From: Rhodamnia argentea
Taxonomy: Eukaryota; Streptophyta; Magnoliopsida; Myrtales; Myrtaceae
Direction: 5' to 3'
DNA length: 64,000 nt
Assembly: GCF_020921035.1 (NCBI RefSeq)
Contig: NC_063152.1
Location: 4,197,001 to 4,261,000 of the forward strand
Shown here: piece by piece, positions 1 through 64,000 of the stretch
How positions within the stretch are numbered: position 1 is the stretch's first letter
How the letters are laid out: every line of letters begins with the position of its first letter
The notes under the pieces: model-generated
The model's database searches: none
What the model was told of the DNA's origin: nothing
What the model saw: the letters and a program-made list of their open reading frames with translations, nothing else
Position numbers and translations under genes: made by a program

Positions 1-1765
1 AACTTTCCTTTGGCTAAAATTCTTGTGCGGCACTAATTTAGTATTAAATCGTCTAATAGAAAATCGACTCAAGTGATTTTGCTTTTAAAAGTTATGTTAT
101 GACAAAACATTGTTCAAAAAGCTATGATATCAAAATGAGGGCTTGGAAGGTACAACACCGTTTATATTTTTATTGTTATCGTAAAAAAAAAAACACTTAT
201 CTTCACTTTGGCACTAATTTTCCTTTGCCTAAAAATCTTATGCAATACTAATTTAGTAAAGCCTTAAGAAAACGATTTTTTTCGGCACTCGGTTCCTTCG
301 TCTTAAGTCAAGCTCAGTTTACTTTTTGATCACTCACCCCTAGTGATGTTATGACGAAAGATTGTTTAAAAAGCTATGACATCGAAATGAGGGCCTAGAA
401 GTTATGGCACCTTTCATATTCTTACCGTTATCGTAAAAAAAAACACATATCTTCACTTCGGCACTAATTTTCCTTTGCCAATAAATCTTATGCCACGCTA
501 ACTTAGTATTAAATCATCTAATACAAAGTGAACTCAAGTGATTTTACTTTTAGAAATTATGTTATGACGAAAGATGTTCGAAAAGCTATGACATAGCAAT
601 GAGAGCATGGAAGTTCTAACAACTTTCGTATTCTCATTATTATCGTAAAAAAAAAAAAAACAACATATCTTCACTTCGGTGCTAATTTTCATTTGCCTAA
701 AAATCTTATGCGGCAGTAATTTAGTATTAAATCGTCCAATATAATATCGACTCAAGTGATTTTGCTTTTACAAATTATGTTATGATAAAAGATTGTTCGA
801 AAAGCTATGATATCGAAATGAGGGCCTTGAAGTTATGACACCGTTCATATTCTTATCATTATCGTTAATAAAAAAAAACTTATCTTCGCTTCGGCACTAA
901 TTTTCCTTGGCCTAAAAATTTTATGCGGCAATGTATTAAATTGTCTAATACACAATCTACTCAATTGATTTTGTTTTTAGAAATTATGTTATGACAAAAG
1001 ATTGTTCGCAAAGCTATGACATCAAAATGAGGGCCTATAAGTTATGACACCCTTTGTATTCTTATTGTTATCATTAAAAAATAAACTTATCTTCACTTCG
1101 ACACTAATTTTCCTTTGAGTAAAAATCATATGCGGCACTAATTTAGTATTAAATCGTCTCATGGAAAATCGGCTCAAGTGATTTTTCTTTTAAAAGTTAT
1201 GTTGTGACAAAAGATTATTCGAAAAGCTATGACATCGAAACTAGAAGTCATGACATCGTTCGTATTCTCATCATTATCGTAAAAAAAAAAAAAAACAACA
1301 CATATCTTCAATTCGGCACTAATTTTCCTTTGCCTAAAAATCTTATACGGCACTAATTTAGTATTAAATCGTTTGATAGAAAATTGACTCAAGTGATTTT
1401 GCTTTTAAAAGTTATGTTATGACAAAAGATTGATAAAAACGCTATGATATCAAAATGAGGGCCTGAAAGTTATGGCATCGTCCATATTCTCATCGTTATC
1501 GTTAAAAAAAAAAAACACTTATATCTTCACTTCGGCACTAATTTTCCTTTTCCTAAAATTCTTATGCAGCACTAACTTAATATTAAACCGTCTAATAAAA
1601 AGTTGACTCAAGTGATTTTTCTTTTAAAAGTTTTGTTATGACAAAAGATTGCTCGAAAAGCTATAACATCAAAATGAGGCCTAACATTTATAACACCATT
1701 CATATGCTTATCGTTATTGTGAAAAAAAATAGCATTTATCTTTTCTTTATGCACTAGTTTCTTTG
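1..1765. repeat. ~216 bp tandem repeat array, about 8 units
   Basis: The unit combines a stretch like 'ggcactaattttcctttg', a 'ttatgttatgacaaaagatt' stretch, an 'aaaagctatgacatcgaaat' stretch and an A-tract after 'tcattatcgt'. The GCACTAATTTTCC-type landmark recurs near 210, 460, 677, 893, 1100, 1314, 1533 and (decayed) 1750, so the period is about 205-250 bp, mostly 214-219. Units differ by substitutions and A-tract length. The array is cut by the left window edge. Short open frames here, for example minus 534-755 and 1174-1392, are near-copies of each other because they lie in the same repeat phase; they are not genes. Confidence 0.85.
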
Positions 1766-1794
1766 TAATAGTGCCACGTGTGACAGCTGGTGTT

Positions 1795-1930
1795 CACGTC
1801 AATGATTTCCCGCGAATAGGACTAAATCGGCACAAAGCGAAAATGTTTAGGACTAAATCGACAAACTTAAAAGGTTTATGACTTTTTTGATAATTTTCCA
1901 TGCTTCTAGCCCTAGAGGCTCTATGATAAC
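1795..1930. repeat. Dispersed 'aggactaaat' repeat fragment, copy 1
   Basis: The stretch carries the 'aggactaaatcg' motif twice followed by 'aggtttatgacttttttgat'. The same order ('aggactaaattgat', then 'ggtttttaacttttttgg') is found at 5290-5415. This is a dispersed intergenic repeat family; no terminal structure is visible. The rest of the 1765-2157 gap is the 3' flank of the minus-strand gene and holds nothing else I can name. Confidence 0.5.
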
Positions 1931-2156
1931 CGGAGAAATTGTCCCGGTTAATTGGAAACGCGAAGTGCACATTCAAAATAATTGTGTAATAATCTTCATC
2001 ATTTGATAAAATTCAAATTTTACGTTCAGAGTTGTCGGAAAAGAATTCAGGGGAGAAAAAGAACAAGGGAGAAACAGCATCACGGCCCACACAGCCACCA
2101 CATGAACTACAACGAACATCAAGCATGAAAACAGTCGTTTAATCAGCGCTACAGAA

Positions 2157-2708
2157 TCAGGCACCACTCTCTTCATCGCATTCGAATTGCTTCCGCGGAG
2201 AACAAAACACGATGATATCAGATTCCTGAGGCAGCCGGAACTGAACCCTCTTCCTCGAGCGCCCGTTTTCGCTGCTCCTCAAGCTACATACTTCAGAAGG
2301 GCGCTCGTCTTCGACTTCCGTGTGTTTGTCCACGGGCCTCTCCGAGGACAAACTGTCTCTCGCCTTCAAGGGCAAAGTGGCACCGATGACCCGTCTGAAG
2401 CGAGACGGGTGCACCTTGCTTGGCTTAAGCACGCAGACTTCGCCAACATCAGTGTTGGCCGAAAAGAACTGATCAAAACTAGGAGAAGCTAGCAAGCATT
2501 CCTCCAGTGTCACCGTTTCGGCTTCAGTTAATGTCTTGCCTTGTGGGTGAAGCAATCTCTGCTGCAGCTTCTCCTTCTTCTTCTTCTTGACTTTCAAGCA
2601 CTCGGGCTTGAGCAATTCGATGATGGAGGATGGTGGGGTTGGATCACCGTGGCTGATGGGGTTTGCGGGAGCTGTTGGGTGCTTGAAAGTACTTACTTTT
2701 GCACCCAT
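2157..2708 (-). CDS. Uncharacterised small plant protein, 183 aa, possible N-myristoylation
   Basis: Single-exon reading frame that I do not recognise. Two in-frame ATGs exist, at 2729 and 2708. I chose 2708 because the protein then begins MGAKVS, which fits the MGxxxS/T N-myristoylation pattern and would place it at a membrane; the upstream ATG would add MEETHQT. Visible features: a Pro-rich N terminus, a lysine run (KVKKKKKEK) near residue 40, a Ser-rich middle containing ASPSFDQFF, and a basic-hydrophobic segment KRVQFRLPQESDIIVF near the C terminus. A TATA box lies about 104 bp upstream. The overlapping plus-strand open frames are antisense shadows. That a real gene exists is likely from codon use, length and the promoter; function is unknown. 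Confidence 0.6.
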   Translation of the reverse strand: MGAKVSTFKHPTAPANPISHGDPTPPSSIIELLKPECLKVKKKKKEKLQQRLLHPQGKTLTEAETVTLEECLLASPSFDQFFSANTDVGEVCVLKPSKVHPSRFRRVIGATLPLKARDSLSSERPVDKHTEVEDERPSEVCSLRSSENGRSRKRVQFRLPQESDIIVFCSPRKQFECDEESGA

Positions 2709-2811
2709 CGTTTGATGGGTCTCCTCCAAATTTGAGGAGGACTACCTTGTGCCAATGTCAATATCAAGAAGACATTGAATGGATCACGTAAAGATTTGTT
2801 CTTGACTAGGC

Positions 2812-2818
2812 TATATAT
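2812..2818 (-). promoter_or_regulatory. TATA box for the 2157-2708 gene
   Basis: On the minus strand the sequence reads gcatatatagcc, a canonical plant TATA box about 104 bp upstream of the chosen ATG. This leaves room for a leader of roughly 70 nt. Confidence 0.45.
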
Positions 2819-3199
2819 GCATGCGCAGACGCATAGATTGGTGGGCGGAAAGAGCAAGAAGAAGATGATGATGGCAGTACCTCAGATTCTTCTGCTCATG
2901 GATCATTGGCCAATTGGGAATCAGAAGGAACGCAGGACGCGTTAAGGAGACGATTCCCAAGTAGATTCATGATGCGGGAGGGATCACAGACGAAGACAAC
3001 TGAGGTAGAACTTTGCTCTTTCTTGTTTTTCTTACACAGCGAACTCCCAAGAAAGATCATACTGCTATGTTCCATTCTTGTCTTATCCCAGATCCAGAGT
3101 CGTCGTCTGGAATCCTAACGAAAAGGGCTGAGATGTCTTGTTCTCAATCGATGTATTCACAGAGGATTCTCAGCTTGTGGGGGGTGAGAATCCATTAAC

Positions 3200-4110
3200 T
3201 AAACGACATAATTGGTTGGCATGATACATTGCAAGCAACGCTGTTAGTTTGGAATGTCAAAATTGCCCACAATGTTAAAGTTAATAATCGCCGAATGTCG
3301 TTTTTCGGCTTTTAATTAAGAAAGACAGGATCCCTGGGCCAACTCCGGATAGGAAGTATCACGGACAAATGAACAACGACCAATTCAAGTCCAAATAGAA
3401 ATGTACAGACGCAAATCTTGCTGGACTTTAATGACAGCAAGATTTGATAATACAGACTAGATAAATTAACCAGATGTTAAGAAATTATACCGTAATTTAA
3501 TTGACGACACAGCTTGGGAAGGCGAAAGTACTATGCCCAAATTTAATAGACGACATAATACTCAAGACGGAGACACACGCGGGAATTTAATCAACCAAGT
3601 GAATCTAAAAGTCACAACTATGAAAAATAAAATGTGATACACTTAAGTAAAGATAAAGTAAACTTGTTTGATATGTGCGGGCTTCTAATGAACACTGACA
3701 GCATTTATAATGATCCTATGGTAACCGCCTTCTGACGATTTCTACCGGTTGCATTTCCTCAAGTAACTTCAGTCGATTGCCTTCATGTTCTTATATTTCG
3801 ACAAGTCTCGAGCCCATGTTTTCAAACAGTTTCCCTAGCCATGTGTGAACTGCTCCATGATCTTCTTTCTCGTAATAGTCGCTGTCTCACGATCTTGCTC
3901 TAAAGTGGTAATTATTCCCTCTAAAAAACGTGTGCCCCTACCTCAATTGTCTTGCCGATTTAAATTTTCAAAATGGTGTTTCAATATCCCTCTAATAAAT
4001 ATTCGTTGGCAATTCTCATATCAGTGCCTACCAACCATTCATCGTTGTATTTTGACAACTGAATACGTGGCATTGATGAATATCAATGTCGAAATGATTG
4101 GAGAAACGCT
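3200..4110. other. Intergenic, nothing recognised
   Basis: AT-rich non-coding sequence without a long frame, a tandem repeat or a terminal repeat that I could identify. The short open frame near 3845-4114 has no family features. Confidence 0.5.
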
Positions 4111-4114
4111 CTAA

Positions 4115-4370
4115 TATAGCATGGTTCCTCCAATTTTCGTGAAACTTCGTTCTTTCCATGACATTTCTATCCAAAATTTATTCATAAAAGCAAAAACTCG
4201 CCAAAAAAAAAATGACGGAAAGATGAGTTACACTGTTAAGAAGATTTGCCCTCTTAAATTGGACGCAATAGGATAAATGACTAGAAAAATGTTGTAACAA
4301 CATGGTTTCTTCTATTTTCGAGAAATTTCCTTCTTTTCATGACATTCCTCTAGAAAAGTTATGCATACGT
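4115..4370. repeat. Dispersed repeat shared with 15688-15870
   Basis: The order of motifs 'ttcgttctttccatgacatt', 'gatgagttacactgt' and 'aagaagatttgccctctt' is repeated at 15688-15870 in the same orientation. A further partial copy of the first motif lies at 4300-4360 ('ttcttttcatgacattcctc'). It is a diverged dispersed repeat; no ends or target duplications were found. The 4370-4870 flank holds nothing recognised. Confidence 0.6.
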
Positions 4371-4976
4371 GTCATTCACTTGTTTGTTCCCATTCACGTG
4401 CTAGGCATGTGTTTATCGACAACCGGATTATTTTTTGTTGTCAACAAGCACATATAGTGAAGACTTCTAGTCTCTTCGTCGTCTTCTATTTTTTCCTTTC
4501 GAAGGAGAAAAATTGCAATCTGTTGAAGCATTGTAGCCTTTGTTATGATGTCGAGATTTGTGTGTGTTGCTCACTTTGGCCATCCGGTCAGGGAAGCTTT
4601 GAGCCCCTGCCAATAATATACAACTACCCATGGATCTAGATCGATGTAATATTTATCTCTACTTTAACACGAGTCTCCCAGTCAAAGATAGGTAGCTGTT
4701 GTTTTGTCTGGAGATCCGATACACACTTTCAAGGATGGGCTTGAGCTATGTTTTACACACGGAGTTGGCATGGGATTCCCACAAGCATCGCCATTTACTG
4801 ATGCTTGGGACGAGGTATCGTTCGCATTGATATGTGGTCTCACGATTTGGGATAAATATCAAAAAAAGAAAAAGTCTTAAACCTATTGTAGGAATACTAC
4901 TTCAGTTCTAAAATTTTCAATTTAGCCCATTTCGTCTTAAACATTTTGCCAATTTGCCAATGGTCATATTGGATAA

Positions 4977-5165
4977 TTTTGGCCAGAAATCATCGACTTG
5001 GAAGGTAGTCATCTAACGTGGTACATCCAGCGTTGACGTGGATAATTTTCGTAATTTTTTCTAAAAGAATTCTTTTGGCCGAAGATCATCGACTAGGAAG
5101 TCGGTCTTCTAACATGGTATGTCTAGCGTTGATATGGACAATTTTCGTAATTTTTTTAATAAAAT
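4977..5165. repeat. 96 bp tandem duplication
   Basis: Two head-to-tail copies start at 4977 and 5073, both with 'ttttggcc', a 'atcatcgact' core and 'attttcgtaattttttt' at the end. Several substitutions separate the copies, so the duplication is not recent. Confidence 0.7.
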
Positions 5166-5289
5166 TATGAATTTTTCTTTTTTTTCTTTTGATTTTCTAT
5201 TATTGAAGAAATTATTTTAAAATATACAAAATATTTCCATGTCGGTGCCGACCGTCCTACGTCCACGACAGTAATTTCTAGCCATAAGT

Positions 5290-5415
5290 GGCCGAAATGA
5301 CTACATTAATAATTCGTTAAAAGGTCTAGAACTAAATTGATCACATTTAAAAATTTAGGACTAAATTGATATCTGATAGGTTTTTAACTTTTTTGGTTGT
5401 TTTTACCTCACGATT
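5290..5415. repeat. Dispersed 'aggactaaat' repeat fragment, copy 2
   Basis: Second copy of the family described at 1795-1930. It shares 'aggactaaattgat' and the T-rich 'taacttttttggt' end. The stretch 5415-6015 that follows shows nothing recognisable. Confidence 0.5.
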
Positions 5416-6016
5416 TTGTCCTATCAAAAAGGCTCTTGTGCGGGAATGGGTAAGCCCCTAATTATAAGCCACAACCATTCTTGGGTCTCGAGTAGCATGA
5501 AAATTATCCCTCCCTTACCACCTTTTGAACTTGCACATTTTTCCTATATATGTATTATAGAAATACGAATCAGATCGGGTATGTGTCACTGAACTTACAT
5601 TACATGAAAATGGATCAAAACAGGTTAAATAGGTCTATTGGGTCGGACATGTTCAGATCGGCCTAATTCAACCGTTTGACGGGTCTACTTAGAGGTAACC
5701 TTACTTATAATGGAAGTTGATATCTTAATCAGGCCAAAAAGACCAAAAGAGACCATCGACCGATCTTCTCTGTGTAGTATTTGTCGATAGTAACATTGTA
5801 CTTACAGCTTGTAGACAATCTTTTGTATATCTGAATGTCACACATTGCGATAGGCACGTGCCAATCATCTCACTTCTGATGAAATCTGATGTTTGATATT
5901 AGAAGTTGTTTCAAATCAAAGGTTGTGATATTTTCGTCCCTAACCCTAATATAAGCAGCCTAAGCAGGTCTTTCACGTCTCTCGGTCTTTAGTTTTTCCT
6001 CATTCAATAACGATTG

Positions 6017-6207
6017 TTTAGGGTCCGTTTATTTCTCGAAAAATTGATGATTTGAAACATATTTTCCTAAAAATGATCTTAAAATAATTAGCCAGTGAAC
6101 AATAATTTTATTCTTGATATTAATTTATATTTAAATATTTTCGTAAACGATGAAAATATCTTTCATCTATTCATTTTTAATTATTTATTTTTCACGAAAT
6201 AAAGATA
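6017..6207. mobile_element. Small AT-rich inverted-repeat element (MITE-like)
   Basis: The left end 'tttatttctcgaaaaattga' and the reverse complement of the right end ('tttatttcgtgaaaaataaa') match over most of their length, forming an imperfect terminal inverted repeat around an AT-rich core. Related sequence with the same 'tatttttctaaaaatgat' and 'aatattttcgtaaacgatga' motifs recurs at 7316-7495, 36785-37015, 43640-43980 and 50420-50620, so this is a dispersed family. Exact termini and target duplications were not resolved. Confidence 0.5.
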
Positions 6208-6240
6208 CTTTGCAATTTTCAATTCAATTCTAGCCTGTTA

Positions 6241-6747
6241 GGAGCTGCATGATAACACTTCTGCTTCTGGATTTCTCTGCCGGAAGTCAATCTGGTAGGA
6301 AAATCCGTTTGGTAAAAACATTGCCGAAGTAGAAATCCGTTTGGTATACAAATTGATTTATGATAGGATTTTTAACTTATGGTATGATTTTCAACTTCTG
6401 GCAAAGTTTTTGGCCAACTTTGAGAAATAAAAAAATTTTACTTCTCCGCTCTAGAATCACTTTTTCGACCACATCGACCTCCGCCCGTCCACCTCTGCCG
6501 GCCGCCCGCCTACCACGCCGCCCTCCGCCTCACCACCCGCAGATGGCTAGCGGGTCGGCGGCAGGTCGCGGTCGGCCGTCGAAAATTTTGTTGATAATGT
6601 TTCAAAAGTAGAAATTTTCAACCGTTACCAAACGAATTTCTACGATGCAGAAGTAAAAAAATCAACTTCTGCTTTTGAGAAGAAGTAGAGAAATCAACTC
6701 ACGGTTAGAAGTTCATTTCTCGGGGAGAAATGTTACCATGCGCGCCC
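6241..6747. mobile_element. Tourist-like MITE (PIF/Harbinger type), 507 bp
   Basis: The terminal inverted repeats are GGAGCTGCATGATAACACTT on the left and GGGCGCGCATGGTAACATTT on the right (reverse complement), matching in about 15 of the first 21 positions. The element is flanked on both sides by TTA (6238-6240 and 6748-6750), the 3 bp target duplication expected of PIF/Harbinger Tourist-like MITEs. The interior is non-coding, with a GC-rich pocket at 6476-6590. A related, shorter element in the opposite relative orientation is at 26270-26600. Confidence 0.75.
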
Positions 6748-7315
6748 TTACTTTTCTGCTACGTCACTTTTTATTAGGAAGTACAATGCCTTACATTTTT
6801 CAATGCACGAATCACATGCGTGACGTTAAATTGAGACGCGAAAATATTGGTAAAATCCACACAAAAAAAGCAGTCAGTTTTTTTTTGGTCAAAGTTAATT
6901 AAGTGTGTTTTGACTCTTGAGGACGACACTCACTTAGAACGATCCAAAAAGTTCGTAATTCATCCAAAAGTTTTCGGTCCAATATCGTAGCCATCATTGA
7001 ACGTGAGATCCATTGAACCTAGATGAGAAAAAAGAATATCACAAATACCATGACTTTCATAAGGCGTTCGCTTAAATATCATAATTTTTCTTTTAATCAT
7101 TTGAGTGTCGTAATCGATATACAGAGTCCACTTGAGTGCTATAACTTTTTTCGATGACTTGAATGTCGTATAACTTGTCAATCAATCATTTATGCATCAT
7201 AATTTTTTAAAAAACATTGGCATTCAAATGAGCATTTTTTTTTAAGTTGTGGCACTCTAGTGGTTAAAAAAAAGTCAAACCAAAAGAGCGTCGTATGAAA
7301 GTTATGCACTTAATC

Positions 7316-7495
7316 TCCATTTGTTTTGCAAAAAATAAATTATTGAAAAAATATTTTCCTAAAAACAATCGTTTGTATCATTTAAAATAATTAGCCAATA
7401 AAAAAAATTCAGTATCGACGATAATTAATGTTTGAATATTTATGTGGACCATTAAAATATTTTTTTTGTTCATTTATGTAAGCTGTAGAAACTAT
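7316..7495. mobile_element. Copy of the AT-rich MITE-like family
   Basis: The stretch shares 'aaaatattttcctaaaaac', 'taaaataattagcca' and 'ttgaatatttatgtgga' with 6017-6207. It is diverged and its ends are unclear. Confidence 0.4.
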
Positions 7496-7504
7496 CGTTC
7501 TTGC

Positions 7505-7577
7505 TAAAATGTACTCTCTTTTTTTTTTTGGTCAAGTAAAATGTACTTTATTTTTGGGGTCGGAGGTAAAATGTACT
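7505..7577. mobile_element. Two very short T-tailed insertions between three copies of one target sequence
   Basis: The 11 bp word taaaatgtact occurs at 7505-7515, 7537-7547 and 7567-7577. The first and second copies enclose 21 bp made of a T-tract ending in GGTCAAG; the second and third enclose 19 bp ending in GGGGTCGGAGG. Read on the minus strand, each insert ends in GACC or CC followed by an A-tract. This fits reverse-transcribed tail-only insertions with target-site duplications. Confidence 0.5.
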
Positions 7578-7739
7578 TCAAATTATTCATTTTTGGCGAT
7601 ATATGCACAACCTCATGACATGTTCATTATCGTGAACCTAGACACTATTTTGGTTCATTGAACTTGGTCATGTACCTCCGTGCCGTTTGTAGTTTCACAA
7701 AAGAACAGAACTAACAAAAAACAAAAAAAAAAAAAAAAA

Positions 7740-8045
7740 AAACAGATTCAAACTGTCCGTCGAGTCGCCACATCTCATGACGTGTACGAGTCGGGAATAA
7801 AGCACATGAGATTTCTCTGCCACGTGGAGCTTAGCTCTTCCACGTGTCAAATTTTTTTTACCACCTTCCACGTGCCATCGGACATCCCCCATCCCGCGTC
7901 CTTGGCAGTGGGGGATCACGGGGGCGCTTCGTGGCAGAACATGGGAGTCACGCTTCGTTAACGTGAACGGCCGTTTGACGCCGTCCGTCATTGCGCAGAG
8001 ACATCGCCGGCTGACTGACGGCAGTCAAAGTCAGTAGAGTCCACC
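7740..8045. repeat. G-box-rich dispersed repeat, copy 1
   Basis: About 300 bp duplicated at 9240-9575 in the same orientation. Shared landmarks are 'gccacatc.catgacgtgta', 'ccgtttgacgccgtc' and 'agtcaaagtca'. It contains three CACGTG G-boxes (7821, 7841, 7869). In plants G-boxes bind bZIP and bHLH factors; whether these are used is unknown, since no gene starts within 2 kb. Confidence 0.65.
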
Positions 8046-8205
8046 GTTACTATGGCAATGACGACAAAATAGGTTTCGGTAACATTTATCATTTTTATAC
8101 GAAGGAAATGCTTAAGAAAGATCGGTCCGCTCAATTTTAGGCAGCATGCGTAGTTTAATCTAAGTCACGTGCATGTTCAATTTTGACTATAGTTCATGGA
8201 GTTTC

Positions 8206-8244
8206 ATCTCAGGATTTTTTTTTTTTGTCGAAATCTCGGGATTT
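8206..8244. mobile_element. Very short T-tailed insertion with direct repeats
   Basis: atctcaggattt (8206-8217) and atctcgggattt (8233-8244) differ at one base and enclose about 15 bp consisting of a T-tract followed by GTCGAA. The minus strand reads TTCGAC-A(n), matching the insert end at 9343-9361. Confidence 0.5.
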
Positions 8245-8263
8245 AATGACGTTGGAATGTAGT

Positions 8264-8516
8264 TGTGACATCCCGGACTCGAGAAGTATGAAGAGATGGA
8301 CTAAGATCGCCTTGGCAATACTCGGGCAAGGCTAAGATGCTTCTCTCCAATCTCACATCACTTAGAGTAGAGGTCCTAGGCTAGTTTATAAGGATTTGGG
8401 AGCTTTTAACTTGCATGAGACCTTTTTCCGGGCCGGCTGTCCGAAAAAACAAAATCGTGAGGCTTGCAAAGCCCAAAACGGACAATATTATGCAAGTAGG
8501 ACCTCCGGGCGTTATA
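8264..8516. mobile_element. Solo LTR, 253 bp, with 5 bp target duplication
   Basis: The sequence begins TGTGACATCCCGG and ends CGGGCGTTATA, and is flanked on both sides by GTAGT (8259-8263 and 8517-8521), the 5 bp target duplication left by LTR retrotransposons. The usual terminal CA appears decayed to TA. The size suits a short LTR of the TRIM class. An internal 'agcccaaaacggacaatatt' string is of the kind common in plant LTRs. No second LTR or internal coding region is present, so it is a solo LTR left by recombination. Confidence 0.65.
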
Positions 8517-8639
8517 GTAGTATTCTTTGTTCGATATTATATGGAATTTTATATTAGGCTATCATCATCGTACTTTTATTTATCGTCTTACTATGTTGTT
8601 TATGTGACCGATGCATGCAATTATTAATTGACAGTGCAC

Positions 8640-9235
8640 AATCACATCTTGTGTTGAATTACACCTTCTTTTTTTTTTTTTGGTCAAAGTAACATTTTAT
8701 TCATTCCTGCAAAAAAGAGAGAGAAATAACGTAGTCCAACCGCAAACCAGACAAATTTCATATAAGTTCAAAGTAAAACAAGCTCCAAATAACGAGACGA
8801 ATCATCATAACAAGAATATGGATCACTCGCATAAATAGCAAATATTTGACTTCTTCAAATCAAGATCGACGATGGATCACAAAATCCGTCTTTAACAATG
8901 AGCATGCACCGAGATTTGAATTGATAAATGAACTTAAATAGATTGATAAATGAACGTAGTTCCTTGCTCGTTTTATTCCATAACTTGTTCGACTCCACAT
9001 GCTTTCTTCGCACAATCTCAACCACGTGTGAATTAGCGATGCACATCGCTCCTCTTCGAGATTTATTCTATTCTATACGATTATACATGTGGTCGCCCTT
9101 CCTCGTACTTACGGAGAAAACCCAAAAAAAATTATTGATAATGATCGAACTAAATATGATAATCGGGCACATGATGATAGAAAAATAAGCGATTTATTAA
9201 AAAAAGAAAAGAAGAAGAACACAAAAAGACAGAAA
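8640..9235. other. Intergenic AT-rich sequence
   Basis: A T-tract followed by GGTCAAAG sits at 8668-8688, resembling the reverse of the (TTTG)ACC-A(n) tails seen elsewhere, but no flanking direct repeat was found. Nothing else is recognised. Confidence 0.4.
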
Positions 9236-9239
9236 AAAA

Positions 9240-9575
9240 AAAAAAGATTCAAGCTCTCCGTCGATTCGCCACATCGCATGACGTGTATAACAACTAGCGC
9301 AAGAGGAATCAACCTATTCCCAAAAAAAAAATGTCCCTTTGCTTTCGACCAAAAAAAAAAAGTTCCTTTGCCACGTGTACAACGGGCGCAAAAAATACTT
9401 TCCTATTCCACGTGGAACTCAGCCCTTCCACGTGTCATCGAACATCTCGAAATGCGTCTCCTCGCGTGGGACCACGTGGGCGCTTCACGGTGGAGCGTGC
9501 ACTTCATAAACGGTCGTTTGACGCCGTCATCGCTCGCTGACCCACTATAGTCAAAGTCACTCGAGTCCAGCGGCC
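9240..9575. repeat. G-box-rich dispersed repeat, copy 2
   Basis: Second copy of the block at 7740-8045. It carries four CACGTG G-boxes (9372, 9409, 9429, 9473), the 'cggtcgtttgacgccgtc' landmark and the 'agtcaaagtcactcgagtcc' end. A short A-tailed insertion at 9343-9361 lies inside this copy and is absent from copy 1. Confidence 0.65.
9333..9371. mobile_element. Very short A-tailed insertion with direct repeats
   Basis: gtccctttgc (9333-9342) and gttcctttgc (9362-9371) differ at one base and enclose 19 bp reading TTTCGACC-A(n). Confidence 0.5.
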
Positions 9576-10457
9576 CCTTGGTATAGCATGTGGACATGGC
9601 GAGAAAGAATTGAGGCTCGCTTGCTTCCAAAAAGATCGTCAATTTAAAAAATAGATCGTTTGCATCGAATATTTTCATTATGATTTTTGATAAATTAAAG
9701 AAAACTTTTTTACCAAATCATTTATTTTTTGCAAAAACAAACGAAGCCGTACTTTATGTATATTTAAAATCCTTTCAATTTATCTAAGTATAAAAAGATT
9801 CAAGGAGATCTCTTCATCTATATTTTAATAAACATAATTAATTTACAACTCCATCATTTTGAATGCCCTCTTTTGCTCTGCTAAACTTTTCTTTTCATTT
9901 TTATATAAAATCCAAAACTTACAAGGAATACCTTCTTTTCTCAACAAAAAAAAAATCTCATGAAATAGTTCGAATCAAGCCTTTGTCTCGGCTACTCACG
10001 AGAGCTAACTAAATTTCGCAGAAAGAAGAATTATTTAAAAATATTTTTTGAAAAATAATCGTTTAAATCGCTTGCAAAAGTAAATGACAACAAATAATTT
10101 CATCAATTTTTTCAAATAATGTGAGCGATAATTTAAAAAAAAAAATTCTACAAACGAAACAAAATGGTACGTAGGATAAGGGCATAGCCATTGAGATTGA
10201 GTGACAAGCAAGTCCAAAGCAAAAGTGGGACCCAAAGTATGTATTTGGCCTTTGCTTGTGGAGAGATTCTTAATTTCGTCGAAATTCACCCGCGAATTAC
10301 GACCACGTACACCGTCCAAGCAGCGACCGGAGTACCACGTTAACGCCGTCCCTTGCACCCACGTTATATCTCCATTGTTTCTTCATCCTCTCGTCATTGT
10401 CGTCCTTCCATGTGCACACCATTTCACCATCATCTCCACACCAAGAAGAAACTCCAT

Positions 10458-10464
10458 TATAAAT
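10458..10464 (+). promoter_or_regulatory. TATA box of the DUF506 gene
   Basis: TATAAAT lies 69-75 bp upstream of the ATG at 10533, in a suitable position for a short leader. Further upstream the sequence returns to AT-rich repeats. Confidence 0.5.
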
Positions 10465-10532
10465 CTGTCCCCGCTTTCCTCGACAGTTCCTTCACGAACC
10501 CTCCACAGACCGGCGGACGGACGGACTGAGAG

Positions 10533-11544
10533 ATGGCCAGAGCCGCGCTCAGGTTTAGGAGGTTCACAGCGGCCTTCGACGATGCGGGGCGTGCACACGA
10601 GGGCGAGGGCAAGGGCAAGGGCGAGAGCCTCACCGATCTCTCCGACCTCGTGGCGTCGTTCCTCGAGAGGGAGGAAGTGATGAGAGGAGGAGGAGGAGGA
10701 GGAGAGGATGAGGAGGAGATGAGGCGAGAAGAATCGGAGAGCAGCTGCTGGTCCGACTCCGAGGCGACCAAGGACAAGCTGCTCAACTTGTTCCAGGGCT
10801 GCGGCGACGGCGGCGATGCTGTTGCCAATGATGTGAAGAGGAAGATCAGAACAGAGGTCGAAGCTGCGCGGGGGTTGGTTGCGAAGAATGGATTCTCGGA
10901 GGGGCTGAAGCGTCAATTGGTGATCAGTTTGCGTCTGAAGGGCTTTGATGCCGGTCGGTTTAGCTTCTGCCGCTTCTTTTTCAATTGTCTATCGACAAGA
11001 ATTTCTCAATTCCCAATGAGTTACTGACCAGTTTGTAATCCCACCAGGTCTCTGCGAATCAAGTTGGGACAGGACGCCCAGGCGTCCGGCCGGAGCCTAC
11101 GAGTACGTGGACGTCAATGTCGAAGGAACGCGCTACATCGTTGAGGTTTCTCTCGCCGGGCAATTCAAAATAGCGCGGCCCTCCGACCACTACACGTCGC
11201 TTGTCGAAGCGTTTCCTCCCGTTTTCATCAGCAGGCCGGAAGAGCTCCAGCAGGTGATCAGGCTGATGTGCGCGGCGATGAAGCAATCCTTGCAGAGCAC
11301 AGGGTTGCTCCTCCCTCCGTGGAGGAAGAAAAGCTATATGAAGGCCAAGTGGTTCAGTAACCACAAGAGGACGGCTCCCGACGAGGCTGCGGGTGCGAGA
11401 AGACTACCCGCCGTCAGGCACGAGAGTATGGCGGAGATATCGTATCGCTGCAAGGACGACGTCTTGAGCAAGACGAGGCCGAGAGCCGGGCATTTAAGCG
11501 AGATCTTCAGCGGCGGCGGTGGCGGCAACGGGAGTGGCGCGTGA
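10533..11544 (+). CDS. DUF506 (PDDEXK-like) family protein, 305 aa, two exons
   Basis: Exons 10533-10953 and 11048-11544; the 94 bp GT-AG intron splits a Gly codon (phase 1). The spliced product restores the DUF506 signature: GFDAGLCESSWDRTP (about 137-151) followed by GAYEYVDVNV (about 156-165), then YTSLVEAFPPVF, RPEELQQVIRLMCAAMK and PPWRKKSYMKAKW near residue 240. The N-terminal third is low-complexity, with a Gly run and acidic patch (about 50-70) and SCWSDSEATKDKLLNLF. The C terminus ends in a Gly-rich tail. The family is plant-specific and assigned to the PDDEXK nuclease-like fold, but catalysis is not established; Arabidopsis members such as RXR3 affect root-hair growth. Length fits the family. 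The long minus-strand frames over exon 1 are GC-skew shadows. Confidence 0.9.
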
Positions 11545-11559
11545 TCGCGGCAGCCGGAT

Positions 11560-13235
11560 TCTTTTGCTTTCCAAAGTTTTTATCAATCGGTTCCAACTCT
11601 TTTGGAAGAGTAGTCACAATCCAGTTTTGGTCCAAAAGAATGGCCTCAAAGTGAAGATTCTCTTGCTTGTCTTTCTGGTTAGTTTTCTGGATGATGATGG
11701 GGACATTCCAGTTGATAGATAAAGACTGTACAGATTTTGGCACATTGTGTACAGAAGATTGTTGAAAAGTGAAGAATCGGATTCGGATTTCCATTCGAAG
11801 TTGGCATACAACCATTTTTAAGATGGGTTAATACCACGGAAAAAGACGATTGAGAAATCAGATTAGCATAATCTTGAACGTCAGTAAATGGATATTTCTA
11901 GCCAATTGCCTTCTCAAAATGTCGATGGTGTATTTTCTTAGTAATAAAAGGGCTTGACTTAAATCTCTTTTTATATTCTCATTTGCACCTCTTCGTACAA
12001 AGTCTATTATCAAAACAGTCATCATGACTATTAGGCAATCGTCACACAAAACTATGGGCTAATGAGATAGCTATCACGCAAGTTAACGTGATAAAACGCA
12101 ATTAATGTGGATTTCTTTTCTGGCTATGTTCATTAACTATGTATTGATCCGCCGATCCTCTCAAATTATTCACCTATTGAATACTAACACTTAATTGTAA
12201 CGATCTTGTCTGAGGAGGGCGGAGAGTAAGCGTCGAGGCGGCACGAGGGCCTGGACAAGGAATGCCGTGCAACGAACAGGTGAAAACTGAAATTAACCCC
12301 GGTGGGGTGGTTCGGAATGGTGGCGGGGACGAAAAGAATGAGCTCTGGGAAAGGCTTCGAGTATGAGCGAAAGCTTGGAGCCGATGCCCTTCATCCTGCT
12401 CTCAAGGGCCTGTTGTAAAGAAGAGGACTTGAGGAGTCATCGATGGCGTCGACGAGGAGGAGAAGCCTCCCATAAACGAGCAAGCACAGATTGGGGATGC
12501 AGTCTGAACGGAGAAGTAGAAATTGACGTGTTCCTTGCATGAATTGAGTTGCCGGAGAAGCTTGGTTGATGCCTCGAATGGATGTTACTGTGTTGTTGAG
12601 CACGAAGTGTTCACGTCGGATTCACGAACGAGGTCACGAGAACTCCCGGCGAAGAAGAGGAGGAGGAGTCTTGGGCCGCACTCAGTCATCGGGCCTGCAA
12701 GTTCGTTCCTTGGGCAGGTCCACCGCGAGCATTGATCCAGTCATGGTTTGGGGCGTACCTCCATCCAACCCAGAGCAACTCACTAGTTTGTTCTTCTTCC
12801 ACCAGCCAATGCGCGAGATTTCTCTGGACAGAGACAGAAGAAAGGAAACAGGTGCGATACGAAGCTCGACCGCGATAAGTTTTGGGTCTTTCGATTCTTT
12901 AATCGGTTGCTGTGTGCCGGAGCTGTCCGCCGGAGTCGCTTGGGATCCCCACCGGAGTTTTTCTTGATCTGTTCTGGTAGCTCCGACCTCAAAGATTGCA
13001 GCTTTTTTCTTGATCAGGCGACACCCGGATTCTCCTTTGTCGGTAAAACTGTTCTTTCGTGAGAAGTCGACTGATTGTTCGCGAAATGTTGTTTGGTCAA
13101 GCTCAGAAGGCGACATCAGTTTGAGTTGCTTGCTTTTTTATCTTTGGAACGGAGCTTTTAGAGTCTTGTACTAATTGTGTTATATGGGGCCGGTGGGTAA
13201 CGCAGGTTCTTGCGCCTGCAGATCGAGAATTAACA
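11560..13235. other. Intergenic, nothing firmly recognised
   Basis: Holds the 3' flank of the DUF506 gene and the 5' flank of the CFAP20 copy. GC content rises at 12200-13100 and short frames occur on both strands, but none shows family motifs, repeats or convincing splice structure. The GC-rich part could be the decayed promoter and leader of the CFAP20 pseudogene. Confidence 0.4.
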
Positions 13236-13242
13236 CCTCGAG

Positions 13243-15077
13243 ATGTTCAAGAACACTTTCCAATCAGCCTTGTGTAATTCCTCTGGGCTTTGGCTCTTTG
13301 GTTTCTCAATCTAGTTTTCGCATTTTTATTGTTGCTTCTGTACTGAAAATGTGTATGAACTTCTTGGTTTCTGCAGGAGCAAGCCCTTGCAGATCTGGGG
13401 TAAAGAAGGAAAAGGTAGTTTCTGCTTTGAAAGAGCGGATAGTGCTGTTGATGCTGCTTGTTATGTTCAATTCGTGCTTAGGCATGATACTGTCATTGCA
13501 TCGTTTTATGTTGATCTTTGTTGTGCCCTCTCCTTATTCAGTTATGCCTCTGGGGAATAGGGCATTCTTTAGAAATCGTTGTCATGAAGGTTAGATGTTC
13601 TATGGCCACGATACTAGTACTGACTGCCTGTCGGTTTCGTTGATAATGCTCGCATCAATTTCATATCTTTCCCGCCATACTTTGCTTTAAAGATTTCAAT
13701 TTCTCGAAAATTGCATGGTTTTGAGTCCTGCCAAATACGACTAATTATCTGGTCTTTTGCAATTTCTTCTGTTGAACATAAATTTGGTTCCTTGTTATTT
13801 AACCAAAAGGACGACTCACATGACTATTTTTTTTGGTATTGGCATCCAACTTGCAGTGGTTAACGGTCATGGAAAACGTCCGCAAGATGAGGACATTCAG
13901 TCAAATGTCCTTGAGATTGTTGGCTCAAATATTCAGTCCACATACATCACGTGCCCAGCAGATCCAGCTGCAACACTTGGCATAAAACTGCCATTCTTGG
14001 TTATGATTTTAAAGAATCTGAAAAAATACTTCACCTTTGAGATCCAAGTTCTGGATGACAAGAACGTGAGGCGGCTCTTCCGTGCTTCTAATTTTCAAGT
14101 GTGTAAGTTTGCCCGTATTGCTATATTTGTTTTCTGGTTTGGACAACTTGTTACTAGATTTTATTGGCCCTAAAAGTGTAACAGATAGACAGATCATGCC
14201 ATATGGCCATAGGTGGAAATTTCTAGCCTGTAGTGGTCCTTGGACTTGAAATGAGATTTCATCTGGCATTTAGAAACCGATGGTTCTGCAGTTTCAGTTG
14301 TTTTGACTACACTGTGTAATCGCAATGCTGGAGGAAAAGAGACTTGCAAAAGGAAAATCATGGATCTCTCAATCCCAAGCTGTGTTGTTAATGAAATGGC
14401 AAGGGAGCTTTTAGCTATCAATAGATTTGAACCACCTATGCAGGATCATATTCATGCGAACTCTACAGCCTGTAATTGGCTTCATGCTGATTCATTGCTC
14501 ATACCGAGATAACTGTCGGTGGAGATTGGAGGGACAACTTGATATTTATTTACTTACTTTCTGAATCAGCTGGATAAGAAGCCCTTTCTCCCTAATGGAA
14601 TGGGAAATGGTTTTAGTATGCACTCCATTTTATGACATGTTGCATATAACACCCTCTCCTTCTATAAAGTTCTATATGATTCATGTACACTAAGGAATTG
14701 GCATTGCATGTAACCTTTCGGTCTTGCATTGCGGGCTGTGACTAGGGTCGAGCCATATATTTGCACCATGCCGTTGATGTTGGATGAAGGATGGAATCAG
14801 ATCCAGTTAAATCTCACTGATTTGACGGGGAGAGCATACGGAACCAACTATGTCAAGACATTGAGAGTACAGGTACATGCAAACTGCCGTCTAAGAAGAA
14901 TCTATTTCTCGGACCACCTTTAATCCGAAGAGGAACTTCCACCAGAGTTTAAACTCTATCTTCCCATGCAGGTGAGATTGCCTTCTTCAAGAAACAGCTG
15001 GTTTTTGAATGCCTTCTCTTTCCATGCTATCTCTTGTTGGCTAACTCCCAGTACTCTCTCTGTTGCAGAAAAGTTAG
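13243..15077 (+). pseudogene. CFAP20: CFAP20/BUG22 pseudogene with introns retained
   Basis: CFAP20 (BUG22) is a highly conserved cilia-associated protein that plants without cilia also keep. Recognisable pieces: exon 1 start 13243 (MFKNTFQS, then lost homology), exon 2 13377-13414 (SKPLQIWGKE), exon 3 13857-14098 ([51 protein letters not shown]), exon 4 14735-14971 ([41 protein letters not shown]), last exon 15069-15077 (Lys-Ser-stop). Defects: exon 1 lacks the conserved FLSILYSIG segment and a donor in the right phase; the exon 4 acceptor AG has become GG (14733-14734); the conserved Tyr after SDHL is a TAA (14921-14923), cutting about 20 residues. Introns are present, so this is a DNA-level duplicate, not a retrocopy. 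An intact parent must lie elsewhere. Confidence 0.85.
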
Positions 15078-16400
15078 GAACTTTGGGCGAAAGGTCTCCT
15101 GATCGGTTACTCGCGACACAAGCGGGACCTCTTGAATCATGTGATGCGTATGGTTATCCCGTCGCATGTTACACGGCTGTGAACTTGATGGACTGTGGTC
15201 AAAATCTTGGGCCTTTATAAGCTTACTCACTGTTGTAGTTAGCTATGTATGTCTCTTCCTCCTGATATCTGTTATAATTATGGCTAGAAATAGCATATTG
15301 GGGCAGTCATTTCACACCAATATCTAGATGGTATTAGTCTCCTACCTGGCTCTGACCTGTGCTCTCAAATCTTATTTCTTTCCTCTCGAGTCTTGCCACT
15401 TTGTGCATTAGTCCGTATCACGACGCGTTCGTGGCTGAATCTAGAGCCTCTCAGCAGTCATATATGAAGATCACTTGCTCTGATCTATATCTTGATGCCG
15501 CTCCGGAGGTTGGCCTTGAGGAAACAAATGGTGGGGTCGCGTTGCTCGTGTCTCGGAAATGGGGACATTTGCCTAGTCGATTGGTTTGCTAATATCATAA
15601 TAGCATAATATCGTGGTAACATGCTACGAATATGAGTATTACATGGTGTATATGCAATTTTGCCAGTCAAGGTCACTGAGCACTGGATTTCCTATTTTCG
15701 AGAAATTTCGTTCTTTCCATGATATTCCTTTAAAAAAAATTATGTATAATTAAAATAAATTTTGCCGAGAAAAGTTATCAGCAAGATGAGTTACACTGTC
15801 ATGTCAAGAAGATTTGCCCTCTTGAATTTAATGCAACAGGACAAAAAGGCTAAGAAGAATGGATTCTAATCCTGTTTAATTGCTCCTGGAAGACCTCTTT
15901 GCAATTATTTCACGTTAGTAAAATAATAGGTGATTGCACTCAAAACCAAGCAGCACCACGCCCACCGGTGTTCAATACATGTGGTCACTGATTTGAGTTG
16001 ATTTACTTAAGTATATCGGACAAGTAACAGGATCGAAGTTACTGAAGCTGCCTACTCGAACCGTCGGGTTATCTCCTCGTGCTCTTCAAAATTAATTGGT
16101 GGAACAATTGCTGCCTCGGCAATCTGGAAGGCATAAGGAGTAGTTTTCTCCTTTTCCAAAAGCTTTGTTCATGGCAATTATATCTAAAGTTCCTACCAAA
16201 TGCAGCTCATTTCATTTGACTGGCTTCTGAAGATGGTGGGATAAGCTACACGTTACTGTCAGCCACGAGAATGTTTGATGATGCCTGTGTATTGCAGCTA
16301 ATGTTTCCTACTACATTTCTCTCACTTCAATGCTAAAAAGGCGCTAACTCCTAGCAACGCAGAAGATATATATCTCTGCAAAGGAGACCTCTTCGCTTGC
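15078..16400. other. Convergent intergenic stretch
   Basis: Lies between the CFAP20 pseudogene and the 3' end of THO1. Apart from the repeat copy at 15688-15870, nothing is recognised; the right part should hold the THO1 3' UTR. Confidence 0.4.
15688..15870. repeat. Dispersed repeat shared with 4115-4370
   Basis: It carries the same ordered motifs ('ttcgttctttccatgatatt', 'gatgagttacactgtcat', 'aagaagatttgccctctt') as the copy at 4115. The core between them has changed by small indels. Confidence 0.6.
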
Positions 16401-16402
16401 AC

Positions 16403-19400
16403 TCATCCTACTGTATCTAGGTCAACTTCAGCATCTGTCTCTCCATCCACCGTTCCTGCTTCTGCTTCTGCTTCTGCTTCAACATCTGCTTCCAACTGGC
16501 CTGGCTCTGGGCCGATGTCTGTGTCGGACCCCTGCTTCAGATGTTCATCCAGTGCCGGGGTACTGCCTTGGGAATCATTGACAGCTGCGGCACTCGCTGA
16601 GTCTGTGTCCATGGGTATCGCTGTTGTTTCAAGATCCCCTCTCATACCTTCACCATCAACCTCACTTGCAGGTGTAGCAATCTTCCCAGAAAAATAGATA
16701 GAAGATGAAATATTAGTATAGACACCAGAGAAGGTAAAATAGCAACGTAATGGTGAAGAAGCAACCATCCACATGGATGCTCCTTCCTCCCTCTTTTTTC
16801 TTCCGTTCTGAGTTATGAAGTTTAACGTAACGATTATTACAGCTTTACCACAATGTCTAAAACCGCAAGAGAATCCCACATGTATCAATTTAAATCTGAT
16901 TGAAGGTATCAATTGACAGCCATACTTAAGCAGGCAGCCACAACTTTCCTTTGGATAAACCTAAGATTGTCATAGAGCACTACCCTGTGCAATCCCATTC
17001 ACTAAGTGATGATGAGCATAACCACTTCCAGCACAAATCCATCATGACCTGTCTCAACAATTTAGCTGCATAGCACGGGGTGACTCCTTATACGTGGCAA
17101 AGCATACCACATCTCTTGCTCCTCTTGTCACATACCAAGCAAAGTTTCTTTCAGTAACAACAAAAGGGAACATTTTAGATTACTTTTAAGTGTAAGTCTT
17201 CATTTGCCTGTGATTTAACTGGGCTTTAATCTAAAAGTGACATCCAATATACAAGAAACACAAATCTTTGAATACATGCCCTTCAAAATATTTGAATTAT
17301 TTCTTTTATGATCTAGAGCACCTGATTTTCTTCAGCTTGCTGAGGAGTAATCTTTGTTTCTTCCTTCTTAGCACGTTTGGATCTCTCATTTGGCTTAGCT
17401 TGATACTTCGACCGAATGTCGGATGGCAAAAGTTCAAGAGGCACAACCCCTTCAATGCCATGGTCGGTGAACTACAAGGACAACCACAGGACACTGTTGT
17501 TACCGAGAGTATAACACAAATACATGCCTGAGCTATTGTAAAGTTTAATCAATTCACCATACTCGAGAAAATCCTTCCAAATCCTGCCGAGCCGAAAAAC
17601 GAAGACCTTTCCAACAATATACCTGCATCAAGTGCAGCAAGTTTTCACCCAATAAATTATCGAAGGGATCTTGGAGAGCGGCACCAAAATGGGATCTTTC
17701 CACCCAAAAAGAGATGAAACGAAATTAAGGGATACAAGTTTTACCCGATTATTCTTGTGATGATAATCGTCTTCTATTCCAGCTGATAGATCCATCTGCA
17801 TTAAGGGAGCCCTTGACATCTCGATAATTCACAACTTGAAATGAAAGAAAATCTAAGGAAACACCTATATGAAAATTTTTCCAAGGCTTAATGATAATGG
17901 AAGATGATATAACTGCATCAATATCCAGGACTTACATCTTCAGCCAAGGGTTTCCAGTACTCCATAACAGCAGGAGTTCGGACACGTTGAGGATTGGTCA
18001 ATGCATTCTTGACAGGTCAAAAGAAGAGTAGTTATTCTTTGATAAGCAGAAAAGATACATCAATCATACGGCATTGCGTAAACCTTTTGTGAGTATTTTG
18101 CATTATCAGAAGCTTATTTTCATCATGTCACGGAATTGATTTGACATCGACACAATTTTCAACTGTTTAAAATTTGTCGCCATATAAGTCGATCAACATC
18201 CGTTAAAATGGATGGTAGCTCACAGATGGTAGAGACATGCGATTTCAGGATTTTCTTCAAATTCCAAAAGAATGAAATCACTCACTTTCCAAATACTGAT
18301 ACCAGATATATGGTAAATAATTATTCCACAGGAATCAGAACAAAGTAAAACAGAAATGGTAAGTTCCTGAATTAAGCACAAAAATCTCTCTTCAAAGAAA
18401 TGAAAGGGAAAGACCACTGTATCTTTCAGTGGTAATGCCTCTTTTGTAAATATAGGCACATTTCGCACAGAGTGATTATGTCTTTTCACCAAAACTTAAG
18501 ACTGCTGGTAAGCCTTCAATTATAGAGTTAGAAAGGATAAAAAAGCTACGAGACTGTTATTGCATCTTGAGCGGCCTTACCAAAAAAAAAAAAAGCTACG
18601 AGACTACTGATATAATGATGTGCATCTTAATATAATGATCTACAAGTCAATAATATGTCAACAAATCACACTCCAGAATATGTTATGCCTAGTATGAGGA
18701 TGTCAGTGTACAAAATCGGTAATAATTTCATCAGCTCTCAGGAACTTCTTTGGGATCCTGGAGATTACCGTTTACAATATAATAGGGGAAAGGGTCTCCA
18801 TACACCAATATTCTTTCACCCTCGTTGTACAATGCATACTGGCAGATCTCGCACTTCATTTATTCAATCTTTAAACTATAGTAAGGGAAATAAATTCTTT
18901 TGCTCTTAGACTTTGTAAAACACCAATCTAATAACCAGCGTTTTCACACTCCAATAAGTATTTCAACCAGTAACCAGTTGAACCACCGAGTTAATCGTTT
19001 ATTCAAAGACATTTATTTTAAAAATCAACCGAAGTCAGAGAGTTGGCCAGGTAATAAATTGTACTAAGGAGGCCAGCAACCCAAGTTTGATGCAGAATAA
19101 CTATCGACTTCTTCATTCCAGTAAAATCGCATGGCTCAGTGGCGGTCAATGCCAGTTCAATCCCATTTAGGACCATTCACTGTTTGATATTAACTGGACC
19201 AAACAATGGTCTACAACTGGTTAAACATGCCATTTGGATCTAGTTACAGAGCCGTAGCATGTAACAGATATACAAGTTCTCTAACCTCATGTGCACCATT
19301 TTTGTAGCAAGAAAGCTAAATAACACTCTAAAAAGGTGAAAAGAACAAAGATTGCAGCAAAGCCAGTCAGCACAGCAGAAGCTGTGATAAATGATAGATC

Positions 19401-22400
19401 ATGAATAACAAGTTAAATAACAGCATAGAAGAAATCATAGAAATTGAATTTAACATACTGGATTCTGATCAGCCCACTTCCACAACTGTGACAGTTCTTT
19501 ATTTCCTAGTCTCCACCTTGGTCTCCTGAAAGATTTGTAGGAAGCAAAATCCTTTAATAGTTGAATATACAAACAAAGTTTTGAACTAGCATATTAACCA
19601 CATCAGTAGGTCAGTCTCCAAGGAATATTTGCTCTGGATCACAGGGAAAATCATGCAAAATTGCATACCTTTTTCTAGTACCATCTTGTACTGTCTTTTT
19701 CTCCATTGGTTGTTTCTCAAAGGGTGGGCAACCATCACGTTTCCACCAAACCTGAGAGCAGATGTATATGGAAAAACCAAGATACATAAAAGTCACAAGA
19801 CTTTGAAGTAATATTACAAGCATACCGGCTGTGAGAGAGAGAAAGAGATGCTCACCCAGTTCTTTTCTCGTTCTAGTATATGCTCAATCTTATTAAGAAA
19901 ATCTTTGCCTCTAGGCGGAGTCATTTCTAGCAGCTTCTTAACGCGATCCTCACAAGATTTTATTTCTTCTTGCTGGAAGAGGGAAAAGTTCAAGTCTTTC
20001 AAAGAGTTAGGCCTACATAATTCTGATCAAGAAAGTATTGAGAAGTAAAAGAATGCTATCTAAATTCTAAACCTATTATGTAGGAAAGCACTAACCATGC
20101 TTTCAGAGGGCAAATCCTTCTCATTCTTTCCAGGGGACTAAGCAATAAAAGTACAGTTAGCATGCTGCCTCAAATATATAGAGAGGTCACGAAAACAAAG
20201 CTTGAGGTGATTGTTACCCTTAGATAGTCAAACAGGATGAGGCACTGAACAAGAATATGGCGACGAAAACTTGGATCTTTTAACTGTAGCCGAAAAAGAG
20301 AGGAGGCTAGAATCAATTCATTGAATCAAACTTTAGCATGTTAATGCAGGATCACTTCCATACAACACTCACTTCCAGACCCATAAGTTTACTACTTGTT
20401 AGATACTTTATGCCAAAATTCGCTGCCTCTTCCTCCATATTAATGGCATCTCCCTCCTCATCACTTAATGGCTGAGCTTCAAAGGTACTCAGAACAACCT
20501 GTGAGAATTCAAGGAATTACAAGTATAATGAGGCAACTGACAAGTGGAATCGTAAATCCCATAATAAAAGGAAAGAAATGGATATTTACATAGGCCTTTG
20601 AACACATTTTACCATTAGACTGGATGTGAATTTCTGCCATTTTGTAGGAGCATTCATTAATGAAGGAGGGTTGCAAAAACACTCCTACAAATAAAGCAGC
20701 ACCATTGCTTTAGCACAAGAACAGACAACCATGAATCATGATGGAAATGATTCTTAATCCAAAGGCCAAAGTTGAAAACTGTTGTATAGAGAAGCCTGAC
20801 GGGCATGTGAACTTAAACAAAACTCATGCTACGAAGTCACTTGTAACCCTGTACCTATAAAGCAAGAGTATGTATGGATGAATGTGGAACTTCACTAACC
20901 TCATTTAAAAAGGACCCTTGAAAAAGAAGGCCCGTCAAGAAAAAATGGTACAAGAAAATCTAAAAGCTGGTGGAGTATTAGACAGGTGAGATAAAAAGTG
21001 CTACCGATATTCCATCAAACTTCGATCCATAAGAACTTCCCTTTTTTGCTTAATAACAAATATAAGAAGTTCCAGAAACTATGCATCACACAGTATTAGG
21101 TTAATAGGTGTAGGTACAGGCAAATGTGCATGGTCATAGCTCGTTCTCTCTTGGAAAATTATGAGCAGATCTTAGACGGCATTGCACTTACTAAGAGCAT
21201 CACTCTTTCTTGATTACATTGAATTTTAAGTGAAGAGAAAAAAGAGCTTCGTGTTCTCATGTCAAGTTGCTGAAAAGACCTTAGACAACCTTGTTCAACT
21301 AATTTTTGGACACATCGTTATGTGTCAATTTGTGCGTAATTTCAATTTCACTAGCTTCCTTTTGCTTAAATTATTTCTCTCTATTTGAACATGAACCATG
21401 TATACCCCAGCAGACTTGGTTTTGTACCTGCCTATGACAACCCTTACACCTGTTCCATCCCTTTGTAAGTACACTGGAAAACCCAAAAGGTTCTATAGTC
21501 CTGCCTTAGTCATTATGCTTGCTTCTGCAAATTGAAAATAACATTACAGTACACACCTGTAAACTCCAGAAGGTTTTATAGAAGTTGAAGTCAACAGATA
21601 TCCCTGAAAACAAGAAAATTTGTTCAATTCATTTGAAGAAAAATGCATTTCCATTATAAATGAAAAATGGGCAATTCAAAATTGATTTCATTACCAGCAG
21701 GAGGATCCTTTTCGTAGCTTGTTTCATTTGATGTGTTGAAAACTCCTTTGATATTTACAGCTGAGGACATTATTAAAAGCAGCAGAAATCAAATGGCTAT
21801 CAACAGAAACAATCATGTTGAAAGCATTCGTCTTGACTAGGACTGGGAAAATACCTGAACGCTCTGAGAGTGGAAAAAAGTGAGCCAGAAACATGAGAAT
21901 ACGTCCACAAAAAACCACATCATTTGCCTGATATCAAAGAATAGATAGATAAGTCAAAAATATAAGCAACCCAAATATAGAATAATGTCTTAAGAACATT
22001 ATTTTCACTTGAATGAAACTAAATAATATATTCTGAAAATTTTACTAAGCAATGAATTTGCTTATTGCTTGCTGACCAAACTACACTTCTAATTAATCAA
22101 GAACCATAATCTCTCAGCATAATTGAGCATTTCTTCTCCATAGATAAACTGCAAAGATTTGCCTGCAGGGAAGAATTGGTCGAGAATGTTTTAACCATTG
22201 GCAATGTCCAAATTTTCGACCTTCACAGACTGATAAGTGCCCACGAATGTCGAACAGGCACGATCACTAGATTTCACCCCATACAGTTTATACAAAAGAA
22301 CATCTTCCCCTTTCTAAGAAGTAACTTAACCAATTCACCACAGATCAAGGTAGCATCATGGATCTACCTCCTAACAAAATGACAAAATAAGATAAATGCA

Positions 22401-25127
22401 GACATCCAACATAGTCATCACCTCTCCTTGCATGAGGCAACTCACCACAGACCTTTATCTACTATATTACATACGTTTTCCATAAGAACACAGTCATCCC
22501 TATGGATAACAAGAAGTACCTCAACGAAATAGTCCTTGAACAGCATAGATTTATCACCATTTCACTTAAAGGGCAAAAATGAAAGGAGAGAAGAGAACAA
22601 GAAAGCCATCATAAGAAGGTTTAAAATGCAAGGACAACATTCAGAAGGGGCGAGGATTCAATAGCAGAGGAACAAATTGTTAACTTCTATGTTTCCAACA
22701 AATAAGTGTCCAAATGTCACCATGTGTTCATACTTGAGACTATTTAGAGGACATGTAGAGTGAATTATGATACCTTTGATAGTCGACGAAGAAGTTGATT
22801 GCATGTTCTCAACATGACGAGTTTTCCACGAGCAAAGAGCTCTTGCTGTGTCGTATTGAAACGATTGATCGTTAGAGATGCAGAAAAGGTCAAAAGGTAA
22901 TCCAAAAGTTAATTCAAGAAAAAGAACACTTACCTTCCCTAATATATCCTGTTTACTCTCAATATAACCAAATATATCTTTGCAGTTCCTCATTGTGGAC
23001 ATTTCCGTCAAGTCTTCTAGCAGTTGAAATATCATACCACCCTCAATATGCTCTTTCTCACAAAGATAGAGCACAATGTCTAGAAAACACCGGAAAGACA
23101 GAGAGTCAAGAAAAGAAAAGGCAAGAATGTCCCTCCAGTTCTGGCTGCATGGATGCACACCCAGACTGAGCGATAAAATTGTGAAACCAGAAGAATTCTA
23201 AGAAAGACTAAGTTGTGGTTGTCCTGCTTAAAGGCTAGCAAGACTAAAATCGCCATCATCTAAACAACAAAGACAGAACAGAAGAAACTGGGTTCATCCC
23301 AAACAATTCAAACAAAAGAATCCAGCACATAACATTGGAAAGAGAACCTGCATAAGAAAACAGTGGACCAACAAAATATCTGGTGCAACATCATTTTCAT
23401 CATCCTCATGGCTCCAGCTGAACTATCAACAATGATATTTGCACAGCAAACTCAAGCCCTATAGAAATACCTATCACAAGTGATGGAGGGAAAATTTCCA
23501 ACTTCTAGAAGAGCATGCTTGCTTTTATAATTTCCAATTTATACCGGAAGATAATAAGAATTCCATCTCATTAACACAGTTAAAGTCGCCTAATAGCTTT
23601 CAAAGCTTTTATGATATTCAACTACAACCCAACCAAGAAGGTACCCTTGAAGAGTCAATACAACAGGCTAAGGTTTGACCTTAGACTTCTTCACTATTCA
23701 GCCGAACTTTACTTGAGCTTGCATCATATTAACCCCTCGGGCCTTGGTTTAATCAGCTATTCTTTTTTACACTTTCCTTTTATACAATTCGCTCAATTCA
23801 GTGATATTCTCATTTGACCATATTCTCTATGCTACGAAATTCATGAAATCTCCAGTACAACAGATGCTAATCAATAACCCTACAAAGACGACTGACCACC
23901 AGATTACAACATGCAAATGGAACTATGAAGCTTAATTTAACAAACCTCGAAACTTAGACAAAATTTTAGAACGAATTATCCTCTAATTACCAAGAAGTCG
24001 GGGAATATGTCCTTGAGCTATTTCACTGTCATCAACTGATTGCCCGTGCTGCATAATCGGCTCTCCTGATTGTACAGCAGCTGCCTGTCAATTAAACCAA
24101 AATAGATGTCCCGTCATTCAAGAGTAAGTGGCTTTGAAGAGCGAAAACTGGTAAACTATCTCAACTACTTAGATAGCATGTAACGACTTTAAAATTCCAT
24201 CCCAAACCTCTGGATACAAGCTATATATGATAGCATGTGTTTGAAATAGTGTTGCAAAAGAAACCAACAAACAAGCAGCAGAAGTTCAGCCATACCACCA
24301 GTTCCTGAAGCAATGCCCGAAGAATATTTTCGAGCAGCTGATTCTCATCTTGCGCCAATTTTGTTTGTTTCTGTCCACACAATACTCAGGCTCAGAAACT
24401 GAGGGAAAATCAGATCCTTGATAAATGCAGGTGTGAGGTAAGATCAGAAAAAGGATTTCTACACTCAATCATTTCAAATTCAAACACATTTGTCATGATA
24501 AAGTATCACCAGGCAACAGGCATGTTCGAGACATCCATAAGAGCACAAGTTTTCATTAACTTGTGCTCGAAATACAGAACCACATAACTTGTAAAGACAC
24601 TCGAAAGAAATGTAATAAACGGCGAGGAAGCAACAAACACCGTGCCTGGGGCATGTCAGCTGGTAAGATCATTCGGCTACGGATCATGAAGAAGGAGAAT
24701 CCAGTTCGAGAACAAGTGAAGTACCTGAGGTTTTATAACTTCTTGAACTGTCGAAAGAGCAAAATTCTCAGGTGGTCCAGGCTCAAGGATGGCCCTTTTA
24801 AACACTTCCTGGATAATGAAGACAAACCCAGTTCAAGGTAAGCAATTTAACCAGCAAAACACTTTAGTTTACGTGCACGTTCTTAAGAAATTGCATCTAG
24901 CTTTATTCAAGAGGAAACTCCGGGGCAAATGAACATTGATAGATGTCATCTCTCCACAACCATCATCCCTTCGAAATGCAAGCTTCTGTCAAGTTCGAGT
25001 TGCAACTTCTAGAATTCAAATCATTCGATACAGCGTTAGCAACTGACTGATTGCAGTTTCGAAGCACGAAGTAGAAAAGGAAAATCAAAATCCCCTCATC
25101 CGATCGTAAGCATAAAGTATCAACCAT
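16403..25127 (-). CDS. THO1: THO complex subunit 1 (THO1/HPR1), 614 aa, 21 coding exons
   Basis: THO1/HPR1 is a core subunit of the nuclear THO/TREX complex that couples transcription with mRNA processing and export; in plants it also affects small-RNA and stress responses. Coding exons: 25125-25127, 24725-24808, 24296-24370, 23991-24084, 22934-23079, 22774-22845, 21855-21927, 21695-21760, 21557-21603, 20613-20684, 20373-20498, 20218-20283, 20096-20137, 19856-19972, 19669-19751, 19459-19525, 17936-18007, 17745-17795, 17563-17622, 17322-17471, 16403-16681. All have GT-AG borders and the phases join into 615 codons. Recognisable stretches: GPPENFALSTVQEVIKPQ, GGMIFQLLEDLTEMSTM, IESKQDILGKQELFARGKL, ILMFLAHFFPLSERS, SFRRHILVQCLILFDYL, EHILEREKNWVWWKRDGCPP, GIEGVVPLELLPSDIRSKYQ. 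The C terminus is a Glu/Asp-rich tail with an (EA)n run. Exon 1 contributes only the ATG. Length fits Arabidopsis THO1 (about 600 aa). No lesion seen. Confidence 0.93.
18541..18605. mobile_element. Short A-tailed insertion with 15 bp direct repeats, in a THO1 intron
   Basis: aaaagctacgagact is present identically at 18541-18555 and 18591-18605. Between them are 35 bp ending CCTTACC-A(n). It sits in the 1.45 kb intron 18008-19458. The perfect repeats suggest a relatively recent event. Confidence 0.6.
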
Positions 25128-26265
25128 TTTAGTCAAAGTCACTGCCGTCGCTGCAGAAGCTCCACCAGTGGCCGTCGTCGGGCGGAGGAAGAGACCAAGC
25201 TTCTTCGATGAAAAACGAAGTAGACGACGAAGAAGAGAGACTTCTCCAGGTTCGCCGTTTGCCCTAACCGCGAACCGGAAGAGAGGGAGTATCGTTCTCA
25301 GACCACCTGGAAGCGGAAGCAAGAAGAAAAGGGGGAAATTACAAAAGTAGTCCCTGTATTATCACCTAATTCCGTTTTGGTCACTGTAGTTAGTGTAGTA
25401 TTCCCCGGTGGCAAATTCAGGACAAATTCGTTTTCTCCGGCCAAAAGGGCAACGGGAAAATGTGACTTGGACGACGGAGATGCTGAGTCAGCAACGAAGT
25501 GTCATAGAAATGCTGACTGGGCCTTCTTTCTTAATTTGTATTTACGGTCCACATTTCTTCCAAGCTAATTTTCATGTTATAAAAAATTTCAAAATCAGTA
25601 TACCCTTGACAAAAAATCTTAAGATAAAACTGAGGCCAAAATTAGAGATTTTTAGAATATTTCCCACTCAATTCATTTTCTTCGGATATGGCTTTTTCAG
25701 AATGGCATCGCCGATGAGACTCGCTTATGTTAGATTTTCACGTTAGATCAACTTCATAGGTCGACCATCCGAGCTGTGTTTCCACGCCAAATATTTAACA
25801 AAGATCTTGGACGGAAGTTGACGGTCGGTAGATTTATCACGAATGTGCCGGTTTGAGATTTTTTTATGCTATCAAAATTAGTTCGAGATAAAAGCGGCAC
25901 GGAAATTTCAGTTTATCCTTGACAGTATTAACCCCAAAATTAAAAAAAAAAAAAGATATACAAACCGTATAGTAGCTCTATCTCAATGATTAGCATTTCT
26001 TTCATACCGTCTTAATTCTTGATACCATCACATCCTGCATACTATTTATTTTTGCAGCACCTAATTGTGAAATGCATTATACTTAATATTAACAATTAGA
26101 AATACAATTTCTTTTGATTACACGAATAACTTTTTTATCAATCGAAAGGTTAAAACTTTTATTTTGATGGTTATTATAAAATCAGATACACCGCTTGCAT
26201 GAAGTTACTTTTACCTAACATGAAAAAAGTTACCGAAAACGGTAAGAAGTTGGGTGATATATATA
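25128..26265. promoter_or_regulatory. Divergent promoter region of THO1 and the EAR-motif gene
   Basis: THO1 is read leftward from 25127 and the next gene rightward from 27013. The part next to THO1 (25128-25350) is CT-rich on its sense strand, as in plant 5' leaders. The rest is AT-rich without recognised repeats. Confidence 0.4.
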
Positions 26266-26269
26266 ATTA

Positions 26270-26600
26270 GGGCGGACATGGTAACACTTCTCTATGAGAA
26301 ATTAACTTCTGATCATAAGTTGATTTTTTTATTTCTCCTCAAAAGTAAAAGGTGATTTTTCTATTTTGCTCCAGATTGACTTCTGATAAAAAAAAATTTA
26401 TTTAATAACGGTTGAAATTTTCTACTTTTAAAATATCATTAACAAAATCTTCGGCGGCAATGGTCGACGGGCGGTGGTGGTTGGTGGTGGTGGCAATCAA
26501 ACGGATTTCTACTTCGATCAGATTTTTATCAAACGTATTTCTCTACCGGATGGACTTCTAACAGAGAAATGAAAATTTTGAAGTGTTTTCATGTGGACCC
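26270..26600. mobile_element. Tourist-like MITE, 331 bp
   Basis: The terminal inverted repeats are GGGCGGACATGGTAACACTTC and GGGTCCACATGAAAACACTTC (right end, reverse complement), matching at 16 of 21 positions. It is flanked by TTA on both sides (26267-26269 and 26601-26603). Sub-terminal 'acggttgaaattttctactttt' sequence matches the reverse complement of part of 6241-6747, so the two belong to one family. It lies about 100 bp upstream of the TATA box of the 27013 gene. Confidence 0.75.
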
Positions 26601-26700
26601 TTACTTGATATGCAACGACGCATTAGGAAGCGTCAACATGTCGTGTCTCGTTCACCAATTTGAACTCGCTACCTAATTAACGGCCGCGATTTTCCAAACA

Positions 26701-26707
26701 TATAAAG
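26701..26707 (+). promoter_or_regulatory. Putative TATA box of the 27013 gene
   Basis: TATAAAG is about 310 bp upstream of the ATG. The implied leader contains a (GA)n run at 26848-26868, common in plant 5' UTRs. Confidence 0.35.
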
Positions 26708-26847
26708 TCGAGATGGTCAGCCTTTTCTGCGGCCGGGATTCATCCGTAGTGTACATGCGAGCTAGGGCACGCTCCAGTGGATCCTCGTCCTCGCTTGAAG
26801 TTGAAGAAAGAGGAAGATAGAGGGAGAAAAGAGACGCGTTTCCCTGT

Positions 26848-26868
26848 AGAGAGAGAGAGAGAGAGAGA
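26848..26868 (+). repeat. (GA)n microsatellite in the 5' leader
   Basis: Uninterrupted AG/GA dinucleotide run of 21 bp between the putative TATA box and the ATG of the 27013 gene. Confidence 0.8.
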
Positions 26869-27012
26869 CGCCGAAAACAGACGAAATCCATTCATTCACA
26901 CGGCGAGAACAGAGCGAACTCCTACAACTCTTCACATTCTCCGCACCAAAATCCTCCTCGGAGCCTCGCGGATCGGGCCGCCGCCGAGCCGAACTCGATC
27001 CGCCACCGGTCC

Positions 27013-30000
27013 ATGGAGGGAGTCGGGGCGCGACTTGGCCGGTCCTCCACTCGGTACGGCCCCGCCACGGTCTTCACCGGCCCGGTGAGGAAGTGGAAGA
27101 AGAAGTGGGTCCACGTCCCCCCGTCCAACGCCGCCGCTTCGAACAGCAACAGCAGCGCCGTCAACAGCGGCCACGGTCTGAACGGCTCCACGGCTGCTGC
27201 GGCGGCGGCGGCGAACGGCAACAACGCCTCGCATCTGATTCTGTACAAGTGGACTCCGATTACGCAGAGCGGTAATACCAATGGCGGCGGCAACAACAAT
27301 AACATTAGGAGCAACGGTGTTGATAAGAGCTCTGTGAACAGCGACGCTGCTGCGGAGGAGCCGCCGCGGCGTAAATTCAAGTACATTCCGGTATGGCTGC
27401 GGTAGATCGCTGCATAAGTGTTGTGTTGTTGTTCAGTACTTTCGCGCGTTTGATTTTCTGTGATAGATTACAAATAAGCTTTGTAGACGGTAGATAGAAA
27501 ATTTGGCATGCCTTCATGTTGCTGCATTTGTTTTGTAAATGAGTTACACATAAGAATTTCAAATGAGAATCGCGAGACATCTTCCGTCAAAATTAGCTAA
27601 AGATAAGAAATTGCGTATTTATGCTCCTAGACAAGGTGGACATGTGTCTTTTCCGTGGGCAATCAATCTTAAATTTTACCTCTTCCTTTTAGGATTTACA
27701 TCTGTGTTACTTGATGAGATTGTCCCTAATGTAAAACTAGTTGGAACAATGCATTTTGTTCTCTTGGATTTGATTGTTCGAGCAGTGGTTGACAATAAAT
27801 GTTTTTTAAGTTCTGTGATGAGGTCCTATCATCATACTTGAGTTTGCTGGAAATATCGGTTTAGATTAATGATGGGTTGATAATGAACGAAATGCGAATT
27901 CATGTTGACTTGATGTGTTTATGGTTAACGTTCAGATGTAGACTGGCAAAAAACACAGCGATACATGAGTCTGTGCCCTTATTGTTGTTCTGGGGACCAA
28001 AGAAAAATGTCATGATATAGGCTAGACGAGGAAAGATCGAGGCGTTGGATGTAGCACAAGTAATAAATTAGGCATCCTTAGGCAAAGTGATGTTTCAGAT
28101 CAAACCAAACCATTAACATTCAGTGTTCTAAAGAAACAGTTGTACTAGTGACGTCAAAGCTTGAAAGTTATGTGTAGGCAATGTCAAAGAAAGTAGAGAA
28201 ACTTCCAGCTTTTTCTGTGGAGAAAGCAAGATGTTTGAGTTATGTGGAATATGCTGGTCTCACTATAATGACAATAATATTTACGATGATGAGCACATTG
28301 GGTCTCATTTTTCTGCTTCCGTGTTCATTTTTCAAATTTTCTTGGAATGGTCAGGACAGGTGACTTTGATGTCTGATTATGCTCTATTTTCTCTATTTTT
28401 TTACTGGTAACATGATACTGCTGGTTTTACTTGATTTATAATTTTTTTTAGCAATTTCATGCTTATATGTGTGTGAAACTGGGTGCTGTCGGATGGATGT
28501 CATGCAATGGTTGTATACTTCCAAGGAACTTCTAGTAGTGATTAGTAATCCTGGAGCACTTGGACACGTGATCCTTTTCGGACGGTTATGGTATGGAAAC
28601 ATCATGATTCCAGAGATTGTTGACATCATATACTGATTGAACCAGAAAGAAAAGCATACAGAACAGAAACTCCTCACCAAAAGTCAAAATTTCGGTAGAT
28701 AGGGATCTCAGCATACATTATAGACACTCCTCACCAAAAATCAAAATTTTGGTAGATGGGGGTCTCAACATTCATTATAGCCGCTCCTCACAAGAAATCA
28801 AAATTTCAGTAGATAGGGATCTCGTAAAGCTTCCAGCCTCATGGGTCTGGTTATGTGTCTGACTGGTTGCCTCAAAAGGACAGTAATGAGCATATCTCAC
28901 CAAATTATTGTAGCAGTTATATCGAAGAAGAGTCATGAGTTGTTATTGAAGAATGATTTGTATCAATCAATACCTCTCCTTATGTTCCTTTTGTGGGAAC
29001 TTTCATCTACATGGATATCTGATACCCTTGATAGAGTTCAATAAGCCATTTTTTTGCATAGAGCTAGTGCGCAATTGGCAATAAATCAGTTAGAGCCCGC
29101 AATTACACCAATTGTGGGTGAAGCAGCCTGAGATTTATATTATTCAACCATTGTCTTTTTACCAGATGTTGATTGAGTAGATAAGATTTACATGATTATA
29201 ATTGATTTCATGTAGTCCATTTCCTTTTCCTTAGACAATAAAAACGAACTGGATATTATCTCCAGGGAAGCGAAGAAGGACTCACCATTTTGTCGACATA
29301 ATTTTCTGCAATTAAATTAGTTGACCATCAAGGCATGGGGGCAACTTACTGCGCTGAGTTGGTTGACTGCCAATCTTCTGCTAGTCAACCACATAGCCCT
29401 TGCTCCATGGACCATTGGAACTTATAGTTTCTCCAATAACAATCAAAGTTTCTCAACCAACACCACTAAAACCCCTTCATACTGCTTGTCAGTTAAAATT
29501 TAAAATGCATTTGTAGGAATGTCAGACCTAATTTACCAAGTGGAATGATACCAAATATGAAGAGTCCGTTGACAAAGAAATGTAAAGAAAGAGGTGACAG
29601 GGTAGAGCCATATTGCTGCAATGAGTGAAAGTACCTTCGGGCTTCCCATATTATAAATAGTAGTCAGTATTGTGAATGGGAACGATTGAACCCAATGTGA
29701 TCGTTTTCTCTTGTTTCGACTGTCATTGCCTGCACTCAATCATCCTTAATAGGCTGCAAGTCCAACCTAAGTTCCTCATTTGATGAAACATAACTTTTGG
29801 CAACCGTAGTTAGATAGAATGAAATTTAGCAATTGATTTGAAATTAGGTGGTAAGTTGAGTGGCCAGAATGCATCTTATCCACTTTTTCTTATTTATCTT
29901 AACAATGGATAATAGAATGAAAAAGAGATTAGCTATTTTATTTGTGACCTTGGGTGTGCATGAGATTTTTTATGTGCGAGTTTTCGATGGTCCTTGCTTT

Positions 30001-31163
30001 CGAGTGCGGTGGCATAATAGAAGTCCTATTGCCAACCCCGCTTAGTGGGATAAGAAGTTTCTCTTTTGTTGTTATTATTGGAGTTTGTTTTTTGTGAAGG
30101 ACATGATTGATGAGTGTAACAAGGCATGAGATTTGATGAGAAACTAGTGAGACCACTGACTTGCTGGGCACATTTTTACCATTTGAGTGATTTTAACTCA
30201 TTACAAGAGATACTGATTTTGAACATCTAATTTTCCATTTTCAAAACTGAGCCTTTTCCAGGGCAATGAAGATGCTCTTTAATTTTTCCTGGTAAAGAAT
30301 TGGGAGGCATCTTAGCACAATTCATGCTTCAAAAACCATGCAGAAGCTGGTTTTAATCACTGTAATGGAGCTGTCTCTGTGAAAACCAATTTTCTGGAAA
30401 TTATTTATTGTGCTTGTGTTGTGGGTTTGCGTGTGGATGATTTTATCTTCTTTTGTCAAGTCAGATTGCTTTACTAGAAGAAGAGAAAGATGAGGATGTA
30501 GAAATCAATGCTGCAGAAAATGTTGACGATGAAGAGAAGCCAAGTGAAAACGATCTTAGTTCAGTTGAACCGAACAACAAAAATGGTGGTTCTGATGAAA
30601 AACCAGACATCAATAATTTACCAATGGAAGTGAGTGAGGTAACATGTTATGACTATCTTGTTTTTGTTTCTTTTTACTATCTTCTTGGTTTATCCTTTAA
30701 AGGACTAATTTCAGGAAGGATAGACTTCATCTGGAAGCTTCATGTCAGTTTGTAACTTGTATTTTTCTGCTTGATCAAGCAAAATTATTTGTTTCACAAA
30801 TTTCTTTGTAATTCTCCTAGGACTGAGTTCAATGTGTGCCAAGAGAAAAAGAAAGAGTCGCGTCAGTCAGTCTAGGCTTCCTTGTCAGGTTCTTGGATTC
30901 TATGCAGTGACCTAAACCCATAAACATATGCGTGGTCAGTTTTTCCTTCCTGGTCACACAACAGCCATCTGTGCGGACTAATATCATGCTTCGTCTTTAG
31001 TAGAATCAAAAGTTTGCGTACATATTTAATACAATATAAACATGTGTGTTCCCTTTATGCCTCTCAGGATGATAGCAAAGGGGTAAGGCAAGATCTGAAT
31101 GAAAGCACTCTGGATTTGAGTTTGAGTTTCAAGGCAGGTGACGGGAACCATGATGTGGAATGA
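27013..31163 (+). CDS. Uncharacterised plant nuclear-type protein with C-terminal EAR motif, 212 aa, three exons
   Basis: Exons 27013-27390, 30465-30629 and 31068-31163; all junctions are phase 0 with GT-AG borders, and the first intron is 3.07 kb. The N terminus GRSSTRYGPATVFTGPVRKW followed by KKKWVHVPPS is a conserved plant signature that I know only from uncharacterised proteins. Next come Ala/Asn-rich low complexity (about 38-80), HLILYKWTPI, and a basic PPRRKFKYIPIALLEEEK segment. The C terminus DLNESTLDLSLSF contains LDLSL (196-200), an LxLxL-type EAR repression motif that recruits TOPLESS-family corepressors, directly after a DLN triplet. A role in transcriptional repression is inferred from this motif and the basic patches; no DNA-binding domain is visible. 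Confidence 0.8.
28670..28831. repeat. 57 bp minisatellite, 3 copies, in intron 1
   Basis: Units start at 28670, 28727 and 28784, each with 'ctcctcac' then 'tcaaaattt.ggtagat.gg' then 'tctc'. Units differ by a few substitutions. It lies within the first intron of the 27013 gene. Confidence 0.8.
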
Positions 31164-31169
31164 AAATAA

Positions 31170-32330
31170 GATGAAGTGGTGGATTGGCAGCTCAGGAAGA
31201 TGTGATACAAAATTACATCTACAGGTTTCGTCGATGCAAAGGGAGAAAGCAGAGGTTTCTTTCCTTTGCGGACCCAAGCAAGAGTCTACGGGACTTCCAT
31301 TTTTTCATGAGCTGTCAGCTTTCATCTCTGCCCTTTAACCCGAGTTATCCTGAGTTCTTGATCATTCTGGTCAGTACAAGGCGGGCGCTGTGCTTAATTT
31401 TAGTTGCTAAACATTGATTTGCATCTATTCTTTGAGTCTGGACTTGCTGGAGATGCTAACTTAAATGTTAGTGGAACGAGATACATAGTTAAACTCTTGA
31501 CACAATGATTCCTTTGCAGCATGTTTATTTTCAAGAGAAGCTTAAGGATCTTATCTCAAATGTGCAAAACAAGTTGGTTTTTTTTTTTTCCCCTCTGAAT
31601 ATAGGGCAATGCCAACTCACCGTCACTTGTCAATGTAAAACAGCGGCAAAAGTCGCAGTTGGCTGGAAATTAATGATTCAATTCGCCTGGATCTTAGTTT
31701 TTTGAAACCTTTGAAACTTGTGGTAGTTTTCCTTTTCCCCTTTTTCCTTTTCCTGTTGGCAGTCTTGGGTTTTGTTTCCTTCTTCAGACGCCTATACGAC
31801 AGTTGCAGAAACTTATGAGCAAAGCTTTAATGTTGGGGCTTTTCTCCATGGAATGATGAAGTTATGGTCATAATTCGTAGTTGGTGTTGATGAACTGGAC
31901 CCGCTTAAGTTTCCCTCCGGTCGAAGGATCCAATTGAATTGAGTTAGGATTGATTAATTGGAGATTGACCCTTTTGGAGTAAAGGGGGCCCATTGCTAAT
32001 AGTTTCATCCTTCAGATCTTCCCAGCTTGATTCCAACCACTTTATTTTCTTTTGTCTCTCTCTTCCATGTCTCAAATTTACATTATAAGCGGAGAGAGTA
32101 CGTCTTGCCATCCCAAACCGAATTGTTGATCTTCCGATGGGCAATGATTGTAGTAAGGCTGCCATACAAAATTTAGTTAGTAGGTGATGCAACATGCACT
32201 TGTCAGATACTGAACAAGACCGACTTGCTTAAATGGTCACTGTAATTAGGCCAGAAAAAAAATTAGTTTTGTCAAACAAACTGTTAAGTACCTAGCATTA
32301 CTCGAGCTCATAGTATAACTACCAATCGAA
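31170..32330. other. 3' flank of the EAR-motif gene
   Basis: Probably contains its 3' UTR. No coding sequence, inverted repeats or tandem repeats were recognised. Confidence 0.4.
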
Positions 32331-32338
32331 TTGCCTAC

Positions 32339-34369
32339 CTAAGAAGCACGGACACATCTAGGAGGTGGCCGCGTCGGTGTCGGCCACTAACACACTCCGA
32401 CACACGGTCAATGCGTGTCGGACATCGGACACCGGGTCAACGCCGGTGTGTTGTCAAGGACACGCCAGTCAGAGAGGAAGTCGAAGAGTTTGGCCATGAC
32501 CTGATTCCTCACGTGCTTCATCGGCCTCCCAACAGCTACTATGGTGGTGTGTGGAGTCGGTTCTCGCTGGGGAAAGCTTGAATCTGGAGGGCAAAGATCC
32601 GAGGGAGAGGGAGAGGAGGCCTGAGAGAGAGTGATACAGATGAGGGAGAGAGAGCAAAGAAGGAGAAGGGGAAAGCAACATACACTTGAAGAAACGAGAT
32701 CGAGAAGAATCGACTAGAGGCAAGGCCGACAGCAGAAGAATCGAGCGCAATCCAAAAGGGAGAAGACGAGATTGCACGGTGAAAAAGCGACGAGGAGGAA
32801 AAACCCATAAACCCTAATTTCAAGAGAAAGTGAGATTAAACCCAAAAAAAAAAAAAAATTGAGAGAGTAGAGGTGAGATTAGTGTTTTTAGGGCCTGCAT
32901 GATAACCATTTTAGTTCTCTGATTCTGTTCCCCGAAACATAAAAAAATGAGAATCCTATTTGATAATGTAAATTATTCTGATTCTAATTCTGTTCCCAAA
33001 ATCGGTTTTAGAGAATCATAATCAGGTTTTAGAGCAAAAACAAGAACCAAAAAAAAAAAAATTGGTTCTAGAAAAAAGAATCACTTTTGAGAATCACAAA
33101 ACAGAATGAAGTCACTTTTCTCTCAACCTAAAACAAAACACCGAGGTCTTATTTAAAAAAATAATAATAAGATAATAAAAAAATTGAAAAAAATTGGAAA
33201 ATTTCTAAAAATCACAAAAATTTAGAAAATCCCTAAAAATAGAAAAAGCTTATATTAGGCTAGTGTGACCTCTTTTTCATAAATTTGGCTATAAATTTCC
33301 TAGCTTTCATAAATTTCGTTCTTTTTCGGAAAAATCATAAGCACCTTTGAAATAAACCCGAGCCACATTTTTCTAAGCCCTTTGGGCTTCGTTAGGGTTT
33401 TATGATGCGATTCATTAATGTCATGATTCCTTGATTGTGCACTTGATTTCATTGACTATGATTTACGTAGGTTTATGTACTTTAGACTTAGTCTAATTTT
33501 AGAAAATTTTGGAAAAAGACAAAATAACCACCGTGAACATTTAGCAAGCTCTCGTTCTTAAGTTTGGATGAATTAAGACTAAGATTTGATTTTCTTGAAC
33601 AAAAAACGCACACTAATTCAAGATGGTGTAGCGCAATTTCCTTGCAAAAACGAAGGTGTCGCTCGTGTCGGTTATCTGGCGGCTTAAAAAAGTTGGATGA
33701 AACCTCACAATAAATGGCGAAAATGGCTTGTGATGATTCTTGATATTTATTTTTACATTTTAATATGCAATATATTATATAAGAGAATCAATATGAATTA
33801 TTCTTCGATTAATTCGAAATGTATGATGAAATTTCACAAAGTAACTATATAATTATTTGATTTAAATGACAAAAATTGGGAAGAACAAGTGTTCTCGAGA
33901 ACAGAAATTATGTGCATTAACCAAACATGTTTTCGTTCCAAGAACAAAAATTTTATACGATTACTAAATGCGTTCTGATTCTCCAAAATGCATCCAGAGA
34001 ACGAGAATCGGAAAAAGTAATTTTAATCGAATCACTTTTCGGATCGGAATGTTTGCCATGCAGACCCTTAGTCTTTCCATAAAATTAGTGGGGCCCATTT
34101 GCAATTTGATTTTCTTTTTATTTTATTAGTTTTTAGTCTAGAATGCTGACTTTTGGGATTAAATTTTAGTGGTGAGTTTTTTTATAAGAGCTCTTTTTAT
34201 AAATTTTTTATTTTTACAAAAAAGTTTATTGAAATAATAATTTATCTCATATATATATGAATATATTTAATATACAATGTGCCCCAACATGTCGAAATTC
34301 TTTAACTTTTAGAAATAATGTGTTGGCGTGTCGTATCGCGTGTCGCGTGTCGGTGTCAATGCTACTTAG
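32339..34369. mobile_element. hAT-like non-autonomous element with 8 bp target duplication, interrupted by a Tourist-like element
   Basis: The left end CTAAGAAGCACGGACACAT and the right end (reverse complement) CTAAGTAGCATTGACACCG form imperfect terminal inverted repeats. Flanks are TTGCCTAC (32331-32338) and TTGCTTAC (34370-34377), an 8 bp duplication with one change, as made by hAT transposases. Without the nested element the length is about 850 bp. The interior 32460-32880 looks unlike the ends: on the minus strand it resembles a plant gene leader (AAACCCTAA telo-box at 32809-32817, CT-rich tracts), so gene-fragment capture is possible. No transposase is encoded. Confidence 0.65.
32891..34067. 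mobile_element. Tourist-like element (PIF/Harbinger type), 1,177 bp, nested
   Basis: The ends are GGGCCTGCATGATAACCATT and, reverse complemented, GGGTCTGCATGGCAAACATT (16 of 20 match). TTA is present on both sides (32888-32890 and 34068-34070). The sub-terminal regions carry 'gattctgttcccc'-type sequence that is inverted near the right end ('cgttctgattctcc'). The interior is AT-rich and non-coding. Nested in the hAT-like element 32339-34369, so it inserted later. Confidence 0.75.
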
Positions 34370-34379
34370 TTGCTTACAA

Positions 34380-35250
34380 TGTGAGGATCGATTTAGTGGT
34401 CAAGGGATGGTTCGATTCATTGCTAAATCTTTGCCTTGTTATTGGAAACTGGCACTAATTGCACTGTAACAACCATGATAAGTTGAACCACCGTTCATAA
34501 ATCTCATTCATGCAATAATAAAAAATTCAATTGTAAGATTCGGATAGCCTCTTAACACAGTTGCATAAAATTAAAGCTCGAGATTGGAGATCCTATCTAT
34601 AAATAGCGAAAAGTCGATGCAATTCCACGTTCGTGAATCACAAAGACATGACCATGAGAGTCAAATCAATACTGAAATGCACAAAGAGAAATCTCGAGTT
34701 CTCTTCTTCAGCCCTAAAGCCAAAAGGAAGGGCGTGTTCTGGACGGCCAAGGAAAGTGGGCAAAAGTGCCAGAGGGAGGAAAGGGGAAATAGGCTTAAAA
34801 CAAGCTAAACCACAAGCTAGACAGAGGGTCGTCCCAGGGGAATCTTTGCTCTTTTTAGTATTTACACGTCGTCTGTTCTCCTGATCTGGCCAGCGCCCTC
34901 ATCAAATCAGTAGAAAGAGGAGGACAGAGACAGGGGTGCAGACAGGGACCGATCCCTGTGCTGTTGGTCCCATCCCATCTCTGCACCCCTTCGCCTAACC
35001 CAACTGGTGTCCGCACACACTTCTTCGCTCAGCTCAGTATGCCCGCCTGTTTCGACTGTGAACGCCCACTGATGATAGGATTTATAAGTACGACGAAAAA
35101 TCTCGTCTTGAAAATTAATTTTTAGAGTAAGAAAAGCTCAAGATCATCTAGTAGTTTTCCATTTCAATTTGTATCTTGAAATGACTGGCGGAGGGATGTC
35201 ATTTTTGTGTCCCTTCCCTAAATTGTAATAACAGCGCAAATGATCTGTGA
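34380..35250. other. Intergenic, nothing recognised
   Basis: Contains a short basic open frame near 34633-34884 with a GRPRK string, but no family match or promoter, so it is not called as a gene. Confidence 0.4.
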
Positions 35251-35259
35251 ATCTTGACC

Positions 35260-36400
35260 CGACGTGTAACATCGTACTTAAAATTTTTAATTTATTTAGT
35301 GTGGTCTCCAACCAATGTAAATGTTCGATGTAATTCCTGAATTGTATATAAGTGTTTAATTTGTTCGGAGACCATATTAATTTGCTTAGTATGGTCTCAA
35401 ACTATGAATATTCGACATAGTAGTCCTTAAACTATATGAAAGCGTTTAAAAATTCATGGATCGCAACAAACATTGAATCAAAGTTTGAGGACTACATCGA
35501 ATAATTAAAAGTTCATGGACAATATTGTACATTTGATCAAAGTTCATGGACAGCATTAAACAAATTAAAACTGCAAGTTCAAGGATCATTTGTGTCATTT
35601 TTTTTCAACATTTTACATCTTAAATACTCTAAAACATTATTCGCAAAGATCTAGGGATGACCGAGTTCGAGCTGGAATAGCTTGTGCTTACTTGATGCGT
35701 GCAATCGAATTTTTGCACTATCTTGCATTTATTAAGATTTCGGATTTTCGACATGACAATACTAACATGAATAAATTACGGGTGTAGCAATTTTGGCCGA
35801 CATATAACATCATCCCTAAACTTTTAATTTATGCAATGTGGTCCATGAACTTTGGCCGAATTGTGCAATGTTGTCCCTATACTTTTAATTTGTTTAGCAT
35901 GATCTCGAACTATTGTAAATGTTCAATGTAGTCCCTAAAATATATGAAAATGTTTAGAAGTTCGGGGCCCATGTTAATTTGTTTAGTGTGGTACTATTGT
36001 AACTATTCACAACGTAGTCTATAGATTATATGAAAATGTTTAAAAGTTTAAATGCCATATTAAAGATTGGACCAAAGTTCGTGGATTACATAGAATAAAT
36101 TAACGGTTCGGGGATAGCATTGCAAATTGGACCAAAATTAAGGGACTACATTGAACAAAATAAAAGTGCAGAGTTGGCATTGTACATAGGACGAAAGTTC
36201 ATAGACCATTGGTATCATTTTTCCCGAAACAGGTTAAATACTCTAAAACATTGTTCGCAAAGATCTAGCCGTGACCGAGGTCGCGATGGAATAGCTTGTG
36301 CTTACTCAATGTGTAACCAAATTTTGGACTATTTTTTGCATTTACTAAGGTGCCGGGATTTCGGACATGACAATATCAACATGAATAATAGCCGGAGTAG
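35260..36400. repeat. ~610 bp direct duplication made of degenerate sub-repeats
   Basis: Sequence from about 35628 ('aaatactctaaaacatta', 'gcaaagatctag', 'gcttgtgcttact', 'gacatgacaatac') recurs from about 36235 in the same order. Between and around these are degenerate sub-repeats like 'ttcggggaccatgttaattt' and 'tagtccctaaactatatgaa'. The same sub-repeat family occurs at 41345-41690. Confidence 0.65.
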
Positions 36401-36784
36401 CATGTTTTCTTGCGTGGATAAAAAAGGAAAACAAAAACATCAAATTTTTTTCCCCTATGTGGTAATGTGTCTTATGCCATATTAGGAAAACATCTCTTTT
36501 AACCTTTCCAATTTTGGAATTTTGCAGCTTTGTGGTTGATGAATGTATACATGGGTTTGGACACTTTCTTCCTCTAAAAATCTCAAATGTTGAAGCAAAT
36601 TCTATTTACAACTAAAAAGACGATATTTATTGTTGTAAAGACAGTCTATGAAAAGACTAAAAAAGAAAAAAATTAAAAAATTGATCGATAAAAATTCCTA
36701 ACCCTAAAAATATGGGGGTGAGACATATTGAACTCTTTGTATAGAGTCAAAATTGTGCTTTGCTTCCGTACGTGAAATGTACAC

Positions 36785-37015
36785 TTAGGTTTCGCTTGTC
36801 CGGCAGAAGACAAACAATTTAGAAAGTAATTTTCTAAAAATGATAGCTTGCATCACATATAAAATATTTTCACCATGCACGAATATGTATAAGGTACAAA
36901 TTGTTGCCAACAATGAATATATTTTTCATGAATCAATTATCTCAAATTATATAAACGATTATTTTTCAGGCAAATATTCTTTAAATCATATATCTTTCGT
37001 AAAATAAATGAATTT
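36785..37015. mobile_element. Copy of the AT-rich MITE-like family
   Basis: It shares 'gtaattttctaaaaatgat', 'atattttcaccatgcacga' and an inverted 'aaacgattatttttcaggca' end with the family at 6017-6207. Ends are imprecise. The rest of 36400-38640 is AT-rich with no gene recognised. Confidence 0.45.
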
Positions 37016-37125
37016 ACTAATGGCATTTTTTTTTTATAACAAGGGGAAAGGAAGGGTTTGGTGACTTGTCATCATAGAGGGCACCTTCAAAGTTCGAATT
37101 CCTTCATGGTGAAAGGTAGCATTTG

Positions 37126-37167
37126 AAGACCAGAGTTGTGAGGAAAAAAAAAAAAAGACCAGAGTTG
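37126..37167. mobile_element. Very short A-tailed insertion with 13 bp direct repeats
   Basis: aagaccagagttg is identical at 37126-37138 and 37155-37167 and encloses 16 bp reading TGAGG-A(n). Confidence 0.5.
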
Positions 37168-38647
37168 ACTTGTGAATGTTCCATACGAGCATCTCATGAG
37201 ATTGATCGGCAAGATAAGTAATTAAGCACTTCTATAATCTCTCGAGAGACCAATCCCGGTCATTGTCGTCTGTCTATCCGAATATCCAACAGTCGAAAAT
37301 TGTTGAAGTCTTTGTGAGATATTACATTACTATATAAACACTACGATTAGATGAATTTATGAATTTGGGTATGACATGTTATAGCGGGAATCGTCTTCTC
37401 TTTCAACTGATGATTAGTGGGCACTTTGCTCTTTGGTCAACATAGGTGATCTGCAAATTTCTTTAAGAATTCCGAACTCGAATGACCATTAACCTCGTAA
37501 GAGTTAGACAAAAGAAGGAAGAGACAATGAGGTGGTGAATGGGTGCTGACAAGGCAATGCGACGCGATGGGGGTTGCGTAAAAGTATTTCGAAAGAAAAA
37601 TATACGAAAAAAAAAGGCGAAAGCCGATATATAATATAAGAATTCTTAGGTTACATTTTCTTCCATTCTCCTGGTTATGGTTTTAAAATGTGTTTGGTCA
37701 TCTAAATTTCTAGTCATGATAGAATTGAATAATAAACTATACTAATATATCTAAAACATGCAATATATACAAGTACTGCATATGTGTATTGTATATTGAA
37801 AAATAGAAAGAAATTCACTTACATAAATGAAATTAGAGATAAATAAAAAAAGAAAATTGTTTTTTTGTTTGTTGTCTTGAATTTATTTTTTGTATTGGAA
37901 TTTAAATGCTACTTATATTTCATTTTTACTAATATAACAAGTTTTTTTATTTGAGAAAATTAACTATTGTATTATAGGCTTATGAACTCCTATCCACTTT
38001 TATTTTACCCATCAAATATGATATTCTTATCGGAGTTATGTCAATCTAATGTCAGACATTATCTTGTCTCCGAGCAGAACCAAACACTAGATAAGATAAA
38101 TTTTATCTTCGTCTTTTACCCCGACTACCAAATGCAACTTTAATTGGTAGGTGACAAAATAATGGTTATGACTCACGTCAATATTTAACTATATCGAAAT
38201 AGTAGTGATATTTATGTACTTATGACCTACCAATGAAAAGAGTAGTTACAAATAAAAAATGTCATTTTATCATAGTTAAAGTAAATATGACTCCATATGC
38301 AATCCATGTTTAAAATTTTATGTGGATCACATTAAACATGCAATTCATCAAATTGGAAATTAGTGGAAAGTCACTTTCAATGATAGGAGGAAAGAAGCAC
38401 ACAAAGCCAACGAAAGACGATACAATCTCAACTATAAATTCACACATTATTGTTACAAATGAATAATTAATTGGAAAATCGTATGGTCCGAAATAATTGA
38501 CGATCTTGTAAACTATCAAGCTAGTAACTTTCAAATCAAAACTATGACGGTGTAACGTGTAACCTTTGGAAACACTAATCCAAAGTACGGTTATTTTTAT
38601 AATTATTTTAATGTAAAGATTCTAACTCCAAATTAATTAAAAAAAAA

Positions 38648-38650
<3 letters not shown>

Positions 38651-38690
<40 letters not shown>

Positions 38691-38710
38691 CTCTCTCTCT
38701 CTCTCTCTCT
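38651..38710 (+). repeat. (AT)23(CT)7 compound microsatellite in the promoter/leader
   Basis: An uninterrupted (AT) run at 38651-38696 passes directly into a (CT) run at 38697-38710. It lies 150-210 bp upstream of the ATG at 38859. The AT run could serve as the TATA region and the CT run as a pyrimidine-rich initiator/leader element. It is likely to be length-polymorphic. Confidence 0.9.
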
Positions 38711-38858
38711 ATTTCGAGATGATAAAAGCAAGAAAAATTCATTCATCAACCCTTCAAAGTCCAAGAAGATCGAAGAGCCTTCCCTCTTGAACAGCAGATA
38801 AGACATTTCTCCCCCCCCCTCTCCTTCCTCCATCGCTCCCATCAGGAAGGCCCACGCC

Positions 38859-39485
38859 ATGAAGAAGCTCTACCGCAGATCAGTCACCGTCCACCCCTCG
38901 CCGCCCCCGGCGCCCCCGGCGCCGCCCATCTACGACCACAACCACCTCCTCTCCCTCCTCCCCGCTGCCATCCTCGCCCTCACCGCCGCCCTCTCCCCTC
39001 AAGACAGGGAGGTCCTGGCCTATCTTGTCTCCAGCTACAACAACAACCACTTCAACAACCGCGGCAAGAACAGAAGCAGCAACTGCGACCACCCTCCTTG
39101 CTTCACCTGCGACTGCTTCCGGTGCTACATGAGCTACTGGGTCCGGTGGGACTCGTCACCGAACCGCCAGCTCATACACGAGGTCATCGATGCCTTCGAG
39201 GACGGGCTGGTGCTCAAGAGCAAGGGCAAGAACCACCACAGGGGCGTGAAGGGCAAGAACGGCAGGGACAGGAGGAACAGATCAGGGCTCGGCGCCGCGC
39301 AGCCGGCCGCCGAGCCGAAGGGGCCCGAGCCGAGCCCGGCCAAGAGCGAGTCGGCCGACAAGAAAGAAGAGGCGAACTCTGGCGGCGGCGAGGTGGGTAG
39401 CGGCGGAGAGGAAGAGCTGGAGAAAGGGTCGGTGAGGAGGCTGGTGAGCTTCATCGGAGAGAGGATTTGGAGTGCTTGGAATTGA
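38859..39485 (+). CDS. Uncharacterised Cys-rich plant protein, 208 aa, single exon
   Basis: Intronless frame with a good start context (cgccATGaag) and codon use unlike the AT-rich flanks. It starts MKKLYRRSVTVHPSPP and has a Pro-rich stretch to about residue 25, a hydrophobic helix LLSLLPAAILALTAAL (about 30-45) and DREVLAYLVSSY. The conserved core is CDHPPCFTCDCFRCYMSYW, then VRWDSSPNRQLIHEVIDAFE (about 75-115), with five Cys in CxxxxCxxCxCxxC spacing that could bind metal. A Lys/Arg-rich stretch and an Ala/Pro/Glu-rich linker lead to the C-terminal SVRRLVSFIGERIWSAWN. I have seen this core in plant hypothetical proteins but know no function. The paired C-terminal aromatic helix and mid-protein hydrophobic helix may contact a membrane; that is a guess. 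Confidence 0.8.
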   Translation: MKKLYRRSVTVHPSPPPAPPAPPIYDHNHLLSLLPAAILALTAALSPQDREVLAYLVSSYNNNHFNNRGKNRSSNCDHPPCFTCDCFRCYMSYWVRWDSSPNRQLIHEVIDAFEDGLVLKSKGKNHHRGVKGKNGRDRRNRSGLGAAQPAAEPKGPEPSPAKSESADKKEEANSGGGEVGSGGEEELEKGSVRRLVSFIGERIWSAWN

Positions 39486-39839
39486 TCTTTGGAGAGGAAA
39501 AATTAACAGAGCTTGCTCAAGTTTTTGCCTTTTCCTCTCACTCGCTGCAAGTCTGCAAGGCCCAAGGTAGTGAGCGTTTCTTCTTCTGCTTCCTCCTCCT
39601 CCTCCGCCACTCTCTTTCTTTTTTGGTTTTAGGTTCTGTACATATTTATCTTTCGCTTTTGCAATGTAAAGAACGGAAGGAGGTCTCGATTAACTGCAAG
39701 CTCGCTGAAGAAGACGAAGCTGATTTGCTTCTTCTCCTTCTTTTTTGGGCTTCTTTTCTTAAAAATGGAGTTGCAGAGTCTCTGTTGGAGGCTTTCTTTT
39801 TCTTCTTCTTCTTCTTTCTTTTTGTGACTTAGAGATCTC

Positions 39840-40500
39840 GCGTCGTCTTTACTTGTGCCGATCACCGCGGCGGTTAATCCCCTCACGGGAGGGCGGGTCG
39901 CCACCGGCTCTCCCCTACAAACCTAGTGATCGGAGAGACATTGCCGGAGATTTGAACTCAGTACCGGCGGCTGCGCAGCCGCAGCAGCAGCATCCGACCA
40001 TTGGCCACGGTTGTTTTTGTTTTTCTGTTTGAAGTGTCTGCAGTTCAAAGATGGCTAGCTACAATTTTTTGTTTTTTTGGCCTTACCTTTCAATTTTGGC
40101 AAACGGGTTTTAGTTGTCGAGCGATGATCTAAACTTTAGATTGAGACATTAGCAATTAATTAACAACAAAATCTAGGCGGCTGATTTGGTCATTAGTGGG
40201 GTGTTTTTTTTTTTTTTTTGGGTCAGAATTAGTGGGGTTCAGTCCCATGAGACATTAGCAATCAACATAGCGACACATGTGGGAGACCAAGAGGACCGGT
40301 CTAGTCCCGTGATGTTCCGAGGCGGGTTTCGTTGTTGCTGCTGCTTAAGTGGCTTCAAAACGGCGCCGCTTTGGGGGGAGGCTGGTATCTCGAGGTTGTG
40401 CGCAAAACGCCGTGCCGTTTTGTCAGAGATCGAGAGACCGTTTCTGGGTACTTGGAGTTGGGAGCTAGCCCCAACAAAAGGAAAATGGAATATAAATATG
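39840..40500. other. 3' flank and intergenic sequence
   Basis: Contains the 3' end of the 38859 transcript unit and the short insertion described at 40192-40238. No further gene recognised. Confidence 0.4.
40192..40238. mobile_element. Very short T-tailed insertion with 11 bp direct repeats
   Basis: attagtggggt is identical at 40192-40202 and 40228-40238 and encloses 25 bp reading G-T(n)-GGGTCAGA; the minus strand ends TCTGACCC-A(n). Confidence 0.6.
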
Positions 40501-40532
40501 TTTGCTAAAGTATGCTTAACTTAATAATTATT

Positions 40533-40679
40533 TGCGTAAAGAGTAGAAAGAGGGAAAGAGGAGGATCAGCTTTCTCTCTCTTTTGACGTAGCGAGCCCCG
40601 TGGGAAGTTCGCACGACGGGCTATTCGCTCAGTGATAGAGCGCGCCCCTGATAATTGCGTGATTGTATCTGAATTGTGA
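40533..40679 (+). other. Nuclear plastid DNA (NUPT): rrn16-trnI spacer and trnI-GAU 5' exon
   Basis: The segment matches the plastid rDNA spacer: 'gtagcgagccccgtgggaa', then 'gttcgcacgacgggctatt', then the first exon of trnI-GAU (40618-40654, ending at the anticodon GAT and AA), then the start of the trnI intron. Differences from the plastid consensus as I know it (for example TTCGCTC for TTAGCTC, AGTGATAG for AGTGGTAG) show it has been decaying in the nucleus. It lies between two identical 19 bp words, gcttaacttaataattatt, at 40514-40532 and 40680-40698. Confidence 0.8.
40618..40654 (+). pseudogene. trnI-GAU: Truncated plastid-derived trnI-GAU first exon
   Basis: 37 nt corresponding to the 5' exon of the plastid isoleucine tRNA gene, with substitutions in the D-arm. 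The second exon is missing, so no functional tRNA can be made. Confidence 0.75.
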
Positions 40680-41344
40680 GCTTAACTTAATAATTATTCG
40701 TGCTGTTAAATGTTAACAAAAATTGAGGGGTCTTTGTGGTACGACCCACTCGTCTAATTAAAGAGGTTTTTGGTTCCAATTTATTTGTTTATTGGCTTCG
40801 ATTAAAGCAAAGTACGTTTTTTGAAAAGGAGGGGTTGGTCCAATCCAAACTCCAAGTCCAAGGCCACCCTTCCAAACTCCTTTTCCGTTGTTCCCCAAGA
40901 GCATCTTACTCTATCCTTTTTCCCCCCCGAGATATAATAATTATCACCGCTATCGATTTAAGTTTTTTTTTTTTTTTGTAAGTTTGATTTTTTCGATATG
41001 GCATCGCAATTGGATTCTACCCTAGATTTATTCTTCGAGCGAGGCTCTCGATTCGCTAATTTCACGTGCCGTTCTAAGTCCGATTTGCTCGTGACAGGAT
41101 TTGTTCAAGTATCTCACGTCGGTAGCTCGGGAGCTTTATTCATTTAAGCTTTTTTATTTTGTTGGAATTTTTAACAACATTTATAATTGGTTTCTCCAAT
41201 TTTGGACAAAAGGAAATATTTATCGAAAAAAATAAATGATCTAATAGTTTATTTATTTTTATCGTATTAAGTAAATCAGTTGGATAATAATTGTTTTAGC
41301 CGAATAGAAGTGACGAGTACTAAAAAGAATGAGGGATAATGGCA

Positions 41345-41690
41345 TAAATGATCCATGAACTTTGATTGGATATATAATGTGATCCCTGAATTTTTAATCT
41401 AACAAATATGTTACCTAAACTTTAACTCAATAAGCAATGTGATCCATGAATTTTTAATTTAACCAATATGATCAACCGAGTCCCCGATTTATAGGAAGAT
41501 GTTTAATATAGTCTTTTCATTAATTCAAGTTTATGGACGATATTGGATATTTTCTTATTGTTTAGGAACTAAGTTGAATACGTTCCAAACGTTCAAGAAT
41601 TATATTGAACAAATTGAAAATTGATTAAAAGTTTAAGAATCATATTGCATATTGGGTCAAAACTTAAAGATTATTTGTGTGAATAATGAA
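41345..41690. repeat. Degenerate sub-repeat block related to 35260-36400
   Basis: It has repeated phrases such as 'gtgatccctgaatttttaat' and 'gtgatccatgaatttttaat', resembling the sub-repeats at 35260-36230. Confidence 0.5.
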
Positions 41691-42125
41691 TAACTATGAA
41701 TGATAAGGAAAAAAAAAACAAGTTACCAAACAAAAAACCGAACGTCGGAATTTTAAAATCAAGGAACTTTGAAAGGCAAGATTCATTCTTCTTAGATAAA
41801 CCCATTTCAACATGAGATAATAATCCTGTCTTTACACATTTTTTTCCAATAATATGAAAAAGACTAATTAATTAATTAATTAATGGCAAGAGGGAACCGA
41901 AAACAATCGCCTTTTTAGGAAATTTCGCACTCTTGTCTTATCACCTTTTACCCCACTCCCCATATAAGAAAAGAAAGTGTCTAATCTAAAAAGATCACGA
42001 GCATCTTGGAATTGCGGATTTAGGGTTTTCACTTTCTGTTGGGCTCAATCAAGTTCATTGAATGTCCTAATCAATAATTGCGTGTACGAGTTGTGGGGAC
42101 AATTGCCGGAAGTCTCGGAGAACAA

Positions 42126-42173
42126 TCAAGGAAATTGCTTCGGACCAAAAAAAAAAAAAAATTCAAGGAAATT
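42126..42173. mobile_element. Very short A-tailed insertion with 11 bp direct repeats
   Basis: tcaaggaaatt is identical at 42126-42136 and 42163-42173 and encloses 26 bp reading GCTTCGGACC-A(n)-T. Confidence 0.6.
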
Positions 42174-43639
42174 ACCATACTTTAAATTAATTTCAAGGAT
42201 GATGTTATAGGCAAAACTATATGTGATTGTTTACACCAAAGATTAACCCCAGTCATTACAATCGGCACGCGATGTTAGGCACCTGACTTGAGACCGGGCG
42301 AGGCATGGCTATCGATGAGTAACCGGTCAAATTTGGAACCGCTTTCAGATAAGACGATGGAGCACAACGGATTGTGATCGGAGAGGCAAATTCGAATGGA
42401 TGACTACTTGGATGAGACTCACGATGGCGATGGATAAACACGAAGAATCAAGGCGCGACTTTGAAGGAATAACTGCGGGGAGATAAGATGTTGTACATGA
42501 AGAGGGAGAGCCAAATGCTTTGGAGATTGAAGGCATGGCTGAAACCTGAAATAAAGGAATAAAGCTTGTTATCTTTCAATTTCTATACTATAGCTATAGT
42601 GTCTACATATCTTATCGTCGATTAAATTTCTGCGTGTATTTCAATTGTCGCTTTTAGATCTTCGTCTTTCGAAATCGTATTTTTATGCCATCATGTTTTG
42701 TCGTAGATTAGATTCTAGCCAAATTTTGTATACTTCGATGTCAATTAGATTCCGTCGGAGTATATCTATTAGTTTCCTTGTGCTTCATTGACAAAGTTCA
42801 TATTCGGAACCCGTCTTCTCTCATGAAAAAACGAAGAACAACTTTTGGAGAAATATATTTCACTGTCGAATCCAATTCCGACGAAACAACGATAAATGTC
42901 TTGAAGCTTGTTCTTGCATTTGTTATTCAATTTATTTGATTGGGGTAATCTAGACAACGACATTGAATATGGAAATTTACCCGGAGGTTCATTTTCGAAT
43001 CGACACGTTCAATAGTCCCTTGATATGCAGAACAAGAGATGTTGGTTTCAACATCGGTGATCGGATAGAATTCCTAGGTCGCTCTTGATCGAATCAATAG
43101 AAAACGCGTCATGTCGCGTAGGCATCGACCCGACCAGTTGACTTTCAAAGGTACAAAGTCTCGATCATCTTACCACTCGACCAACATGCCGAGGAACTAC
43201 TTGAAAATTGTTCACAAATCGAGAAATGAAAAATCAAATACCAAAGCTTCACTACCCACTTTTTGATTGTGCAAACTTTTGATCCCCCCCTCTTTCTCGA
43301 GGAACTCATTAATGTCCTAACATGGTGGGCAATAAATACAAGGTCAGTGCTTCATCATTGTCATTATTACTGCATTTGAAGTTAAATCATGAGGGCATTA
43401 AGGAATCATTCCCCTTTAACGAGATAGATACATCCATTGATGCCTCCATTAGGTCAATGGAATCATAGTCATTTCTTTCTCCATCTAATTAAGATTCAAA
43501 CGTGCAAAAAAAAAAAAGAAAAAAAGAAAAGGAAACCGAGAGAATCATCACGCATTATACATTAGAAAAAAATGTGAATTAGGAATTTATAATGCTTCCT
43601 CTTTTTGGTGTTACTTCTTAATCAACAATATTTTCTTTT

Positions 43640-43980
43640 AAGGTTTCGTTTATCTCACGAAAAAAATGAATGATTTCAAAATTATATTCTTAAAAATAGT
43701 CGCTTCTATCGATATAATCAGTCAACGAAAAATGTTTTCATTATCGACAACATTTTATGCCTCAACATTTTTACGGACGATGAAAATACTTTTCGAGTCG
43801 CTTCTATCGATATTATCAGTCAATGAAAAATGTTTTCATTATCAACAACATTTTATGTCTCAATATTTTTACGGACAATGAAAATACTTTTCGTTCATTC
43901 ATTTTAATGTGTGATATAATTGATCATTTTTAGGGAAATATTTTTTGAATCATTCATATTCCATGAAATAATTGGACCCA
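43640..43980. mobile_element. AT-rich MITE-like element with a 98 bp internal tandem duplication
   Basis: The left end ('ggtttcgtttatctcacgaa' ... 'gaatgatttcaaaat') and the reverse complement of the right end ('gtttcacgattgggtcc' ... 'gaatgattcaaaaa') are inverted repeats. Inside, the block beginning gtcgcttctatcgatat occurs twice, at 43699 and 43797, with few differences. The family is that of 6017-6207. Confidence 0.6.
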
Positions 43981-46936
43981 ATCGTGAAACTTTTATTATT
44001 TCTGCAAAGAAAAAAAATGCTTACTTGCTAAGCAAACTCTAATTTCCAACTAATTAGACTCTTCAAAATATTAAACAATTTGTACAATTTAAGAATTAAA
44101 CCCTTCAAAGATTAGTAAACAGAACAACGTAAATACAATTATCAATCTCACGAAGCTTTTGTGTTGATAAAAAATATAGTGTGACGATGTTAATAGAGTT
44201 AATCGAAATTATTTTGCATACCGTGCTCCGACATCGTGTTGGAGAGAGCCCGATTCAAAATCTTACACTAAAGCCCGATTCCAAATCTTACACTAAACTG
44301 TTTAACACATGCAAAAAACTATATGTGAGATCGGAATCTCGATAAGTTATCTGAATAACGCATTTGACGTTCCCTTTTTGAACATTTCGAACTAGAAAAA
44401 TATCGGCATACTTCTTTCATTTCTAAATTCGCTTGCGACAGGTCCTAGCATCAGTACATGGCGATTCGTGTCGATGACGGTAACCTCAATAAGTACCCGC
44501 ATGCTACAACTATAGTCTCTGAAAGGACAATATACCTAACCATGGAATTATCGATTTGGAGCTTCTCTTCTCTTCTGCTGCCGAAGTCGGAATTGACTTT
44601 GTCGCGAGCTGAGATTATGATTCATTTAATGGGCGGACCAAGTCAAAAGTCAACAAACGGAGAAAGAAAAAACTCATGGAGACGAGTCGAGAACGTCGTA
44701 CTTTTTAGCATCATCCGCTCGTTTCGAATCGGTTGATGTCATGTTCTGTGAAAGGGACTTCGATCTTTCTCCAAGCCCCAAATGGGGGTTGTCTTGACCG
44801 AGTCTTGTAGCACTGTGTGCTCAGCGAAACTCGCCGTGCGTTTTCCACGATTATGACGTATTGGACGCAATTGATCCATCACCTCGAAAGCTACATTTTT
44901 TAAATTTGGAGTTGCTGGGTCAATGAATAAGATCGCTGGAGGTTGATCACGCGCAGGAGGACCGACCTGAGAATGACCATAAACTATTGGCATACGAATT
45001 CGCCGAGGAGTTAAGTCGGTCCACCGGATGGCCACGTACGTCAACGACGGAGACATCGCAAAATTGGTCCGAGCGCATTGGAACTGGTCCTTCGTCCTGC
45101 CGAAGACGTCACGGCGAGTCCTTTGTGTCAACATGCACGGGTGGCCTGCTTTTGATCGGACAAATTACGAGGGCTATCATTGTCGCACGAAGGAAAATCG
45201 GTGTAGCAATAGCTAAAATCGCCAGATCCACATCTTTTTCTTGAGCTCACTTGTCGTGTGCCTTTGGCTAAACCATTCTGCTATGTGACACAGCGTAACT
45301 AAGTATAGTATAGTTTTTTTAATCTTCCTCAGCCCGCACCAAGTATAGTGGTAGATCAGTGAAGAGCTGTATATTTATTTGAACATCAGTAGCATGGATT
45401 GATGTTTCGAGGAAAACAAGATGAAATTTGACGTGGGTTCTTAATCACTCAAAGTGCATGAAAGATTTTCCTTGTCTCGGTAATTAATGTCCCATCTATG
45501 TTAGTGGTGGTAGGAGTGAACCGACATGATTTGGTTTTGATAGTTAGGCGAGTTGCTAATAGCGCGTCTTAGTACTTCGCGATGCATGTTTGATGTTCGC
45601 ATCATGTGATATCTTGAATCATTTTCATCTGTCAGGCTACACGCGCTTTTGTTATTCGATTGAACACAAGTCGTTCACATTGAGAGTACGTGACCCGACA
45701 CGAGCGACGGATCTCTCGTGGCCTTTCTCTGATGGGTCTCACAAGCGTGAACCGAACCTCGCGTTTCGCGATTAATCTCGATTGTCTTGTCAAGTCGGCC
45801 AGTTCATTTGGAGAATCAAATAAAGATCTACTTTTTCTGCCGCTCCTTTTTGGGTGCGGTGATAGTCCTGATTAGTTCGAGTGGATACTAATCTTGGGCA
45901 CTGACTTTTTGTGACCTACCATATGGAGAAACTGTCACTGGCTCGTTTGTCCTTTTAGAGGTGCTCTTACGTTCGACCTAATTTCCACCGGCTCAAAACA
46001 ATCTGACAGAAAATTATGGTTCGGTAAAGACATGGGAAGTTGTGCAAGCTGATTTGATTACTAGCTTGACCAAATTCCTAGCTCACGAATCTTTCAACTT
46101 CTCTCTCTCTCAAATCGAAAAAAAAAAAAAATCAAAATTGCAGAGGTGATTCCTCGAAGGAGAATCACCCTGATAGGCACTCTTTGACTATACCCTTCAT
46201 TGAATGCCGGAAATTTTGAGTGACATGAAAGAAACGGGGCAGGTTTGGTTGGATTCTGCTCATCAAACGTCGGAGTCAACACTGGTCGGCAGTTAAGGTT
46301 GACCGGTTACACTAATTAGGCATAGGTGCTCCTGCTTATATTATCTGCACTGTCAACTGCTTCTTGCCGTTTGAAATCCCGATTCTTGGGAGGTTAACGA
46401 GACTGCAATTACATCGCCCCATCCGCAATCCTTGGTTCACGCCAATCTCGGGTTCGCTGAATTTATCGTTTCTACTTAGGTTGGCTTCAAGTACTAACGA
46501 AGTTGGCCATATCCAAGTACTTAGATAGTCCAAAGTATAAAGAATGTCTCTTTAAGTGAAGTTCTATGAGATCCTGCCGCGAAAGGGGAAAAGGAAAACG
46601 CAGCAAAGGTTCGAAATCACATGACCACTTGACGTTCGAACTGGTATCATGCATCTAAAAAAAGATGAATGAACCCCCAAATCTTGCCCTTCACATGTTT
46701 ACAATGGTCAAACAAATGCACTTACACCTTTATGCAACTTTAAATGCTAGATACTACACACTACCTGCAATCGCGGATATCTATGCTTTAGAAGTTCGGG
46801 CAGGTATAAGATGACGGACTTGTTCTGCATGAACTCATTATTGCTGGTTTTATTCGAATCTGCCATACAGATGACGGTCTTGGGGGTCAGATAAGCTGCA
46901 ATAACACAATGGAAGACAAAAACTGATCGGAATGAG

Positions 46937-49900
46937 CTAAAGTCGAGAGGGAATTCCTCCGGCAACCACCAAAGTTTCTCCTGTTATGTAAGAAGCGTCG
47001 TCAGATGCCAAGAAGGCAGTTGCTGCAGCCATGTCTTCTGTTGTCCCAAGCCGGTTGAGTAGCGTCTTCTCCTCGAGAGCACGCCTCTACAATGCATTCC
47101 AGTCCAAAATGAGCCTATAACCAGTCGTATTTCAAGTATCTATCGGGAGAGAGAATGGGAAAACATAGGCTTACAATATCATCGCTTTTTACTAGGAAGT
47201 CAGCAAAGTGCGTAGGCACGAAACCCGGAGCAACACAGTTTACACGGGTATTTGGTGCCATCTCAGCTGCTAGGGCCTACAAAAAACTTGAAAGAGCGAT
47301 CAGATAAGCAAGTTGACATTTAGCCATGTTTTAAGATTACCTAAAACGATTTTAGGAAAAGGCTGCTTGAGATGCAGTAGAAAAGCAATTGCTAATGAAC
47401 TTGTTGTGCCAGCCAACCATTATTCATTTCTTTTAAGAGAAATCTCAGCTTCCTGTGAAGTCTGTTGGTTGTGATAAGATGCATATTCCTTTCATGTCAA
47501 GCACAGAAAATCTTGTATTGTAGTTCCAAGTTTTGCATAAAAGTACAGGTGAGTTGCTTCCAGAAATGCAGCACATACGCAAGATTCTTAAAGCTAGCCT
47601 ATGGGAAAAAAAAGAACAAGATCAACATGCCATTGTTCCCACCTTGCTTAGCCCAAGCAGGGCTGTTTTAGTTACTCCATACATAGCCGTGGGACCTTGT
47701 GGCTGGTATCCAGCAATTGAAGAGATAAAAACTATAGATGAACCCTTCTGCAAATGAGGTGCTGCATCCTGTTTCAACACGAACTAATTTAGTAAATTTG
47801 CAGATACAGACAGCCTCACAAGTAATAGAAGTACCTAATGTTTTTGACAATCTGATGCTCCCACAAAAGAAGTAAAAGGTTCTCAGTACTGAGACCACAA
47901 AAGGTTCTTAGTAGGTTCTCTAATTGGATAATATTTTAATCCATGTATAGACATCCAGAGACAGTCTTCCATAAATTAATTAAGAATAACAAAAACGACT
48001 AAACACATTCTCAGCCAGCTGACTTAGGTCAGAATCGTCAGATCACAGCGTTAGACTGGCTACCAGTCTCACACTGTACCATCACATATGCTAATTGTAG
48101 ATGCAATGCTCTGGAGTGATCATATAATGAAATTGTCCTGTAGCAGTAGTATAGATGCTTGGGCACAGCAATGTCACCTTTAGGAGTAGTATAGATGCTT
48201 TGACGTTTATTTCCCATAACTTGTCCAGAATAGACTCTTGGGTTTCTAAAATGGGATCAACGGATGGATTAGCAGCAGCATTCAATACCACCACATCAAT
48301 TTTTCCGTATTTCTGCAACCAAAGCAATTGAATAATCAATCAGGACCTAAGAACATGCTTCGTAAATTTATCTTGACAAGTAACTGTTCATATTTTTCCT
48401 TCGCGGGAAGTGAATGGAAAAAGGAACCACGAAAGCATAAAATAAGGACGTTGAGCAACAAAACAAAAGGAGGCCAAAAAATTAATCTGAACAGAATCTT
48501 ACCTTTCTGTTTAATCTAACAAATTAACCTACCATGTTATCGTTTCCAAATTGCCCTAGTTTTTCTCGTCACTGGTGCAATCCATTCATCTTGAACACTT
48601 AGCCCACTAGCAAGGACATTATTATTCTGAGCTCTTTATCTCTCCTCAATTACCCATAGAGTTCTGCGACGATATGATTAACAGATCATAGCAATAATTG
48701 ATCATTCTATTGATAGGGATTGAAGGCATCCAAACCAGGGAGAAATTGTTATCTACCATCCTGATTTAAGTGCCAGTCTTCATAAAAACTTCCAATCCAA
48801 TATTATGCCAAACTTAGTACGGCAAGACGCCAAAAGTAAAGGACATCCAGATATACTATCTATGTAATCACAGAACATATTGGTGCCCGAAAAAGGGGCA
48901 ACACACGAGGGCTATAAGAGGAAACTGACTATGGCAAAGTCCATACAGACAGCGTATGTCACCACCATACAATGCTCAAGATACTTCAACAACTTCTCCA
49001 GAAAGTATTAAGCAAAAAATCACAAAATAAAATAAAATAAATCAGAAGCTCCACCATCAATTGTTAGCCTAACTAGTGGTTATAGTAACGGTAGCTATGT
49101 GAGGTTGTACGCAATCTGTATAGAGAGATTAAATTGGAGAATGTTCAAGTACACTCATTCAAACCGTGTCGGTGAGATCAAGTATAAAAGACAGCCACTT
49201 GAGAGCATAATCACTCACCTGAACAGTCTTGTCTATCAGGGACTTCCTCTGCTGTGCATTGGAAACATGACAAACCAAGCCCAAAACGTCTATACCCTGT
49301 GCCCTGAGCTTTTCAACAGCCTCATCCACGTTTTTCTGATTACCAATTTAACCAATCACTTCCAGTCCACTGAACAAGTACTCAATACGAAAAAGCAATA
49401 GATAATTCCCGAGTTGTTTCGAGATAAAATTGAAGTGTCCTTTTCACTTCAGTGAATTCAAATGGAGATAAAACGCAATTTTTCAAGTACCAGTTGAAAT
49501 AGAGTCTCATTTGCTCAAGAAATCTATAGAAATAGCTTAAGCTTAACTCACTGTACTGAGGACTGAATTCCATCAATAAGACACTTGTTATGAACCGAAA
49601 CTGACGCACCTGTAATTTACAATTAGAAAGTTACCAGCTAAATGATAACACGTATGGGAAATTATCGTCACCTGGAACCCTTTCCTCACAAAAAATAAAA
49701 AATTCAAATTTACCACATTTTGAGTACATCTGCTAGAAAAGCTAACCAAAAATCAACTCAGCTCAGTTCCTCAAGCGCATCACTATTCACTATAATCAAT
49801 TCAGCTCAGTTTCACTCAGGCGCATCACCACAATCAACTCAGCTTAGCTCACTCAGGCGTAACCACTATCCTCCTCAGACATCATATAGACAAACCACAT

Positions 49901-50158
49901 CCGCTTAAAAAAAAGACATAATAGAAATCCAGACAATCCAAACTCGCACACCACGCATCCATCGCCAACTACCGCGAGAGAAGCGAAAAAACAGGAAGAA
50001 GAAGAAACAGAAACCTGCTTGCGAGAGGAGATGACGACGGAGGCGCCTTCGAGGCCGACACGCTCGGCGATGGCGAAGCCGATGCCTTGAGTGGAAGCGG
50101 TCACGATGGCCACTTTGCCTTGGAACCTCCGCCCGATCTTGGAGTCGCCCTTCGCCAT
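46937..50158 (-). CDS. SDRA: Peroxisomal SDR reductase, IBR1/SDRa (DHRS4-like), 257 aa, six exons
   Basis: The Arabidopsis orthologue SDRa/IBR1 is a peroxisomal short-chain dehydrogenase/reductase needed for beta-oxidation-like conversion of indole-3-butyric acid to auxin. Exons: 50015-50158, 49219-49335, 48178-48312, 47643-47768, 47175-47276, 46937-47086, all phase 0 with GT-AG borders. Motifs: cofactor loop TASTQGIG (20-27), NAAA (98-101), catalytic Asn in KLWEIN (about 123), Ser in ISSIAG (about 149), YGVTK active site (Tyr162, Lys166), VNCVAPGFVPTHFADF, ITGETLVVAGG. The last three residues are SRL, a type 1 peroxisomal targeting signal. Length matches the family (about 254). The start is the first ATG after a TATA box at 50266-50274. 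No lesion seen. DHRS4 and 'tropinone reductase-like 3' are other names for this group. Confidence 0.92.
48145..48200. repeat. 16 bp direct repeat astride the exon 3 donor of the SDR gene
   Basis: agtagtatagatgctt occurs at 48145-48160 (intron) and 48185-48200 (exon 3), 40 bp apart. The intronic copy mimics the last bases of exon 3, but its donor position has lost GT (on the minus strand CTACAG then GACAA). Confidence 0.6.
49740..49860. repeat. Imperfect minisatellite in intron 1 of the SDR gene
   Basis: Three decayed units of about 35-55 bp carry 'caactcagctcagtt' followed by 'ctcaggcgcatcac'. Confidence 0.5.
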
Positions 50159-50265
50159 GTTCGCTGCAGAGCGAGAGCGCGACGAGCGAGATTTGGCAGA
50201 TGAAAAAATCGGAGACGGAGGGCGGAATTCAATGAACGCGTCGAGGACGGTTGGACGTCCTTCCC

Positions 50266-50274
50266 ATTATATAG
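50266..50274 (-). promoter_or_regulatory. TATA box of the SDR gene
   Basis: The minus strand reads CTATATAAT about 108 bp upstream of the ATG. Confidence 0.5.
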
Positions 50275-50299
50275 CGATCGAGAAACGGACATGATGGAA

Positions 50300-52325
50300 T
50301 TTCAAGATAAAAGAAAAGGGAAAAGAAAATCAAACATCCGAGAAAACACGACTCCGCATATGTCATAACTTTCTTGCACGTTTGCTCGAGTGTCGGAGAT
50401 GCTGCTCACTCAAAACTCCGATTATTTCGCAATAAATAAATAATTTTTAAAAATAATCGTTTATATAGTTAAAAATAATAAATTAATAAAAATATTTTCA
50501 CCGTCAATAATAATTTATATATAAATATCTTTCGATATATTTTTTTTTTTTTCATTCAGTTTTGTAAATGACGTGAGCGATCATTTTTTTAAATATTTTT
50601 TCAAATTATACATTTTTCGCTATACAAATTGAACCTTTGCTTAGTATATGTTCAAACGATCACTTCAATGATGTAACTCTCTCGGACAACATTCACTACA
50701 AGCACCGAAAATCCGACGTGGCTCGACACTTGTGATGAATTTTTTTTTATTTATATTATGACACTTAATTGATCGATTGAAAGCACGACACTCAAATGAA
50801 ACAATCATTACACTCAAATGATCGGTTGAAAGGTTATAGTATTTAAATAAGTGATGTACGAACGTTACGACACTTGTGGTTGTGGGTGTTCTTATTCCTC
50901 AAATATTTACGAAAAAAAGTCCTTAAATTTGGTTTCGTATCTTACACTTAAAAAAAAAAAATCGTACTATGTTTATTAATTCGGTCGATTTTCTAACGTC
51001 CCGACAAGAGGAAAAAATTTGAGAGGCGACGAATGTTATGTGCCGGCCTTTATTGGAGGCATATGCTCTAGCCTAACTAGAACGATTTCTCCAAGATTAG
51101 TCTCAATGTCAAACTATGAGACCCACAAAATTATAATAACTCTGACTTCATCTTAATCGTCACCGCCGCTGTAACAAATCGCCTGACGGCACTGAGAGGC
51201 GACGGTTAACCACATAAGCATGGCAGAGGTGGCGGTGACGGTTCGGACACGGCCGGTGGTGACAACCGCTTAGGTAGTGTCAAATCCAAGGGAGCTCAAG
51301 CGAAGAAGGGTGACACTGGAAAGCCGCAACTCGGCGAGAGTTCCGGTCCAGGCCCTCTGATCCAACCGGCGAGCTCAGCAGCAACCGCTGTTGTCCTCCT
51401 CCTCCTGCGGCGGCCACCCGTGGTCAGGGCAACATTCTTCCTCTACCCAAAAGGGTGTCCAAATGATAGTGATTGGCCATGCCGCCAGGCTCATTGCTTA
51501 CGTCGGAGTGGAGGGCAAGCTCCTCCACTCTCCAGCGGCCACAATCGCGCGTTGGTGGTTTTGTGCCGCTACTGGCATGTTCGCCGAGGTTGGTGCGAGG
51601 AAACGATATAAACGATCACTTTTTTCTTCGCTTTTTGTGTTACTTCTCTCTTCGCCGTGCACTCAATATAATCACTGTAAGTCAGCTCTCGTCTCCGGAT
51701 TAAGTCCGCCCTGCTTGTCCGTCGACAACCAAGCTATTCATCAAAGCATGCGATGTTCAAGAAAAATGATTTCCTTTCAATATGAGCCCCTGAACTACAT
51801 CGAATTCGAATCGAACAAGAAGCTTCGTGCTGTCGAGGTAGAAAATTCGCTGTCCTGCCTACTCGTCGACCCTTATGGTTCGTGTTCAACCGTTTTTTGC
51901 GGATTATCAACTGTCGCATTTTGCGCTTCAGGTGTCACAAGTCTTATCGAAGTCGAAAGTATCAATCACAAAAGAGCTGGACGAGTAAAAGTTACAATTG
52001 GCAAATTCATCCTCACATTGTTTACATTGATATCAGATGATTCTTTTCTTTTCCTACTGAATGACATGAAAACGGAGAATGTGCCTAAGGTTCCAGTTCC
52101 AACCAGGTCGATCTTAATCATCGGTCCGTCTGTGGTTTCCCTTTCGTGACAGCACTAAGATCGTGGTTTATCGGCCTGGGGATGTCTGGCAGAATCTCGT
52201 GAACAACTGTTTCCCGAAAACACACAGCAGTAAGTCTGCAGAAGAATAAGCGGACCGATGTCACGAACTAGAATTGCGAAAACACTGATGTCTCGAGGGT
52301 GTTTTCGATCGGATACCAAGATAGT
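50300..52325. other. Intergenic, with MITE-like copy and one doubtful frame
   Basis: A diverged copy of the AT-rich MITE-like family lies at about 50420-50620. A 252-codon plus-strand frame at 51391-52149 has no recognised domain, its first 70 residues look like GC-skew translation, and it lacks a convincing promoter; it may be a decayed gene fragment. Confidence 0.35.
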
Positions 52326-52329
52326 ACTA

Positions 52330-55135
52330 TCAACTTAGATTTCTGAAACGAGTTTTGAATTGGTTGCACAAACAGCCTTCACCTGCTTGCAATACTAATT
52401 CAAGAAATGCTACCTTGAATAGGTAAGGAAGGAATCGCTCCTTGGTTGGACTATCTGAGTAACTGGTCGGAATCGAGAGCACCAGTTGGGAGTTGGAGGA
52501 GGCGCTCTCTTTCTCTTCCTTTATGCGGTCGAACCTCTCCGTGTAGCCTTCTCCTGAATTCGGATCGGTCTCGTCCCAGTCGCTGAACACCGGCACGGGT
52601 GTTGCTCCGAGATGCTGCCACTCGAAAGAAAGGTAATAAGCATCATTTGGTCCCTCAACAATATAGCTTCATGCAAGGAAAATGCAAAAAGGATAAGAAT
52701 TGAAGTGAGAAATCTCTGTCATGTCATAATCAGTCTTGGAAATGTTTTCTCCAAAAATTTTTGGGCTGACGCGACGCAAACAGGGCGGTACTTACAGAGT
52801 AATCCACTGGTTGATCTCTGTTCCTCTGTCCTGAGGATCCTGAGCTTCTTTGCAGTGATGGCGAGAAGCCTTTTTTTGCACCGAAGCTCTTTCTCTTTAG
52901 TTCATCGGATAAGCTCCTCCTGTGAGAACGGGCACTGCCGGTGCCGTGTTGTTTTTGGGACGAACTCCATTTGGTCGAACTCGAACGGAAGAAACCACAA
53001 GTCCCTCCCGTCCTCCATGAGAAGGCGCCTGGATTCTCCTCAGGGTCGTTTGGATTCGTCTTTGTGCTGGTTTTGTCTCGGTAGGCGCTCCCAGAAGATG
53101 CTGCGTGTCGAATCCTAACATTGCTCAAGTCGCCGTGTTTGGGAGCACGCGAGCGTTTCTGGGGGCCAATTCATGTCTAAGGTTGATTGCTTGCAACTCG
53201 AGAGCATGAAACCACAATTTCCTCAAAGAACAAAGCATGCAAACTACAAGAAACAGATCTGTGCAGCATTCCAATATACTCGAAGTGCAGCTTATCTAGA
53301 TGCGGTGAGACCGCGCATCATGCAAAGGCCAAAACCAGGACATAACTTAACGAGAACACGATGGTTAAACATTTGACATCGGGTCCTAGATGTCAGGGAA
53401 ATAATGTTGTGCTGAGAATCAATATCAGTTTTCTTCTGTTCATGCCCTGAATTTAGGTGATGTTTGTGGATCAGTTAACTTATAAAGTCACGAAGCTTCT
53501 TTGCGTTCTGACCGAACCATGATCAAATCTCCAATTAGAGAGATGACCTTCATTCCCTACAGATTCAATTCCCGGCATGTTCTGATTGCTTTCTAAGGCA
53601 GAAGCTTATCGATACAGCGAAAGAATACTTGGTATTTACTGTACAGTATCTTCTGAATCATGAAGGAAACTTACAGGATGATCACAAGGATCGCTTGCAT
53701 TCCTTTCTCTCGAGTACCTCCCACCTCGTTGCATTGTTGAAGACAGGCCATGAGCGTAACCTGCTTTTGGTTGGTCAGAATGGCTCCTTCTATGGGCACC
53801 GGCACTTACTTGGCCGACTTGTCTTTTCGTGGATGAAACGGCTTGAACTGAACGGAAAATCCTTTCCACGTCGCCAACGGGTCCAGGCATGAAGGCCTCT
53901 GGATTCTCCTCAGGGTCATTAGGATTTATCCTAACTCCGGCTTTCTCATGGCGTGCATTATCGAAGTAGGCCGTGTATCCAACATCGTCGCTGCCCTCGT
54001 CCCAGCTGCCGAATTTTGGGACGTGGGAGCGATGCTGAGGCTGAATTTGCAGAGATGGTTATTCAACAAAAGGAACGTGCACAACAACATTGGTCTAATA
54101 GAAGAAGAGCAAACAATTACAAATCATAGTTGAATATTCTTTTCGAGCAGAAGTCACCGTGCGGTTAATCTAAGAGTCTGATCAAAATGCAAACAAGCTT
54201 GTGCAAGATCAATGTGCACAAGTTCATACATAAGTTAGCTTTAAGTTTACCCGCGCTGTCTAGGCGTGCAAACTGGCATTTCCTGGTCACTGCAGGGTAA
54301 AAAAGGCACGCAAATCCTACCCGCCAATCACAAATAAACAATTCTGGCAACGTGAACCTGTGATATGGAATAGTTTCGACCTTGAAATTGACCTCAAACA
54401 CACACATTGGATGCGGAATTTTGTTGACCTTGGTGCGAGGTTTACCATTATAAATTACCAGAGTCCCTAATAGACCCAAATCAGAAGTTATGGCTGTTAA
54501 ACATCACACTATGTTCTTGGCTCTTTCGTCCATGGCTCAGTATAGGGACTCTTCTAGGACAATGCTCCATATGCTTTGGTTTCCATTGGCTTTCAATTTG
54601 TTGAGAAACGGTATCGAAAATTTTTCCAGATGGGATCTAAATAGGCATGTGCAAGTTCAACTGAGTTTAATGTTTCATGTCCTTAAACTTGAGCAAGTGG
54701 AGCAATAAATTCAATTGATCACCGGCTTCGAATAACCACGATAGTACCATCGGCTGGCTACTTAATAAGCAACACAGGCAGAAGAAATCAGAATCAAACA
54801 TGGAAGATCTAATTCAAGGGCAGTTGACAGACGGACGCAGAACGATGATGCTAAGATGACCGTACACTTTGCATTGCTAGCAAAGTACTAATTTCTGATC
54901 TCAGAGCACTGGAAAAAAAAAAAAAGGATGCCGATCAACTCGAGAGACTACTTACAGACATTGCAGAAGTCGTCTGTGCTTCCTGACTTCCACAGGAGGA
55001 CTCACCATGATTTAAGAGAATCAATTTTACATGTTCTGGACTAGATTCAACTTTGGCTATATCAGACAATGAATTTTTCTTCGATGATTCCACTACGGAT
55101 GTCTTTGTTGCCAAGTCGCATATTCCTTGTGACAT
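52330..55135 (-). CDS. RIN4-like: RIN4-like protein with duplicated internal exon and C-terminal NOI domain, ~397 aa, four exons
   Basis: RIN4 is a membrane-tethered immune regulator guarded by NLRs and targeted by bacterial effectors. Exons: 54956-55135, 53675-54040, 52796-53158, 52330-52614; all junctions phase 0. Exon 2 carries a full NOI domain: HVPKFGSWDEG (66-76), GYTAYFDNAR (81-90), INPNDPEENPEAF (98-110). Exon 3 repeats its layout with a decayed NOI (RSRAPKHGDL, then NPNDPEENPGAF) and the same Arg/Ser-rich tail (SHRRSLSDE against AHRRSHSDQ). Exon 4 carries the C-terminal NOI: VPVFSDWDETDPNSGEGYTE (310-329), RFDRIKEEKESA. The usual Cys-rich palmitoylation tail is not clear; CLC near the end (GCLCNQF) may serve, or a further 3' exon was missed. 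Exon 1 encodes a Ser-rich leader not typical of RIN4; translation could instead start at the ATG at 54961 (MS), giving about 339 aa. Confidence 0.75.
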
Positions 55136-55139
55136 CTTG

Positions 55140-56315
55140 TTAACCTTGAAACATTTCCATTTTCATGCCCTCTTGTTCTTGTGTAATCAGTAAAGACAGT
55201 AACAAAGCGAAAAAGGACAAAAGAAACTGAAAAAAACAAACTGCTGAAGACCGCAAATGACGGATTCAAAACTTAATGGACGGTGACTTCTATTTATGGT
55301 CTGAATGCCGATTTTGTTTTCTCCATATTCTCATGGCGCGGCGAATGGTACTGGTTGGTCTAACAATCTGCAAATCATTTGGTCGATTTGTTTATGGAGG
55401 CATTCCCAGGTGACTCCATTAATAAACAATGTGGCACTAGCAGTGTGTCCCCTTTTCGTCTGCTTCGCCTTTGTTTTCATGAAATCCGAGAGGCTTTTCG
55501 CGCATGATCTTTAAAGCACTGATGTTATCTGAACTCCAAAACAACGCAAGGAGCTAGAACGATGCTTTTCATGAAGAATCCGATTCTTCGGGTACAACGC
55601 AGACATAACTATTCAGATCCCTTGAGCATGGTTAGAAAATACTTGTATTGCTCTGCTGTTATTCCATTCAGCACAGCCAAATAGCACGTGTATTTCAAGA
55701 GCAAAGCAAGTTCTGTGAGCCGAGCCGGAACACAGTCATAACTGTTTTGATTTGCTCGTCTGTGACTTGCACGACATTCAGTGCTGTCATCACTGATCAC
55801 CATCTTTCGGCTCTCGTGACTGCTATTTATCGGTACCTTTAACTTCAGATTGAAGTCTCAGAGCTACCTTGTGATTCATTTTCTTTTGGCTATCCTCAGA
55901 GATCCTGTGCTAAACTGGAAGTTCACATGAAGTTCAAGGGAAGTGTTAAATCCGCCAAGAGTCTTGTGACCCTGAATAATGAGTGGTCTTACTTGTGTTG
56001 GCCCTACACGTGAATCTGATCATAGTGGAAGTCAAGACAGACAGATAATCTACCTAAACACAAGTGCACTTTCTTAATTCAGATTGATGAAATTTCTTCT
56101 TAAGCCGACTCTCGAACCCGAGAACTACCGCAGTTGGGAGGCAGTGCAAAAGAGAATCGACAGTGGACTTTACTTTATACAGAAACAATCTATTCCTGAA
56201 AGTTGTATATCATAGGAACTCTCATGACCCTGTACGCTATACATCCCAGACCAGGCCAAAATCTAGAATGTGGGTCGAGCGCGACAATACCATTTTCCAA
56301 CTCCTTCGTTTTCGA
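55140..56315. other. Intergenic between RIN4-like gene and GRL gene
   Basis: Contains the 5' flank of the RIN4-like gene and the 3' flank of the next gene. No further gene, repeat or RNA recognised. Confidence 0.4.
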
Positions 56316-56321
56316 GCAAGA

Positions 56322-58104
56322 TCAGGAGATACCGATCGTCTTGTTCAGCAACCATAGGAAAAGAGCGAGGTCGATCGCGAATATGGTGTGAAGGTAAGTC
56401 CTGTCGAGCATAGAGCCGTAAACTGTAATTCCTGCTTTGTTGTTCTCTAGGTATGTCACTGCAAGATATGTCACTCAACTTCATTAGGGCTATTCTTATT
56501 TAAGATGGAATTAGACTAGGACTAAAGAAAAGAACTCTTCCATAGTTTTCCTTCTCACCTAAAGCTTGCCTCTTGTGGAACGAGATGGTGTGTGCGTAGA
56601 TCGGCATTATTCTGGCATTGTTGAGATCGTCATCGCCGTCTCCTTCTTCTTCTTCGGATTCCCACTCTGCATCCACGGGGAAAACATGGGTGGAAGCTAC
56701 CTGAGTTGTGGGCGTCTCTCCATCGTTCTCGTCAAACGAGTTAATCGTCGCACAGATGTGCCACTTCGCCGCAAGTCCGGTGATGGACTGTGCTTTGTGA
56801 GTGACCTTGGTCGCACTGCGCAGGCATATGAAGAGGCCCGTGAGCAGGCTGATAGAACATAGCTGTTGTGACACAGAAAATAACAATGTTATGCTGTCAG
56901 CAGACTAGTAATTATTCCCAAATCGAAGACAAAATCGGGTTTTGGTGAGAGAGAGATTACTGAAAGCTCTCCAGCTTTGAAGATATTCGCGTTAGCGCCA
57001 GAACGGGTGATCATAAGCAAGGAAGTGAACTGGCTCGCCGTGATCAATATGAGGGACGATAGGAGGAATGCTCGGAAGCGGTGGCTTATGATCCTGAGAG
57101 TCCTCCTGAACCGGAGATGCTCCTTCAAGATCGACACCACCTCAGTTTCCTTCTGGAAGACTTCCGCAAATTCCTCCAGTCTGAGGATCTGCAGGTAGCA
57201 AATCAGCTGGTAGAGGACGCACACGAGGATGAAAACCGCGGTCCGGTAGAGCCACGAGAGCAGCTCCAACGTGCAAGCCATGGTGTCGCTCACGTAGAGA
57301 TTGCCGTAATAAGGAATGGTGGTGGATCCGGAGATGAACCACCAGAGCTTGTAGGCCGTCTCGACAGCGAAACATGGGAAAACAAACCAGGACCACAGCT
57401 TGACTGATCTCTGCAAACATTAAGAATGCTCAACTAAATTCAAAATCGCGCCTTTTAATAGCATCATCGAAAGCTTGTTCGGTCATTAATTCTTGGACTT
57501 TGATGATGATCTAACTTAGAAATTCCTCAATCAGCAAATTCAAATGCAACAGTAACACTTAGAAATTCTTCGACTTTGATGATGATCTAACTAACACATA
57601 TCCAGGGACAATTCCAACACACATGAAAAGAGCAAGGCCAATTGCCAATCTATTAAAACTGTTGGTCATCAAGAACAGAACGACAATCAAAGTCGAATCG
57701 ACATGTACCTGAAGCTGCTGCGAGTATCCGTGCCGAACATTCTCGCTCGAGTCGCACAGCTTATCGAGAAACAAGAACTTCCTGATCCCGTACTTGCGAG
57801 ACCACCGCGACAGGCAGACGAAAGATATCGCCGCGAACAGAGAGAGCGATATCTGCACCGGCACGTGATAAGGCCGCTGGTGGTCCGCATCGCAGCTTGA
57901 GCACTGGAGCAGGAAATGCGAGGCCAACGGCACAGCGACGGTGAAGAGGAAGAAGACGGACCACGACAGCCCTGCCCGCCACAGATTGGACTGATCGAGG
58001 CACACCCACTTGAAGCAGGAAACTAATCTGTTCAGCTCGACAGGCTCGAAATAGCCCGAGATCACCTTGCTCCGCGGCACGAACGCTTGCCCTTCATCTT
58101 CCAT
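56322..58104 (-). CDS. DUF3537 / plant gustatory-receptor-like (GRL) membrane protein, 428 aa, four exons
   Basis: DUF3537 proteins are the plant relatives of insect gustatory/odorant receptors, 7-TM proteins of unknown plant function. Exons: 57709-58104, 56961-57410, 56559-56862, 56322-56458; phases 0, 0 and 1 with GT-AG borders. The soluble N terminus (about 43 aa) contains ELNRLVSCFKWVCLDQSN. About seven hydrophobic segments follow: WSVFFLFTVAVPLASHFLLQ (48-67), VQISLSLFAAISFVCL (83-98), SWFVFPCFAVETAYKLWWF (about 139-157), WLYRTAVFILVCVLYQLICY, AFLLSSLILITASQFTSLLM, ISLLTGLFICL, and the C-terminal TIFAIDLALFLWLLNKTIGI. A cytosolic-type loop before the last segment holds an acidic run WESEEEEGDGDDD. 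The C-terminal YGSMLDRTYLHTIF corresponds to the conserved TM7 region. Length fits the family. No lesion seen. Confidence 0.88.
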
Positions 58105-58109
58105 GGCGG

Positions 58110-58730
58110 GGAAGGGAAGAAGACTTCATGTGACCGGTGGAACGATCCGAGATTTACGTGATGATGAGACGATGATGGACTGAATCTTTTCAGAGTACGA
58201 TCAGAGAGGGTGGCGGTTGGGATCCATGTGAAGCAGAGAAAAGCTACAGCTGCGGGGCGATCTCCGTTTTGTTTATTGGTTTTGCTTTCATCTTCAAACG
58301 CTACGTGGTTAGCGGACGGTGATTTCTCGGGTCGCTGTCAAGAGGGAGCCGAGCCAACATCAAAGCTGGCTGTTGTCGCCATTGGAACTTTTTTTGGCTC
58401 TTGATTGGAATGGTGTCTGAAACTGAAAGGAGGTTTCTAACGTACGTAGCCCAACAACTGGACCTGACAAATGGATACGTCGGGTCGGATTTGGATCCAG
58501 TCATAAGCGGTTCGATTCAAATAAACACGTTCAATCCGTTTATGATCTCATTTATTATAATACGGATTTAGTGATCCATACCAGTTCCAACCCATATCCA
58601 ACTTGTTACTCGATCCAATTCGTATTGCTAGAATATTTTCATATTTAACGCAATCTAAAAAAATTAAATTATTAGAAATTAGAAATTTATAAGAAACAAG
58701 TTTTTTGTATTGACCAAGGAGAGTATAGAT
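58110..58730. other. 5' flank of the GRL gene and intergenic sequence
   Basis: No clear TATA box. The stretch 58466-58640 is rich in GATCC/GGTTCG-type words but has no terminal structure. Confidence 0.3.
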
Positions 58731-58732
58731 TC

Positions 58733-59780
58733 TCCATGTACCGTCGTATCATAATCGTGGGTCCTCGTCGCGTAGCGACAAGTTATGTCGATCTTGAAGA
58801 CATGATTTGAACAATGACCTACCGCATTCGAGATAAGGCCTTAATCACTCAATCAATTCACAAGATAAGAAGCACTTATCAATTTTAGATTTTTGTCGGA
58901 AGATTTTGTGAAGAAGCCTATCTCCATTAGTAACATTAACCGTTAAAAATCTTAATTTTGAAACAGTTCAAGGTAAATGAAATCTCCAAGAGAAAAGTTA
59001 CGCAATGAAGTACGCACGAAGGAACATGGTAGGCCCCTGATTCACGCGGGGGGGCTCAGAGCATGTATGTGTCTGTCCCAAAAGGAAAAATATTAAGACA
59101 AGTTTAGTTTGATGTTTCGAAATTATTGATGAAACAGCTTTGAAAAAGTCAAACTGAGGAGGAGGGTGACTCACTCACTCACTCAACTGCTTCGCCGATG
59201 GTCAACTCACGGCACGACACTTGTCTAACGATGGTGGAACAAAATAAAAAAAGCTTTGCCCGTCCCAGAGTTTCCGCCGCAACTGGTATTTGGACGGCGA
59301 GTCTTATATTGGTAGCTTTGTCTTGTATGATTTGATGAGGCCTAGTAATGTCGGACGACTTGGTTCTTCTTAAGCTACATGTAGGCCTTTTTGAGTTTGA
59401 GTTGGTGCCCATCTGGTATCAAGTTATCTACTAGAAGTTGAGATGCACGCTTAAATTGGGTTAAAAAAAAATCTTATTTGGAAAAAAATGATGTGATTTG
59501 GAGTATTTAATATATCTTAATTGATCCATGACTTATTGATTTAAGTTTGTGAGTGAAGGTGGATCCAATTAATTATGTTGACTCCCTTAGTGATCTTCTC
59601 GGACAAAGGTCTGCTGCATGCTCCCGAAAAATGGTATTAACGTGATTTTCAGGCAACCTTCTTGGTTCGGCCCGATGAAAGAAACCCGAGTGAAGGGAGG
59701 AGTTGTGGTGTAGCAACGCAGTCCAATGGATGGCGGTTGCACGGTTCGATTTGGAGAGAGAGATTAGGGATGAAGGTGCG
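58733..59780. repeat. ~1 kb diverged direct duplication, copy A
   Basis: The same landmarks in the same order occur in copy B (60942-61840): 'tcttgaagacatgatt', 'agtcaaactgaggaggaggg', 'cggcacgacac', 'gtttccgccgcaactgg', 'cttggttcttc', 'gtggtgtag.aa.gcagtcc' and 'atggatggcg'. The offset changes from 2,195 to 2,040 to 2,080 bp because copy A has about 155 bp more at 58860-59030. Neither copy has a long open frame. The 59780-60940 spacer is AT-rich, with nothing else recognised. Confidence 0.75.
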
Positions 59781-60941
59781 CGTTGCCAAAGTTGCAATCC
59801 TTAGAAGGCTACTGATTGGAGATTCAAGATTGGAAATGTCGGTGCGTAAAAATACTTGAACTAAATTAGAGCAGACGTAATGTTGAATTCACATACATGC
59901 GAGGGGAAGATTATCGGGATATACATGTGAGTTGTATTAGAAAAAGTCTCATGTCAAAATAATTGATGTTGTGTGAAGTAATTAATCAAAGTTGGCTCAT
60001 AACTCGATGGCTTGAACTTTTGAGTTAATGTGAGTCCAATTAGATATTGATGAATTTGGATTTGGATTTTCTTGATGATCTCCCCGGATGAAAGTATCGA
60101 AATTTTCTTGGGCACTCCAATACTAGAAACCTACTCCGGAGATAAGAGAAGGTAAGATGACACTATCTATAAGGAATTATTTGTCTCACAAAGTTCCTAA
60201 CGGGTTATCGGTAAAAATCCTTCAAAATACAATAAAGTCTCGAAATGAAAATACCATATAGCAATTATGATATTTCTCCAAGAATTCTAACAGAGAAACA
60301 ATAAAAAAAAATTGTTGTATTTCTCTTTTGGAAAGATAGAAACATGGAGGAAGAAGATGTTAATAATGAATAGAGTCATTAGTTTTAAAATAGTGAAAAG
60401 AACACAACTTTTTATGTTATTCCAAATAAAACACATCTTCTCACAACTTTCCATGTTCGAAAAAAATTGTAATCGGACATAACTGTTCATGTCCAAAAAC
60501 CACAAATTAGGACACAATCTTTCATGTCCGAAAATCGTCATGTCCGAAAATTTGCAGTCTTTCAAAGGTTGTAACACCCTATAATAACCATTAGACATAA
60601 CTAATTAATTAAAAAATCGGAATTAAAATTAATAAAAATGACTCACATTGTTTCGCTAGGGGACAAAAGCTAATTTATTATTATTATTTTAAAAATAAAG
60701 AAAATCATCATTAATTAATGTCAATTCTGATCTGCGATTGCACAAAAATTTCAAGTGTTAAGTGCACCTAATAATCGCGCACCCATATGCGGATATAGTA
60801 AGGTCTAGACCACTTAACCAATTTCTCTATTTGAAGTCTAAAATGGCCTTTCACTTATAAAAGTGTCTTATACTTTCGACGCAAGGAAAATGCGTCGTTT
60901 TGTTGGTTTCACAAACAAAAATCAACACATCCAACACAGGT

Positions 60942-61840
60942 ACACACGTCTCGTCACATCATAATCGTAGATACAAGTCGCATCGGTCTTGAAGACATGA
61001 TTCGAATATTGACCCACCGCAATTCAAAATGAGGCCTGAGCCACTCAACATGTTCACAAGATAAGAAACACTTAGGAGGCCCTTGATTCGCGAGGGGGTC
61101 AGAGCATGTTTGTGTTTGTCCCGTAAGAAAAATATTAAGACAAGTTTAATTTGATGTTTCGGATTTATTGATGAAAAAGGTTAAAAAGTCAAACTGAGGA
61201 GGAGGGTAACTCGCTCGCTCACTCAACTGCGGCGCCGACGGTCAACTGACGGCACGACACCTGTCTTGTCGTGATGGCGAAACAAAAAAGATTGCCTCCC
61301 ACAATTAAGGTTCCGTGTCCATGGTTTCCGCCGCAACTGGCATCGGACGGCGGGTTTTTATATTGGCAGCTTCGTCTTGTTTGACTTCATGGGTAATACT
61401 GTGCAGCTTGGTTCTTCCCGATCTCATCCTTCTTAAGCTGCATGCATGCTTTTTGGGCTGGAGTCGAAGCCCATCTCCTATATTAGATTTAAAAATACAC
61501 GCTTGAGTTGTATAACAAGAAATTTCATTTAAAAAAAATGAATGTAGTTTGAAGTAGTTAATATGTCTTAATCGATGCATAACTCATGTGCTTAATTTTT
61601 TTTCGATAAGTTTGGGTATAATTAGATATGCTGGCTATCATGAAAACGGCTCTCTCTTGGTGATTTTCCTAAATTAAAGTATCATGTTTCTGCTGCACAT
61701 TCTCAACAAATGATATTGATGTGGTTTTCGAGGAGCTTTCATGGTTCGGTCTGACAAAATAGACCTGAGTAAAGGTGGGCATTGTGGTGTAGTAATGCAG
61801 TCCGATGGATGGCGATTTCATGGTTCGGTATGGATTTAAA
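60942..61840. repeat. ~1 kb diverged direct duplication, copy B
   Basis: Partner of 58733-59780. On the minus strand both copies have a short matching frame (CSLRR ... ANI ... PVAAET), which may be the remnant of a coding or conserved leader sequence present before duplication; no family is recognised. Confidence 0.75.
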
Positions 61841-62299
61841 GTGCCCTCTTTATTTTAAAAGAGAGCCTCACCAAAGGTATTTTCGTCATGGTCCTGAGAT
61901 TTTATCGAAAATGCGAAATCAACTACAACTCTTATTATTTTGTAAGTCACGTTTCGGGAACTATGCGGTGATATGAGCTTCCTATACGTAAGAGCTCGAT
62001 CGTGCAATTCGCATTCCTCGTTGACCAATGCCTAGTGATGCTATAGTACGCATCCCCCGAATGGTTCTCTAACAACTGTCTCGAATTTTGAATTTGTTAA
62101 GTTTGATCGGTCGGTGAAAACTCAGGTGTCAACAATGCGTAATTCACTTTCTCTGGTTTGTAGATCAAGAGTTAAAAGAGACTTCAAAGTTGCTCGTGGA
62201 TAACAAATACGCCAGCGCGGTCTTTGCTTGAATGGGCTTTCGGTATTCGATGTTGCACTTGAATAGCTTCCCGGGCTTTGGACATCTTTGCGCCGTGTC

Positions 62300-62429
62300 T
62301 TGCTTCGGGCCTCTTCAAGTGGCTAGTCCCACTTGAGGATTCGCCTGGCAATTGGTTGTCACACGCTATGCCGACAACCTTCTTAACATCATTGGCAATG
62401 GTCGCGAGCCAAAATGTCCTCTTAGACAT
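62300..62429 (-). pseudogene. Possible BED-type zinc-finger scrap (hAT transposase-like)
   Basis: The minus-strand frame contains ACDNQLPGESSSGTSHLKRP. In BED fingers of hAT transposases the usual layout is CxxC, about a dozen residues, then S/GTSHLxxH. Here the second Cys and the His after HLKR are missing, so at best it is a decayed remnant. Confidence 0.35.
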
Positions 62430-62708
62430 CAGAAATTCTTCTTTGTGAAGCCGTCGCCGTAGTTACATGGCGATTTTCTTCGAGGTAGGGGTTTTGTACG
62501 AGGAAGTAAGGGTGATCGGATCCAGATTCGGGTCGGATCCACCCAGGAATCAAAATATTAGACTATCTAGTCCTGGAACCGATCCGGTCCGATTCCTAAA
62601 TGGTCTAATGGAGCCGGTCGCTTGACCTTGAAGTGAAATGACAAGACAAGAGTTATCTCGACAAAGAAATGACGGATTGAAATGAACAAAACTAGCAAAC
62701 ATAATTCG

Positions 62709-62843
62709 AGATTGAAGACCATGTTCTCGAGCTGCTTTGGCGAGAACTTCCACACGTCCATGGCAAGGACATGCACTCTGGTCGAAGGCTACCTTCGGGA
62801 TTCCTTTCTCCAAGCACAACTTCGCGATGAGACGAGGTACTTC
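62709..62843 (-). pseudogene. Fragment of plastid ribosomal protein uL18 (RPL18) last exon
   Basis: The minus-strand frame reads [18 protein letters not shown], then [23 protein letters not shown]. Nuclear-encoded plastid uL18 ends with [21 protein letters not shown]-type sequence followed by an Ala-rich helix and GLQF-stop. Here the rRNA-contacting RGGYPYHGR segment has become QSACPCHGR and the terminal Phe-stop has become Ser-Arg with read-through. No other uL18 exons are visible nearby, so this is an isolated decayed exon. Confidence 0.65.
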
Positions 62844-62849
62844 TTTATC

Positions 62850-64000
62850 TAAATTACCCTTAAGAAATTAAATAATGATGATGATCGATCCGGTTCGGGC
62901 GATTCGGATGGGCAGTTCCACCCCCGAAATTGGGAATCAAACTGAAAATCATTGATTCCAAAAAAATTGAAATTGAAGCCATCCTCCCAAGAATTGGCCG
63001 GTTCAGTCCGGTTCGGGTGGCTCCCATTACTCACCTCCTATGGGGAAACGTTGAGGCAGGCCTTAGCTAGCGGCATTTGTCCATGCAACTCCTCCCACTT
63101 GTCAAGTTGTTACGTCTCGTCGTCATCCACACTTAGACATTGTTGTCACGAAACTCGCTTGAGGACTCCCTCGACGATTGCACAATGAAGTCCGGATTGC
63201 GAAAAATAGTTAGTATTGTCGTTTCCCATTGCGATATGTAAAGCGCAATTGGATTTTTGTAAGGAGAAAGGAGGAAATCAAATTGATCCACCCTTCATAT
63301 GGTAAAGACTAAAGAGGGTCATGAAGCGTCATGCGGGTGAGGACTAAGGAACGATAATAAATATGAGTTAATACGTCGAGAAATTTCATGCCATAAATTC
63401 ACTCTAAACTAATTTTTTAACCATAAAAAATCTAAATCGATATATCTATGGCAAGTTTACCCTCTATTAGTTTTCTTTAAATTGAGTTAATTTCACGGAA
63501 AATCTCAAACTGATAAATCCGAGATAAACATAGCATAAAAATCTCAAATTAGTACATCCATCAATGGTCACGAGTCATCCAACTTAACAATTTGACTTTA
63601 AATTTAACGGAAACTAAGGAAGAGTAAATTTATCATAAGTGTACCAATTTGGGGGGTTTTTAATGGTCAAAGAATTAGTTTAGCTTAAATTTGTCACATG
63701 TGCCAATTTGGTATTTTTTGTGAATTGACTCGAAAAATATTTATCAATAGTCTTTTTTTCTCTACAATCACTGCATGAATGACCATCGTTAATTTTGTTA
63801 TCCAGTGATCACCAAATTAGTGATTCTTGAATTTTTGGGGCCGAGAAATTGGATTGAGGTTGGACCAAACGATTAGGAGGCCAAACCCGAAAAATAAATC
63901 GGGCATGAGCCCGCCTATGAGGGCAAATGGGTCTAACTCGGAATGAGCGCAATCGACTTAGGGACCGAGCAACGGCACGTCAATGTTAGGATTAGGCACA
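62850..64000. other. Repeat-like terminal region
   Basis: The stretch 62880-63040 is rich in 'ccggttcgggtgg'-type words, and 63370-63730 carries loosely repeated 'atctcaaattagtacatc' and 'caagtttaccctc' words typical of low-copy intergenic repeats. No gene recognised before the window edge. Confidence 0.35.

Follow-up and report, generated by a model that had tools for sequence, protein, structure and literature searches.

The genome of Rhodamnia argentea (GCF_020921035.1, 346.7 Mb) contains a large class of loci, confirmed genome-wide, in which a direct repeat is followed by a tiny insert ending in an A-run and then by the repeat again. These are insertions with a target duplication, an A at the nick and a poly(A) tail; they belong to a short size class, and their cores (the bases before the A-run) resemble the 3' ends of LINEs. 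Because direct repeats, nick sites, empty sites and LINE ends agree, the loci are very probably, as judged from sequence, separate target-primed insertions of L1-type LINEs, each reduced to the tail and some 7 terminal nucleotides of the element.

Direct repeats at A-runs

The window (the whole stretch analysed, NC_063152.1 4,197,001-4,261,000, 64,000 nucleotides) was the subject of an earlier note that listed seven such loci, all of which are present where it placed them (Table 1), with one mismatch between the repeats at 8206 and 9333 and, in the repeats as delimited there, none at the remaining five. The insert size of 15-35 bp given in the note holds only if the A-tract is counted; without it the inserts mostly measure 5-10 nt, with a mode of 7.

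The enrichment that the note had proposed measuring against controls is found both in the window and in the genome. An ungapped flanking repeat with a score of at least 10 accompanies 7 of the 57 window A-runs of 8 or more, compared with 0.4 on average, and never more than 1, when the flanks were re-paired 10 times; these seven A-runs belong to six of the listed loci and to a further candidate (7837-7877), the locus at 8206 scoring 9. Exact GACC-A8 occurs five times in the window versus 0.11 expected, two of these sites (6879 and 8674) being without a repeat partner. In the 346.7 Mb of the genome, TTYGACC-A10 occurs 1,583 times (816 + 767), versus 15 (8 + 7) for the reversed pattern. Among 334 A-runs taken without regard to motif, 21 are flanked by repeats: an ACC ending precedes 10 of these 21 versus 16 of the 313 others, GACC precedes 7 versus 5, and C precedes the A-run in 16 of the 21, with varied cores.

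Table 1. Insertion loci and related sites in the window, and 3' ends of LINE copies, with cores and tails
Feature	Coordinates	Strand	Structure
Locus	7505..7577	-	three TAAAATGTACT repeats (7505-7515, 7537-7547, 7567-7577), two inserts
Insert 1 of 7505..7577	core 7530-7536	-	CTTGACC-A11
Insert 2 of 7505..7577	core 7556-7566	-	CCTCCGACCCC-A5
Locus	8206..8244	-	repeat / TTCGAC (8227-8232) / A12 (8215-8226) / repeat; one mismatch
Locus	9333..9371	+	GTCCCTTTGC / TTTCGACC / A11 / GTTCCTTTGC; one mismatch between repeats
Locus	18539..18605 (18541 in the earlier note)	+	identical 17-bp repeat, its leading As common to the tail
Insert of 18539..18605	A13 at 18582-18594	+	GTTATTGCATCTTGAGCGGCCTTACC without the A-tract; 26 nt, CCTTACC at end
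Locus	37126..37167	+	AAGACCAGAGTTG / TGAGG / A13 / repeat; variant core
Locus	40192..40238	-	ACCCCACTAAT / TCTGACCC / A16 / repeat
Locus	42126..42173	+	TCAAGGAAATT / GCTTCGGACC / A15 / repeat
Extra variant candidate	7837..7877	-	repeat CACGTGGAAG / GTGGT / A8 / repeat; empty paralog 9400-9486
Longer LINE-like 3' end	8669..8705	-	AATGAATAAAATGTTACTTTGACC-A13; no repeat partner within 9 kb
GACC-type site	6878..6896	-	AACTTTGACC-A9; no repeat partner within 9 kb
LINE 3' end, C7			TTTGGACC-A16, after in-frame stop and 31-nt 3' UTR
LINE 3' end, C2			TTCATGACC-A20 or more
LINE 3' end, C1			CTTTGATC-A14
LINE 3' end, C3			GGTTGACC-A13

Insert size and target sites

Fifty-nine TTYGACC-A10 sites were read as genome anchors, with re-paired flanks as the control. 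At 40 of the 59, against 0.6% in the control, a direct repeat ends 4-9 nt before the A-run, and at 20 it ends exactly 7 nt before; 10 fall below the repeat threshold, and a further nine align at 0-2 or 10-75 nt (the distance of 75 listed for L013 reflects a choice of alignment, its ungapped repeat giving 7). Two anchors have longer inserts with the same ending (17 and 56 nt), and some of those outside 4-9 nt could be ordinary longer inserts, which at greater lengths lie beyond the 90-nt reach of the scan. That the inserts of ~7 nt form so sharp a size class is a surprise, since gradual truncation would give a spread. The target duplications are mostly about 9-19 bp, and the poly(A) tail, which measures 10-22 nt over the first 49 anchors, adjoins one repeat copy, A10 being part of the selection.

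L1 endonucleases cut at sites of the TT|AAAA kind, with a preference for A beside the nick. In the left repeat copies the base next to the nick (-1) is A in 30 of 40, position -2 is A in 28 and position -3 is T or A in 30, as raw counts without a shuffled control. The target sites thus look as if cut by an endonuclease, with the A at the nick that L1 endonucleases prefer.

Empty sites

Queries made by joining the flanks of insertions (99 in all) gave 135 junction-spanning matches, many of those listed being AT-rich tandem repeats; filtering of the queries by name prefix removed the tandem repeats together with a few true members (e.g., L029:1328 and L024:2007). Paralogous empty sites with a single repeat copy are clear for the insertions L027 (three sites, 90.6-91.8%) and L015 (one site, 81.8%), and weaker for L012 (76-78%) and for 7837-7877 in the window (73.6%). 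Not counted were L048 (72%, with a gap at the junction) and window position 33049 (80.7% to L030, insert uncertain), and window position 26330, L018:8630 and L021:8147 were also left out.

LINE 3' ends and the source of the cores

A zf-RVT search for LINE ORF2 gave 907 candidates, of which 150 were scored; all of the matches listed are above the cut-off, and several of them sit in open frames of more than 1,300 aa. Four LINE copies (C7, C2, C1 and C3) were picked by their long ORF2 frames and their 3' ends were read (Table 1). GAYC-A(n) closes all four ends and GACC is found in three, about 7 nt being comparable. GTTGACC, like TTTGGACC, is an actual LINE end close to TTCGACC, and TTCGACC itself, the commonest core sampled, is at none of the four ends read. 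The sequence TTGTTTGGACC-A10 is present 18 times and its reversed control not at all; two of the places, one on C7 and one on C8, follow a zf-RVT match at the same distance of 843 nt. The sources of the cores look like several LINE subfamilies, and variant cores such as TTGGACC, TTAGACC, CTTTACC and TTTGACCCC probably derive from different ones; a match over 7 nt is no proof of descent from any particular LINE. The cores TGAGG, GTCGGC and GTGGT fit poorly.

No upstream body is common to the cores: the 1.5 kb before 60 ACC-A7 sites yields overlaps and short dispersed matches only, and the idea that the core is the end of a long body, of a LINE or a SINE, was rejected for want of a family common to these sites. 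One of the dispersed matches, between L030:6712 and window position 6886 (48 bp, 85%), is equally distant from both tails, so that these two sites may be ends of a single longer element. Repeat partners sought out to 2.5-6 kb are only weak long candidates (L008, L014 and L016), and regular expressions for LINE motifs had no match in a part of the DNA sampled. Pfam had no match on two LINE tail fragments, and no claim is made for an RNase H domain. Searches for tRNA and Rfam families had no match in the window or at L012, L015, L027, L065 and L066; with the third base also variable, derivation of the core from a tRNA, a B-box or U6 was dropped. A hairpin acting as a strong stop directly before the tail is not supported either, since folds at the LINE ends of C7 (z = -0.43) and C3 (z = -0.80) are no better than those of shuffled sequence.

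Origin of the insertions

An L1-type endonuclease would nick one strand at an A-rich site, and the freed T-rich 3' end would anneal to the poly(A) of a LINE transcript; the reverse transcriptase would then copy this tail and some 7 terminal nucleotides, roughly TTNGACC, after which synthesis would end and the product would be joined to the other side, leaving a duplication of ~9-19 bp around ~7 nt and A(n). The enzyme would stop soon past the poly(A), in an abortive form of target-primed reverse transcription, possibly because the LINE protein holds the RNA by its GAYC terminus. Tentatively, and at somewhat less than even chances, such abortive events are frequent in this genome, the enzyme often stopping at a conserved, protein-held terminal element (~NTNGACC) and leaving many footprints of nicks without a readable copy.

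Slippage during replication, or a tandem duplication that took up filler DNA, would produce repeats and an A-tract without an inserted RNA copy, and the several repeat units at 7505-7577 of the window, in the L021 array and at L061 are like a tandem array. The earlier note had looked to one-copy empty sites as the test of slippage, and such sites, paralogous and not orthologous, exist for four insertions (two of them clear) and argue against it; moreover, one 7-nt motif recurs at unrelated places on both strands, the cores within the L021 array differ, and A stands at the nick, so that slippage is very improbable. An equally slight probability attaches to copying by the LINE machinery of a few bases from the tails of many unrelated polyadenylated mRNAs: one motif is far too common for this (1,583 vs 15), and GACC marks the repeat-flanked A-runs (7/21 vs 5/313), although the varied cores and the frequent C before the A-run (16/21) would suit it.

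A separate minimal retroposon, in which a short polyadenylated RNA of about TTCGACC-A(n), such as a cleavage product of LINE RNA, is copied end to end by a LINE in trans, is unlikely. It would explain the sharp size class with a mode of 7 and the lack of TTCGACC at the four LINE ends read, but TTTGGACC and GTTGACC, which differ little from that sequence, do occur at the ends of LINEs, and the two anchors with inserts of 17 and 56 nt have the same ending. The proposal in the earlier note of target-primed LINE insertion truncated almost to the tail is supported by the LINE ends, the A at the nick and the empty paralogs. As to its suggestion of one family ending in TTYGACC, all four ends read have GAYC, three have GACC and one is TTTGGACC, but the sources look like several subfamilies and TTCGACC is absent from those four. 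Its alternative of a tail-only product with its own biology is partly alive, in that the inserts cluster in size near 7 nt instead of closing a broad series of truncations.

Relation to known systems

LINE truncations usually vary broadly, from tens to thousands of bases. The class described here has in common with 5'-truncated L1-clade LINEs the poly(A), the variable target duplications, the A-rich nick, the lack of a 5' part and a tail that resembles the 3' ends of ORF2-bearing copies in the same genome (here, zf-RVT matches only), but it differs in that ~7 nt is dominant in place of a broad spread. Human disease genes can carry simple poly(A) insertions, tail-only products ascribed to the L1 machinery; those are single events of unknown source, whereas the present class is genome-wide and has a readable source signature. 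SINEs, too, are short, are mobilised by LINEs and have a 3' end like that of a LINE, but the class here has no head, promoter or body. In the accessible part of PMC4859970, no consensus is identified for LINE-1 or SVA 5' truncation and a report implicating stem-loops is mentioned; the text available from PMC5135761 has nothing on where truncation falls. A plant L1 lineage, as outlined in the available portion of PMC3747384, has a short conserved 3' end consisting of a stem and then CGAG, comparable to GAYC before the tail here, but unlike that lineage the present class has no demonstrated conserved stem-loop. No earlier description of the class was found in the open-licence PMC literature with queries that were in part poorly aimed.

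If many LINE events end within ~7 nt, the footprints preserve target-primed starts of reverse transcription that are missed by counts of copies, and they would provide a genome-wide map of endonuclease targets and enzyme stall points. The cause of LINE 5' truncation, an old question, would become testable from sequence, and there would be an explanation for many of the short variants in A/T-tracts, flanked by small direct repeats, that annotation ignores. Repeat finders would not pick up such footprints, which may also occur in other genomes.

Evidence for insertion

The tiny A-tailed units between direct repeats are evidently insertions, judging from paralogous sequences with a single repeat copy; flanks joined without their insert served as queries against the DNA sampled by that stage, paralogs being used in place of orthologs. 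For an insertion in sampled region L027 (core TGGAC, 17-bp repeat), three paralogs carry one repeat copy (90.6-91.8% identity), and for one in L015 (core TTCGACCC, identical 17-bp repeat) there is one empty paralog (81.8% identity). Weaker cases are an L012 insertion, with empty paralogs at 76-78% identity, and that at window 7837-7877, with an empty paralog at window 9400-9486 (73.6% identity). Tiny insertions differ between the two CACGTG-rich copies in the window (Table).

Abundance and structure

All seven loci of the earlier note are present in the window (C3:4197001-4261000 of a 346.7-Mb genome in 74 contigs), by direct reading and by recovery in a repeat scan. The window's genes and repeats seem to be of flowering-plant type. 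A repeat scoring at least 10 flanks 7 of the window's 57 A-runs of 8 or more, versus a mean of 0.4 and a maximum of 1 in 10 re-pairings of flanks; for all DNA sampled at that stage, the count is 44/325 versus a re-paired mean of 4.6. Enrichment extends genome-wide: exact TTYGACC-A10 has 1,583 matches (816 forward, 767 reverse), compared with 15 for the pattern read backward.

Fifty-nine of the first 100 matches listed, all on contig C1 (97 within the first 16.2 Mb, 3 at 16.2-19.1 Mb), were read as anchors (in L001-L028 and L035-L064). When the 90 nt upstream were aligned, gaps allowed, with the sequence past the A-run, 49/59 reached the threshold score of 16, as did 5.9% of 1,167 re-paired controls. 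Forty anchors have their left repeat ending 4-9 nt ahead of the A-run (control, 0.6%), the distance being exactly 7 nt in 20; of the rest, three place it at 0-2 nt and six at 10-75 nt, and ten stay below threshold. TTCGACC and TTTGACC account for 46 and 13 of the 59 anchors, and for 33 and 7 of the 40.

A set of 334 A-runs (8 or more) picked without regard to motif (window and L001-L034, anchors excluded) includes 21 with a repeat and an insert of the allowed 3-30 nt, some of them weaker rows: three from a single L021 array and a few from A-rich sequence. Their cores include TTAGACC, TTGGACC, TTCGACCC, TTTGACCCC, CTTTACC, TGGAC (twice) and GTCGGC. An ACC ending occurs in 10/21 versus 16/313 of the others, and GACC in 7/21 versus 5/313. 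Inserts are 3-10 nt in 18 and 17-26 nt in 3, those above 30 nt falling outside the count. The class varies in density, six arbitrarily picked 10-kb regions yielding no more than two or three examples, whose cores are longer or unusual.

Features of the window, sampled regions and LINE copies
Feature	Position	Strand	Description
Tandem array	window 342-1729		unit about 219 bp, A-tracts inside units; unrelated to the class, yet scores in repeat scans
Possible longer end	window 6886	minus	...TTAACTTTGACC
CACGTG-rich segment, two diverged copies	window 7743-7990 and 9246-9545		upstream of PDDEXK_6 gene
Extra candidate	window 7837-7877		variant core
Possible longer end	window 8681	minus	...TTACTTTGACC
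DUF3537 gene	window 56889-58104	minus	pieces
Insertion array	L021:7990-8200		five or six TTAACTCTTTATT-like repeats, each with A-tract; separated by differing cores TTTGACC, TTTACC, CTACC, AGAC, TCGACC, ATCCGACC
Successive units	L061 (all 317 bases)		two TTCGACC(C)-A(n) units downstream of AAGTC; GGGTCGAAG after the second, giving an inverted repeat around the A-run
LINE 3' end	C7		in-frame stop, 31-nt 3' UTR, TTTGGACC-A16
LINE 3' end	C2		TTCATGACC-A20 or more
LINE 3' end	C1		CTTTGATC-A14
LINE 3' end	C3 (L065:270-314)		GGTTGACC-A13

LINE source

LINE ORF2 genes are present (907 zf-RVT candidates, 150 of them scored), and 3' ends were read in four copies picked for open frames of 1,385-1,419 aa. 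In the C3 copy the tail is fused straight onto ORF2 coding sequence, at a point past which the C1 and C2 copies run on; this single case may reflect an enzyme jump on the template once the final few bases had been copied, or early polyadenylation. TTGTTTGGACC-A10 has 18 genome matches versus 0 for the reversed control, two of them (C7, C8) each 843 nt beyond a zf-RVT match. Twelve of the 18 are on C5, and the cluster of 9 at C5 28.6-29.9 Mb suggests a locally amplified block. The sites at window 8681 and 6886, where no flanking repeat was detectable, resemble the LINE 3' ends read but look longer and older. At matching distances of about 215-262 nt upstream of their A-runs, window 6886 and L030:6712 share 48 bp (85% identity), and both may belong to a single longer element as its ends.

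Target site and mechanism

Raw counts over the left repeat copies of 40 members, aligned on the first base past the A-run, show A at -1 in 30 copies and at -2 in 28, with T or A occupying -3 in 30. L1 endonucleases prefer TT|AAAA, which this pattern resembles. The L021 array is repeated insertion at one target.

The combined features fit target-primed reverse transcription ending about 7 nt past the poly(A): a LINE reverse transcriptase would copy the poly(A), then end synthesis about 7 nt beyond. A constant chance of stopping is disfavoured because 40 anchors fall in a 6-nt interval and 6 in the next 66 nt, the lower edge of this size class being partly set by the 7-nt motif that anchors demand; ordinary longer inserts could sit among up to 19 of the 59. 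Inserts at unselected A-runs show this size class too, in a range of 3-10 nt. A hairpin as what stops the enzyme was not supported. Otherwise different LINE ends have a GAYC terminus in common, which suggests a bound recognition element.
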